From contig CP126191.1 in NCBI GenBank assembly GCA_030272155.1, forward strand, positions 9,818,501 to 9,882,500: a stretch of 64,000 nt of DNA. The letters run 5' to 3'. The DNA is from Tetradesmus obliquus. Its lineage: Eukaryota; Chlorophyta; Chlorophyceae; Sphaeropleales; Scenedesmaceae. Each line of letters opens with the position of its first letter. The stretch's first letter is position 1. Both the position numbers and the translations under genes were made by a program. The notes beneath the pieces are model-generated. The model was not told the DNA's origin, did not search any database, and worked only from the letters and a program-made list of their open reading frames with translations. Below, in pieces: positions 1-64,000 of this stretch.

Positions 1-440
1 CTAGTTGTAACAAGAGGTAGAGTCAATACAGCAGGTAGATGTTGTAAAGAGGCGAAATCCTTGAGTGTAATCGACTGGTTGCATCTACCTGCTAGCTTTT
101 TTGCTTGGAACCATTTAGTGGTTTACAAAACAACAAAATATTAGATTTTGCTTTCTGTCCTGGTCAACAAAACGTAGCAACTGGATTGATATTTTAGGTT
201 GGCTCGAGTGTTCGTGAACAAGCTCTTCTGTCGCTCACAACAGTCTCTATTCCCAACGAATGTACACACATGCACTTTTAGGCACTTTTACGCTTAGTAA
301 TGTTGCTGCTGTGATGCCTCCTGAACGGGAGAGTCGGCTAGCAGGCTAATAGGGCCTTCAGCCTTTACATTGGTTTGTATATCACTCCTTGCGGGGATTG
401 GCAGCTTTGAGCAGCGCTGCCAGCAGCTGCTAGCGGGAGC
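1..440. other. 5' flank of the PPR gene
   Basis: No coding segment is supported here. The stretch is less GC-rich than the gene that follows and lacks CAG/CTG arrays, like the other gene 5' flanks in the window. It probably holds the promoter and 5' UTR of the gene starting at 441. No clear TATA box is seen, and the left part could belong to an upstream neighbour outside the window. Confidence 0.4.
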
Positions 441-1863
441 ATGGAGTCCTGGGGCAGCACAGCAGATAATGGGGACGGCCTAAGATCGTTGTTTCTTCAA
501 GATGTGCGCACTGCGGGCTTTGCGGGGCCCGGCAGGCCCTGCTCTGGCTCCGCTGCGGACAAGCCCGAAGCCCCCCGGGCAGCAGCAAACGCAGGCGCCA
601 GCTCCAGTGCCAGCCAGTCGGTTGGATGGGGTGGCCTCAACATCCCTTCAGAGCAGCAGAGCGGCCCGCGCTGGTTCGGCCGCAGCAATCGCAGCAAGGT
701 CCACCGGCAGGCCACAGCGCAGGGCCGGGGCCATGCCAGGGGCCCTGCCGATCTACAAACAGGCGGGGAGCAGCCATGCAGCCAGCCATCAGCGTTTGCA
801 GGGCCTGCAGGCCGCAGCGCGCAGGAGGATGTGCTGTCTGTGGAGGAGCTGGTGCAGCACATCAAGCGCCTGGGCAGGGCAGAGCCCCTGCCTGAGCGCG
901 TGTTCCGCGCCCTGCACCACCTGGACAGCAGGGCAGTTGCTCTACTGCTCAAGGACCTCAGCAAGGCTGCACTAGACGGCCGCTCCATAGAGCTGTTTGA
1001 TGCGCTGCGCGCGCTGCCAGAGCGCCACCTGCTGCGCCCGCTGTGCGACGTGTACACCTACACAGCCACCATCAGCCTGTGCATCTACCAGCAGAACGTG
1101 GACCGCGCGATGGAGCTGCTGGGCGAGATGCGGGCACGCGGCGTGGAGCGCAACGTGCACACCTACACAGCACTCATGAACGTGTGCATCAAGTGCGGCA
1201 AGCTCACCACAGCGCTGGACATCTTCCACAACATGAAGGCGGAGGGCTGCACGCCAAACGTGGTGACCTACAACACGCTGATCGACGTGTATGGCAAGCT
1301 GGGGCAGTGGGACAGGGCAGTCAACGTGCTGAAGCTGATGCGCTCAGAGGTGCGCCACAGCAGCAGCAGCAGCAGCAGCAGGAGGGAGGGGGCAGCAGCA
1401 GGGGGCAACAGCAGCCGACATGCATGCTATTGCAGGCATGCCATTGCAATTGCAAGGGATAGCAAGATACAGCAGCTGCAGGAGTGATTATTCTGGAGGA
1501 AAGCAGTCAACAGCAGCAGGCCATGCGCAGCAGTGCCAGTCTGCATGAGTGCAGCAGCAGGGGCAGCAGCAGCGGCAGCAGCAGTATGCTTGGCACTACA
1601 GCCATGTTTGGCAGTATCCTTGCACGCACAGCAATTGATCATGCCCCAGTCAAGTCAAGTAGCATGCATGCACCAGCAGGTGTGGCAGTGCAACCACTGT
1701 GTTGATTACAGCAGCGGTTGCCCAGCAGTCTGTGTTTGTCACAGCATAAGCAGCTGCTTGGCAGTCATCCTGTATGCGGCAATGCTGTAGCTCAAAGCAC
1801 GCTCCTTGCTGTTCTACCCAAACCAGCCACAACTGCCTTTGAGTGCCGCCGCTGACAGTCTCT

Positions 1864-1898
<35 letters not shown>

Positions 1899-2965
1899 CA
1901 ACATCTGCCACCTCCCCCGCACCGCAGGGCGTGCTGCCGGCGCTGCGCACCTTCAACACGCTCATCATCGCGTGCAACATGTGCAACCAGCCGCGCGAGG
2001 CGCTCGCGGTGCACGCGGAGCTGCGCGAGTCTGGCTTTGAGGCCAACTCCACCACCTTCAACGCGCTGATTTCGGCATATGGCAAGCTGGGCCAGCTGGA
2101 CCGCGTGCTGGGCGTGTACAAGGACATGGTGTGGAAGGGCCTGGAGCGCAGCGTGATTACATACTCGAGCCTGATCAGCGCCTGCGAGAAGGCCGGGCAC
2201 TGGGAGACGGCGCTGCAGCTGTTTGAGGAGATGACGCGCGACGGCTGCCAGCCCAACACGATCACCTACAACAGCCTCATCACGGCCTGCGGGCAAGGTG
2301 CGCGGGCTGTGGCGGCAGCAGCAGCAGGGGGCCTGTGTTAAGCTGGCAGCAGCAGCAGCACACTGCTGGGGACTGTCGGCGTTGCTTGTGTGCCTAGGCT
2401 CAAAGCATGCATGCCTTTGCAGCTTGCTGCTGCTGCGTGCCTGACGCCATCTTCGCATGCCTGCTTGTGTGCGTTTTGCAGGCGCCCAGTGGGAGCGCGC
2501 GCGCCAGGTGTTTGAGCAGATGCAGGGCAACGGCTGCGCGCCGGATGTGGTCACGTACACAGCACTCATCAGCGCGCTGGAGCGCGGCAGGCAGTGGCAG
2601 CTGGCGCTGGATGCCTTCAACCAGATGGTGCAGCGCGGCTGCAGGCCGGACGCGATCGTGTTCAACGCGATCATCGATGCGCTGTGGCAGACTGGCGTGG
2701 TGTGGGCGCAGGTGCGCGGCGGGCGGCAGCAGCAGCAGTGGCGGCGTGCAGCTGTGGGGATTGCGCCGGCAGCTGCATAGTTCAGAAGCAGTGGCAGCAG
2801 GATGTGAGGTGGAGCTGCAAGCAGCGAGCAAGCCAATTACTGCTGACTGGTTTGTTATAGCAGAGGTGCCAGCAGCTGCTGCAGGCATGGTGTGAGGCTG
2901 GGGAGGTGCAGCAACTGCAGCAAGCAGTAGCGGCTACGTTTGCAATAAGTCACATGTCTCACAGA

Positions 2966-2999
<34 letters not shown>

Positions 3000-5900
3000 T
3001 TCAACGACTGCAGGTCAAGGCGCGCGAGCTGTTTGCGATGGCAGTGAAACAGGGCCACTTCCGCAATGAGCGGCTGTCGCCTGACGGGCGGCGCGGCGAG
3101 CTCAACCTGCACGCGCTCACTGCAGGCGTGGCCATGCTCAGCCTGCACGGCTGGCTGGCAGACATCCAGTGAGTGTTTGTAAACAGGGAGGTTGCAGAGT
3201 TCTTAGCATGTAAAGCAGATGACAGCACAAGAGGATGTGGCGCTGCTTGTGTATAGGTGTGGCTCTTGCAGGCTGACGTGCTTCTGTACAAGTTCAGCGA
3301 TCAGCAGGCATAACGAAGCATGGTCATCAGGCATGTAGGAACATAAGCGGCATGCGCAGCACTGCAGGCGGGATAGTCTGCGGGCTGCAGGCGCAAGCTG
3401 CAACAGTTGCTGTTGCGCAGCTCCTCACGCGGTGCTGCTGCTATACCTGCGGCCTGCTGCTCTTGCCTCTGCGGTCTCCTCTCCTCCGCCACCGCCAGGC
3501 ACAAGGTGGCCAGGCGTTGTTAGGCATGTGAACATAGGAAGCACGCTCAGCACTGCTGGCTGCAGGCACAACTTGCAACCTATGCTGCTGTGCAGCTCCT
3601 CACGCCGTGCTGCTGCCATGCCTGCTGCTCACTCCTCTCCTCCCATCCTCCGCCACCGCCAGGCACAAGGTGGCGACCTGCGGCGACAGCGCGCTGCCAC
3701 CGCTGCTGGCCGTGGTGACTGACGCCGGCACCGCCAGCAAGGAGCAGGGCAACTTCATCATCAAGGAGGCAGTCAGCACACTGATGAGCTTCTGGGGCGC
3801 GCCCTTCAGGTGGGCTGCAGCTGTGTAATGTGGTTTGCTGCAGTTGGAGTTGGTGCATGGTTGCTGCAGCAGCGGAGCCTGTGGGCCTGCTGCTGCATGA
3901 TTTTGGGCTGCGGAAGTCGCAGCTGCAGGGCCAAGCATGGCAGCATGGCCGTGCTGCGCTGTGTTGGACCTTAGGTGGCGTCTGGACTCGCACTGCGCTC
4001 GTTTCCTGGATACACATCCGCTGCTGCTGCTGCACCTCTGTGCGTCTGTCTCCCGCTATGCATTCCTCTGCATCCGCAGGGCGGTGCAGGACCGCACCTA
4101 CCTGGGTGTGCTGGAGGCCCCGGGCCCTCAGCTGGCCGCCTGGGTGCGCAGCGCGGCCTTTTCCGCGCAGATGGCCTCACTCTTCCCGGGCGGCACCGCC
4201 GCCGAGCAGCCGCCAGCCTCCTGCGAGACCCTCACGCAGCAGCAATGCGGCGAGGCGTTTGGCGCGGTGCAGCGCTTTGAGGCGAGCCACAACCTGGTGC
4301 TGCAGAACATGGGTTTGGCGTATCTGCAGCAGCGCACGGGGCTGATCAGCGGGCTGCTGGAGAAGGGTGCGGCGCTGGGGCTGAAGGATGAGGTGGTGCA
4401 TGACGGCGTGCTGCTGCTGGACCGCACCGCCAGCGCCGCGACGCAGGTGAGGGCAAAAAACAAGGCCGCATGCTTGCAGGGGCGTTTTGTGTGGCATGTT
4501 TCCCAGCGATTTATCAATCAAGTGTGGCACCAGCAGCAGGCGTGGCTTGCAATGCTGCTGGCAGCCCGTCCACTCGCATGTTCAGGGCCCCTCGCTGTAA
4601 CACACCACGCACTCACGTTGTGCGCCTGATGCGTCCGCGCTGCCCGCAGGTCTCGCAGGAGGTGCTGCCGCTAGTGGCGTGTGCTGCGCTGCAGCTGGCC
4701 ATGGCGCAGGGCGCCTCGCCAGACAGCCCCGCGCCCAGTGCGGCGCAGCTGGCGGAGGTGGCTGGCGTGGAGGCTCAGAGCCTGCTGGACATGAGCTGGC
4801 GGCTGCAGCAGCTGCTGCACGACGACACGCTGGCGATCAGCGCGATGCGCTGCCTCAAGGTGTACCTGGAGCGCATCGGCTACAGGTGCGGTTGGTTGCG
4901 GACATTTTGACTGTGGGCTGCTGGTGTCTGCGGCTTTGCTGAGGGGAGGTAGTGGCATTGCAGGCTTGCATGGCAGAGTGGGCTTGCTGCTGGCACTCTG
5001 TGCTTGCTGCTGTGCAGAGGGCGCCTCTCTTGGCAGCTTGCTGTCGACATGGCGTCATGTGCGCTTGAGTGACGCACCGCAGCGCTGCTGGGAGCTCCTG
5101 CTGACTGTCCTGGTGCTGCTGCTGCTGCTGCTGCTGCTGCCGCAGGCACCTGGACCGCCAGGGCATCTACATCATGGCAGGCCTGCCCATCATGCTGGCG
5201 GTGGAGGCCATGTTTGACATGTCGCTGCTCAACTGCCGCCCCAGCATCGTCGCGGCGGCGCTGCTGTATGCGGAGCGGCGCCACCGCGGCGCGGTGCCGT
5301 TCTGGCCCTCCACACTCGCCAAGATGACTGGCTATGAAGACCTGACAACGCCGGAGCTGTCCTGTGCGGTACGCGCCGCGCAGAAGCTGTGCCGCAAGGT
5401 GCTGTACCCGCAGATCTACAAGCAGCAGTGCACCAACCTGGCGGCGCAGCTGCAGCAGCAGCAGCAGCAGCAGGTTGTGCAGATGCAGGGGCAGATGCCG
5501 AGCAGCAGCGCAGCAGCTGCAGCGCCGCCTGTGATGGGCCGCGTCTACAGCAACGGCGGCGCGGCGGCTGGCATGAACAGCGGCATGCACAGCGGCCTCC
5601 TGGTGCTGTCTGGCATGCAGCTGCAGCAGGTGCCCAGCCTGCAGCAGCAGCAGCAGCAGGGTGCGGGTGTGGTTGTCACGGCCGGCGTGAATGCTGGCAA
5701 CAGCAGCGCAGGCCATCCTGGGCAGCTGGTGCATGCGATGAGTGGAGGCCTGGGCGGGCTGGGCGTGAGCGTGCCGAGTATGATGGGCACGCATGGCTCG
5801 ATCGACTATGCACTGTTGGGCCAGCTGGAGCTGCAGCAGCAGCAGCAGCAGCAGCAGATGATGGGCAGCCTGCCGATGGCGAGCAGCCTCTCAGGCGACC

Positions 5901-6175
5901 TGTCTGCGATGCTGGCTGCCAGCAGGCAGAGCAGCGCGCACACGCCCGGCCTGTGCTCGCCCGCAGCCGCCGGCTCGGCGTTTGCAGCGTCGGCTGGCGC
6001 TGCTGCTGCTGCTGCTGCAGCAGCCGGCGGCGGCGGCGGCTTTGGCGGCGTGGGTGTGGCGGAGCCGGCCGGGCTGCGTGATGCGGGGCTGGAGAGCATT
6101 GCGATGTCGCTGTCGCTGCTGGGCATCAACGTCCCGATTGATGCTGCGTCGCTGGATGCCGCGCTGTCGCGCTGA
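441..6175 (+). CDS. PPR-SMR-cyclin fusion protein
   Basis: Eight exons: 441-1349, 1928-2297, 2482-2711, 3014-3168, 3663-3809, 4080-4446, 4650-4885, 5146-6175. All introns are GT-AG, phases match, and the product is 1147 aa. About nine PPR motifs of 35 residues run from about residue 204 to 505 (typical piece VVTYNTLIDVYGKLGQWDRA). An SMR-like segment follows (about 520-603; LNLHA at 533-537, TDAG at 574-577), then a cyclin-like fold (about 604-890, including LLDRTAS and a C-terminal lobe with PSIVAAALLYAERRH), then a Gln/Ala/Gly-rich tail. PPR repeats bind RNA, usually in chloroplasts or mitochondria. Green-algal PPR-SMR-cyclins are a described family, so the order seen here fits it. Targeting is not obvious from the N terminus. 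The start is the first ATG of the long open exon. The exact RNA target is unknown. Confidence 0.88.
3329..3675 (+). repeat. Tandem duplication of intron 4 end plus exon 5 start
   Basis: Two diverged copies, about 3329-3510 and 3522-3675, share the segments around AGGCATGT, CAGCACTG, CAGCTCCTCACG and the acceptor CCACCGCCAG followed by GCACAAGGTGGC. The functional acceptor ends at 3662 and the decoy at 3498, 164 bp upstream. The decoy keeps its AG and about 14 bp of exon 5 sequence. Only the downstream copy continues into full exon 5. Confidence 0.8.
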
Positions 6176-9100
6176 ACGGAAAACAAATGTATGTGATAGG
6201 TGTGGTGGCTGGGTCCTGCGCGACATCGTGCGCGGATCGTGGCGTGCATATGAGGGATGTGTTGGGCCGGTCAGCCGCCATAGATGGTGCGCGGCTTGCA
6301 TATGGGAATGCCCGGCGGGGTCGCGGTTGTGTGGGCTCGGTTGGCGTGGAACTGCTCAGGGCCTGCGTGTGTTGCGGCAGCTGTCTTACTGATTCCTAAG
6401 CGCGCCGCACATTGTGTGAATCGGCTCTGCTTGCTTCTGGGCTTCCTGGGGTGATGCTGGTAAGGTTCTGCTCGTGCCTCGGATGGTGAGGCCGGTTGCG
6501 CGTTGCGCCTGCCGTGGCTGTCAAGCCGCAGCTCTGGCCCTGCATTATGGGTTGATGAGGGTGCGGAGGGCGTCCGGGAAGGTTGGCGCACAACAGCTGA
6601 CGCGTGGTGGCAAGGGGCGTGCATTGAAGCAGCAGCGCATCGCTTGTTTTGGCCAGTGGGGGGCTCATGGGGGCGCCACCTCCCTGCGAAGAGGGCGGCT
6701 GGCGACTCTGGTGCTCCTGTTTTGTTGTGGTTTATTCTTATGCACGCACGGCTCTCGTTGTTCGTTGGAAAATGGAAAAGGTGCGAGTTGATGCGGTGGC
6801 GGCAGCGCTGCATGTGGTGCGCTGTGCTGTGGTGCTTTGGAAACGGCGGTGCGTTTGAATATCAATTAAGGAGAAGTGCTGCACACGATGCTCACAGCGA
6901 ATGCGTAGACCATATCATATATCACAGGAGGTTGAGACCATTTCATAGCGGGTTCTTTTGCGAGCAAGGGATGGGGTGGTGCTGCAGGCATTCACATTCT
7001 GCTGCAGGTGTTTGGCCTGCGTGGTGTGATGTCGTTATTACCTCAGCCCCACATGGCCTTGTGCGGCGACGATGCATGTCTTGCTGTGCGCTGCTGAGGG
7101 CCTGTGAGCCTTGCAATGCAATACAATGCAATGCAATGCATGTGCCAGCAGCCACATCCATGTTGGTATCGTCCATCTTACTGGCTGCGTTGGCTTTGTG
7201 CTTCTGATGGCCGCGTGGCAGGCCTTCATACATGCTTACTGTGCCGGTCTCAGCTTGTCAGCCCATGGGGCCCGGGTGTGCTGCTGTGTGGCGCAGCTAC
7301 TGCTGGTTGACGGCTGTGCTGGTTGCCCCTTTTGGGTGCTTCAGGGCACGCGACTGCCTGCGCTGCGAGGCAGGTGTTGCTGCTGCTGCTCCCGCCTGTG
7401 CTTTTGTGATCAGCAAGGCCGGGGGGCGCCGCAGGGGCCACACACAGGGAGGTGCAGCGCAGCTGCTGACAGCGCTGCACCCCACGTGTGCTTGGTGCTC
7501 ATCAACAGATGAATCCTTTTGTCCAAACGACGTCGGATTGCCTTGGCTAACACACATGAGGCTCAGTTTTTTTGTGTTGCTGCTGCCTGGGATTGGCCTT
7601 GCGCTTGGCCAGCACTGCGCCCAGCACTGCGCATTGTAGTCGCGGCTGGCAGGGCAGTGCAAGCCATGGCAGTGTTGCTTAGACGGCCTGCCTTGACGGC
7701 AGCAGCAGCACCTGCGCATACTTGGAACGCTGTGCGTGCATGCAGCGGATATGCATCGCTGCATCGCCTGTTGCGACAGCGACAAACACTGCCGATGTTT
7801 GCGTGCATGCTGCCTTTGCTACTTGTTTTTTGCTGGCGCCCGTGGCAATTCAGCTGTGGGCATGGGCGCTCAGCGGAGCGGATGCTTAGGAACAAAACAG
7901 CCGCCTGAACTGTCTTTGTTGTAGCGGCTCTGATTACGTTGGCCTCCTAGGCTGCGTACTGGTCTAGTGCAGGCGCGTCAGCTGCAGGATATTCAATTTA
8001 GGTGGGTGCTCAATTTGTGGCCTGCTGTAGCCCCATGCTGGCAGAACACTGCCTGCTAATGCGTGCTGCGTGTGTGTGCGGCATTATTAGGAGGAACTCG
8101 TGGCTTTCAGGAGAACCGTGCTTGTTGTTGTGTGACCATCTATGTGTTCAGTGCGCCGCGGCAGCAGCGTGGTGCTTGCGCTCACGCTTGCGTGCCCTCT
8201 GGGTGGAGGCTCCAGCGTAGTTACTTGTTATTGCGCTGGCGCAGGCTTGTCGCAGCTTATCTGTTGTGCTGCTGTTACTGCAGCGTTCGCTGCTGCGCCG
8301 CACATCCTGATGGTTGTGTGCTGTTGCAGACGCATCGCGTAGCGCGGTCTGCTGCCTGTTGCTGCAGACACGCCAGTCGAACCGCAGCACAGGCGTGGTT
8401 GCTGAACGGACATGTTGCTGCAGTGTGCTCGGCAGCTCCGTAGTCTCTTGCCGTGTGTTTTAGGCATCCCTTGGCTTGTTTTGGGTAGGCGGCACCAACC
8501 CCGGCCGCTTGGCGGAGCATGCTGCGGTATGAGTTGCATTGTACAGCCATCTATCTCTACTACGTGGCAGCGCTGCCAGCAATGCTGGACAGCAGTCTGT
8601 GCCCTTTTGTTATGCATGCCGCGCGCCTAGCTGGCTGGCTGCTGGCCTAGGAAGCGTGCTTGCAGGGGCGGCGGCAGCGCATGGCTGCTCCTCTGAAACG
8701 GCCTCCAGAGTGGCAGGTGGGTGTTGCGTGTTTGGTGCTTGCAGGAATTGCAATCACTCAACCGCTCAGCGGCTGATGGTGTGCAAACAACCGCCACGAG
8801 TGGCAGGCTTGCTCTAACACGTGCAGGCAGGCGCAGTCTTGCCGCGTTTCCTTTGCATGGCTGTGTGGCCGTGGCTGTGGCTGCTGCGTGTGTGCTGATA
8901 CGCCACGGCGCGGCTGCTGCGCCAGCGGCGGCACTCGTGAGCTGGCTCTCCCTTTGAATGGGTCGATGGGTAGTTGCCGTGTATGCTTGGTGCATCCAGG
9001 GGCTTGCTGCAGCGTGCGGTCGCTTGACTGTGCAGCTTGCCAACCCGGCTGTGGCACGGCCTGACTGCGCTTCTGGTTCTTCGTGCGCCCCTCGAATTGT

Positions 9101-10379
9101 GTGCGTTTGCTTGTGTTGTTATGTGTGTGTGTGCGCATGGATAACAGTTCTTTCTGTGCACCAAACAGCTTGATGGCGTTGCTCGTTGTGGTGTGTGTCG
9201 CACCTGCAGCTGCTGCTGCTGCTGCTGCTGCTGCTGCGTACCTGAGCACTTGCAGCAGCGGCATGTACAACCTGTGTGAGCCTCGGGCCACCCAGCTAGC
9301 GTGTAGAGGGTTCCTGCAGCACTGCTCTCAATGCATGCCTGGCACCTTGCTGTTTGAGGATTAGCTTGTAGGGAGGTGCTTTGTAGCAACACTCACTCAC
9401 AATGCATGGCCGCGTACTCGCCGCGCATCACAAAGGAATGGCTCACACGCATGCAATGCACTTCTGCTATGGCTGCGGCCTTTCTGTTTTTGTTGGCTGC
9501 TGGGGGCCGGTGGCAGCTGTGCTGTTCAGGACAGGTCTGCCTCAGTGTGCTGAGGAGGCATGATGCACCCTGCGGCTGGACAGATTGTGCCGGCAGGAGT
9601 AGAGATTGCACACCAGCTGCGGTGCTGAGAATAGCCGCCTGCTGCATAACGCTCGTAGCGGGGCAGATTGCTGCTGCACTTGTTGCTTCAGCTGCTGATT
9701 GATGCAGCCTAGCCGGGTTGACGTGCAGCAGCAGCGGCAGCTGCTGCTGCTGCATGTCTGTCTACCTGCCTGCCAGGATGAATGTGTAAAGCAGCACAAC
9801 AAACTGTGGTTGCCACCTAGGAGCCTAGGGGCGCATTGCAGCACGGTTCTGTGCTGCTGCCCTTTCAGGTGCTCGCCTATTGCTGTGGGGGTGCGCTGCA
9901 CGCCTGCTGGCCCAGCACAGAACAACAACACATGAAAGCTGGGCGCGTGGAGCTGCAGCACAGAGACTTGTCGCAGTTTAGACGCACATGCTTGGTATGC
10001 ACCTGGAGCCTAGGACTGTTGAGAACCGTTCTGTAACGTGATGGAGTCGGGTTGGGGTGTTTTGGTGGCTGGCTGGCTTGCTTGCCGGCTGGCTGGCTGT
10101 TGAGCTGTGCTGGCAGGTGCATGGTATGCGGCCATTGGTGGTGTGGTTTGAACGTTTGCACTGTGTGGCGTGGCTTGTTCTCATGCTGTGTCAGCGAAGC
10201 TGGCTGGACTACTGCTTGTATCGGTCTGTGGCATCGATTGCGAACTCTCCACCAATGCACGGCCCCTTGAAGGAGGCTTGGGTGAGGCAGTACAATCAAC
10301 GTTGTGTTGATCCGGCGGCCTGTCTTGTGGATCTGCTCAGGGGATGCAGCTGCTGGAAACAGGCCTCTCAAACCAGGCC

Positions 10380-10414
<35 letters not shown>

Positions 10415-11303
10415 TGTGGCGGGCTGCGGGCTGCTCACTGCCACCTGTGCGGTGTGCGCGTGCAGGGCTGCGGCGGGGGGTGAGTAGCGTCAATGCACGG
10501 CTGGCCTGCGGGTGCACACTGTTTGGCTGCGTGCGCCAGCCCTAGCCGAGCACCTGCCGTGTGTGGCCAGACCCTGGGGTCATGGGCGAGGCGGTTTCCA
10601 GCGCCTTGCTGTTTCGGCATGCGCGCTGGTCCAGCACAGCGATGTGGTGGCTTGGTTGTTGTCGGTTTCACGCTGCAGGTTGCGCAGCAGCACGTCCACA
10701 GGGGCATACGCACCGCAGGCTGCGCCGACCACATGCGAAGGTGCCACATGACCCTACAATTGCGTGATGGTGGAAAGGCGCAAGGTGCACCGTGCTGGCG
10801 ACCATGTGGATCCTGCATTTAGCAGGCCTTGGTAGCTTTTGTGTGTGTTGTTGCGGCTTTGGGTAGCAAAACATCAATGGTTAGTGCTTGAGCTGCATGC
10901 TGCATTGTGGGGAGGGGCTCGCGCAACACTGAGCCAACAGACGCGCTGACAGCAGTCCATACGTACGTAACGCATGCCGTGCATTTGAGGGCGTCAGGCG
11001 TTGAGCTCCTGTCGCCCTATACCATACTGCAGGCTTCTATGTGTGGGGGTGCAGTGCGATTGAGGTGTGAGCGGCAGTGGATGTATTTGGGGGTGGGTTC
11101 TGTTGGAGTGTTGAAAGCCTGGGCCCACCACTGTGAATGTGCGTCCTTGCCTTACTCTTGGTGAAAGTTGTGAAAGTTGAAGCTTGCTTGTGCGGCATGT
11201 GCAGATGCTGCCTGCAATTTACGGAAAGATCGGAGCTGGATCGGCTGATATTATGGACACTAATGATTATCCTTGGGACAGGGCCTGCTGGCGAGTTATG
11301 TAA
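6176..11303 (+). other. Long T/G-rich 3' flank of the PPR gene
   Basis: About 5 kb without a convincing gene. ORFs here are short, Cys/Leu/Ala-rich and lack recognisable domains. The plus strand is enriched in T and G throughout, unlike the exons, and the skew reverses near 11.5 kb. The simplest reading is one very long 3' UTR, or a 3' UTR followed by downstream spacer. TGTAA, the green-algal poly(A) word, occurs for example at 10032-10036 and 11299-11303. Small arrays include CTG repeats near 9210 and 10380. Long-read cDNA would decide the true transcript end. Confidence 0.5.
7111..7142. repeat. AATGC pentanucleotide microsatellite
   Basis: About six imperfect AATGC units (one reads AATAC) ending in ATGCATG. 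It lies in the T/G-rich 3' flank of the PPR gene. Confidence 0.85.
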
Positions 11304-11519
11304 CAACGTCACATCTGCTTCCTGCACCGCTCCTTCCTACTTGGCAAGTTGGCACGCTGAACAGCAATGCCAGCATTCACGGGATCGCAATGATGCGTAC
11401 GCAGCAGTGCATGCATGTCAGTTGTGCCTGCCTCACAACGCCCCCTTCTAGAACATCTCTGATCATGCAAGTGCGCGTTGTGTTGCATTGTGTTGTTGCA
11501 AAGTGTGTTACTTGCTGTC

Positions 11520-11535
11520 ACTTGCTATAGCAAGT
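11520..11535. repeat. Perfect 16-bp palindrome at the skew switch
   Basis: ACTTGCTATAGCAAGT is a perfect palindrome. It sits where the plus strand changes from T/G-rich to A/C-rich between the convergent PPR and SBP genes. A transcription-termination or 3'-end role is only inferred from position. Confidence 0.6.
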
Positions 11536-11599
11536 AAGAGTAGCTGCTTTTCACAACGGACAGTGGGCCATCATGCAAAGTCAATGCTCTTCAAACCTT

Positions 11600-14500
11600 T
11601 TACATGCGTGTTCCCTGCCATCTGACAGAGAGAAATCAGTGGCGGCTGCTGAAGCTAAACTTTGACAGGAACGCTCAAAAGCAAACTGGCACAGTGCAAT
11701 TTTCATATCTGTTACTATGCGAGTGTGTCATGCAGCAGACCACCCAGCATGTGCAGCATGCGCTGCTTGTCAAGTGCACATCAAGCTGCCTTGCACACGA
11801 CATATGCCGATGCCACGTGAGCAATGCAGCCCCTGCAAAGCCTTGTTAAACGAAATAGGACACAATCACGGCAGAATCAGCCATCACGCCAGCGGTACAG
11901 TACGCCAGCCCAGCCCATATGATGATGCATGTAAGCGATGCACTTTTGCTGCCACCTGAGCCACAGCAGCGTCGCGATCCAAGCAGCCCATTCAAGGATG
12001 CGTGATGTGCATTCCCAGGCAGCCTATAGCCCATGCAGACCTGTTGTAAAGATGGACAGTCTAGCATGAAATGCAAATGTGCGCACCTTAAAGCATTGCT
12101 GGGCCTAGTGGACTATTGTGCTGCAGCATCCAGGCCTCGGCATCTCCTGCATTGCAACCATGCTTCATAGCAAAGTTTACAAGAACACTGCAACACGGCT
12201 CAGCCAGGTGCTCACGGCGCGCTTGGCAACCGCACAGCCTTGATGCACAAATGCTGCAGAGTTGTGACCTCACGCAGGGCCTTCAGGTGGCAGCACAGCT
12301 GCCAGGCACTCAAGCTTTCAGGCAAAAGATGTATGATGTAGCACTTCCACACGGTTGCAGTAGCCGGCCACTGCCTTGTGTGTAGAGGGCAGGCAGTGCG
12401 TCAACACTGCATTAACAGTCCGAGCTGAGGCAACGCAGCTGTTCATCGACTGCTTGCAAGATCTGAAATCAAGTCCACACTTCCCGTGCCAACGTGCACT
12501 GCCACGCGCAGTTGCAATGACAGTGGCATCCGAACACACAATGTATTATGCGCTAGCGTGAGCACTGCAGACCCCATGGGGCCATGCACACTGTGCACAA
12601 GCACGCCCACAAATGCATGCAATCTGACAAAGACACATCAAGCACATACGCACGCCAGCAGGCATACCATGCACACTGTGCACATCAGACACGGCTGCTG
12701 CAGGTCAACTCCCGTCCCCTTTCTCACACAGATCGCGCCGCCTGATGGTATGCAGTTCTGCTTGCCTCTGCAATGATCACGGTTCAAAGCATACAGCCAA
12801 TCGCTTCAAAGCAACAGTCCACCGTAGGTCCCTGATACCTGGCGCACCAGCTGCGCGCATGCATGCCATCCAAAGGAATGAGCCTGTGAGCCTCTCGTTG
12901 GCTCCTCCGTAAGGTCTCCCTCCCACTCCTTGTTGAGTGGAGCATGCAACGTAACACAACGTAACATAATGTAACCTAATGTCACGCAAGGCGCCAGCCA
13001 TAAAACGCTACGTTGCCCTGCATGCTGAAGCTCGAGCCACAAAGTATGAAGCCGCTCAGCTGCGCACCGAGTTCACTGCAAGGCTGCCACGTGAAGCAAT
13101 AGAGGAGACAGCTGCGCTGTGTGGGCACTGCTCGAGCCATCCATACACGTGATGGCAAGTGCTCTTCATCAAACAGATAATAGATACGCATGTGAAAAGG
13201 CAGGTTTAGGTGTCAGAAGTGCACAGCTGCGCACCTTCAAGCAATGCTGTACCATGACCTGACCACCGCAGCCAGCAAAGCCCCAACAGCATCGCTGCAG
13301 GATTGTGCGGCAACTTGCAGGCGGCAGGAGCGCACTTCGAATGCAAATGCATGCAGTTGCTGTGCTGTTCTTTTGCAGCCCAGCTGCTGTGCATGTTAGA
13401 GCACATCAGCAAACAGCAAGAACAAGGCTGCTCTCATGGCAGCCGCATCCGCAAGCAAGGCGTCCCAGTACAGACATTTCACTGCTGTGGCATGTGCAAC
13501 GGCCAAGCACCGGTGCTTACTAGGTGCCGCATTGTCACAACTCGACAGGGTCTCCCGCGCCACAGAGGCAGTTCAGGCAATGGTTAAAATACATGCATGC
13601 CGACGCCTGCAATGTATGTCACAAAGCGCACAGGCATCCTTCAAGCTCTATTTGTTGTCGCAACAAATGTGTGATGCGGCAGCTGTTGCTGCAGCCCCAC
13701 AAAGGCTGTGTCAACTTGGCATACCGATGCCATACACACATGGCATGACCACCATGGCTACCAAGTCCAGGTCAACCTCATCAACTCATAACATCAACCC
13801 TTTTTCTAGGGCAGAACACGTTTTGATCCGGTCCTGAACCACACACGCTATGCTGTTCCCGTGGGTCACATGAGTGCCCTACAGTCCAAGCTGACAAGTC
13901 AAACTCGTTGCTGTGCTGCAGTTGCGTGAGCCTAGCGGCAGCAGCAACAACAGCAGTCACGCACAGCACACACAAATGCATGCTGCTTGATGCCATGCAG
14001 CAGCCGAGGCAGACGCAGCCCTGCAGAACATCACACATCATACCAGACCTATCCACAGCAAGCAACAGCAGCCGGCACTCTGCTCTGCTATCCAGCTGTC
14101 CCATGCATTGACTCACCCAACAATTGCCTTACATCCTTCCTAACAACGTAGCTGACATGAGTAACAGAAAATAACAGGAATCCTGCATCCTGTGCAGTAC
14201 TAAACGTCTGTGTGGACGCTCAAAGCCTGGCCTGTTTATCTTGCCAGCTAACAGCAGCACACTTCAAAACTTACCATTAATGACAGCCCTAGAACACTTT
14301 CTGTGTGCACAGCCTCCAGGCTCTGCACTCAGCCTGACGCATCACGCCAACTAACCACGCCAACTGACATGCAGCCTGCTGTAACAATCGCAGGTGGCCG
14401 CCACTCGTCCATCTCCCGGTCAATCAATCAATCACACGCTGTTCCAGCAAGAGCAACCAAGAGCAACCAAGGGGGCTGCTTTGCAGTCCCAAACCACCAG

Positions 14501-16045
14501 GGTGGCTCCCAGTAAGATCACCAAACTTGCAACCTGCAAAACCAGCCGCATGTCAATCCAGACCTGAGACCATACATGCCACCGCAACACTGTGCATCCG
14601 AAAGGGGAGCTCTGCTGAGCTGCCGGGAGGGCTTTGCAGTGGATGCTACACCGCAAGAAATAACCGCATAGCTGCATGCAGCAGCATCTGCCTCACTATC
14701 ACACAAGAACGTGCACTGCAGGCCAGCAGATGGCTCCTAAGCCAACAGTACTGCAAGCACCCTGCAACACATGCCACAAACGCCAGAGCCGTGCTGACCT
14801 TTCTAACACGGACGCGAGACCAACCATCACTGCTGCTGCCACCCCATACAACACACAATCGTTGCAAGCCCTGCTGGCTGGCTGCAGGTACCCAGCCCAG
14901 CCCCACCGGCATGCATTTTGGCATCACACACCGCACACAGCGCCTGCATTTACACGGAGCACCACCGCACAACGGCAACACAGCTGCTACACATATACTT
15001 CCATGAGCTCTGCTAAGCGCTAGTCAACACACCGGCAGGGAGTTGCGCCAACAGTGCACTTGCCGGACACCGTTGTAGTTTTCTTCGACCGGCGGCAAGG
15101 AGGCACAGAAAAGCATGCCTCAGCGCAACGGCCCTGCACACCACAGCAACTGCCACATCATACTGCATGATGTGCAGTGTGTGCATATCTGGCAGCGGTC
15201 ACAATCTGGCATGGCCACCCTCCTGCTGGAGCCTCCATAAAATAACAGCCCAAGCGTGTCATAAACGTTTGATCCGAGTAGGATACAGCCTTTCAGCGCC
15301 AGAGGCAGCTTCAGCCCTGAACACATGTTACAAATTGAACACTCTCCCATTATAAGATGCAGCGCATTCCCAACACATAGCACACACTGCACGCATGCAG
15401 CCCCGATCGCCCACAGTGGGGCAACACCCTGAAACCTCGCTCGTGCCCCTAGGGCTGAAAACAACAAGAGGCTGCTGCCACGCCAAGCCCACAAATGACA
15501 GCAGCACACCGCCCCACACATGCGCGCAGCAAGGGGAGCAGCAGCACGCGCTTTCCAGGATCTTTCCATGCACGACATCACTGGCGGTTAGAGTGTATAG
15601 AGTGCTTCACGCACACGAGAGAAACCATCCACAACGGTTTAAAAGATGTAAGAGGTAAAGCAGCTTGTATGGAAAGCAGCTTGTATGGAAGACAGACTGC
15701 ATCTCGCAGCACATGCGCCCCTGCTAATGCACGGCAACATGGAGTGACCTGCAGCACCCCTGACAACGCAGAAACGATGTACGTTGAACTCATAACCAGT
15801 GACCAACCCATTCCCTGGAGGTACGAAGGCACCAGCTCACGCTGTACATCCCTTCCCCTCCATTTCCTCCACCCGCCGCATTCAACACGCAATACAAATC
15901 GTGCCTGAACATGCACAGCTTATGACCCGTGTGCCCTGCAAACCTGCATATGCTTATGTTGCGGCACCCGCGCCTGCCCCGCACACCATGCCTCACGCGT
16001 TCAGACCTCCTTACGTTGCAGTCAGTCAATCAGCTCATGCCAGAT
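11600..16045 (-). other. Long 3' flank of the SBP gene
   Basis: About 4.4 kb without a convincing gene. The plus strand is A/C-rich, so the minus strand is T/G-rich, mirroring the 3' flank of the PPR gene. A minus-strand TGTAA (TTACA on plus) lies at 11600-11604, close to the skew switch. A 17-bp direct repeat around AAGCAGCTTGTATGGA occurs twice at 15657-15690. Nothing else structured was recognised. Confidence 0.45.
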
Positions 16046-16428
16046 TCAATACCAGCTAGAGCTGCTGTGGTTGTTGGACAGCGTGTGCATGCTCAGCTGC
16101 TGGCCGGCGAGTGCTGCAGCCGGCGGTGCATCTGGGCCAAACAGCTGCTGCAAGCCAGTCAGCGACTGCTGCAGCTGCATGAACTCGGCATGCAGCGCGC
16201 TGATCCGGCTGCGCAGCTGCGCATTCGGCGCTGCACCGGCAGCAGCAGCAGTAGCAAAGGGCAGGGCAGGCATGCCTGCTGCACCAATGCCCGCAGGTGC
16301 GCCCTGCAGCAGCTGCTGCTGTGCTGCCAGGTCAGCTGAGCCAACCCAAGCCAGCTGGCCATTGCTCAGCAGGCCTGCAGCTGCTAGCTCTGCTTCGATC
16401 AAGGCTTCAATCTCCAGCTCCGTCAGGC

Positions 16429-16466
<38 letters not shown>

Positions 16467-16799
16467 CCATCAACATTGTTGTCATCGTCTGCTGCTGCTG
16501 CTGCTGCATCCGCAGCTGCTGGCTGCTGCTTGCAGCAAGGCGCAGAGGCAGCAGCAGGCAGCACACTGCCAATCTCCTGCTGCACCAGTGCACTCAGCAT
16601 GCACGGGGCAGCAGCAGCAGCTGCAGCTGCAGCAGGAGCAGCTGTCAGCTGCGTCACTGCAGCCCAGGCATCATCCAATGTTGCACAGTCACCAGCACGC
16701 ACGCTCTGTGGACTGGCAGCGCCGCCTGCTGCTGCTGCTGCTGTGCAGCCAGACTCGTCAGAGCAGCCTGCAAATCCTTGCAGCACGTGGTCAGCACAA

Positions 16800-16840
<41 letters not shown>

Positions 16841-17242
16841 GTCATAGTCCATCTCGTCTGCAGCCACAGGCACCAGCTGCGCCGCGTACTGCTGCTGCTG
16901 CTGCTGCTGCCGCCGCTGCTGCCGGTACATTGCCTTGTCTGCATTGGCCTTGCGCTTCACCAGGCTGGCGCGGCAGCTGCGCTTGGTGCCCTCAAACCTG
17001 GCAGCGCAGCAGTTTTGCAGCAGCCAGTGCACACACAATGTGTGAGTTGATGTAAGCTGGCGAGGCATGTTGCTGCGTGTGGTGCAGTGATGTGCAAGTT
17101 TGATTGCAATGGTGGTAGCTTTTGGCTACATCATGCAAGCTTGCTCTTAACAATTGCAGGCACGGGAGAATGATACAGCTGTCCTGCAAGCAACTGTTCT
17201 GGCTGGTTTGTGCAAGACGGCGTGCTGGGCTGGGCTGGGTTG

Positions 17243-17291
<49 letters not shown>

Positions 17292-18377
17292 CACCTGTGC
17301 AGCTGCTCCAGCTTACCACACTGCTGACTGCAGGCACAAATGATACATAACGCAGCATGCATGTTAGACGTGTTCAGCACCTATTTGTGGGCTACTTCCT
17401 TGCAAGGTGTCAAGCCGCCTCTTCATCCGCTGCTTAATGTGTGGATCATATGCGAGCAGCACAGTTGAGGAGTTACTGCTGCTATTACTGGCAGCCACAT
17501 CATAACTGTACTAGGCGAAACACAATGCACACATGGACAAGCACACATGGACAAGCACACATGGACATGCTACAGTTGGGACCTCCTGCAGCAAATCCCA
17601 GATGCGTTCCTTTACATCCACGCACCAGTAGCGCCACATCCCTGGACCACATTCAGGGGCCTCGATGGCATCAGCCTGCAGGCATTGCACGCCGCAACCA
17701 CTTCAGCGCTGACGCACACAAGCCTGGATAAGGTTTCAGCGCAAGTGTGAGCTGTGCTGTATGGAACGCAAAAGTGCCTGCGGCGGGTATTTCACTACTG
17801 CAGAGGCTTGGGGCAGGCCCCCTGCAAGCCTTTTCAAGGCGCATTGCTGACTCATCAATTAAATAGATGTATCTGTGGCAGCTTGTTTTGCCTTATGAAT
17901 CGGCATACCTTCATGTGTGCCTCGCACAGGCGCTTCTTGCGGCAGTAGCTGCCTCCCAGATCCTGCACTGTACAGCCCAATGCCTGCAGCACATGCAGCA
18001 CATGGCAGGCAGCATGTCAATTAGCAGCACAGCACACATGCAGGCTAGCACCAGACTGATAAGCAGTCACAGGACCGGTCAAACATGCACTCGTACATGG
18101 CTGTGCGTCTGATAGTTGGTAGTGGTGCGGTTCCCTGACATCTGTGAGAACTGAAAGTGTGCCAGCCCTGGATGGCCTCGCTGGAGCAAGGCTCTGCATG
18201 CGCTGCACACGCCGTGCGCGATTAAAATGCTTTAATTAACATGTTCAATATAATTTATTCAGTGCGTGCGGGATAGAGCGCTCACCCTGCATCGCTTTGC
18301 CTTCCTGAGGGCACTGGTTGCTGCCTGCTGCTCTACACCAGAGCACGGCAAGTGCCCCTCTGCTGACACGCCGAAAC
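16046..18377 (-). CDS. SBP-box (SQUAMOSA promoter-binding-like) transcription factor, 5' end unresolved
   Basis: Exons on the minus strand: 18377-18286, 17983-17909, 17675-17626, 17327-17295, 16997-16046. Phases match and give 399 residues plus stop. The first four exons and the start of the fifth build an SBP zinc-finger domain. The first Zn site is CRALGC plus LCEAH; the second is YCQQC, the His of QLHRF and the Cys of KRSC. It ends in the basic nuclear-localisation segment KRSCRASLVKRK. SBP proteins bind GTAC-core DNA in plants and algae. The rest is low complexity: poly-Gln, poly-Ala, and an acidic stretch with 12 consecutive Asp that may act as an activation region. No ankyrin repeats are present. 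The start codon exon (phase 1 end) was not found; it should lie between 18378 and about 19700. Confidence 0.85.
16430..16468 (-). repeat. (ATC)n array encoding an Asp tract
   Basis: An almost pure trinucleotide array in the last SBP exon. On the coding strand it reads GAT repeats, giving 12 consecutive Asp followed by GLTELEIEALIEAELA. Length polymorphism would change protein charge without a frameshift. Confidence 0.9.
16801..16839. repeat. (CTG)n array in the SBP coding exon
   Basis: Pure CTG repeat of about 13 units, read as poly-Ala on the coding strand of the SBP gene. Confidence 0.9.
17250..17288. repeat. (CAG)n array next to an SBP donor site
   Basis: About 13 CAG units on the plus strand, so CTG in the sense of the SBP gene, starting a few bases inside the intron after the 33-nt exon. 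Confidence 0.9.
17527..17570. repeat. Three tandem copies of a 14-bp unit
   Basis: The unit GCACACATGGACAA occurs three times in succession in the SBP intron between the 50-nt and 33-nt exons. No function is evident. Confidence 0.85.
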
Positions 18378-19775
18378 CTGCACAGCATTAAAGTAGGAAC
18401 TTGATCGGCCAGTGAGCGGCGCGCCCCTTGCACTAATCGGGGGGGTGTCACTAGACCTAGCGAAGGCACCCAGTTCTCCCACCCACAAAAGCGTAGTTTC
18501 AGCACGTCAAACCATCACATCCAAGACGTGTTGTAAATATCTTTGTTCGAAGACCGTTATAGCTCGCTCCACGACCGAGACCTGCAAACTCAGCTGCTCC
18601 CGTGGGACACGGTCCAACCCCAAACAACAGAGGCTTTGAGCTTACCGTGGCTTATACACATCCCAGTTGTTCTGAAGCAGCGGCAAAACAACGGACGCTG
18701 TCAAAGTACTGCTGGCTCTTAAGACACGCCCCTAGCTCAACCCTGATTCAAATCAACCGATCCAGATAAAAAAGGTTTGTTGTGCGAAAGAATGTCGAGC
18801 GTGGGTGTCTGTGTGCGCGACACTCTTCTTGTGTTGTCTGATATGGCGGGCTACAACCAATTAGAGCAGACTGTTTCACGCAAGCAATATGAACACAAAT
18901 TAATGACCACTCAGCCGGTCGAGGCTCATGACCTCGGAGTAGATAGCGCATGTGTACCAATTGCGCTTTGAACATGTTATTATTAGCCCAACGTGGGTGA
19001 CGCACATCTGGCATCATTGCTTCGCATATCCGGCTGTACTGACAGACTTTCAGAGCAAATGTCAAGTTATTTTACCGACTTGTGAGCCCGTAGACCGCTG
19101 CGGCACAATTTCACAGTCGGAGGCAATAGATTTGTGCTCGTTACAGCGTGTGGACACCAGCATTTCCGCACGGCGTGAAATCAAAATAGTAAAAAGCTTC
19201 TCAGCTATCAAGGTATCGGCACGATTTAGTGCAGCTGCCTGTAACCACCACTGCCCTGTGGTCACTCTGCTTACTTTGGTGGAGGTTGACGCTCAGTATT
19301 TGATCATGATTTGGTGGTCCAGCTCAGCTTACTAATCAACTGTGGACTTCACGCACAGCAATGCACCGAACGACTACTACACTTCAGTTAGCTGACAGCA
19401 TGCTTTGCAAAGCCAAGTTCAACATCAGGACTTGGCAGTGCTGCTTGCAACATCGGAGGAGAGGAGGCTACGCGGGTATGCGGACACTGCCATAGCTCTC
19501 TGAACGTTGTGGCACGAGGCAGTGTATGAGGCCTCCTCACAGTTTTATGTGTTGATGTTTAGCAGCTTTTGAGTGTACTGCCCTCAAGCAGTCGCTTGCC
19601 AGGGTCAGTCGACCACACATGCAGTACATGACTCAGTGAGATGTCCTTCACCAGCAAGCTTGCCTTTACTTGATGTTTTGTGCTTGTAGTTGTCCCGGAT
19701 TTGCCGTCCTCGCTTATCATGGGCCAACAGCAGCACGATTGCAAGCAACCCATATGCACTGCAACAGCAACACCT
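18378..19775. other. Divergent 5' region between SBP and the membrane-protein gene
   Basis: About 1.4 kb with lower GC, no CAG/CTG arrays and only short unconvincing ORFs. It should contain the missing first exon or exons and the promoter of the SBP gene on the minus strand. The change of base composition relative to the genes fits a regulatory or 5'-UTR region. No specific motif is claimed. Confidence 0.4.
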
Positions 19776-20062
19776 GGGGGCCCACCACAAACCACCGTAT
19801 AGGGGGGGGGGGGGGGTGACGCGGTGCCACTTTCGCTATGGGGGGGAGGGGTTTTTTCAAGCCGGAGCCACTTTTCGAAGGGGGGGTAGGGGTTCGAAAG
19901 CTCCGAGCAAGGGGCCGGGGAGCTCCGTATGGCATGCCACTTTCCGAAGGGGGGGTAGGGTCAAATGACGAGAATAGCCACTTTCAGCGAGGGGGGGAGG
20001 GGGTTCTGCCAAACCCGCGTCACCCCCCCCCCCCCCTTTACGGTGGTTTGTGGTGCGCCCCC
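19776..20062. mobile_element. MITE-like element with 48-bp TIRs and internal G-tract repeats
   Basis: Terminal inverted repeats at 19776-19823 and 20015-20062 match almost perfectly (for example CACCACAAACCACCGTA against its complement). Each contains a homopolymer run: 15 G on the left, 14 C on the right. Between them lie four copies of a unit of the form CCACTTTC-(about 5 bp)-GGGGGGG-A/TA-GGG, near 19829, 19868, 19937 and 19979. There is no ORF, so it would be non-autonomous. A target-site duplication is not clear. It lies 368 bp upstream of the membrane-protein ATG in a divergent promoter region. The G-tracts could fold as G-quadruplexes. Confidence 0.7.
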
Positions 20063-20430
20063 TGCCAGTGCGGTACGCTGCCACATGGATTCATGCGTGC
20101 TGTTGTGACAGCAAAGCGCCTAGCACAACGCCTTGCTTGAACATACAGCAGTGGGACTTCTTGTGGTTTGTCGAACGGCAGCACGTGCAGTGATGCAAGT
20201 GTACTCGCAACAATACAGTTGTCAGCCAGGCTGAACCTCACTTGACAAACACACTGTCAGACACAACAAATCTCATCTGGGGAAGTTGTGAAAGAGAATC
20301 CACCGTGCACGCAGGATCGATCTGCACATGCTCAAAACTTGTAACCACTCTTCGCTTGTGGAGGAGCGCTACCAGCTGCAGACGATAGCTTGTGTCGGTC
20401 CTGCCAACGCTGCTGGCATGAGCTGTTCGC
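20063..20430 (+). other. Proximal 5' flank of the membrane-protein gene
   Basis: A 368-bp stretch between the TIR element and the ATG at 20431. No CAG arrays and no recognisable coding segment. It presumably holds the core promoter and 5' UTR; no motif could be assigned. Confidence 0.4.
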
Positions 20431-21118
20431 ATGACAGAATCTAGCTCAGAAATGGGGGCTGGAGACCCTGATCCAGAGCCTAGGCCGGATGGCGCCAGCA
20501 GGGCAGTACAGCAGCTTGGTTTCCTTCACCCTGCTGTCCTGCTGCTGCCCGAGCCTTTGGAATCGGAGTTCTGGCAGAGCACTTCGGCTATAAGGTATGG
20601 GTCATCAACCGTGGACTTGTAGCTTTGAAGGCTGGCGCCTGTATCATTGCACTGGAGTGAGTGTGTGTGCACTGCACATCAGTCTGCTGCTTCACGCCCT
20701 TGCCAGTCCTGCAGTAGCGCAGCAGGACACATGTAACGGCCTGTGCTTGCAGTTAACATGGCTGCTGTGTTGTGGCCGGCTACCTGCTCACTATGGTTGG
20801 TTGCCTGCACCCTGCTGTAACCTTGCCGCTGCCGCTGCTGCTGCTGCCTCCTGCTGCTGTGCTTGCTGCATGCCAGGTTGCTGAAGGCATTCGACCTCAT
20901 CTGTCTCTGCAACAACATCTTCACCTACAGCATGTTGCTGCGCACATTCGGCTTTGGCAGCAGCAGCGGCATGTCGTGGCATCACCTGCTGCCTGTGGCT
21001 ACGTACTTCATACTGGCGATCCTGCAGCTGCTGGTGCTGCTGCTGGCACCCAACCTGCATCAGGTGATTGCTTGCAGGAGCAGCGGCCATGGGAGCCAGC
21101 ATCTGCTTTGTGCAAGGC

Positions 21119-21169
<51 letters not shown>

Positions 21170-21381
21170 AGTTCACTGTGCATGCGCTATTGGCACCACG
21201 TTCGGCAGCTAGCCAGCTGTTTATGCGCAGGCGCTGCCACTCAGGCAATGCTGTCCACCTTGCTGCACAAGTTTCTCTATATAACAGTTTCCCTGCAGCT
21301 GCCATCTCACGTAATAGCACGCTGCACACCTACCATACCAAAACGTATGCCGCCTCGCCATGCCTTGCAGCCTCACCCCAC

Positions 21382-21420
<39 letters not shown>

Positions 21421-22318
21421 GCTGACTCATCAGCGCCACCGCCTGCATGTCACAATCGCCAACCGGCTGCTGCGCCTCGCCACGCTGACCTTTGCTGCGG
21501 TCAACACCTCATCGAGCGTCATGGCGCGAATGACCACGCGAGTGAACAGCACCAGCCGCAGCAACACCTCCCAGCTAATGCAGCTGATGCGGCCTATTGT
21601 TGGGCCTCCGCTGGTCTACCTCAACCACTCTGGCTACGTGCTGCCCTTTGCGTGGGTGCTGCCCTTCCAGCTATACACGCTTGCGGCCTGCACGTTTATC
21701 ATCGCGTCGTCGGTGTGTGTTTTGTCGCAGTCGGAGTCGTATGCGCTGATGGCAGGCCAGGCTTGCAGGACGCTGAAGGCGGGGATGTTTTATGGGAGCA
21801 TGCTGCTTGGCGGCCCGGCAACAAGCAGGCCACCGGCAGCAGCACCAGCAGGGCACGGCCACAACAGCAGCAGGCCGGCAGGTGTAGACGGAGGTGCTGC
21901 AGGCTGGCGGTGCGGGTGTGACGGGGAAGAGGCAGTGCTGCTGCTGCATGTGTTTGTGTATGTGGTGCTGCTGGTGGTGCTGCCGCTGCTGGTGGTTTAC
22001 TTTGTGGAGCTGTCGCTGAAGACTAATTACCTGCGCCAGAAGCAGCGGCGGCAGCAGCAGCAGCAGCCTGCTGGATCTGGCGTGCAGCTAGGCTGCCAGG
22101 AGTTCTCGCCTGTGGTTGACTCGACCTGGGCGCGCATCGTGGTGTCGTGTGCGTTCGTTGTGAGTGCGTTCTATGCGTGCAACGCAGTCGTGTCGCTGCT
22201 GTCTCCGGTTAGCTGCAGCAGCCATGGCAAGCTCATATCTAGGTGGGCGGCTGCGGCAGCTGCAGCTGCTGGCAGCGGCAGCGCTGGCGCCTGCAGCAGC
22301 GCTGAATCGCCTCTGTAG
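20431..22318 (+). CDS. Multipass membrane protein, family not recognised
   Basis: Exons 20431-20594, 20877-21063 and 21434-22318; phases match, 411 aa. Four hydrophobic segments are visible at about residues 92-112, 186-214, 284-310 and 351-373, so it is likely an integral membrane protein. A hydrophilic Gly/Pro-rich loop (about 240-283) and a basic Gln-rich loop (about 316-330) separate them. The stretch from 118 to 180 contains many Ser/Thr and possible N-glycosylation sites (NTS, NST, NTSQ). No catalytic motif or known domain was recognised. Introns 1 and 2 end in CTG-rich tracts just before the acceptor. The ATG is the first in-frame start; an upstream non-coding exon is possible. Confidence 0.65.
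21119..21169. repeat. (CTG)n array in intron 2 of the membrane-protein gene
   Basis: About 16 CTG units in intron 2. A second CTG array of about 11 units (21385-21419) lies immediately upstream of the acceptor at 21433. Confidence 0.9.
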
Positions 22319-24851
22319 CCGGCGAGCCTGCATGGGCATGTGGTTTGCACGTGACGGGAGATGGTGGGTTGTTGTGAGTGTGTTTGACTGTGTTTTGACT
22401 CTGTTGTTGACTGTGTTTTGCATCTAGAGGCTGGGAGAGCTGCATGTGCCGTTATGATTGAGGAACGGGGTGGTGGAGAGGTGGCGAAGCACACGTATAT
22501 ATTTGGGTTGTGTGTGGGTTAGTTCGTGTGTGGGTTGTCTGCTAGAGAAAGAATAACAAAGCGCCTGCTTCGTGTGCAGTGGTTTGAGTAATCAGATCAA
22601 ACCTTTGCATGGTGATGCGACGGCGTCGCGTGAGGGTTTTGCAGCAGCTGCTGCAATGCTGTCGGGCGGGTTGTGGGCAGAACCAAGGTTTTGGGCGACA
22701 GTGCTGCTGGTTCAGCGTACCTTGTGTGCTTTTGTTACCTTTTTGCTGTTTATGGCGTTGGCCGCCATCAGTCACCTTGCTTTATGCTCTCGCTGCTGCA
22801 CTGACTGGATGAGTAGGTTCATGCGCTTGGGTGCTTTGTGTAGGGCGTGTGTGACAGACGCTGCTGCATGCAACAAACTGGTGGAAGCATCACATGAGAT
22901 GCTTGCAGGCACGTTTTGCATGCTGGGATGGGGTCTGCACGCTGTGCTGTCAGGTTTCTTGCAACATGCAAGCGCATGCGACGCTCTCTTAGATGACTTG
23001 ACTGCCTCTGTCGATGGTGGTGGTGTTTGTGGTGCTGCTGCTGCTGTTTTTTTTTTGTGCTGGTGCCTTAATGTCAATGCTGCTGTGCGGTGCATGCCTG
23101 TGGCCCGCACAACCCACACAGGCGCACTCACACTGCTGGCACTGCTGAGCTTCTAAGTGTATGCAGTTTATGGCCGGAGGTCGATCCAGCCGTGCATGTG
23201 ATGGCACTGTATGTTGCAGTAAGTAAGGGTGACGGGACAACACACTGCCTTCCTGCAAGTTGCAGTAAATCAGTCTGCACTGGGGATGCACAGTGGCTAG
23301 CACTTTTGTTTGCAGTTTAGTGCTATGTTGCTGCCTGGTCTGTGTCGTTCAAGCAGGTCAGTTGCTTGTGCTGCATACTCTCTCGCCCTTGGCGGGAAGC
23401 AACAGGCTGTTTTGAATTGTTGCAGTTTTTTTTTCGTGCTGGTGGTGAGGGTGGCGCGACGGGGCGTCTCATGCAAGAAAATGCATCATTTGGCATGATG
23501 ACTGTAGCGTTGATGTTGTACCCCACTCTTGGCCAAAGAATGCATTACGCATCTGACCACAGCACGTTGCCGTCACAGGCATGCTTTGCATACTAGATAT
23601 AACCAAAGGCATTAGGTTAAAACCATTGCAAGCTGGCTGCAGTTTGCAGGTTTGTGGCACTCTGCATGTGTGTTGGATGTGAGCATTCCACCAACTGAGC
23701 TTTTATGGGGTTACTCACTGTGTTGACCTTATGTGGCAGGGAACACTTCACACACTGCTCGTTTCTTTCACAGGGCGTTGTTTAATGCAGTGGTGTGTTT
23801 GGGTGGGTCCAACATGTCTTACAATGCACCAGTTGCAATCTTGTTGATGGGAGACTTACATATGCCTAGTTGCTGCATGGCACGAGGCAAGCTGCACCAC
23901 CTGTGTGCACCCCCTGAGCCTTGTCTGGCTCCTTTGAGGGTGGGCCTGTGGCCCTACTTTGGTGGTAACTGGTTGGCAAGGCAAAAGCTGCTGTGGTACA
24001 GCCCGCATGAGGGCGCCGCCCCTGAGGGTGCAATGCAACATCTGCCACAAGCAACGCTGCCAATGCTGCAAGCGGTGCTCAGCATTGTTGGGTTGTTGCT
24101 TTGTGCCAGTGTTGCGTGCAGTTAGTGCGGCATGCCGCTTGCATGCATCGGCACAGGGTCACGCACGGTACCGAAAGGGGGGTGTCATTGTCAGGGCGGC
24201 TCTGCTGCTGCGCCTGCCATGTTCTCTTGCAAATCATTCGTTAGACATGGATATTTACAGCCTGCGAGGCTTTGTTTTGTTTTTCCAGACGCATGGGGCC
24301 AGCATGGGCACACACTCACAGAGACTGCAACATGCATTGCTGTCATTACGTGTCACTGCTGGTGCATCTGCTGAAGACAGCTGCACATGCATGCATGTAT
24401 GCACGGAGGCAGTGCTGTTTGTTTTTACGTAGAAGTATGTCGGGGCAAAACTCAAGGCATGTTTGAGGTTTCGACTGGGCGGGTTGACTGGTTTTGTGTG
24501 TGTGGGGTGTTACTGGGAGACTCCTGCTTGCGCGTCCTGTTCCTCATGGGGTGCTGCCTGAAGTGCCTCGTACCCAGCTGTACTGCTGTCGCTGCAATCA
24601 GCATATGTTGCTGCGCTTGGACATCAACGTTATCCTGAAGCGGCTGCAGCTATCCCGCATGGTGCTATGTACAGTGGTGTCACCAAGCGCGGCAACGTGC
24701 AGAAGTGGTGCATGGTGAACCAACTTCGGCTACAGCCCTGCTGCTATGTTTGGTGGATCGGGCATTTAATCTAGCTGAGTTGTGTGCACATGTATGTTGC
24801 GGGCTCTTGCAGTTGCTGCCTCGAGGATTGCGCGGTACAATTGTAGTACAG
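22319..24851 (+). other. T/G-rich 3' flank of the membrane-protein gene
   Basis: About 2.5 kb with strong T and G excess on the plus strand and no recognisable coding domain. A 194-codon ORF at 22572-23156 is Cys/Ala-rich without family features and is probably chance. The tract ends at an inverted TGTAA repeat, consistent with one long 3' UTR. Confidence 0.5.
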
Positions 24852-24866
24852 TGTAACATCGTTACA
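24852..24866. terminator. Candidate bidirectional polyadenylation signal
   Basis: TGTAACATCGTTACA places the algal poly(A) word TGTAA on both strands (6-bp arms, 3-bp spacer). It lies between the convergent membrane-protein and oxidoreductase genes, where T/G excess switches to A/C excess on the plus strand. Function is inferred from motif and position. Confidence 0.5.
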
Positions 24867-26058
24867 TATATGCATGCCGCCACACGCTCCAACCCACAGG
24901 GTTCAGGCCTGAACCTGCCTAGGCAGCTGCGCAGATGCGATGACAGAAATAAATACAAGAGTGCGATCATAGCGCAATTAAACTGCTTATCAGCAGGAAC
25001 ATGTACATGGCTGTCAACCAGCCATCAACCATAACCATTCTTGATTGCCATGCTCTGCCAGGCTCAGCACCTTCCGACACCTCACTCTCCACACTCTCAC
25101 TTATGACAAAGGGCCAACCACTCGAGAGGGTTGTGACATGTAACACAGGCCCTGAGGGCACCTTGAATCATATTAGAAACAGCGCTTGATTTTGAATTTG
25201 AATTTGACATCATGGAATCGAAATCTAGTAAACACGGCAATCTGAAATCACTCGAGTCAATGACATGGCACAGATTCACAGTGTGAACATGACACTCTGC
25301 CGTTTAACAGGCAGCAGGAAGTTCTTGATGGGTCACTGACAGTCTCACACACTATTTGTAGCACATCGTCATATGCTTCTACTGCCCTAGGCCCACCGCT
25401 GCAAGGGTCTTCTGCCCTACATTGCTGGCAGCTGCCAACGCCAAATGCCCTACGCTGCTCACAGCTGCAGGCGTCATCTGAGCGAGGATAGCGCCGGGCT
25501 GATTCTTCCAAGCAGCCTTGCAAAGTTTATAGCCTGGGAATGCCAGCGCGTCCACACATCTGTGGCCGGTTGCGCAGTGGCTGTCGTGAGTGCAGTAGCA
25601 CTGGTTTAGGGCACTGTGAGGCGCAGCAAAGCAGGCAGGCGGTGCAGCATACGGCAGTGAGGGACTTGCACGATGCTGGAGTGACAGTACTGCACACTGC
25701 ACACTAGTGTGCAAGGCAGTGCTGGCAGGAATTGTGCCGCGCAGCGTGCATCGAGCAGTGCTGCCCCCGGCATGGTTCAAATACTCCTCGGCGCTGCTAC
25801 GATACAGATCGCTGCTGGAGCTGGCACTGCAAACGAGAGCCTCCTCTGCTGGGCTGGTGCATTGGCTGTCGTTCCCTCCGGTGCGCAATACGTTCGTGCA
25901 GTGGTGCCCGCGAACAAAAACCTGGCGCTGCTACTATACAGATTGCTGCTGGAGCTGGCACAGCGAACGAGCCTGCTCCTCATGCTGCGCTGGTGCGTTG
26001 GCTGCCAGTGCCTGCAGCGCGCACTACGTTCGCTCAGCAAATTTCTGGAAGCCGCTCG
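24867..26058 (-). other. 3' flank of the oxidoreductase gene
   Basis: About 1.2 kb, A/C-rich on plus, with no supported gene. It contains a tandem duplication at 25791-26045. Another TGTAA is at 25139-25143 on plus, so the plus-strand transcript could end there instead. Confidence 0.45.
25791..26045. repeat. Tandem duplication, unit about 134 bp
   Basis: Two copies start with GCGCTGCTAC at 25791 and 25925 and share the segment through GCTGCTGGAGCTGGCAC and beyond, with moderate divergence. Part of a third, weaker copy may precede them (about 25735-25790). It lies just 3' of the oxidoreductase stop codon. Confidence 0.8.
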
Positions 26059-26808
26059 TCAATCCTCCAAACTTCCTCTTTTCACTACATAGGGAACAGT
26101 TCTCTCCCTTTCTGCACACCTGCAGTGAGGCGTCGGCTCAAAGCGGCCCTGCTGCGCCATGCTGTCAAACAGGCGCGTCCTGAACAGGCCTGCTGGGTCG
26201 TGCTGCCTGCTGAGGGCCAGCAGCTGGCCAAACCTGGGGTACAGGGGCGCCACGGGGCACTTGGGGTGCGTGAAGGTGCGGTCAAAGTTCTTGCCCTGCA
26301 GCAATCAGTAACAGCGCAACAGGGGTTGAGTCATGCTTGCAGCAGCTTGATATCTGCGCACTTGGGGTGCGTGAAGGTGCGGTCAAAGTTCTTGCCCTGC
26401 AGCATGCATTGACAGTGCAGCAGGGTTAGGCTACAGCTTGCAGCATCTCAATATGTGCGCACTTGGGGTGCGTGAAGGTGCGGTCATGGTTCTTGCCCTG
26501 TTAAAAATTTCAACGCGCAGGGGTGTGGCGGCAGCAGCAGGAGCACGGGGACAGTTGAGGCTCGGCCATTGAACACGATGTCGAGTGCCAGGGGTGGCTG
26601 GTGTTGCAGTCAACGCTCTTGCCTTGAAGGGGGCAGTGGCAGCGCAACAATGTTGCCGCCACTTCAAGCGTCAAGGAGGGAGGAGCAACCGTGTTGGGTG
26701 CAGTGGTAGGCTCATGCCCAGGTATGGCAGGTCAGCTTGACGTGTGCATGTGCATGTTACGCAGGTGATGCTTCATAGCAAAGCAGGAGCAATAATGAGC
26801 AGCAGCAG

Positions 26809-26843
<35 letters not shown>

Positions 26844-29091
26844 GCAGCCATGCCCCGTGCACTCACCCAGTGCGGCCTGCCCTTGTACTTGCACAGCGTG
26901 AACTCCTCCACCAGGTCCAGCACAAACTGGTACCTGCAGCAACGACGCAGCAGCAGCAGCAGCAGCAGCACTGAGTATCAGCAGCAGCAACAACCAACAG
27001 CTGCATTGTGGTTCAATTGCATGTCGTGCTTGCTAGCATGGATTTCCCCCACGCTAGCACGCTGTCCATGCACGTAAGGCTTGACAGGGTTGTATGGGCA
27101 TGTCGATGTGCCCTTGCCAATGCCACCTACCAATGTGCTTGGCATGGGTGTCTTCAAGGGGTTCAGTTCAGGGTTCAGGTTAAAAGTAACACCCCATTCA
27201 ACCCTGCTGATCTGCTCACCTCATCGAGTACTCGGGTGCCAGGCGTGAGCGCATCCAGGTGGACTGCACATACACCGGGCGGCTCAGGCCGCTGGTGGTG
27301 GCGGTCATGCCGTCAGAGCCGTTGCCAAAGCGAATCCTGCACGACAGCAGCAGCAGCAGCAGCAGCATGAACACGGAAAGTCAGCGCAGCAGGGTCACCA
27401 CATGTATCCCAGGCCCAGGCAGCGCTAGCTGGCACTGCCACGGTCACGCAGTGGTACAGGTGTACAAACCGGAACGGTTGAACCCTTGCAGGAATAGCCA
27501 AAACCAAAAACACAAGTATGAATCGCTCACCACATGTACCCCAGGCCCAGGCAGCGGTAGCTGGCATTGCCACAATCATGCAGTGGTACTGTTGTACAAA
27601 CCTAAACCGTTGAACCCTGGCAGGAACCCTAGCCGAATCCAGAAACACAAGCATTAATCGCTCACCACATGTACCCCAGGCCTAGGCAGCGGTAGCTGGC
27701 ATTGCCCCCTTCCTTGAGCTCCCTATCAAATGCAGCCTTGACGTCAGCAATCCAGTCGGCCAGCTGCGCAAACTCAATCGTGAACTCAGCGTCCTGTCAA
27801 GACAGCACAGAGCGCAGCACAGCAACAAACAGTTCAGGGTGCGCTGATTATGCACGGCGTGCGCCTGCATGGCTACCAGACACTGCCGACTACTTGCCAA
27901 CAACTGCTGCAACATTGTCAACATGTCGGTGGGTGCCTTATAATTCTTGCTGCAAGCAGTGCTGTTCAGGCGCTCAGTTGGTTCTGCTGACTCTGCTATG
28001 ATACGTGCTGCAGAACAAAATGTTTACGCCACGCAGCAGCTGCCCGCACCTGTGCTGTGCCGTTGAACACGCGGTGCTCGTTCCAAGTGCAGTGCTCATC
28101 ACACTCTGCAGAGGTCAAACTGCATGGCAGGGCACATATAACAGCACATACAATAGCAGCAGCAAAAAGCTTAGTGAACGACATCGCTGTGTTTCAATTG
28201 CACCAAGCAGGATCTGCAGCACCTGCCACCTGAAATGCACTGCTCAAACCGCAACGCATGTAGTGCATGCAGCAGCAGACGGCGGCCGCCGCCAGGCTGG
28301 CTGCTGCATCTTGCCTTGCCACAGCAGCAACAGCAGTACGGCAGTGGTGCGCTTGCATGCCATGACACTCAGCATCAAACACCTTGCCGCAAGCTTTGCA
28401 GCGGCTGCAAGCGTGCCATCCTTTACTTTCTGTTACGCATCAGCTAACACGCTTGTAAATCACCCACTTGTTGGTTGGCCCAGTCACGTTAGCCACCCGC
28501 TGCCTGTTGACAGACCCCCAGGCCGACGAAATGGACCCATCAGCCTGCAGCGCAGATGAGCAAGCACCAGTATCAGCACGCAGTCGCCAAACTGGTGTAT
28601 AGGTCATGCCAAGCAGCTCAAATCAGGAAGCTTTGCTCGCTATGTTGACTCTCAATGCCAACTTGCCGACTGCCTACCAGCCTGCTGTACACTGCTGGCC
28701 TGGGTAGGCTGCATCATCATTGGTACTTACCACTAGCGGGCAGACCAGGTTAGACATGATGCTGTCATCGTTGAGGCCGCTGTGCCAGATGTTGAACATA
28801 CCAGCCATAGGAGCCTGCAGCAGCAGCAGCATTGCAGAAAGGCGAGCTCAGCAACTGTCCCTTTCTCATGCGGCTAGCGTGCAGTGCGGACTTCTTGCCA
28901 ATCACCCATTCCGCCGCTGCTTGCCAGGCAGCATGACAATTTTCGCCGCAATCGTGTGTTGGCATGTGCTGCGTTGCTGCAGTGCAGCAAGCAAGCACGT
29001 GCTTCTGTGCATCAGTTGGCCAGTCAAACAGCATGCGATCCTGTGCTGTGCAAGCGGCTTTGTGAACAGGCTGAGCTGCTGCCGCCGCTGC

Positions 29092-29130
<39 letters not shown>

Positions 29131-29365
29131 AGCTGGCTGCACAAGGCGCCGATGCAACAAATGCTGTTCTTCCCCACTCGCAACGTGCACTTTGCCGCAG
29201 CAGCAGCCCACCTGGTCAGCGATGTTGGGCAGCACCGTCATGTTGACGCCTGTTGCTGCTGCTGCCCCCTCAGGCGCCAGCCTTGCCAGGAAGGCCTTGA
29301 ACTGGCGTGAGTCTGGCCTCCAGTGGATGAGAACGTGTGGGCTGATCTGCAGGAGGCAGCAGTGC

Positions 29366-29421
<56 letters not shown>

Positions 29422-31029
29422 GCGCAGCAGCAGCAGCAGCATGTGGGGTCACTTGTGCAATCATGTGTCAAGGCTGCGACCTCAGGTAAATAGGATCTGC
29501 AGGCTTTGAAGTTTGCAGGTACTAATAAGCGTGTGTATACAGCGGGAACAGTGTGCTATTTGAGGTGTAGTACATGACCCACCTTGAGCAGCCTGTTGAT
29601 CTCAGCCATCATGTCCTTGTCATTTTTCACGACCGTGATCAGCTCCGTGTGGGTGGGTGGCGTCAGCTGCAGCAGGAGCTCCGTAATAACTCCAAACATG
29701 CCCAACCCGCCGTTGAAAGCCTTGAACTCTGGATCCGATGGCTGCGACACGTGCACGGTGCCACGCCCGTCGACCCACGTGACTTCGAGCACCGTGTCGG
29801 CGAGGGTGTTTGTGGTGAGGTCGCCTGATCCGTGTGCTGACGTGGCCAGAATTCCAGCAAGGGTGAGGCCTTGGTAAGCAGGCAGGGATCCGATCTACAG
29901 TACAGAAACACAGTACAGACACACAGGAAGGCAACCTGATCACACAGCATGGCATGGCATGTTGTGCCCCATTTGTTAGCCGGCAGGGACTTCTGCCAAG
30001 ACGGCAGGATTGAAGTGGAGCAGCACTGATAATCCCGGGCATAGAAGCTTCCTGCGGCAGCTGTTAATGTGGCGCTCAAGCCTGCATGAAGACTGTGGCT
30101 GTACATAACAAACTCGACCATACCGTAACAGTATGGCAGTGCACCCTCACCTGCACGCTCATGCCAGCCTTAGTTGCTGCAGTCAGCAGCTCCCCGACCG
30201 TCATGCCAGCACCCACACGCATGGTGCTCTTGGCAGTGTCGGTTGCCAGCACCTGCGCAGCAGCATACACACAGGATGAGACTGCCAGAGTTATGCAGCT
30301 GCCGCAACTGCTACCAGAGGCTGTCAAACCTGCTCGTGAAAGCATGCTGCGGTGTGCCATTGCAGGGGTGACCAAGCATGCTCATCACTGGACATGCTGC
30401 ATGCTCGCACCAAGCACAGTGAGTCTACTGCGCTGCAAACATACCGTGTTGAGCTTGTTGTGGAGGATGGCAACCTCCAGGGGCTTTGAGCTAGCAACTG
30501 CTGTGCGGGCCGCCTGCTCCTGGCTGACTGCTGCAGGCCTCACAGGCGAAGGCGCCACTGGGCACACAAAGGTGGCTGTGCTGTGGAATTTGGGCCGAGA
30601 GGCACGCACTGTGACTTGCTGCCCTGCTGAGGCCTTTGTATAGTAGTAGCTGATTATGGAAGCCACCTCTGCTGTGCTAGTTGGCACGGGGAGGGAGTCT
30701 GCGCCACACTGCAGGTAATGGTAAGCTGCGACGTACGAGCTGGGTGTCTCATAAACATCGATTTCGGCGTTCTGGGTTGCAGCTCCTGCAGGGGCAAGCA
30801 GTTTGGCAAGCAGCAGCTGCTGTCAGCATTTCACAGCTCCAGGAAGCTGGTCAGCAGCAGGCCAGCCTGATGACACAGACTGTGGGGCTAGCACTGGCTT
30901 GGGCATCTGCTGCATAAAGGGCGGGTCGAATAAAGCAGCGATTATTTGTTGGTGCTGATGGGACTCACCAAGAACTGCGAGTGCAGCCCACGAGAGCAAC
31001 ACCACTCGGAGCACCACGGAAGAAGCCAT
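26059..31029 (-). CDS. L-gulonolactone oxidase-like FAD enzyme (plant GulLO / aldonolactone oxidase family)
   Basis: Twelve exons on the minus strand: 31029-30969, 30785-30445, 30252-30151, 29894-29583, 29346-29212, 28814-28731, 28544-28464, 28103-28050, 27793-27666, 27336-27220, 26933-26867, 26295-26059; 572 aa. Residues 1-20 form a signal peptide (MASSVVLRVVLLSWAALAVL), so the product is probably secretory. The FAD-binding half contains VGAGMTVGELL and LPAYQGLTLAGIL followed by ATSAHGSG (His189). The C-terminal aldonolactone-oxidase half ends with RPHWGKNF, the conserved HWxKN motif. The family oxidises L-gulono-, L-galactono- or D-arabinono-1,4-lactone, giving ascorbate or an analogue. Substrate cannot be assigned. 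Exon 8 follows a tandem AGAG acceptor; the second AG keeps the frame. Exons 9 and 12 have duplicated edges inside the adjacent introns. Confidence 0.9.
26257..26500 (-). repeat. Exon 12 start and acceptor present in three tandem copies
   Basis: Copies begin with GCACTTGGGGTGCG at 26257, 26358 and 26459, an exact 101-bp spacing. Each carries the first about 40 bp of exon 12 (coding GKNFDRTFTHPKC) and an upstream AG acceptor. Only the copy at 26257 continues into the full exon. The other two lie in the intron and are decoys. Confidence 0.9.
27396..27710 (-). repeat. Exon 9 end and donor present in three tandem copies
   Basis: Copies start with CACCACATGTA at 27396, 27528 and 27663 (spacing 132 and 135 bp). 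Each contains the complement of the exon 9 end (coding GNASYRCLGLGYMW) and the donor region. The copy at 27663 is the functional one, joined to the rest of exon 9. The copy at 27528 keeps GTGAGC; the copy at 27396 reads GTGACC. Confidence 0.9.
29366..29421. repeat. (CAG)n array in an oxidoreductase intron
   Basis: About 18 CAG units on plus (CTG in gene sense), just downstream in plus coordinates of exon 5. A second array of opposite orientation, (CTG)n at 29093-29132, lies in the next intron. Confidence 0.9.
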
Positions 31030-34000
31030 GGTGGCGGGCTTTTTGATTCCTGACAAGTACAAGCAATTACACAGAACGAAACACCAAGCAAAGCACTCTG
31101 GCCTGCTTGTAGCATTTATGGTCCACAAATGCGACACAGCCAGTGTAACCGTATGCAGCTTCTTTGTCGGTGCCGGTGTTCCGCAAGGGTTTTCCGCAAG
31201 GGGAGGCCCCGGCCGAGCCTGCAAGTAGCAGCTAAGAAGCCGCACGTAAAACCTTGTCCATCATATCATTAATGGTCACCATGAGTTTGGCAAGTGTGAT
31301 GAAGGCAGCTGGGACCCAGCTTCTGGGTCGACATGAGCCCTGGCAGGGTCGTGACCTTCGCACGGCATCCGCGCCATTGCAGCTTTTGTACAACATCAAC
31401 GGCTGATTTAGCAGCCAAAGTAGTGCCGAGTTGCACGATCCTTCTCAGAATATCACGCAATTCCCGCAATATCTTGCGGCTGGACAGCATGCTTTCTCTC
31501 AAGAACTGTGCCTTTGAACAGAACGATGCTCACTCTACACACTTCCCGCGAAATCTTGGCATTGGTCTCAGGCTGGTTACCGGAAGCATGCACACGATTG
31601 TCACGAAAAACGGCCAAAAAGGATGTTCATAATCAGCAACTGCCAAAGAGCGAGGTGCGCAATGTGCGCATCTTCATACAAGAGTGTCAGCACGTTGGCT
31701 GTCTTGCAAAGCTATGGAGAGGCACATGCCAGACTCGGTCACACCAATGTCTGCCTACAGCATCTGCATAGCCTGCTGACAAAATCGGCTGATGCGCAGT
31801 CACACATCTTCGCACATAACCCAAAAGTGCACGTGCACCTGCTGCACAGCTACCTACTCTTGGGACAACACAGACCTTGAACATGCATGGCCACTATTGT
31901 GGGTAGAACTGCAATACAATCCTGTCATTGTTGCCAGTCAATACGACCTGGCAATCAAATGTGCAGCATGCACAGCAACAAAGAACAACTCGCTATGGCA
32001 ATCCCTGTCAACACATGCATGCAGGCCCAGGGCACATTGCGCCACACCCACCAGCCGTGCGGGAAATGTCAAGCACACAATTGCACAGCCCCGGTAAATA
32101 TTGCATACCCACACACAAAGCCCCACATCCTGCTCCTGGTTGCCCACACTGCCAATCCTGTATCTGAATTGGCCATCAATGTTGCGGCTCTCAGACTCGC
32201 CATACCACCCCCTGCACACTCTCCTGCACACTTGCGCAACACATACACATACACATACACGAAGACAATCAAGCACAGAGCTCTGGGGACAAAGCGACTG
32301 CGGCATGAAAAGGCGGACGCTGCGCTGCCTAGCTGACATCCAAGCCACCTTTTCAAGAAATGCAGCCCAGCACCAGGCCAGCACTGCCTGGCCTTGAGCT
32401 GCTGCTCGAGCAGCATACGATTCAACAAAGCAAAAGCCGCTTCACTCGACCTGGCGTCGACTACTGCATGCTCCTAGCCGTAGCATCTCCACCTTGCGTT
32501 TAGACCAACCCGTGGCAGATGCTGGGAGGGCGCACAGCTCCACGCCAAACCACGATCCACAACAGCTGCCAACAGCTGCTGCAGCTGTGTAAGATCCAGC
32601 AGCTGGTCAGAGCTGGCCAGCTGTCCATGGACAGGCGCAAGCCGACAAAGCGGCAAGACTGCCACACAACGCAAATCAGCTGGAAGACGGGATGTTGATT
32701 ATTGTGGAGCATCACACGCGCACGCGGTATGGAAACCAGCATGCGCCAACCTGCAGCGGCAAGCATCACACGCCCGCACGCGGAAATACTGCAGGACCCC
32801 GGGATGCATGAAACGAGGCGAGAAGAGGCCATCACAGCTGCACTTACGGGCCAGGCGAGCTGCTGTTTGCTGCAGAGTGGGCCACTCTCAAATCACCAGC
32901 CCAACATGCTCCCAAGCGTTGGCAGCCACCGCATATACTGCACCCACTCAAGACATGCTGTCGCCATGAATATTTGAGAGCACAGGGGCAGGTCACCAGC
33001 TGCAGCTGCGCCAAGGCTGGCAATGCACAGGCATGACAGCCACAGGCAAAGCACGCGGAGATGAAATCGCAGCACGCCCAGCCCGCACCACAGCAAATGC
33101 AGTGCCGAAGCAACAAAGAGCTCACTCACTTCAGCTGATCAGATCAGATTCCCTGAGCTGCGGGAGAGCATCTAAATGACTGAGACAAGCCCCAAGTCCT
33201 GACCAAGCCACGACACGTTGGTTTGTACCATTATCGTCATCGCAGTCACATCCTGACACGCCGCAACACCTGTCATACGACGCAATCCAATAACAAGTAC
33301 GCCTGGGGCCAGCTCACGCAAGAAAATGTGAGCCGGCCATGAATTGCAAAGAACACACCCACTGGAACGACATGTCAGCATACAATCGGGCGCTGGATAT
33401 TGTACAACAAGCACATTGCACACACGCGTGGCAGGATGCGCCACATCACAAGCTGTCAAAGCCCAGACCCGCACACAGCAGTGGGTGGGTCGCAACACAT
33501 ACCAGCAGCATACACCCAGAATAACAAGCAAATACAGCACAGCCCGGCTCAACCCCAGCTGCAGGCGTACCGGGTTGAGCGAGGCACCAACAGGCAAAGG
33601 CATGCTAGCCCTTGCGGCTGCGCAAACCCTAACAAAGACCTGCTGGGCAATTGCTGGCTCAGCTGTGCAGCAAGCCAGCCTGCTGCAGGGCCGTCACACA
33701 GGGTGTGTGCACACCCTCAGCGCAGACCAGCTAGCTGCTGCACTACCATTTCATTGGCGCCCACAGGTGGAAAGACTGGCAGCAGGGCACCCACACGCCC
33801 GCCCCAACATCCAGCAGCACCCGACTTTTCAAAAGGTGCGCTGTGGTAGGATGCAAAACTGTGGCCAGCTGAGTTTGAGCTGCGCCTGACTGCCTGAAAA
33901 CAGCGGATGAGTTGGAAACACAGATGGAGAGGGAAACACGCGAGGTAACCGGTGCACGCGCACACTCGCCCACCCAGACACCACACAGGTTCAAGCAACA

Positions 34001-34814
34001 ACACACTGCTCTGTTGGGGTTGCTGCAAGCTGACTCAACACACGATGCATAACTGCATGCATCCAGCACTTTGTCTGTCTTGCAGACGCTTGCCCGGATA
34101 CGACACGCTGCCACGCAAATAAACTCACACGGCAGCAATGCAAGCATTGCTAGTCGCTGGCTGCAGCAGCTACACACGCACGACAAGCACACACAACACG
34201 CACAAAGCAACTGCAAAGAGATCCACGTCCGGCAACAATTTCACTTCATCACCATGTAACGCTACAAAGCGGCTGCACAGATAGCAGCAGTCCTGGGTCA
34301 TGCAGTGCTCAGTGTTGATGCCAGGACACCGCTGCTGCAGCTGCCCCGCACATCCAATGCGTGGCGCTCCACGCCAAAATCTGCTTGAGCAGCACATGTC
34401 ACAAAAAGCAGCCGAGCACAGCCAGTGCGCGCAGCAGCGAGCCAGATCCAAGAGCATGTCTGCTGACACCGATACGCGGTTCGCATGCGTGCTGCGCTGC
34501 ACCAAATATGCAAGAGCAGGACATGCCGTGGACGCTGCTCAACCATGCCAGCTGCACTACCTTGCAGCCTCCACCTCGACAACACCTGAATGAAACTGGC
34601 CTGGTACAAAGATCCCACATAAGCCTGCTGCCTACCTGCCAAAACTGCATGCAAGAGCAAAAGTACACAAAACAGCCAACAACTACGTATACATGTACAA
34701 GGCAGCGTCTTCAGCATGTACACAGACGGCACCTGGGCTGGCGCGCACTTGCCAGGCCAACAACTTCCAAACAGCCACAGCTGCCACCAGCAGCGACATA
34801 TCCTCACGCTGCTG

Positions 34815-34850
<36 letters not shown>

Positions 34851-34870
34851 GTGGTGCTGCTGGTGCTTCC
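31030..34870 (-). other. Oxidoreductase promoter, then long 3' flank of the SDP1-like gene
   Basis: The first few hundred bases (31030 to about 31300) are the 5' flank of the oxidoreductase gene. From about 31.3 to 34.87 kb the plus strand is A/C-rich with no supported gene, matching the long 3' flanks seen after other genes. A (CTG)n array on plus is present at about 34806-34850, just before the SDP1 stop codon. Confidence 0.45.
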
Positions 34871-37800
34871 TCAGGGCGCAATGAAGTCCAGGCCCTCCGC
34901 CTCGGCTGCAGCCTGCAGCGCCAGCGAGGACGTAGCCAGTGGCATGAACATGCTCCAGATGTCAGTCACCACACTGCTATCACAGCAGTCCAGCTGGCCC
35001 ACAACCTCAGAGTGCACCTGGGAGCTGCTGCTGCTGCCGCTGCTGCAGGTGCTGCTGGCGCTGCTGCGCCGCTTGACCAGCCTGCTGCCGTTGCTAGCAG
35101 CGGCGCTGCTGACCGTCTGTGCTGAGTCAGGGGTACCTGGCTGCTCATGCTGCTGCTGCTGCTGCTGCTGGGATGCTGCTCCGTCACGAGCAGCCTGCTC
35201 GCCTGCTGCTGCAGCAGCTGCTGCCACTGCCGCCGCAGCAGACGCCACTGCTTGCTGGTGCGCACGGCTGGCCCTGCTGCTGCTGCCACTGCCTGCAGCG
35301 CTGCAGCCACCCCCAGAGCAGCTAGCAGGGAAGTCTGACACGCTGTCAGCGATGTCGTTACGTCCCCAGGAAGTAACACGCGGCGGCCTGTCATCCGGCA
35401 TACCTTCGTGGATTGTTGGCGGTACCGACAGCGCTGCTGCACTGCCGCCGCCGCTGCCTACGCTGCTCACAAAGCCAGAGCTGCCTGGGCTGCCAACCAC
35501 AAACCCTGAACCGCTGCTGCCGCTGCTGCCATACGCCGAACCTGCCAGCGGCGCATGCAGCGCACTGGCAGCACTCGCGTGTGCAGCTACTGCTGCTGCA
35601 GCTGCCTGCGCATGCGCGGATGCTACTGCCGGGCTGCCGTGCTGCTGCAGGTGCGCTGAATGCAGCGCTGCGGCCGTGTAGCTATAGCCACGGTGCGTGC
35701 CTCCCATGTTGGCGCCATCTGCCATTGCTGCAATGGCATCCGACACGGTCGCAGGCACACCACCATACAGCCCGGCCGGCACACCTGCAGCAGACCCTGC
35801 TGCTGCTGCTGCCGCTGCTACTGCATCGCCCTTGTGCACGGCGCCCCCCACGCCGGCCGATCCCAGCAGCGCAGACGCAGACAGCGCCGCATTGCCTCCT
35901 GCAAAGTACCACGCGCCGCCCGGCCCCACTGCTGAAGGGCTCGTCCCTGCGGAGCCCTGCTGCTGCTTCGCCTGCTGCTGTGCCTGCAGCAGCGCGGGCA
36001 GGTGCCCGCTGCTGCCATTGAGCAGCGCCTGGCTGCTCTTGCTGCGGTGCCACAGCCGGCCGCCTGGGCTGGCTCCTGCATCCAGCGGGTTGCCCCAGCT
36101 GGCCACGGCCTGCTGCCCAACAGCTGGCATGCTCAGCCAGCTCGGGATGCGAGAAGTCAAGCCCGTGAGCGGCCGCTCGCGGGCCTTGTTCGTCAGCCGA
36201 GCCAGGCACGCGTCGAGCGTGGCCTCGATCGTGCAGTTGGTTTCGATCGCGGAGAGCTTCTCCCAGATTGCGAGCTCGCCCTGTTTGGTGGCCGCAAGGA
36301 TGTCGAGCGTGGTGGGGTTGACCATGGTCTTGCCCAGGTTCCACAGGTGGCTGGGCAACACCACGGTGATGTCCCCCTCCCAGGGCTGCGTGAACAGCGT
36401 GAGCCACTTGGTGGGGAACCAGTCCGGCAAGATGCACTGCATCTGCGCACACCTGCAGGCAGCCACGCAGCGCCACACACCACAACGCGATCGTCGGACA
36501 ATGGACGGCAGGAGAGCAAAGCAGTGCAAGCAGGACCGCTAGCCTGCCAGCAAGCCCACATCTTTCCCACCATGAACTACAAACCATGAACTACAAACAT
36601 TGACACAAGAACATCAAACATGGACACAACCCAAACTCTGGCACCCACCTGTGCCGCAGCTGCAGCTCTAGCAGGTCCGCCCACAAGCCCACATCCCCTC
36701 CACCCTGAATCAGTAGAACATCATCAAACACGTACAAACCCCCAGGCTGGCACCCACCTGTGCCGCAGCTCCAGCTCCAGCAGGTTGGCCCAGCGCCTGC
36801 TGAGGCTCTTCTTCAGGTTGAGCAGCGGCGCAATGTGCGGGTTGGTCTGGCTCACAATGAAGTGGTTGCAGTTGAACATCTCGCTCAGCAGAAAGGTGGG
36901 CAGGTCAAGCTCCAGGGAGCCGTCTCGCCAGCGCCGCGACACGTTGTCTGACAGCGACGGCGCGTTGAACCTGCGGCACATCAAACCAGCGACGCAGCAC
37001 GCACTTGGATTTTAGCCGTGTGACATGAAAACAGGATTGATGGCTGAGCATCCCTGCTAGCAAGACAGCACTACAGTCACCTCCCAGCATGAACAGCAAC
37101 TAGAGGCCGTAAGCAAGTAACAGCAAGCCAGCCAACAGCGCCCCCACCCTCGGCCCCCGCCAAGCAAGGCTCACCTGACCTCCTCGCCGCGCGCATTGCG
37201 CGCCAGCAGGTCCTGAGGGTGGAACAGCCCGGGGAAGGCGCTGCTGGCCGCAACAGCAGACCAGATCAGCGCCTGGACAGGTGGCAGCAGCAGCAGCGGC
37301 AGCAGCGGCAGCAGAACGGCGGTCACATGCGGAAGCTTCAACAGCACAGCAGCGCAGGCAAGCTGATTGCTTCCTCTGTGCCACTCATGCTAACAGCCCG
37401 GCCGACTCTTGCATCAAGATACGTGCTGATGCTGACCTGTTGAGGCTTATAAACAGCAGAAACATCAACACACCACCACACCTGTGGCGCAGTGAGGTAG
37501 TTGAGCAGGCGGGCCGGCTCATTTGTGTCCGCAGGGCACACGCTGACGTTGAGGATGCGCCCGGTGCGCTCGTAGGCCTCCAGGAAGGTGTAGTTGCCAA
37601 TAAGCGCCTTCAGCTTGCGCTGCAAGGGGTGAGCGGGAAGGTGAGGCCAGGTGCAGCACGTGAGGGCTAGAGCAACGCCAGAGGCAGCAGGTGTGCTGTC
37701 AACAAGCAGATGGCTGTGCTGGCAGCAGCCCAGCTTGCATGCAGGGGATATATGCTACATGCGCAAGTTGCAGTGCTACATGCGCAAGTTGCAGGAAACC

Positions 37801-40460
37801 AGCGCAATCAACCCATCACGTGCAACTGCTGTTTCCAAGTCACACTGCACTGTCACATCACCTGCAAATGAAACAAATGTCAGCACATCAAACACACTCA
37901 TCCGTGCCGTCGCAACGCCGCCCAGCAGTCCCCCGCCGCACCTGCAGGTAGCTCATGTCGTGAACGCGATGCATCACATGCAAATGCTGTTTCTACGTCA
38001 CACTGTTACGCCACATCACCCGCAGACAAAACACATGCAACGCAACAGGCACGACCATGCCACCAGCCCATTGCCGCACCTGCAGGTAGCTCATGTCGTG
38101 CAGCGCGCCCTTCTGCAGAAAGCTGTGCACCAGCTCCAGCGCGCGGCTGTTGTTGAAGAAGGACAGCTCCACCTCGTCCAGCTTGCGGAACGTCTCGCGA
38201 AGCTCGTCGTCGGTGCGCGTGCCAACAATGCCCGCAACGATGCTGCCCACGCTGCTGCCGGCTAGCACACGGGGCAGCATGGTGTGCTCAAACAGCGCCT
38301 TGACCACGCCCTGCATGGCATGAACGTGAGTTGGGGCAGGGCAGCAGCCATCGGCAGCAGAGAGTGAGCAAGTTGTAAGGCAAATAATTGTGTGCTGCGG
38401 CAAGAGCTCATGGACGCAGACAATCCCAAGCATCCCAAGCAGCGCACATGTTACCCCGCGCTTCAAACAAATGCCGTATCATTCATCCAGAAGGGTCTGT
38501 GTACTGGCAGGGGCACAAGCCATTGCTGCTCTTGCTGCTGGCTGCGCTAGCTGCTTGCTCCTTCAGCCAAAACCAACCAGCCACCCACCAGGTGGAAGCT
38601 GCCTAGGCCGCCGCCGCCAGACAGCAGCAGCGCGGTGCGGCCGTACGCGTGGCGCGTCTCCTTGAAGAAGCTCAGCTTCTCCTCCACGTCGATGCCTGCC
38701 TCAGGCCACTCGGTGAGCTGCGCCAGCTGCGCCTTCACCTCCTGGATGTAGCCACGGATGGGCGCCGGCAGCTCGTAGTAGTGCTCGTGCAGCTGGCTGC
38801 AGGGGTGCAAGATGCGGTTGCAAGAAACATGGCAGCGGAGAAGGGGTGCGGTCAGATTAAGCGTAGTAGTGCTCGTGCAGCTGGCTGCGGAGGCAGAGGT
38901 GCGGTTGCAGGGGCAGGGGTGCAGCAGCATGCGGTGCAGCACAGTCAGAGCATGTGGTGGTCAGCAGCAGTAACAGTGCTCGTGCAGTTGGCTGCGGGGG
39001 CAACGGGCAGGGAGCTTGCCAATGGCAGCGGAGAAGGGGTGCGGTCACATTAAGCGCAGTGCAGCCGGAGCGGCAGTGCTGCTAGTGCTGGTGCTGTCAG
39101 GAGCTGCTGCTGCGGTGCCTCAGGATGCTTTCCTTGCTGCCATTGGCAAGCTTTGCTCCACAGCTGGGCTGCTCATCAACTGCTGCACGAGCTGCTTCTC
39201 AAGGCATTTGCTGCCCGGTTGCATATTACCCTGGCAGCACTAACACAAGGGTGTCATGCATAGGCTAGGCTGTGCTGCAACTGCTGGGCATGCACAGCTC
39301 ACGCTTGCTGCAAGCCGCCTGTGACTGCTAGCACTGCCTGGCTACACACGGCTGTAACACTGCGCTGAGCCAACTGAGAGGGTCCAGCACGAGCTGGTGT
39401 TGCTGTCGTCCAACACTGTTATGTCAGTCCCGCATGCTGCGCTGCGGTACCAGCGGTTCTGCAGCAGTACCGCTGCAGTACCACTGCTGACTCTCCTGCT
39501 CTACCAGCTGCTGCTGCAAATGGCCACCACCGCTGCTCCTGTCATCATGCCTGCTAACAATTCCTCTCACCTTTTGGCAACATTGGCGATGTTGCGTATG
39601 AGGTCTGTGCGCAGCGCAAACATCATATCCCGCCCGTTGCCGTGCTCCCGTACGCTCTGCAGGTGAGCAAGCTTCTGCTGCAGCAGCTTGCGGTCGTACA
39701 GGTTCTCCCGGATCTTGCCGCTGACGTCGCCGCCCCTGCAGTGCCCCATTGCGTCCAGCTGCTGAGCAAACTCGCGCCACTCGCTGTAGCTGCTGGCTGC
39801 TGCCATGCGCGCCTGGATGGCGCGGATCTGGCGCAGCCGCTCATCGCACGACTCTTGCCAGCGGCGCACCAGCGAGTTGACCAGCGAGGCAGTCATGGCC
39901 ATGGCTGCAGGAGAGCATCAGGATGTTTGCAGGACAGCAGTGTGAGGTAGGGTGGGATAGGGTATGCTTGGTGCAGCAGCGAGCGGCTGCTGCAGGTCCA
40001 AAGATTGCTGGCTGCCTGTGATAGAACCTGCATGCGTTGCAGAGGGCTGCCAGAATGCAAGGAGCACCCTCACAGTCTCCTTACCTATGACCACATGCCA
40101 TTTCCGCACATCCAGGGGTACATAGGACCACCTGCGTATCCATCGCGCCCTAGACTGGCTGAAGGCAGGTGCTCCCAGCCAGCCCACAAGCCGCAGCACT
40201 AGAGTCTGGCTAAACGATGTGAGCTTCAAGAACGATCGCCCTGTCCATATGTAGAGCGCTAATACGCGTGCAACAGGAGCCGAAAGTGTACCGAGAGCTC
40301 TCCACACTGCCAAGAAAGTAAGCTGTGTAAAGAAGCTCACAAGCTTGTCTGCATTGTTTTTGCTACTTCCTGGCCCACGAACGTACTTGCTGCTGCGAAA
40401 TTGCACACCCCCTCTTGGGGCTGCGCACAGGCTCGCAGGTGGCTTGCTGGCTACTTTCAT
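34871..40460 (-). CDS. SDP1-like patatin-domain triacylglycerol lipase
   Basis: Eight exons: 40460-40085, 39904-39571, 38796-38589, 38310-38080, 37619-37482, 37272-37175, 36970-36758, 36452-34871; phases match, 1059 aa. The N-terminal region (about 35-100) has hydrophobic stretches like the conserved SDP1 N-terminal domain. The patatin core has the oxyanion Gly-rich loop GGGGLG (297-302), the nucleophile elbow GSSVG (324-328, Ser326) and the Asp of the dyad in [11 protein letters not shown] (Asp478). The order is typical of plant SUGAR-DEPENDENT1 lipases, which hydrolyse triacylglycerol at lipid droplets. The long last exon adds a low-complexity Ala/Ser/Gln tail of about 420 residues ending in GLDFIAP. 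Three introns hold duplicated exon edges. Confidence 0.92.
36641..36790 (-). repeat. Duplicated exon 7 end and donor in the SDP1-like gene
   Basis: The block CACCCACCTGTGCCGCAGCT occurs at 36642 and 36751 (109 bp apart), followed by similar sequence. The functional exon end is 36758; the equivalent decoy position is 36649. The decoy keeps the GTGGGTG donor. Confidence 0.85.
37820..38110 (-). repeat. Duplicated exon 4 end and donor in the SDP1-like gene
   Basis: The block CCGCACCTGCAGGTAGCTCA plus TGTCGTG occurs at about 37936 and 38074, 138 bp apart, with related flanks (the TCACACTG...CACATCACC segment is also doubled). The functional exon end is 38080 and the decoy is 37942. The decoy retains about 20 bp of coding sequence (DMSYLQ) and the GTGCGG donor. 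A separate 20-bp direct repeat (TACATGCGCAAGTTGCAG) lies at about 37752-37790. Confidence 0.85.
38770..39000 (-). repeat. Exon 3 start and acceptor in three tandem copies, SDP1-like gene
   Basis: The block GTGCTCGTGCAGCTGGCTGC recurs at 38781, about 38869 and, with one change, about 38976. The functional exon start is 38796; equivalent decoy positions are 38884 and 38991. Decoys keep the CAG acceptor and the first codons (QLHEHYY). GCGGTTGCA and GAGAAGGGGTGCGGTC segments are also repeated. Confidence 0.85.
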
Positions 40461-43356
40461 GACATCAAATCATGTTCAATTGACTTTCCAAACTGAGGGT
40501 TGCGCCAGGACGGCACCAATTAAGCTGGCGTGGGAAACACATGTCATGACACTGGGTCCGACGTGGCAACTGCAGCTCAACGAAGGGTGTGAAAAGACCA
40601 ACCGACGCTTCAACTGGGATAACGAATATGGCACAACAACTCACAGCACACGATACATGCCTGCGGGCGAGGCTGCCAGCTTAAAGCGCGTCAGCAGCCT
40701 GCAGACTGCGTCACTCAGAACATTCACACACCTAGGCTGCAGGGCTTCTCAGACCAGAGGGTGGAAAACAGCTGCCGCAGTGTAGTCGATAGCAGCGACC
40801 AGACTTCATAAAAGGTTACAGCGACTCAACATCAACAGCATGCTGCACAGCAGCCGTTGTACGCGGCCAGCCCAAAGAAACCTAACCACAGCCAAAGGTA
40901 CACCAGGGCGGGTGCCCTGCTGCCTCAATTGCATGCTCTGCCTTGATGCAGGGATCGAAAGGCACCACTGCATCCGCACACCAACCAATAGTGTATGCAC
41001 AGCATGGCACGACAAGGCCTGCACCATTTCCTTGCACACAAGCACCTCATGCACTGCCCACGTGGGCAGGCTGCTGCGCACAGGGCACAGACCTGTTGCT
41101 GCTCAATAGCACCACCGCACCCACTCCCCAGCCACAAGCTGTTTGCTCCAAACAGCTACATGTCGCGTAACTAGTCAGCAACATGTTCGTAGCTCATCAT
41201 GGCGGCCTTTCTTCAGCCTAGTATAGCAAGCCTTGTATAGCAGTGAAGCAGTGCACACGGAGACCCTGCAGCCCAGCAGGCTGCTGCAGTGCTGTACACA
41301 GTGACATGTGACACGTAAACGTGCACCCCTGCTGACGCAAGGGGAGGACGGCAGTGCGGTGAAGCAATGCCTGCAAGCAAGCAAGCTAACAGCCAGAACA
41401 TGTCAACATGCACAAACTCTATCCAGGCTGTGCCAATCCCCTCAGACCTCAAAACCGCATGCTGGCAAGCTAGAGCTGGGTTTACCAGGACCCTGCACCA
41501 CCGAGCCCTGCACACAAGCAAGCTGAAAGGTGTGGAGAAGGTAAGGAGCCAAGACAACATACATGCACTTGAGCCACATGCCCGCCAAACAACTGTGCTC
41601 AACTGCACGTCCATGCTCAATCCTTTTTCGTGTTGTACATATGAGTGCTGACGCAACATGAGGCACCACTGAGTGCCGCGGAACATGGTATGATACAAGA
41701 CAGTGTCGCAGCTGGCAAGCGCAATGCCCCAGCAGTATGCTGCGCACCGTTTTAGAGGCTTGCAGACGACACGAGATGTATCAGCATGTTGCTAGGCAGT
41801 GCCAGCATGTTGCAACTCACAGCAACAGCACCAAGCCAACTAACAAACACCCCTGCCCTGCCCTGCCCTGCCCAGTACAGTAAACGCACCCCGCCCTCAA
41901 AACCTTCACTGCCCATCCAGCAGGCCTGTACACGAACAAAATTGTAACAGTGACATCCCATGCCGCAGCCGGTGCAGTAGCAGTGTGGTAACCGCACCAC
42001 AAAACACACACAGGCATGCCAAGCTGGCCACCCAACATGACTAGCAGCCACCATATTGCTGCTTGTGAACGTCCTGCATCACACCAGCATACTCGCAGCA
42101 GCAGCCCTGCATGCATGGTGCAACTTTTCGGTTGCAGCCCCAAGCAAGCAGACCAAACTGAGCAGCGAGCAGCTCCAAAATCACAATCAAGGCTAGCACT
42201 GCATACAGCAGCAAGCATGCCTGTCATAGGTAGCACCCAAACCAACGTACTGTTCAAAGTCCTCCGCACAGGGTACGCACTGTTTGCCCCATCGAGCCGC
42301 CTCGTGTGCATCACATACTGCACACAGGATGTGTACTGTGTGCCCTGCCATAGGCAAGACACAACAACAAGCCTGCCTGTCATACAGTTGCTTTTGCACC
42401 CTGCAGCAGGAGCCGCTGTTTGGTGCGCTGCCACGCACGGACCTGTCACACCCTGCGGGTGCAGCAGCTGGGCTAACACAAACCACCAGCAAATGCAGCA
42501 AAGTAGCTACTGACACATGCAAAGAGCGCTCGTAGGGAGCTACCTATGTGATGGCGACTGGCTACGAAAGCCAAAACCAACAAAATGAAATGACAAAAAG
42601 CGCATGCGCACCACAAACATGGGGCAGCAAAAGCATGCACGGCCCCAACAAATGGAATGCACGACGCATCCACCCACAAAAACAGCTTCTTCCTGGCGTA
42701 TTTGCCCCGCGTGTGCTTCATTCTGCACGCACAGTCTCTCCCTTAAATTGGCACAATGCACAGCGGCCGCAAACGCCAGGCGCAGTGTAGGCACACCGGC
42801 GCTGCTTTTGGCAAAGCTATGCTGAGCCCCAACAACGAACATAAAGGCCACAAGATTGAAACAGACGGCTAGCTGGTAGCAACACAGCAGCACATGCACC
42901 GTGCTGCCGTGCTGCAGCCACAGCACATGCCACCGAGCTGGGAACACCATCAAAGTGTCCACTGGACGCGTAACAGCTGGCATGACACCACCAAACCCAC
43001 ATCAAACATCACACGCGCAAACACAAAGCCACCTTTATGCCCAAACACCCCACATCCCCCCACGCTCTGTGCTTTCTTCCTCTTGCAAAAACACCTTCCT
43101 GCCATCCCCTTAAAAAAGGTAACAGGCACCTCCTGCAGGTAGCAGGCAACCCCTCTCAGCAAGTTTCAAGCAGTAAAGAGCACGACACAATGCACCCATG
43201 CACCAACCACGGCAGCAGCCGCAAAACAGCAGCACCCAAACCACTGCTTGCTACACACATGCGGCACAGCCTGCATGATATCTGTGCCCCTGAGAGACTC
43301 ATGCCCAAACCACGTCAACAACCACCTTACTACAATGCCTGCTGCCAGCCGCCGGT
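40461..43356 (-). other. SDP1-like promoter, then 3' flank of the next minus-strand gene
   Basis: About 40461-40800 is the 5' flank of the SDP1-like gene. The rest is A/C-rich on plus with no supported gene, consistent with a long 3' UTR for the gene ending at 43357. A minus-strand TGTAA occurs at 40816-40820. A (CCCTG)4 tract lies at 41851-41873. Confidence 0.45.
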
Positions 43357-44622
43357 TCATATCTGCAGCGCGCATGCTGCCCGGGTGGCTGCCAGCGAGG
43401 CCAGCACCCTAGCCCGTGACCACCATGAGCCCTGGAAGGCCTGCCGCTGCTGCTCCAGCCGCTGCAGCACGGCCTCCTGCCACCACGCAGGCGCATCAAA
43501 CACAGGCTCGACAGCAGCACCCTGCTGCTGCTGCTCGCCAGCAGACGCCTCAGCAGCAGCTGCTGCTGGAAGGCTGCTGCTGCTGGCAAGCTGCAGACGG
43601 CTGCTGCTGCCGCTGCCGCTGAGAGCGCGCTCACTGCCTGAGCCAGGCTGCGAAGTCTGCTGCTCGCTGCCAGCAGCGCCAGCAGCAGCTGCTGCTGCTG
43701 CATGACTTTCTAGCCACACTGCTACTCTGTCCCACGGGCACCACTCCAGATCATCCAACTCCTGCAAAGCTGCAAGAGAGGCTTGCAGCGCTGCTTCTGT
43801 TGCCACTGCCACTGCATCACCATCGCTGGAGCATCGCTTTGGCAGCGAGGTGCTGCTGCTGCTGCGGGGCAGGGAACAGGACCGCGCTGCAGCTGCTTCC
43901 TGGCTGCTGTGCCGCAGCTGCGGCTGTGCCTGCTGCTGCTGCTTCTGCGCGGGCTGCTGCGCCCCCGTGAGGGTGAGATATGTGCTGCTGCTGCATACGC
44001 TGTCGGGCGTGATTGGCAAGCAGTCAGTGAAGTGCCGAATCTCCATGGCCCAGGTGCTGGCAGCTGCTGTGAGGTCGCCGGCAGCTGCTGCGTCATCAGC
44101 AGCAGCAGGCTCTGGTTCTCCATCGCCATCCAGATCTAGCGCCTCGCTGCTGTTGTCACTGCTGCTGCTGCTGCTGCAACTGCTGCTGCGCATGCTGCAG
44201 GCGTTGCTGCCTTTCTCAAAGGGGCTGCTTGCTGCGTGCATTTGCCTGACCGCCGCAGCCGCTGCAGCATCCTCCCGAGCGACACGTTCCTTGAAGGTAC
44301 CGCCCACCAGCTGCTGCTGCCCTTGCTGTTTCTGCAATGTGCAGGGGTGCTCCAAAAGCTGCAGCACATTATCGCAAACAGAAGATAACCCAGCAGGTAT
44401 GCCAGAGCTGCTGTCAACCGCAGCGCATGGCGGGTTCTGCTGATCCTGCTGCACTGACTGTGCTGCTGCTTGCCGCTCCTCTGCTGGCCCTTCAGGTATG
44501 CAGCTCAAACGAGGAAGGTACTCGCTGCGAAGGTGTGCTGAAGGGCTGGAGGATAAATGCCATGCCTGAAGCTGCAGCTGCGCTGCTGACACGGCGGGCC
44601 CGACATCTGGGTAAAAATCCAT
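43357..44622 (-). CDS. Low-complexity protein of unknown function
   Basis: A single open frame of 421 aa from the ATG at 44622. The frame stays open a further 16 codons upstream but without ATG, so an upstream exon is possible. Rich in Ser, Ala, Gln and acidic residues. A few non-repetitive stretches look constrained: TWAMEIRHFTDCLPITPDSV near the middle, LDDLEWCPWDRVAVWLESHA, and the C-terminal PAWWQEAVLQRLEQQRQAF. No known domain was recognised. The conserved-looking Trp-containing segments and long A/C-rich 3' flank support a real gene, but an exon of a larger gene cannot be excluded. Confidence 0.55.
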   Translation of the reverse strand: MDFYPDVGPAVSAAQLQLQAWHLSSSPSAHLRSEYLPRLSCIPEGPAEERQAAAQSVQQDQQNPPCAAVDSSSGIPAGLSSVCDNVLQLLEHPCTLQKQQGQQQLVGGTFKERVAREDAAAAAAVRQMHAASSPFEKGSNACSMRSSSCSSSSSSDNSSEALDLDGDGEPEPAAADDAAAAGDLTAAASTWAMEIRHFTDCLPITPDSVCSSSTYLTLTGAQQPAQKQQQQAQPQLRHSSQEAAAARSCSLPRSSSSTSLPKRCSSDGDAVAVATEAALQASLAALQELDDLEWCPWDRVAVWLESHAAAAAAAGAAGSEQQTSQPGSGSERALSGSGSSSRLQLASSSSLPAAAAAEASAGEQQQQGAAVEPVFDAPAWWQEAVLQRLEQQRQAFQGSWWSRARVLASLAATRAACALQI

Positions 44623-46047
44623 GCTGCTGTGCTGTCGCTGCGCAACACGCAGATCTGCCGACGAAGTCAATGCCTTTCAGCCCACATTGTAGATAGTGAG
44701 TCCTGAATAGCATCAACAAGCCACGGCGAAGCACAAAGCGTCCTCATGAGGTGAGCGTTATCGCTGCTGCAGCTTGCCGTGTTGCACTCACATGATATCG
44801 ATGCGCTGACAGCACATCCATGTACGCAAAATGCAGCGTCCGCTCGCCGATAGCATGAGAAGCAGCGGCGAAGCAAGGCCCCGACACCTGATATGCCAGC
44901 TAGCCGAGCGCCTATCCGAGCGCATCGACGAAGCATGAAACGATTCCTTATCCTCAGACGCATGTGATCACCCACCTCGCTTGGCGTGCCGCTGTGCTCT
45001 CGGAGAGTTCACTCCCGAGCTGCCTTCAACTGTGCTGCTGTCCTTCACGAAGATGCCGTGCAATCCGTTTAGCGCTTAGCGCATGTCTCTGGCTCCCAAA
45101 CTACAGCGCTGCTGCGGGACGGGGGATGTGAAAGCTCCAACAAGAGTATAACTTGTCATAATCCGCTACCATCCTGAGTATGCAGGCTTTTTGTTCGGCG
45201 TCGGAAAAAGGAACAAGTAGCAAAATGAAATTTATTTCAGTTTTGAGATGGTGACTGGACACACATACGCGCAACAACAGTTGAGCGTGGTTCCTCAGCG
45301 GCCACAGGGAACCGTGCAGTGTGGTTTACATCACGCATGAGTAACATTAAACCCAGTATTGCAGCGTTGCCAATGTGCCTGCCAGCATTGGCTTCTGGAG
45401 CAGTACAGCTGTAGTCACTGTGCACTGTCCAGCCTGAGCCTGCACGTTGAAACCCCATTCTTCAACCAGTATCGCCGATTTTATGCAAGCTGTCGTATGC
45501 ATATGTCCACTGTTACACATGCACAGCACTGTGCAGCAAGGCAGGAAGCGACACCAGCCCAACAGGGTCTGTGGGCCATGGCGATCACACATGAACGCAA
45601 TGCCATTGCCAACGCCGTGCACGACCGGCCATGACACAGCGGCAGGCATGACACTAAGCCTGACATGAGAAGCGTTGGTACTGGTGCAGCACCTGCACAA
45701 ACAAACAAACGCTGCAGTCCAGAAGTTCACCTCTCCCACTGTGGCCCAGTGACCAACTTGAAGGGCACGCGCAACAGGGCACAGCGCGCCTGCTTCCAGC
45801 CCTGCCCGCAGTGTGCCTGTCTCCCACCAGCCTCGCTCTCCCAACTCCGCTGCCTCTGCTCGACTTCGCCTATCCCCGCCCCTTGCCCGCCTTCAGCTTG
45901 AATGCACAGGCGTGCGGCCTTCGTGCTGCACACTGCAAGGCGACCTGACGCCATCATCTGTCATCATCCCTGCGCCCCTCGCGTCGCTGCTGCCCTACAA
46001 ATAGTCGTCCTGACAGCTGCATAGCTCTGGGAGCCGCAGCTGCAGCA
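44623..46047 (-). other. Intergenic region
   Basis: 44623 to about 45230 has no CAG arrays and looks like a 5' flank of the minus-strand gene ending at 43357. From about 45240 to 46047 the plus strand is A/C-rich, as expected for the 3' UTR of the UBX gene. A minus-strand TGTAA is at 45326-45330. No gene is supported. Confidence 0.45.
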
Positions 46048-47409
46048 TCAGGCCTTGCCAGCCGCAGCCCCCTCATCATCGTGATGCACCTGCACAAACA
46101 GCGCCCCCTGCGGCACCAGGCCTGCTGCCTCAAGGCTCTGGCCCCTGCTGTCGCCGCCAAACACGCGCTTGGGGAAGGCGCTGACCAGGCTGTAGCTGAG
46201 GCTGTCAAAGCCCTCCAAGCTGTCCACCCAGTCATACAGCACCTGCACAGCATGTAAAAGGACGCATTGCTGCAGGAAATGCACACAGCAGACATGCGCG
46301 TCCACAGCAGACATGCATGATGGCAAGTTGCTGGCATGAGGGGATGACGCGCAGGCACCGTGCACAGATGCAATTCCAACATCATACGCGATTTATGACG
46401 GTGCCGGCTACGCCAAGCCACCGCACCTGCACTGTCGTGTCCGGCCCGAAGCGCCGCTGGCAGTTCTTGCCGTCCGGCAGCCGCACGCGGATGGTGGCAA
46501 TGCCTGCAGTGCCGGCCGCCGGCTCCTCAGGCAGCAGCGCTGCCTTCTGCTGCCGCCGTGCTGCAATGTTGGCTGCTGCCTGCAGCCGCCGCTGCTCCGC
46601 TGCCTCTTCTTCAGCCCTGCGAGTGGCAGCATCAAACGTCAATGAACCTGATGGCTTGCTAAGTGAACTTCATGCAGAGCAGTGCATTGACGTTGGACAA
46701 GCAAGACCTCATCATGTACCAGCACAAACATATACCTTCACGGCAGAAAACCACGGCCGGCTGCTGTGTCCAAATTTCCTTGCTTGCTTGCAGCCAATGT
46801 GTTTTGTTGCGCACGCACCCCATGCTCTTGGCTGCTGCTGACCTACACCAGCAGGCGCAGCAGCAGCCTGCAACATGTGATACGCGCCCAAGCAACCACG
46901 TTGCAAACTGCACCCATGCATGAGCTGCTGCTGATCCCAACAGCCCTGCCGCTGTAGCCGCACACCTCTGCCGCGCCTCCTCTGCTGCCTGCTGCTGGGC
47001 AGCCTCCTGCGCCTTGCGCGCCTCCTCCTGCCGCCGCGCCTCGCGCTCCTGGTCTGCTGCCAGCGAGGCCTCATACTCCGCATTCTGCTCCGCCAGCAGC
47101 CGGCGGGACATCTCCTGCAAAGCAGACCATGCAAATGACACAGTCAGTGACACGTTATAATGACACAGTGTGAGGCGCCGAGGTGCACAGTGAGTGAGGG
47201 CGATACAGGCTCAGCAGGCGCTGGCATGCGCAAACAAGAACAGCTGGTAGCACCTGAGAAGCTGCTGACAGCTGGGGCTCCGGCTGCTGCTACGTCCAGC
47301 TCCCGAGTGCATTATCGTCTGTGCGTTGCAACCAAACATACACACAACCAGGACGATTGCGCGCAGGCCAGCACACATCGCCCAAGCATGCGCTGCAGAC
47401 GATATGCCC

Positions 47410-47455
<46 letters not shown>

Positions 47456-49203
47456 CACCCGCTCCTCCTGCTCCAGCTGCTCAGCCATCAGCAGCATGCC
47501 CTGCTCATCCACGGCCCGCCGCAGCGCTGCCAGCAGCTCGGGGGCGCGCACGCGGCCCTGCACCAGCGCCACCAGCTTGGTGCGCTGCCCAGAGAACGCC
47601 AGCAGCGCAATGCAGGGGTAGGTGGACACGTTGAGCCTGCGGGTGGCAGGGTACGAGAAGAAGAACAGTAGGAAGAGCAAATACTTAGCTGAACTGCATG
47701 CCTGCAGGAAGCAGGGCGTTGCACATGCAAGGGGTGTGGACTGTTGTGAATGTGCATCGCAGGCGCAGCCGCGCTTGGTACATGAAGATGCCGTGGATTG
47801 TTGTTCATGTGCATTGCGGGTGCAGCTGGTGGTCCCTGTTGAACAGCGCCAACCACCACAATAAGTGCACATACGCACGAGCGCACTGCACAGCATGGGC
47901 AGGCTCAACCTGACTGTCACCATCCACTGCACATCAGCACGCCCCACAGCCATCCACCACCCCCACGCACCGTGTCGACAGCCCGAACGCGTCTGGCCGC
48001 CGCACGTCGCCGCCCCACGCCACAAACGTCTCTCCCACGTAGCTCACAATGCTTGGCGCGCACAGCACCTCCCGCACAAAGCCCTCGCTGTCTTCGTGCT
48101 CCGGGCTGTGCAGGAACGCAAACAGGAACTTGAACTGCTGGTGCGCCAGGGATGCAGCCTGCCGCCAGCTTTCCTCAAGCCAGGCCGGGTGCGCGTCGCC
48201 GTACTGTGCTTTGAAGTCCGCAACGAACTCACGCGCCTGGGCTGGCGCATCGGGCGGCTCTGCTGTGGCTGCCAGCACGCTGCGTACGATGCCTGCAGGC
48301 AGGTTGCAGCAGCAGTGTGAATGGTGGTGACATGCCGGGTTGCAGCCAGGTGTTGCTGTGCCCCAAGGCCGTATGTCATGCCAGTCTCAATGCAGGGCCG
48401 GCAGCTGAGGGAGCTCCAATAACAAAATATGGTTTAAAAAGGGTGCTGGCACCATCTCAACGTGCATCAACGTGCACGCTGGGATGCATTGCTTCTAAGC
48501 TGGCAGCAAGGTGCACAGCGGCGGCAGTCGCATGCAGTTGCTATGCGGCACATTATAACCCTGTGCAATGCCGCTGCAGCTGGCTGATTTGCATGCAAAA
48601 TGTAGCCCTCATCTGGTGATGCATAGAAGTGCATGTACAGCTGCAAGCACCTGCTTAGCAAGCTCGAGCAGCAGCTGCCCCTACCTCGTGCGCCGCGCAT
48701 CACTGCTGCAGGAAGCACGCGGTCGCCCACGAGTGCTGCTATGCTGAACGTCATGTGCACCACAGAGGCCATGAGGTTGATGCCTGCTGTCAACATCTTA
48801 ATGGGCAAAGCCAACAGCCCAGGCCCTCTGCGTTGCCTTGCTGCTGCCGCTGCTGCTTGTCCTGCCGGGCGCCCTGCTGGTGCTGCTGCTGCTGCTGCTG
48901 GCGTCGTTGCTGCGGCCCGTGCTGTGCCACGTGTGCCAGCAGCTACGTGTGCTGCTTCTGAAGGGTGGCTTTCTGCATAGGCAGCAGGCAGCAGGATTTG
49001 TGAGGCGAAAGCGTTGCTTGCAGGGAACTGTGTCCACAAACAATGCAGTGTACTGCAGTGTTGGCCATGCACGTACCGTAGTACATCTGTACAGCCGCCT
49101 CAAAGTTGCCATGTGTGGCTTCCAGAAGGAAGGTTGCCTGGTCTGCGTCACAGCCAGTTGTTTCCACAAAGCGGGCAACCCCTTCATCTGTGACACCAGC
49201 CAT
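46048..49203 (-). CDS. FAF2/UBXD8-like UBA-UAS-UBX protein (plant PUX10 type)
   Basis: Seven exons: 49203-49077, 48972-48685, 48292-47971, 47636-47459, 47114-46966, 46616-46427, 46242-46048; phases match, 482 aa. Residues 1-43 form a UBA domain (GVTDEGVARFVETTGC...FLLEATHGNFEAAV). A hydrophobic hairpin at about 100-135 (LLALPIKMLTAGINLMASVV) would insert into ER or lipid-droplet membrane. A UAS thioredoxin-like domain follows (about 140-305), then a charged coiled coil rich in Glu, Arg and Gln, and a C-terminal UBX domain. The family recruits the p97/CDC48 ATPase to ubiquitinated proteins in ERAD and lipid-droplet turnover. The UBX loop reads FPK (441-443) rather than the usual FPR. Confidence 0.92.
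47413..47453. repeat. (CAG)n array at a UBX-gene donor
   Basis: About 13 CAG units on plus (CTG in gene sense), starting a few bases inside the intron after exon 4. Confidence 0.9.
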
Positions 49204-50139
49204 TGGAGAAGCACTGTGCTACTGCCCCCTGCCTAGCCTCAGCACTAGCCTGCTGACAGGTGCCAGCCAAGTGTTCAGTGGTGCTGCTTAGCAATAAAAT
49301 GTTGGCTGTGCCCGATTTTGCACAGCTGGCCTACAAGGACCTGGTACAGCTGTTGGTTGCAGTTGAGAGATTTGCCTGCTGCGTTGCCTTGGGGTAGCAA
49401 CGTGCGATCCTCTTGAGCCCAACGACTAGCTACATGCAAACAAGGGATGCGATGCATATGTGACTACAGCGGACAACCATTGCAGTCCCCGCAGGTCTTG
49501 TCTCAGGGGTTTCGTTCCTGCTGGCCATGTGCGCTCGATAAGTGCGCGGATCGCCTGCATATCACGTTTTTTGTCATACAAAGATTGTCTTCACATGTGC
49601 AGCATAGATCAGCTTGCATCATACTGTCCTTGGTGTCCATTCTGTGCGCAAACGAAGCCCCAGCCACCCTGTAGACGGCCTTTAAAGCACGAGCTTTAGT
49701 CGCTTTTAACACCTTGCACAGCGCTTGAAGTCTGAGGCCCTAAAGCCAGAGCTGTCTTGACCAAGCTCTGCTGCAGCTGCCCATTTCATTTCATACCAGC
49801 AACTGTGCACGTACAACGGCTCCTCAAGGTCTCTATTGAGGTATACATCTTCGATCACGCCTCTTAGTGCAGCGGTAGCCCGGCTGAGGGGAGTCATCCG
49901 CTTACTGTTGAGACAGCACTGCAACAGCAGCAGCACCCTGCAACAGCCCTTCCTTCAGCAGCTGCAGCCTCAGGCAGTGGCGGATCATCATCAGGGACCG
50001 CCACTGGATCTACTGTCGCTGCACCGTGCTTTCTGCTGGTGCACGCGCAGTTGCAGCGGCATTAGGCGCAGCTGCGCTGGTTGCTGAAGGGCTCGTGCCG
50101 CCGCTGCAGCAGCTAGCTGCGAGCAGCCCTGGCTCGCAG
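49204..50139. other. Divergent 5' region between the UBX gene and the acidic-protein gene
   Basis: About 0.9 kb lacking CAG arrays in its left two thirds. It should hold both promoters and the unresolved first exon or exons of the plus-strand gene. Short ORFs at 49299-49397 (plus) and 49706-49936 (minus) have less GC-rich codon use than the genes and no recognised domain. Confidence 0.4.
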
Positions 50140-50651
50140 GAAGAAGTACCACTCAGATGGAGACTCGCAGGATGAGGGCGACTCAGACATGAGCAGGAGC
50201 GCCCTGTCGCAGGTGCGCGGACGCACCGCATGCACAGCCGCCTGCGTGCACATATCAGCACCAATAAGGCAGTCGGCAGCAGCAGCAGGGCAAGCAGGCA
50301 TCATAACAGCAAGTGTCAGAGCAAGTGGTTGGAGCTTTGCTTCCATGTGCTTGCTGTGTTGCCTGTGACCAGCTTGCAGATAGAAGGGAGCCATGTGGCT
50401 CCCTTCTATCTCTTGCAGCACGCCTTGTACATCTGTGGTTGTTGACCCGCCTGCGGCGTTGCCGTCATCAGTGCAATCAGCAGCAGCAGCCCCCGACAGC
50501 AGCTAACGATGATTCAAAAGTATGCAGGATACTGTCTAGTTGAGTAGTAGTGTTGTGTGACCTGCAGTGGTGTGCAGCGGTGCGCTTGCAAGGCCTGCTG
50601 CAGGCAGGCTGCAGGAGGGCCATTTGTTGAGCAGCAGTAGCCAGATCAGAT

Positions 50652-50704
<53 letters not shown>

Positions 50705-53579
50705 GTGACACCCACCCACAGGTAGCATCCATCGCTGAGCTATACACGCTTCGGCAACACCGCGGCGTGCTCTGTGGCAAGCATTGCTCGCTGCAGCGCT
50801 GATCTGTTTGACGTGGCTGCTGCGTTGTGCTGCTGCTGCTGCTGCTGCTGCTTGCAGGAAAACCACCGGAGCACCCGCAGGGGTGATGGTGATGAGCCGG
50901 AGGCCAGCAGTGCCTCTGAGGAGGCTGAAGATGAGGGCGAGGACGCTCTGTCGGGTGTGCAGCGCTGACGCAGCAGCAGTTTTGAAACCTCGGCAGCAAC
51001 AGCAGCAGCACTACAGCTGCCAGCGGCACTGACAGCAGCAGGCAAATGTGCGCCGCATTTTTGGGTGATGGTAGCAGTTGCAGATCATGTTGCTGGACAA
51101 CAGCAGGTGCTGGGGTATGCAGGTGCTGCCCTGCAGGCAGCTTGACAATAATTCAGACCCAGCACAGACCTGTTGGCAGCCAACAGCAGCAGCAGGTGGC
51201 CTGCGTGCGTGAAGATAAGCAACACAACAGCAGCCGTTCCATTTCAACGCTTGCAAACTCTGCAGAGGTTGCTTGTTATGCACCGTCACCTGCTCAGTGT
51301 GCCATGCACACATACGTGCTTGTCCACTGTGTGCAGCTCTTCCTGCTGACACATTTGCTTGCGTGCTGCTGCAGATGAAGTAGAGGAGGACGAAGAGGAC
51401 AATGACACCTCGTCAGACGATGACAGCGATGATGACGTAGATGTAAGAGCAGGCCCACACCATTGGCAGCTGCCTTTGCCTGGTCTCCCCATGCCGCAGA
51501 CAGCTCAGTGCGAGCAAGCTGGTGTGGCCTAGTTACTGCCAGCAGCATTTGATCTGGATGGGCCTTGCCTATCACCTTGATCGCCCGCTTGACAAGCCTT
51601 GCTTCATGCACGACTGCACCTGCTATATGCCATCAAGCACATGCTGCTTGCTGCTGTGCTGGGCAGCACACACCAACCAATCATCTCAACCTGGCATGTC
51701 TTCGTTTCTGAATATGTCGTGTGCTGCTGCCGCAGGACCAGGAGGATGAGGAGCAAGAGGATGAGGAGGGAGAGGAGGCAGAAGACGAGCAAGACGAGGA
51801 AGAAGGCAGCAACGACGCAGACGCAGCCGCAGGCGGCGGCAGCCGCCACCGGCGGCGCAAGCGCCAGCGCCGCGCACAGCGGCAGCGCCGCGGCGAGCTC
51901 GAAATCGTGAAGCTGCCTCGCCGCACAAATAAGGCTGCAGTGCAGGAGCGTGAGCGGCTGGATGGCGGCGAGGCGCTGCCCAACACCAAGCCCATGATGG
52001 AGCTGCAGGCCGGCAGCAATGTGTGGTACCAGGCGTATGTGCTCAAGGAGAGCCTCAATGAGGCCAAGGTTCGCTTCCCAGGTGAGCGTTCAGTGGGTTT
52101 TGGATGCTGGGTGGAGCTGCCTTGCAGCAGAGGGTGGGGGTGGGGCTGCTGCCAAGTGCTGCTTCATTGCTCCATGTTTGTTTGCGCCTTGCATCCTTGC
52201 CTGCGCGCCGCGCTGTTGGTGTTCGTTAATGCAACAACACTCATCCTCTAACTCTTTGCGCAGACCCTGACGGAGGCCGCGGCGACCTGCTGCGCACATG
52301 GGTCAACAAGGCCAGCTCACGCATTTGGCGAGGCTCCTACGCACACGGCGACTGGCAGTTTCTCGGCAAAGGCGCATGGAAGCCGCGCCAGAAGCCTAAG
52401 CGCAGCGCGCGCGGCAGCGGCCGCCGCGGCAACGGCGCAGCGGCAGGCGGCGGCGGCGGCAGCCAGCGGCGCGGCGGCGGCCGCGCCACGCGCAGCGACG
52501 GCGGCGCGGGCGGCAGCCAGCAGCGCAAGCGCGCGCGGAGCGTGCGGCGGGGTGAGTGGCTGTGGGGTAGGGTGGCTGGGGTAGGGTGGTATGGCTGTGT
52601 CTTCTGTGTTGACTGTGCTGGGTTGGCTGAGTGCGAACGTGCAGTTGCAACAGGTGTGAGGATGCGTGTGTTTGCTTAGCAGTGTTGAGCCTGCAGCACA
52701 GCTGCGCATCCCTCAGTTTTTGCATCTTGATGTTGCTGCTGACTGCCTGTGAGACGCTGCAGCATTGAAACTGACGTTGCTGCATGCTGCTGTGTGCTGT
52801 CCGTGTTGCGCTCTCATTGCACAGATGATGATGATGATGAAGAAGAGGAGGATGAGCGGGCAGAAGAGTCATCAGACAACTCAGCAACCAGCAGCGACGC
52901 AGGCGCAGGCGCAGAGACAACCAGCGCCAAGCGGCCGCACCACGCCAAGCAGCAGCAGCAGCAGCAGCCAGCGCGCAAGGCGCTCAGTGCACCGCAGCCT
53001 GTGCGGCAGCAGCAGCAGCAGCACCAGCAGAGCCGGCTGGGTGGCAGCACTGCCGCCGGCAGGGCAGGTGCAGCTGCCGGCAGAGGTGGTGGCTGGGATA
53101 GCGATCGAGAGGCACATGCAGCGATGGATGTAAATGATGCACACGCACGGGATAGGCAGCAGCAGCAGCGCCGGGAGACTGCTGCTGCCGCTGCGAAGCA
53201 CCACGGTGCTGCAAAGGCAGATGCAGAGTGCGCCAAAGATCGGCCCAAGGGCAGGGATGCAGGCAGGGATGCAGAGCCTTCTGAGAGCTTTGAAGAGGAT
53301 GATGATGAAGATGAGGATGATGAGGATGACCAGCCAGCCAGCAAGCAGCGGCCCGCAAAGCCGCAACACGCAGCAGCAGCAGGGCATGGCGTGGCCAGGG
53401 CCCCCGGCAATGCTGCTGCTGCAGCAGCAGGCGGCAGCGGCAAGCCTCGCAGCAGTAAAGCCAAGGAGCAGCAGCAGCAGCACCAGGGTGCTGCAGAGCA
53501 ACCTGCGAGGCCTGCAGCAGCAGCGCCAAGCAGACCACGCAAGCAGCAGCAGCAGCTGAGGGATGCAGGTCGCGGCAAA

Positions 53580-53614
<35 letters not shown>

Positions 53615-55022
53615 ACGCTCTGGTGCCAGGGATGGCGACAGCAGCGAGCAGTGGGAGGATGATGGTGACGATGCCACGTCAGCAAAAAGTGCCCACAGCG
53701 ACCTGCAGGGCATGTACATGTCGCTAGGTGAGCTGCATACACATGCAATTGTTGAGTGTGCTATGTGACAGACCTCTATGTGGCCTTAGAATTTGTCAGA
53801 GTCAGTTTTGTAGGATTCAAAAAGTGACACAGCTACCTGCAGGGCATGTACATGTCACCAGGTGAGTTTCATGCACATGCAATTGTTGCGTGTGCTATGT
53901 GACAGACCTCTATGTGGCCTTAATGTTAGTAAGAGTCAGTTTTCTAGGATGAAAGAATGCACACAGCGGCCTGCTGGGCATGTACATGTCACTAGGTGAG
54001 CTGGCTGTGCTTGCGTGGGCTATGTGCTTTGAGAGAGGGAAGTTACATGTGGGTCCGATGTGCTTTGTGTCACAAATTGTGTTGTGTGGGGTGGTGCCTG
54101 CTCTCTGTGTGGTACCAAGAGCGCAGGCAGGCCAGCGTGCAGAGCTACCATGCATGTGTGTCTACGTGTGCGCGCTGACATTGCTGGGCCTTTGCTGTTG
54201 GGATGCCCGTGCGGATGCGCATGCAGCAGTGTGTGTGTGGCCTCAGCGTACGTAGTGCCACCCCTCACCTGTCTGCGTCCATGCTGCTTCATGCCAGTAG
54301 TGCCTGCTGCACCGCTACGCCCTGCCTCACCTGACTTCTCCCCCCTTGCAGAATCGGAGTTTACAGAGCGCAGCAACAGCAGCCAGCAGCTGCACGACCC
54401 GCTCTCGCGCTGGTTTGCGTGCCACTATGCGCTGCTGGCGCAGCAAGGCAAGCTGGCAGCAGCAGGCGGCCTCGCTATAACTGGCTTTGGCAGCAGCAGC
54501 CTCCCTAGCGGCCTCACCGCAAACCTGGAATCTGGCAGTCTGCCTGCTGGCTTTATGTTAGACCCTATGAGTAAGGGCATCCAGCACGTGTCCGTGCTGC
54601 AGCAGCAGGCCAGAGATATCCTGCAGGCGCTGCCAGCGCCAGCTGCTGCAGCGGTGGCCGCTGCTGCCGGCGTGTCGGGTGCGCGGCTGCTAGCAGCAGA
54701 GGATGATGGGGGCGAAGCAGTTGATGGGCTTCTCGCCCCCTCTGCTGCTGCTGCTGCTGCCGGTTATGATGCTGTGTTTGAGCAGCAAGCAGCGGCAGAT
54801 GAGGAGCGGTCAGCGCATGCTGCTGCTGGCGCTGCTGCTGCTGCAGCAGGCAGCAAGCGGCCAGCACAGCAAGGCGGGTTCTCTGAGCCGGCAGCCAAGC
54901 GCAGCAAAGCAGCTCGGCCGCCACCTCAGCAGCCATCTCAATCGCATTCTCATTCTCAAGACACACAGCAGCGCAAGCAGCAGCAGCAGTCGCAGTCGCA
55001 GGACGGAGGTCAAGCACCCCGC

Positions 55023-55056
<34 letters not shown>

Positions 55057-57122
55057 GAGCAAAGCAGCACCGGCGCGGCTTTGTTATTGACGAGTCTGAT
55101 GACGAAGATGACGATGATGGCCTAGCCGATGATGATGCAGTGCAGCAGAAGCAGCAGCAGCGTGCTGCGCGTGACAGGGATGATGAGCAAGGCCAGCCTA
55201 CTGCTGCTGCTGCTGGTGATGGCGCTGGCACACAGGCTGGAGACAGCCACAAACAGCAGCAGCAGCAGCAGCGGCCGCGACCGCCAGGGCCGGGGACGGA
55301 TGGCGCTGCAGGCAGCAGGACTGGCGGCCAGCAGCAGCAGCGGCAGCAGCAGCAGGGCCTGCAGCGTCCTGCAGGCCAGGGGCGACCACAGCAAGGCCAA
55401 CAGCAGCAGCAGCAGCGGGTCGGCGGTAGCAGCGCTCCTGCTGGCAGCAGTAAAGAGCGCACACAGCCAGGTGCAGCTGCTGCTGCTGCTGCTGCAGGGC
55501 CAGGAGGGGTGAGGCCTGCACGCCTGTCAGATGCTGGGGATAGCCAGGCAGGCACGGGCCAGACTGGCAGTAGCATGGGCCAGGCTGCACCTTTGCAGCG
55601 CAGCAGTCCAGCTGCTGGGATGGCTGGCAAAGCATCTGGCCAGAGTAGGCCTGCAGCAGTAGCGGGGCAGCGTCCAGGCTCAGCTGGTGCTGCAGGCGCC
55701 TCCCCTGGTGCTGGGCAGCAGCAGCGGCCAGCAGCAGCAGCAGCAGCAGGCGCAATGGGAAGGCCTGCTGCAGTAGGCAGCAGCAGGCCTCCCGGCCAGG
55801 CTGGTGGTGCTGCTGCTGCTGCTGCTGCTGCTGCTGGCAACAGCAGCCCGGTCAAAGCACTTGCGGGCAAGGGCAACAGCAGCGGCAAGGACAGGAGCAG
55901 CGGCGGGGGCCTGCTCAAGGCAGCAGTAGTGGGCAACGCTGCTGCAGCAGCTGCAGCAGCAGCTGGCCGCAAGCCTGCTGCTGGCGCGCCACCCAACAGC
56001 AAGGCAGCAGCAACAGCAGCGCTGGAGCCGTCTGGCAGCTGCAACAGCAGGAGTGATGGCATGGATGTGGGGGGTGCAGGCGATAGGGCTGGCAAGGCCA
56101 TCACATCTGCCCTTAGCAAGCGGCCTCTTTCTGCTGCTGCAGCAGGCAATGTGCCGGAGTCTGCTGCTGCAGCAGCTGGAGGCGGTGCCTCACGTCTGGG
56201 CGGTGCTGCTGCTGGCAACAGCCTTGGACAGAAGCAGCAGCAGCAGGGGCCTGCGCGGCGGCCGTCACCGCCAGCTACCGCTGCTGCTGGTGATAAGCCT
56301 GCTGCTGCTGCTATTGCTCCTGGCGCCAAGCGCTCACAGAGTGCAGACAACACGGCGCAGGAGCAGCAGCAGCAGCAGGCAAAGCGCCCGATGCAGAAGC
56401 CGCCTCGGCCCTCCCCCAAGGCCTCACCACAGGCCTCCCCTAGGGCTTCTCCCGTCAGGCAGGGCAGCAGCGAGCCACCATCACTTGGCGGCAGCGCTGC
56501 TGCTGCTGCTGCTGCTGCTGGCAGCAACGGCGGCCCTGGTGCTGCTGTAGGCCGGGCGCTGGCAGCTGCAGCATCGGGCAGACCTAGCAGTGCTGGTGGT
56601 GCTGATGCTGCTGGTGGCAGCAGCAGGGGAAGGAGCCCTCTTGGCAGCGGCGCAGGCGGCCCTGCAGCAGCAGCAGCTAATGATGCTGCAGCAGGCAGAG
56701 GCGGCGGCAGCAAGCCAGATAGGGATGGCGATGCAGCTGCAGGACTGCCGAGCGGTGCGAGACCCCCAGCTCAGCGCAGCGGATACACGCCCATCCCACC
56801 GCCACTCCCGCCACCGCCGCCTGGCGGCTCAGCAGCTTACCAGCAGCAGCAGCGCAGCAGGCCTAGCATATCGCCTCCTCCTCGTGCTGGTGCTGCAGAC
56901 GGCGCAGGCGGCCAGCAGCAGCAGCAGCAGTACAAGGGTCTAAGCAACAGGCCAGGCAGTGCGGGTGGCAGCAGGGGGACGCCGTCAGCAGATCATCGGC
57001 GGGATCCGGGCAGCTCTTCCCAGCAGCAGCAGCAGCAGCAATGGGGTGGTAGGTCTTCGCAGCCGTACAACCCTAAGAAGGCTGCCCTAGGCAACAGCGG
57101 GCACAACAGCGGGTACTATTGA
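50140..57122 (+). CDS. Large acidic Gln/Ala-rich protein with a Tudor-like segment, 5' end unresolved
   Basis: Exons: 50140-50212, 50858-50954, 51375-51442, 51736-52081, 52264-52551, 52825-53727, 54352-57122; phases match, 1514 residues after the first partial codon. The N-terminal part is a series of Asp/Glu/Ser clusters. A basic segment (RRRKRQRRAQRQRR) follows. Then comes the only globular-looking part: GSNVWYQAYVLKESLNEAKV, RTWVNKASSRIWRGSY and GDWQFLGKGAWKPR, split by an intron. Its W/Y pattern resembles a Tudor or chromo-barrel fold, so binding of histone tails is possible but not shown. The C-terminal 1000 residues are mostly Gln, Ala, Gly, Ser and Pro, with a conserved-looking LHDPLSRWFACHYALLAQQG. 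The first exon with the ATG was not identified. Nuclear localisation is inferred from the basic and acidic blocks. Confidence 0.75.
50378..50411. repeat. 34-bp near-perfect hairpin in an intron
   Basis: Two 16-bp arms (AGATAGAAGGGAGCCA and its complement) are separated by only TG. Both arms are flanked by TTGCAG-like sequence. It lies in the intron between exons 50140-50212 and 50858-50954. Confidence 0.9.
50654..50703. repeat. (CAG)n array in an intron of the acidic-protein gene
   Basis: About 16 uninterrupted CAG units, preceded by AGATCAGATCAG. Confidence 0.9.
53700..54000 (+). repeat. Exon end and donor in three tandem copies, acidic-protein gene
   Basis: GGCATGTACATGTC followed by (A/G)C(T/C)AGGTGAG occurs at 53709, 53843 and 53977, spaced 134 bp. 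The functional donor follows 53727; decoy exon ends are 53861 and 53995. Both decoys keep AG|GTGAG. The intronic part of the unit (GTGTGCTATGTGACAGACCT) is also repeated. Confidence 0.9.
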
Positions 57123-57738
57123 GCAGGTTGCCACGCACAGCAGGGCGTGGAGCTGCTGTGTATGTGTGTTAGGGTGGTGGTGTGCATTGCGGCAGCCTGC
57201 ATTACTTGCCCTGTTGCGGCTTTGCTGAGGTTGTATCACAACCATTAGTAATGAATCGCTGGCATCTGCATATGAGCATGGCTTTGGTGGGTGGATGGCT
57301 TTCAGGAATTCCTTCAAAGTGTATGGATTTATAATGGGAGCTTAGGCAGGGATGGGTGTGTTGGGCTTGTCGCCACTGCAGCTGCCTGCAGCCTCCAAAC
57401 GAGCATGATTTTGTGCTCTGCAAGACCAGTCTGCATTGCTGTCAGCACTGGCACTTTCAGTGGTTGCTTGCCGCAGCAGCCTCTGTCCTCAGCACGACAA
57501 GCATCAGCAGCGCGAACGGCATGCATGTATCGTGCCTTCTTCCTCAAGCGTGTGGTGATGTGGTGCACTATCACAGCATGCTTGTGTCAGCGGGGTTGTC
57601 AGGCATCCCACGCAGCACTGTGTCAACGGCGCTGCCAGTGGCATGCTTGTGGACGTGCTGGTTTAGCGGATGACGCTGCGCCAATGATTCTTGATGCACG
57701 CCAACATAGGCAGGCATTCAAACCACCGGCGTCTACAT
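57123..57738 (+). other. 3' flank of the acidic-protein gene
   Basis: About 0.6 kb, T/G-rich on plus, without a supported gene. It ends at the TGTAATTACA palindrome. Confidence 0.5.
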
Positions 57739-57756
57739 GATCTGTAATTACAGATC
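57739..57756. terminator. Candidate bidirectional polyadenylation signal
   Basis: GATCTGTAATTACAGATC is a perfect 18-bp palindrome that places TGTAA on both strands (57743-57747 and 57748-57752). It lies between the convergent acidic-protein and P450 genes near the point where strand composition changes. Function is inferred from motif and position. Confidence 0.55.
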
Positions 57757-58603
57757 TGCAAGGTTGGCACCATGCTTGATGATGAAAAACAACACTTGGC
57801 ACCATGCTTGATGACGTCACATGCCACACGCCATACTATGGGTGTGACGCCCCTGCGAGGCTGTTACTTGGAAAGCCAGAGCTCAAGAATATATACCTGC
57901 AGTGCTGCACGGCAACTGTAACCAGCCATAACAGCACAACCAAACACGCAGCACCATGTGAAGCAGTGACAACAAAATGCAACCCACGACCTTGACCTGA
58001 CATGCACAACTGCTTTGCCAAACAGCCGGGCTTGATAGCTGGCAGCAGCCCAGCATCAGGTTAGAATGGCATGCAAGCCCACCCGCACTACGCAGCAACA
58101 TGTCATGCATGACAAACACTGTTGTGACAGTCCCTGTGCCAGCCCGGCGCTTTCAGCCAGGCTGCTTTAGTGTTGACCTGCGCAGGCTCTCAGCGACGCG
58201 TCCACGAGCTGTGCAAACTCAGCAGAAGAAAACAGTCATTGACACGTGCGCAAATACCAAGCTTGCATACATGCTGCACCGCCAATCAAACCCAACACAT
58301 GTCAGACAGTAAAGTAAAGCATCACATCCAGCGTGTTCTGATAAAAGCTGCAAGACACAGCCCTTGGCCTGTGGCCGACACATGCTCCATGAAAATTGCA
58401 AGTTGCCAGCACACCGTGGGCAGCAAAGCACTCCAAGTACTGGACATAATACAAAGGCCTCAAGTCAACCATCACACATCCTTGCCCACAGACAAATGAA
58501 CGCCGATCACAACCGCATGCAGCTGAGTTGACAGCAGCTGCTGCAGTAGCTGCGCCTGCGGCGCAGCCACCGCAGTCCCTCCCCCTTGCTGCCGCAGCCC
58601 AGC
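57757..58603 (-). other. 3' flank of the P450 gene
   Basis: About 0.85 kb, A/C-rich on plus, no gene supported. A 19-bp direct repeat (TTGGCACCATGCTTGATGA) occurs at about 57764 and 57797. Confidence 0.5.
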
Positions 58604-58771
58604 TCACAGGCCCGCGCCAGCTGCTGCTGCTCCTGCTGCTGCTGGCTGCGCCCTGCGCCTCACGCGCAGCGGCACGCCAAACTTGGGGTGTGCTGTCACG
58701 CTCATGAGCACCTCCTCCGGCTTGTCGCCGGCGTACTCAAACTCGAACTTCCTGCAAGGCCGCAAGAGATT

Positions 58772-58802
<31 letters not shown>

Positions 58803-59236
58803 GCCATCAGGAGCAGTCAGCAATGGACTGCCGTAGCAGCAGCAACACAGCACCAGGATGGTCCTTAGACTGCTGCAGCTTGATGACACATGTCCCCAAC
58901 CACCACAACAGCAAGGCCAGGATGGTCTCAGACTACTGCAGCACCTGCAATCCAATCCCACCTTTTTGTACTCTAACCACACACTTGAAGCGTGACACTT
59001 ACACTTATCTGCGCAGCTACAAACGCTACTCCTACTGACCCAGCCACTCACTGCAGCATCATGGCCAGGATGGTCTTGGCCTCCAGCAGCGCAAACTGCG
59101 CGCCAATGCAGTTGCGCGGCCCGCGGCTGAAGGGCATGTAGGAGTAAGGGGGCACGCGCTGCGCTAATCCGCCCTCCTCCAGCCAGCGCTCGGGCCTGAA
59201 GTCTGCTGCATCTGGGCCCCACACCTGTGCAAAATT

Positions 59237-59277
<41 letters not shown>

Positions 59278-62200
59278 CTGTGGTCAGAGTGTGCAGATTT
59301 GAGCAGTGCCGCCCTCCTCCAACCAGCGCTCCGGCCTGAAGTCTGCTGCATCCTGGCCCCACACCTACGCAAAGTTGCAGCAGCAGAAGAATTGTTTTGC
59401 AACCACAGCGAGACTTCAAGCAGCAGTGCACCAGCACGACCGATGACCCTGAGGATTGCTGCGGCCGGGCGCCACACCCGCACCAAACTGCGGGAACACC
59501 AGCAAGGCTAGCTGTCAGGCTGCCATCAACATGGCACCAACATACACGTCTGCCTAGCAGCTGCATTACACACAGCAGCCATCTGTCAGCAGCACAGCCA
59601 CACACGCGTACACACGACTTCAATCAGCTGCTGTCACCAGAGCTCCCAAATCAGTGCAGCGTTACGCTCACCTGCGTGTCCATGTGCTGCACGTAGGGTG
59701 AGACCAGCAGCACCTTGCTGCTGGTGTCATATCCAGCCAGGCTGCTGCCCTCAGGGCCCCAGCGGGCCAGCAGCCCCACCGGCGGCCGCACACGCAGCGA
59801 CTCCTGCACATGCATTTAATTTCAAAAAAACCTGATGGATTTTGAGATTTACCATATGTTACATGACATGTTATTGCTGTGCCGCGCTACTGCATGCGTG
59901 TCATATGCACTTGATGTGCCGAGTGTCCAGCGATGGTAATAGCAACCATTGAACACCAATGAACAAGAGAATGCAACATGCAGCGAAGCTGCTGCAGGCA
60001 TGCCATAGGGTTTCCTTTCGATGCAATTCCGCCACCGCGAATGGCAAGCGTTGCAATTGCAATCAAGATTCGATCGTGGATATCTCACAATTTACTGGGC
60101 GCCTGGCCGCGAAACTGAAGGAACAAAGGTATTAGAACATGTAGAACCCGAATCCGGGCATTTTTCGGGCTCGCAGAGGGTGTTTACCCCTAGATCTCTC
60201 AATATTCTATTTATCGTTGCATCGTGGTTGCATTTTCATTGCATGCTCATTGCATCCATGCTGTGGCGGACTTGCATCGAAAGGAAACCCTATGCACAGC
60301 ATCTGCAGCAGCAGCAGCAGCAGCAGCAGCAGCTGCAGCCCACCTTGAGCACTGCATTGAGGTAGCGCATCTCGCTCAGCTGCTGGTAGCTGGGCTGGCT
60401 GCTGCTGCCCAGCACTGCTGCCACCTCGGCAGCCAGCCGTCGCTCCACCTCCGGGTGCTGGCACAAGTACCACATCGTCCAGCCCCTGCAACACATTGTG
60501 TTATAACATGTTGTGACAAACAAGTGTCATAACGCAGTAAAACAACAGCATTGCGGCGCAAACTGTCTTCAGAGGTTGCCAGAAGCCACATGTCACCACC
60601 GTTGTCGCACGCAACCAAGCGGCCACAATGCGTGCTGCATGCGCGCCAGCAGTGATGCAATGCGTGTGGGCTGCAGACAGGCTGATGCAGCAGCCGATGC
60701 TGCATGCTGCTCTGCCAACGTCTGCATCAAGCCAAACACAGGAGTTCAAATATCCTGCAAGTTGGCGAAATCATGCAGTAAGGGGGAAACACTCACAACA
60801 GGCCTGCAGTTGTGTCGTGTCCTGCAGCAAAGAACGTCTTCATCTGACTGCAGGGGCAGCACGGCAGATGCAAGCAGCAGCAGACCATCAACAGTCAGCG
60901 GATAGCAGTAGCAGCAACCAAACTGCTCGCATCATCAATACCAGCAGCCAGCCCAGGCTGCTTATTGACAACCCATGCTTCGCATACGGCATCCTGAAGC
61001 AGTCGATATTCAGCTGCTGCATATTCCAGGCAGCAGTTCAAACTTCTCACAGCCAGCACCGAGCAAGCAGTAGCCAAATTGTCAGAAGCAATATACATCT
61101 GCATACATGCCAAACAACAGGCAGAACAAACCGACCTGAGCAGCATCTCAAGGTCAAGGCTGCCATCCACGCTCTCCTTCTGGCACAGCTTCACAGCAAG
61201 CATCAGGATGTCCTTGCTGTCTAGCATCATCTGCTCAGTGGCAGCACTGGCCTCGCCGCCAGTGCCAGTATCCCCGAACGGACACTCGGCATCACCGCTG
61301 CTGCTGCTGCTGCTGCTGCCGCTTGCAGCACTGCTGCTGCTGCTGCTGCTGCTGGTGAGTGTGGTGCGCTGTGCTGTGTCAGGAGCAGCAGCTGCAGAGA
61401 CGGCTGCAGCCACGCCAGGAAACGGACACTTGGCTGCACTGCTGCTGCTGCTGCTGCTAGCGCCTGTGCCAGCGCTGCTTGCAACGCTGCCGCCAACCAC
61501 GTCAGTGCCTGCCAGCGCTGCTGCCGCCTGCCGGTCAACGCTGATGCCCATCTCCTGCAGCCGTTTGACCAGGATGGCCATGAGCTGGCTGTCCAGCTGC
61601 TGCTGCATGCGCTGCGTCTTGCTCACATTCCAGGGTAGGTCCTTCATCCAGTTGAGGGGCACATTGTCTGGCAGCAACCGAACACGCCAGCAAGAAAGCA
61701 CATCAGGTGGCGCACTCACAGAATCAACAGGCGGCACAGGAAACGTACAACACGAGAGTGTGAAGATGCAGCTACCAGGTGTGGCTGGGGCTGACGTCGC
61801 TACCCGCATGCATGCGGCACCAGCGCCACTCAGCATGCACGCTGCGACACCCCCCTAGATGAGGCTCAGCTGCAGCACTAGAGGCCATTGCTTGATGCCG
61901 CTGCTGCCGCTGCTGCCGCCTGCTGCTGCCAGCCCTCACCCAGGAACCACGCCACGTGTCGGCCCAGGCCCTCGAATGCTGTCCATAGCGGGCCGCTCCT
62001 GCCTGCTGACAGGAAGTCGATGTCCTCACCAAAGCCAACCTGCAGCAAGGCAGGGCAGCAGTCAGCAAGCAAGCATACACAGCAGCGCATGTGTACGCGC
62101 TAACATGACTGGACATACCATGTGCCACAGCCCGCCTGCGAGCAGGGCAGCAATGCACAAGGAGACACAACAGCACATGTCTGACGGCAACATGCGTAGA

Positions 62201-63999
62201 CGCAACACATAAATGACGCTGTAAAAAGCATAGATGTGCTGTGATGTTTGAGGAGCGCCGATCCAGCAATCCCAGCAACAGCCAGCGACTCGGCAGCAAC
62301 TAACATGTGATAGGAAAGCATGCAGAATAATCCATTGTGAAGTGCTCAGCCTTGTGGCGCTTGCCTTGCAGATAACCTCAAGCGTGGTCAGCACTGTCAA
62401 GTGATGCAGCTGCACCACCTCCCGCGACTCAGCCGCAGCCTCCAGCCTCTCCACCAGGTGCTCAGTGCAGCTGATAAACCCCGGCAGCGCGGTTTTGAGG
62501 AAGCTGCTGCTGAACCCTGGGTTGAAGGCGTCGCGCTGTGCCTTCCAAGTGTGGCCTTCAGACATGACCATGGATTGGCTGCCCAGCACGGGCAGCAGAT
62601 CCTTATAGCGGGGAGACTTGTGGTACTGCAGCACTTCATACACCTGTGGAAGGGGCAAAAAGAGAAAGGCATCATGAGCATCATGACCATGGATTGGCTG
62701 CCCAGCAAGGGCAGCAGGTCCTTAAAGCGGGGAGACTTGTGGTACCGCATCACTTCATACACCTGTGAAAGGGGCAAAAAAAGAAAGGCAACATGAGCGT
62801 CATGGCCATGGATTGGCTGCCCAGTACGGGCAGCAGGTCCTTGTAGCGGGGAGACTTGTGGTACTGCAGCACCTCGTACACCTGCAGAGGAAGCAATACA
62901 GTGTATGGCAACATGAAATGTGGCGAGTTTGAGAAGTATGGCCGCAAGACTGCTGATTGGCAGTAGCTGCTTGGACCAGCTCAGCAGCGTGCGGCACGCC
63001 AGCAGGTGCTGTAGCACATCTGCTTCCCATTACACACCCCGTGCTGCTGCTGATACTGAGCCAAGACTAGGTGACACATGTCGTCCTCTGCTGCTGCTGA
63101 CGCTAAGCCAAGCGAGGGCACATTCCCAGTGATACACAGTCAACTGTGTGTCAAGTGCGCTTGCCCCATGTGCCCCGCAAAGCCCTGAAGCTCATTAGCA
63201 GCGTTCCGACACCCCTGCAGCTCCGCCTGCATGTCCCAACGTGCACCAGCATACCGCCCCTGTCCTGTCAACACCAAAAAGGCTTTAGTAGCAAAAAGGC
63301 GATAGATGCCATCGCTGCTGCTGCTGTCCCCCGCTGCCTCACCTCTCGAATCGCCTCGGGGTCTGCCACCACCATCACTGGCGGGCTGCCCGGCACTTGA
63401 AATTCAAAGAAAGGGCCGTGCTGCTGCCGCCACTGCAGCAGCAACCGCTCCAGGTCACCCTGTGTGGCCAGGTAGGCGGTCATGCTGGCGCTGTGCATGA
63501 GCCCTGGCAGCTCAGGGGGCCGCGGCGGCTTGCAGGACACATATGGCAGGCAGCAGCAGATGTGGTTTGGATGTGGACACAGGTGTGAAGAACATATAGT
63601 AGTGTCACCATGGTGTGGGGTGCGGCCGCGCAGTGACGCAGTGGATTGGCGGTGTCAGCAGGGATGCCATTGCGTAAAGCGTGGGTTGGGCTGTCCTTGC
63701 AGCAGGCCTGGCAGGCTGACAGGATAGACACTGCTGAATGGCAGGCAATGAGATGCTGGAGCATGCAGGTGCTGCAGTGATTGTAGTGCCTATGATTGTG
63801 TAAAACTAGACTGATACGATGTTGCAAGCTATTACAGAAGCCGCAGCAAAGGAGTGTGGTCTTGGCTAACCTGCTTGCCCTTGGGCCTGCTGGGCTGAGG
63901 TGGACTGGTGCTGCCCGATGCTGCTCCAGCTACTGCATGCACCCTCAGAATGCCCCTGACAGTGCTTCTGTGACTCCTCGGCGCTGCATGGCTGCCCAT
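58604..63999 (-). CDS. Cytochrome P450 monooxygenase
   Basis: Ten exons: 63999-63871, 63528-63343, 62643-62365, 62039-61940, 61667-61136, 60847-60797, 60485-60344, 59803-59672, 59224-59052, 58751-58604; phases match, 623 aa if the ATG at 63999 is the start. All hallmark motifs are present: I-helix AGHDTT (417-422), ExxR as ESLR (474-477), PERW (528-531) and heme loop [10 protein letters not shown] with ligand Cys556. The first 43 residues are basic and Ser/Ala-rich, like a chloroplast transit peptide, but the gene touches the window edge and may start further upstream. An Ala/Ser-rich insertion (about 279-375) makes it longer than usual P450s. Exon 3 appears to end in a GC donor. The heme-domain pattern suggests a clan-4-like enzyme; substrate unknown. 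Confidence 0.9.
59160..59385 (-). repeat. Duplicated exon 9 start and acceptor in the P450 gene
   Basis: The block CCTGAAGTCTGCTGCATC plus GGCCCCACACCT occurs in functional exon 9 (start 59224) and again 140 bp away in the intron (equivalent start 59364). The decoy holds about 65 bp of exon 9 sequence and keeps an AG acceptor. Confidence 0.9.
59237..59276. repeat. (CAG)n array between the two P450 exon 9 copies
   Basis: About 13 CAG units on plus (CTG in gene sense) in the polypyrimidine-like position upstream of the exon 9 acceptor. Confidence 0.9.
60004..60294. mobile_element. MITE-like inverted-repeat element in a P450 intron
   Basis: 32-bp inverted repeats with one mismatch (ends CATAGGGTTTCCTTTCGATG) at 60004-60035 and 60263-60294 bound a 291-bp segment in the intron between exons 7 and 8. 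A weaker inverted match continues outward into CTGCTGCAG sequence on both sides, so the true borders may be wider. The interior is less GC-rich than the gene and has no ORF of note. No clear target-site duplication was found. Confidence 0.55.
62560..62890 (-). repeat. Exon 3 start and acceptor in three tandem copies, P450 gene
   Basis: Copies with the acceptor and the first 27 codons of exon 3 (coding [18 protein letters not shown] and on) start at 62643 (functional), 62762 and 62881, spaced 119 bp. All three have an intact AG acceptor. The two upstream copies lack the rest of the exon and any good donor, so splicing to them would shift or end the frame. Confidence 0.92.
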
Positions 64000-64000
64000 G

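Follow-up and report, generated by a model that had tools for sequence, protein, structure and literature searches.

What process leaves extra copies of exon edges, splice site included, in the introns of five unrelated genes? The question is raised by a 64,000-nucleotide stretch of the Tetradesmus obliquus genome (assembly GCA_030272155.1, contig CP126191.1, positions 9,818,501 to 9,882,500; hereafter the window). The answer that we consider probable is that segments of about 125 bp are frequently duplicated in tandem, that such duplications are tolerated in introns and across splice sites, and that the copies then decay, with some re-expansion. The type of mutation is already known; what is unusual here is its density and the narrow size of the unit.

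Duplicated exon edges in the window

All nine boundary-spanning duplications that had been described in the five genes (9/9) were located base by base, with nearest copies 88-164 bp from the real edge, and each of the 13 decoy edges (13/13) has AG or GT, as the initial annotation had said of nearly all. Pfam searches, which covered four of the genes, identified PPR (PF13041), ALO-type oxidoreductase (PF04030), patatin (PF01734, in the gene for which we keep the initial annotation's name, SDP1-like) and P450 (PF00067) domains.

In the PPR gene (3378..3674, forward strand) the real exon 5 starts at 3663 and the decoy edge lies at 3499, an offset of 164; the duplication stands, with the correction that its exon part is just 12 nt and the remainder is intronic. 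The ALO-type FAD oxidoreductase (reverse strand) has two arrays. At the exon 12 acceptor (26257..26500; real exon start 26295) decoys lie at 26396 and 26497 (offsets 101 and 202); the exon part is 39 nt, across which the nearer decoy is identical, and a third, degenerate copy of the edge (26585..26626, about 70%, offset 328) has lost its AG. At the exon 9 donor (27395..27706; real intron start 27665) decoy donors lie at 27530 and 27398 (135 and 267), and the outer one is corrected to GTGACC, against GTGAGC at the real site.

The SDP1-like gene (reverse strand) carries one decoy at each of three edges: the exon 7 donor (36607..36792; real intron start 36757, decoy 36648, offset 109), the exon 4 donor (37922..38100; real intron start 38079, decoy 37941, offset 138) and the exon 3 acceptor (38774..38900; real exon start 38796, decoy 38884, offset 88, exon part 23 nt). 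An intronic repeat adjoins the exon 4 donor, with 37814-37879 paired at offset 158, and another copy of intron sequence lies near 39022-39060 at the exon 3 acceptor. The acidic-protein donor (53684..54003, forward strand; real intron start 53728) has decoys at 53862 and 53996 (134 and 268). In the P450 gene (reverse strand) the exon 9 acceptor (59169..59389; real exon start 59224) has a decoy at 59364 (140), whose acceptor is corrected to GTAG, and the exon itself is covered by the P450 match. The exon 3 acceptor (62563..62896; real exon start 62643) has decoys at 62762 and 62881 (119 and 238) and an exon part of about 80 nt.

Occurrence across the genome

We surveyed 304 kb, consisting of the window and 240 kb drawn from 14 of the 17 contigs, and counted an edge as copied when at least 70% of 36 nt was matched within its own adjacent intron. 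By this measure 43 of 480 testable edges had a copy, and none of the same 480 edges reached the threshold when compared with an intron from a different gene. Copies of exon-interior sequence were rare (2/253). A single order-5 Markov resample of the same DNA contained 0 repeat segments against 307 in the real DNA; together with the result for foreign introns, this excludes chance. Outside the window 39 of 405 edges had a copy and 12 of the 14 sampled loci had at least one, which bears out the proposal that the process is recurrent and genome-wide.

Spacing between real and decoy edges had a median of 124 bp and fell within 88-155 bp in 53 of 64 copies, and the exon homology of the 43 edge copies had a median of 44 nt and a maximum of 93 nt. 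Each copy lengthens its intron by about 125 bp and brings in additional AG/GT sites, AG or GT standing at the matching place in 47 of the 64 copies from the 304 kb; on both points the initial annotation, which spoke of lengthened introns and redundant splice sites, was right. Half of the introns in the sample are about 130-340 bp long. Intron lengths as multiples of the unit were also considered; no clear periodicity was seen by eye.

These counts depend on self-trained gene models (repeats were masked in training and the splice profile was initially fixed), which in places may have taken the wrong copy as real; in an ABC-transporter model the gene finder called decoys as exons. Just four of the nine window events are included in the 43 of 480, the P450 events being absent because the final models missed that gene.

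Structure of the repeated unit

Of 50 edges, 38 qualified for a comparison of intron halves at the exact unit length. The intron half of the nearest decoy was homologous to that of the real edge beyond shuffles (z>3) in 27 of the 38, and in those 27 pooled substitution was 0.193 in intron halves and 0.100 in exon halves. Their ratio is close to the 1.5-2 that we expect, by our own arithmetic, if free change in the exon half is limited to the decoy. A stricter control, which took other introns as reference and excluded the splice signal, left 12 of 34 intron halves clearly homologous (z>2). Head-to-tail tandem units with both halves homologous are thus clear in a third of cases and plausible in most. 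Some intron halves had looked unrelated, hinting that the edge alone was copied in a non-tandem manner; the unit-length comparison mostly rejects this, although such copying may apply to the 11 of 38 decoys without clear intron-half homology. Real and decoy copies also differ by indels within the intron half. Averaged over a set chosen on exon identity, identity was 0.87-0.91 over the outer 30 exon letters and fell to 0.58-0.61 at intron positions 6-10.

Some exon halves are conserved beyond what one neutral clock would give, and this, like the sharp fall of identity at the splice site and the result of the stricter control, counts against the explanation that we favour. Substitutions numbered 0/36 in the exon half and 15/67 in the intron half at the S22 donor, and 0/39 and 14/61 at the exon 12 acceptor; a dehydrogenase-E1 edge had 2/65 exon-half substitutions beside an intron half without clear homology.

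In tandem exon duplication, including that which gives mutually exclusive exons, exon sequence is also repeated within an intron. There a whole exon with both sites is duplicated, whereas the copies here mostly comprise a single splice site and the edge of an exon: a complete exon with acceptor and donor was not the pattern in the 43 hits, which had one splice site per copy. A possible whole-exon copy was seen by eye on contig C17.

Divergence of the decoy copies

Between real and decoy copies, 540 codon comparisons gave 202 differences, a divergence of about 12%. The differences are rich in third positions (39, 51 and 112 at positions one to three), as expected with constraint on the real copy alone. 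Between decoys, differences were even across codon positions (19, 22 and 18), 16 of 59 were synonymous against a neutral expectation of 0.276, and 3 stops occurred in 148 codon comparisons; the contrast with the real-decoy comparison is significant (P=0.001). An earlier measure of mismatch periodicity, made without gene models (z = 4.1 outside the window and -1.4 inside), is superseded by these framed counts.

Two observations had hinted at purifying selection on the decoys. In a smaller set of 34 events the synonymous share was 0.569 with zero stops, exceeding the 0.43 that we calculated for a decoy free of selection next to an exon under constraint, and at one ABC-transporter edge a translation by eye gave YGKPNASDEEVIAAS for each of six copies. 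Such selection was rejected because in the fuller set the differences between decoys are neutral; the 47 intact copies gave a synonymous share of 0.485 with 5 stops. The decoys therefore look like neutral relics, decaying by-products of a common duplication process and not working parts.

Dispersed copies and paralogues

Four window arrays were searched against the whole genome at the DNA level, with the best candidates scored and very common words skipped. Among those candidates two arrays matched themselves alone, a third matched itself and 50 nt of a paralogue on C9, and the fourth matched itself and paralogues on C9 and C17. Dispersed, near-identical copies in unrelated genes, as an introner would leave, were not found from the four arrays among the candidates scored, and judged by these matches the arrays are local. 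Paralogous introns differ in copy number: that of the window holds two decoys and a degenerate copy, that on C17 at least three copies and that on C9 one decayed copy.

Origin of the arrays

One alternative is that duplication is tied to exon-intron boundaries, for example through chromatin or transcription structures, and favours edges, placing the copies at a constant distance of some 125 bp. We regard this as unlikely. The narrow spacing would fit it, as would the odds ratio of 3.5 (P=0.0001) between the copied edges and intron-internal 36-mers with copies (11/401), a count that hinted at strong boundary targeting. Exon-bearing copies, however, diverge about half as fast and so are seen for longer, and when repeats were identified from intron sequence by itself, 13 of 23 crossed an edge, against 0.33 under random placement (P=0.016) or 0.41 with false positives allowed (P=0.09). 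By the latter figure boundary targeting is weak or absent. The initial annotation would have been refuted, by its own criterion, if boundary-spanning duplications showed no excess over random intronic repeats; from the intron side that excess is at most modest, and a special preference for boundaries is doubtful. If four rows labelled 'internal' are taken, on inspection by eye, to be probable edge events, the count becomes 17/23 (P=0.0001), a figure that has no matching null and is not our main result. Some arrays annotated away from edges have similar unit sizes, though they are few and some are misannotated. The scarcity of intergenic arrays (8/78 by the gene models, 2 of the 8 being the P450 arrays) points the other way, and random placement alone is insufficient to explain it. 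A related proposal, to which we give a small but real chance, is a length-measured mechanism making tandem copies of about 125 bp preferentially at exon-intron boundaries of transcribed genes, in which continuing conversion with the real exon keeps the exon halves similar.

Selection might instead retain the decoy edges for alternative or regulatory splicing. This would suit the intact AG or GT of the window decoys, the unusual conservation of certain exon halves and the synonymous share in the smaller set, yet it appears improbable. Splice dinucleotides are retained in 47 of 61 copies against 46.6 expected from neighbouring exon letters (sd 3.2), intact decoy sites are outscored by real ones (5.98 against 6.93, P=0.025), and spacings are not enriched in multiples of three (14/64). 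With the neutral changes between decoys, these results lend no support to a function that would preserve the decoys. Recursive splicing by way of AG|GT units was also considered and rejected, exons starting with GT being found by eye at just 5 of 24 acceptor edges. We think it very improbable that the arrays are assembly artefacts: their spacing overlaps common short-read lengths, but real and decoy copies have diverged, with indels in the intron half, the third-position bias limited to comparisons with the real exon needs evolutionary time, and paralogues have their own distinct arrays. Equally remote is a mobile introner-like element that inserts near exon edges with long target-site duplications. 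The donor array of the acidic protein could be read this way: its inner spacers resemble each other (86 of 101 columns identical), and its outermost intron half does not exceed the control (z=1.0). Against it, the four searched arrays had no dispersed copies beyond paralogues, and the duplicated exon parts (median 44 nt, maximum 93 nt) far exceed the target duplications of transposases.

We therefore propose that a frequent, genome-wide process tandemly copies adjacent DNA in units of about 100-150 bp, and may originate in break repair or slippage. A unit would often straddle a splice site because half of the introns are so short, and the straddling duplication would be tolerated because the mRNA stays intact provided that splicing uses the copy adjoining the rest of the exon. 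The other copy would become intron and decay neutrally. Both copies would be unconstrained in their intron halves, but in the exon half this would hold for the decoy alone, so that the exon-bearing part would remain recognisable for longer and look special. In some arrays, more units seem to be gained with the help of the exon-half homology that survives, and this would refresh the inner copies.

Relation to known duplications

Local tandem duplication in genes has been described (Gao & Lynch 2009; Hellsten et al. 2011; both discussed in PMC3443670 and PMC4974935). As in the classic model of intron gain outlined there, a within-gene tandem copy duplicates splice-site sequence and the mRNA can stay unchanged; in that model, however, a duplicated exonic AGGT gives a new intron, whereas here existing introns are seemingly lengthened and boundaries multiplied, in units of about 125 bp and at high density. 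Under the Rogers model a new intron would arise from exonic sequence with AGGT at both ends; by eye, the exons of the same 5 of 24 acceptor-type hits start with GT. The potato RdRp case in PMC4974935 is a tandem intron-exon duplication that likewise includes an exon edge together with the branch region and 3' splice site already present; there the copy gave a new intron and an added exon, whereas here the copies seem to become part of the intron. At novel intron positions in Drosophila, splice motifs were also duplicated through tandem duplication of exon sequence, but PMC2891723 reports five probable cases among conserved genes, linked to new intron positions, unlike here; the natural duplications that it cites have a median length of 367 nt. 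Small, local tandem duplications are known to arise when staggered breaks are repaired by end joining; those in PMC8355091 are among short insertions of <100 bp, whereas 100-150 bp is favoured here.

The decoys complicate gene annotation, as the ABC-transporter model illustrates, and the mutational mechanism can be approached directly through the narrow size of the unit. Were the length-measured boundary mechanism true, it would lengthen introns continually and leave fossil copies of exon edges inside them. About one in 11 testable edges has a recognisable duplicate and, if the sample is typical, the genome would hold thousands of natural experiments that bear on the choice of splice sites, the growth of introns and neutral decay, each pairing a constrained with an unconstrained copy.

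Results

The initial annotation had read nine tandem duplications of exon edges in five genes of the window, and this reading was accurate: all nine boundary-spanning events are present, repeat finders concur on them, and each of their 13 decoys (extra copies of an exon edge and its splice site within the adjacent intron) keeps AG or GT. Pfam assigns families to four of the five genes: PPR, ALO-type oxidoreductase, P450 and, for the SDP1-like gene, patatin. By eye, the three-copy arrays at 26257-26500, 53684-54003 and 62563-62896 show three exon parts and just two similar spacers, a pattern that a two-step origin would explain, and the homology of the outermost copy ends near its splice site.

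The window spans bases 9,818,501-9,882,500 of contig C1; the genome totals 104.7 Mb and is assembled into 17 contigs (C1-C17). It was analysed together with 240 kb from elsewhere in the genome, made up of a 20-kb block at 2.0 Mb on each of the ten contigs C1-C10 and a 10-kb stretch at 1.5 Mb on each of C11, C13, C15 and C17, giving 304 kb. This DNA has 58% GC and genes rich in introns, which fits a scenedesmacean green alga; for Tetradesmus obliquus a published comparison (PMC5966456) lists 57% GC and, per gene, 7.8 introns, whose mean length of 462 bp exceeds the 283 bp of our gene models. These models are predictions from sequence alone by a hidden Markov gene finder self-trained on the 304 kb, and comprise 50 genes and 460 introns (median 230 bp) with splice profiles near CAG/GTG.G and T.GCAG/G. 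Hand-trimmed stretches of five predicted products all matched Pfam families (PPR, oxidoreductase, SDP1-like, dehydrogenase E1 and ABC transporter); the P450 gene is absent from the self-trained models. The predicted gene at window 16046-19014 looks by eye like an SBP-type zinc finger and has long CAG/CTG and CAT repeats in its coding sequence.

With simple repeats masked, 79 arrays with a repeat spacing of 25-1000 bp were found in the 304 kb, against none in one Markov-5 resample. The main offset was 100-160 bp in 46 of the 79, below 100 bp in six and 160-235 bp in five; another 13 fell at 235-300 bp, about two units, and nine exceeded 300 bp. Introns of at least 120 bp gave 726 edges, 480 of which offered 36 nt or more of exon, were low in simple repeats and were tested; a copy, taken as a match of at least 70% identity to the outer 36 nt of the exon edge within its own intron, was found at 43 of the 480 (24/245 acceptors, 19/235 donors). 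None of the 480 matched an intron of another gene, and copies were found for 2/253 exon sequences lying 60 nt further in and for 11/401 intron-internal 36-mers. By place, 4/75 edges in the window and 39/405 beyond it have a copy, which bears out the earlier suggestion that the process recurs outside the window. Edge copies were commoner at four loci from smaller chromosomes (L022-L025, on C11, C13, C15 and C17; 18/72) than in the C1-C10 blocks (L002-L021; 21/333) or the window, a comparison resting on four loci in which position or gene effects are possible. A second listing, in which the simple-repeat filter was omitted, holds 64 copies at 50 edges; their median spacing is 124 bp, and 53 of the 64 lie at 88-155 bp.

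When nearest copies were compared over exactly one unit, intron halves were homologous beyond shuffled sequence in 27 of 38, with pooled substitution in those 27 of 0.193 for intron halves and 0.100 for exon halves; under a stricter control (other introns, splice signal removed) 12 of 34 intron halves stood out. Many units are therefore clear tandem duplications, and for most this origin is plausible. Between the copies of the acidic-protein array lie two similar spacers (identical at 86 of 101 columns), while the sequence past the outermost decoy does not stand out as similar (z = 1.0); we read this array as an old duplication to which a unit was later added.

The exon 12 acceptor of the oxidoreductase was compared in three gene copies, those on C17 and C9 being picked because they matched the window array when it served as a DNA query. 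The window gene has a degenerate decoy and two others, 101 and 202 bp off, the nearer of which matches the real edge without a difference for 39 nt; the C17 gene has copy spacings of 103, 111, 101 and 126 bp and a longer exon part; the C9 gene has a single decoy, at 103 bp, which has decayed to 67% similarity with the real edge of that gene and lacks AG, with further copies of the start of an earlier exon (152 bp) and on the donor side (117 bp). Related introns thus differ in copy number and breakpoints. Window decoys most resemble the real edge of their own gene (1.00 and 0.95), whereas the nearest C17 decoy resembles the real edges of the other genes (0.92) more than that of its own gene (0.85), probably through later change in the C17 exon. 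The C17 paralogue (L026:1-1500) also shows higher-order repeats of 214 and 227 bp, each about two units, and, 171 bp upstream of one exon, a copy of that exon's 3' end together with its donor. An ABC-transporter exon edge at L018:152-912, outside the window, has by eye six copies, all keeping YGKPNASDEEVIAAS and differing synonymously; copies 2/5 and 4/6 pair, as if blocks of two units had been duplicated.

Discussion

One question raised by the initial annotation was whether duplications spanning a boundary exceed those within introns. As exon-bearing copies remain recognisable longer, the count was repeated on intron sequence, using 308 introns of at least 150 bp among 437 from better-scoring genes, repeats at offsets of 60-400, and scoring as edge-crossing any repeat that reached over the exon edge at equal offset. 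Such repeats occurred in 23 of the 308 introns and 13 of the 23 were edge-crossing, where random placement with the observed unit sizes predicts a share of 0.33 (P = 0.016), or 0.41 when edge calls are allowed their 11% rate of false positives (P = 0.09). These counts leave room for a modest boundary preference and do not show a strong one. One repeat scored as edge-crossing, at window 25790-26037 with an offset of 134-136, lies in a predicted intron of the oxidoreductase; its edge match of 0.67 is barely above threshold and its link to the exon edge is not clear.

Whether decoys are functional or relics was approached through 47 intact copies (540 codons). Decoys and real exons differ at 39, 51 and 112 first, second and third codon positions, with 98 of 202 differences synonymous and five stops, whereas decoys compared with each other differ at 19, 22 and 18, with 16 of 59 synonymous, matching the neutral 0.276, and three stops in 148 codons. 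As the third-position bias is present in the former comparison and flat in the latter, its source is the real exon. By our own arithmetic, pairing a neutral decoy with a constrained exon predicts a synonymous share of about 0.43, with which the observed 0.485 is compatible (P = 0.12); in a set of 34 events compiled earlier the share was 0.569, above that expectation. Splice dinucleotides are retained in 47 of 61 decoys (the 64 copies minus three whose real site is GC; expectation 46.6, sd 3.2), intact decoy sites score below real sites (P = 0.025), and division by three leaves no remainder for 14 of the 64 spacings (P = 0.06, deficit or excess). The codon, splice-dinucleotide, site-score and spacing results are all what relics would show.

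Tandem duplication of splice-site sequence is reportedly the subject of work by Gao and Lynch in 2009, Rogers in 1989 and Hellsten in 2011. It is established as a recognised process in four papers (PMC3443670, PMC4974935, PMC2891723, PMC8355091). A literature search at the level of listings, covering few subscription journals, found no description of dense exon-edge arrays in green algae. The best-supported account is that the arrays reflect a mutation of an ordinary kind, with a narrow unit size and an apparently unusual density, the last being a judgement from counts in this one genome. In the same account, products that span a boundary probably persist because splicing conceals them.
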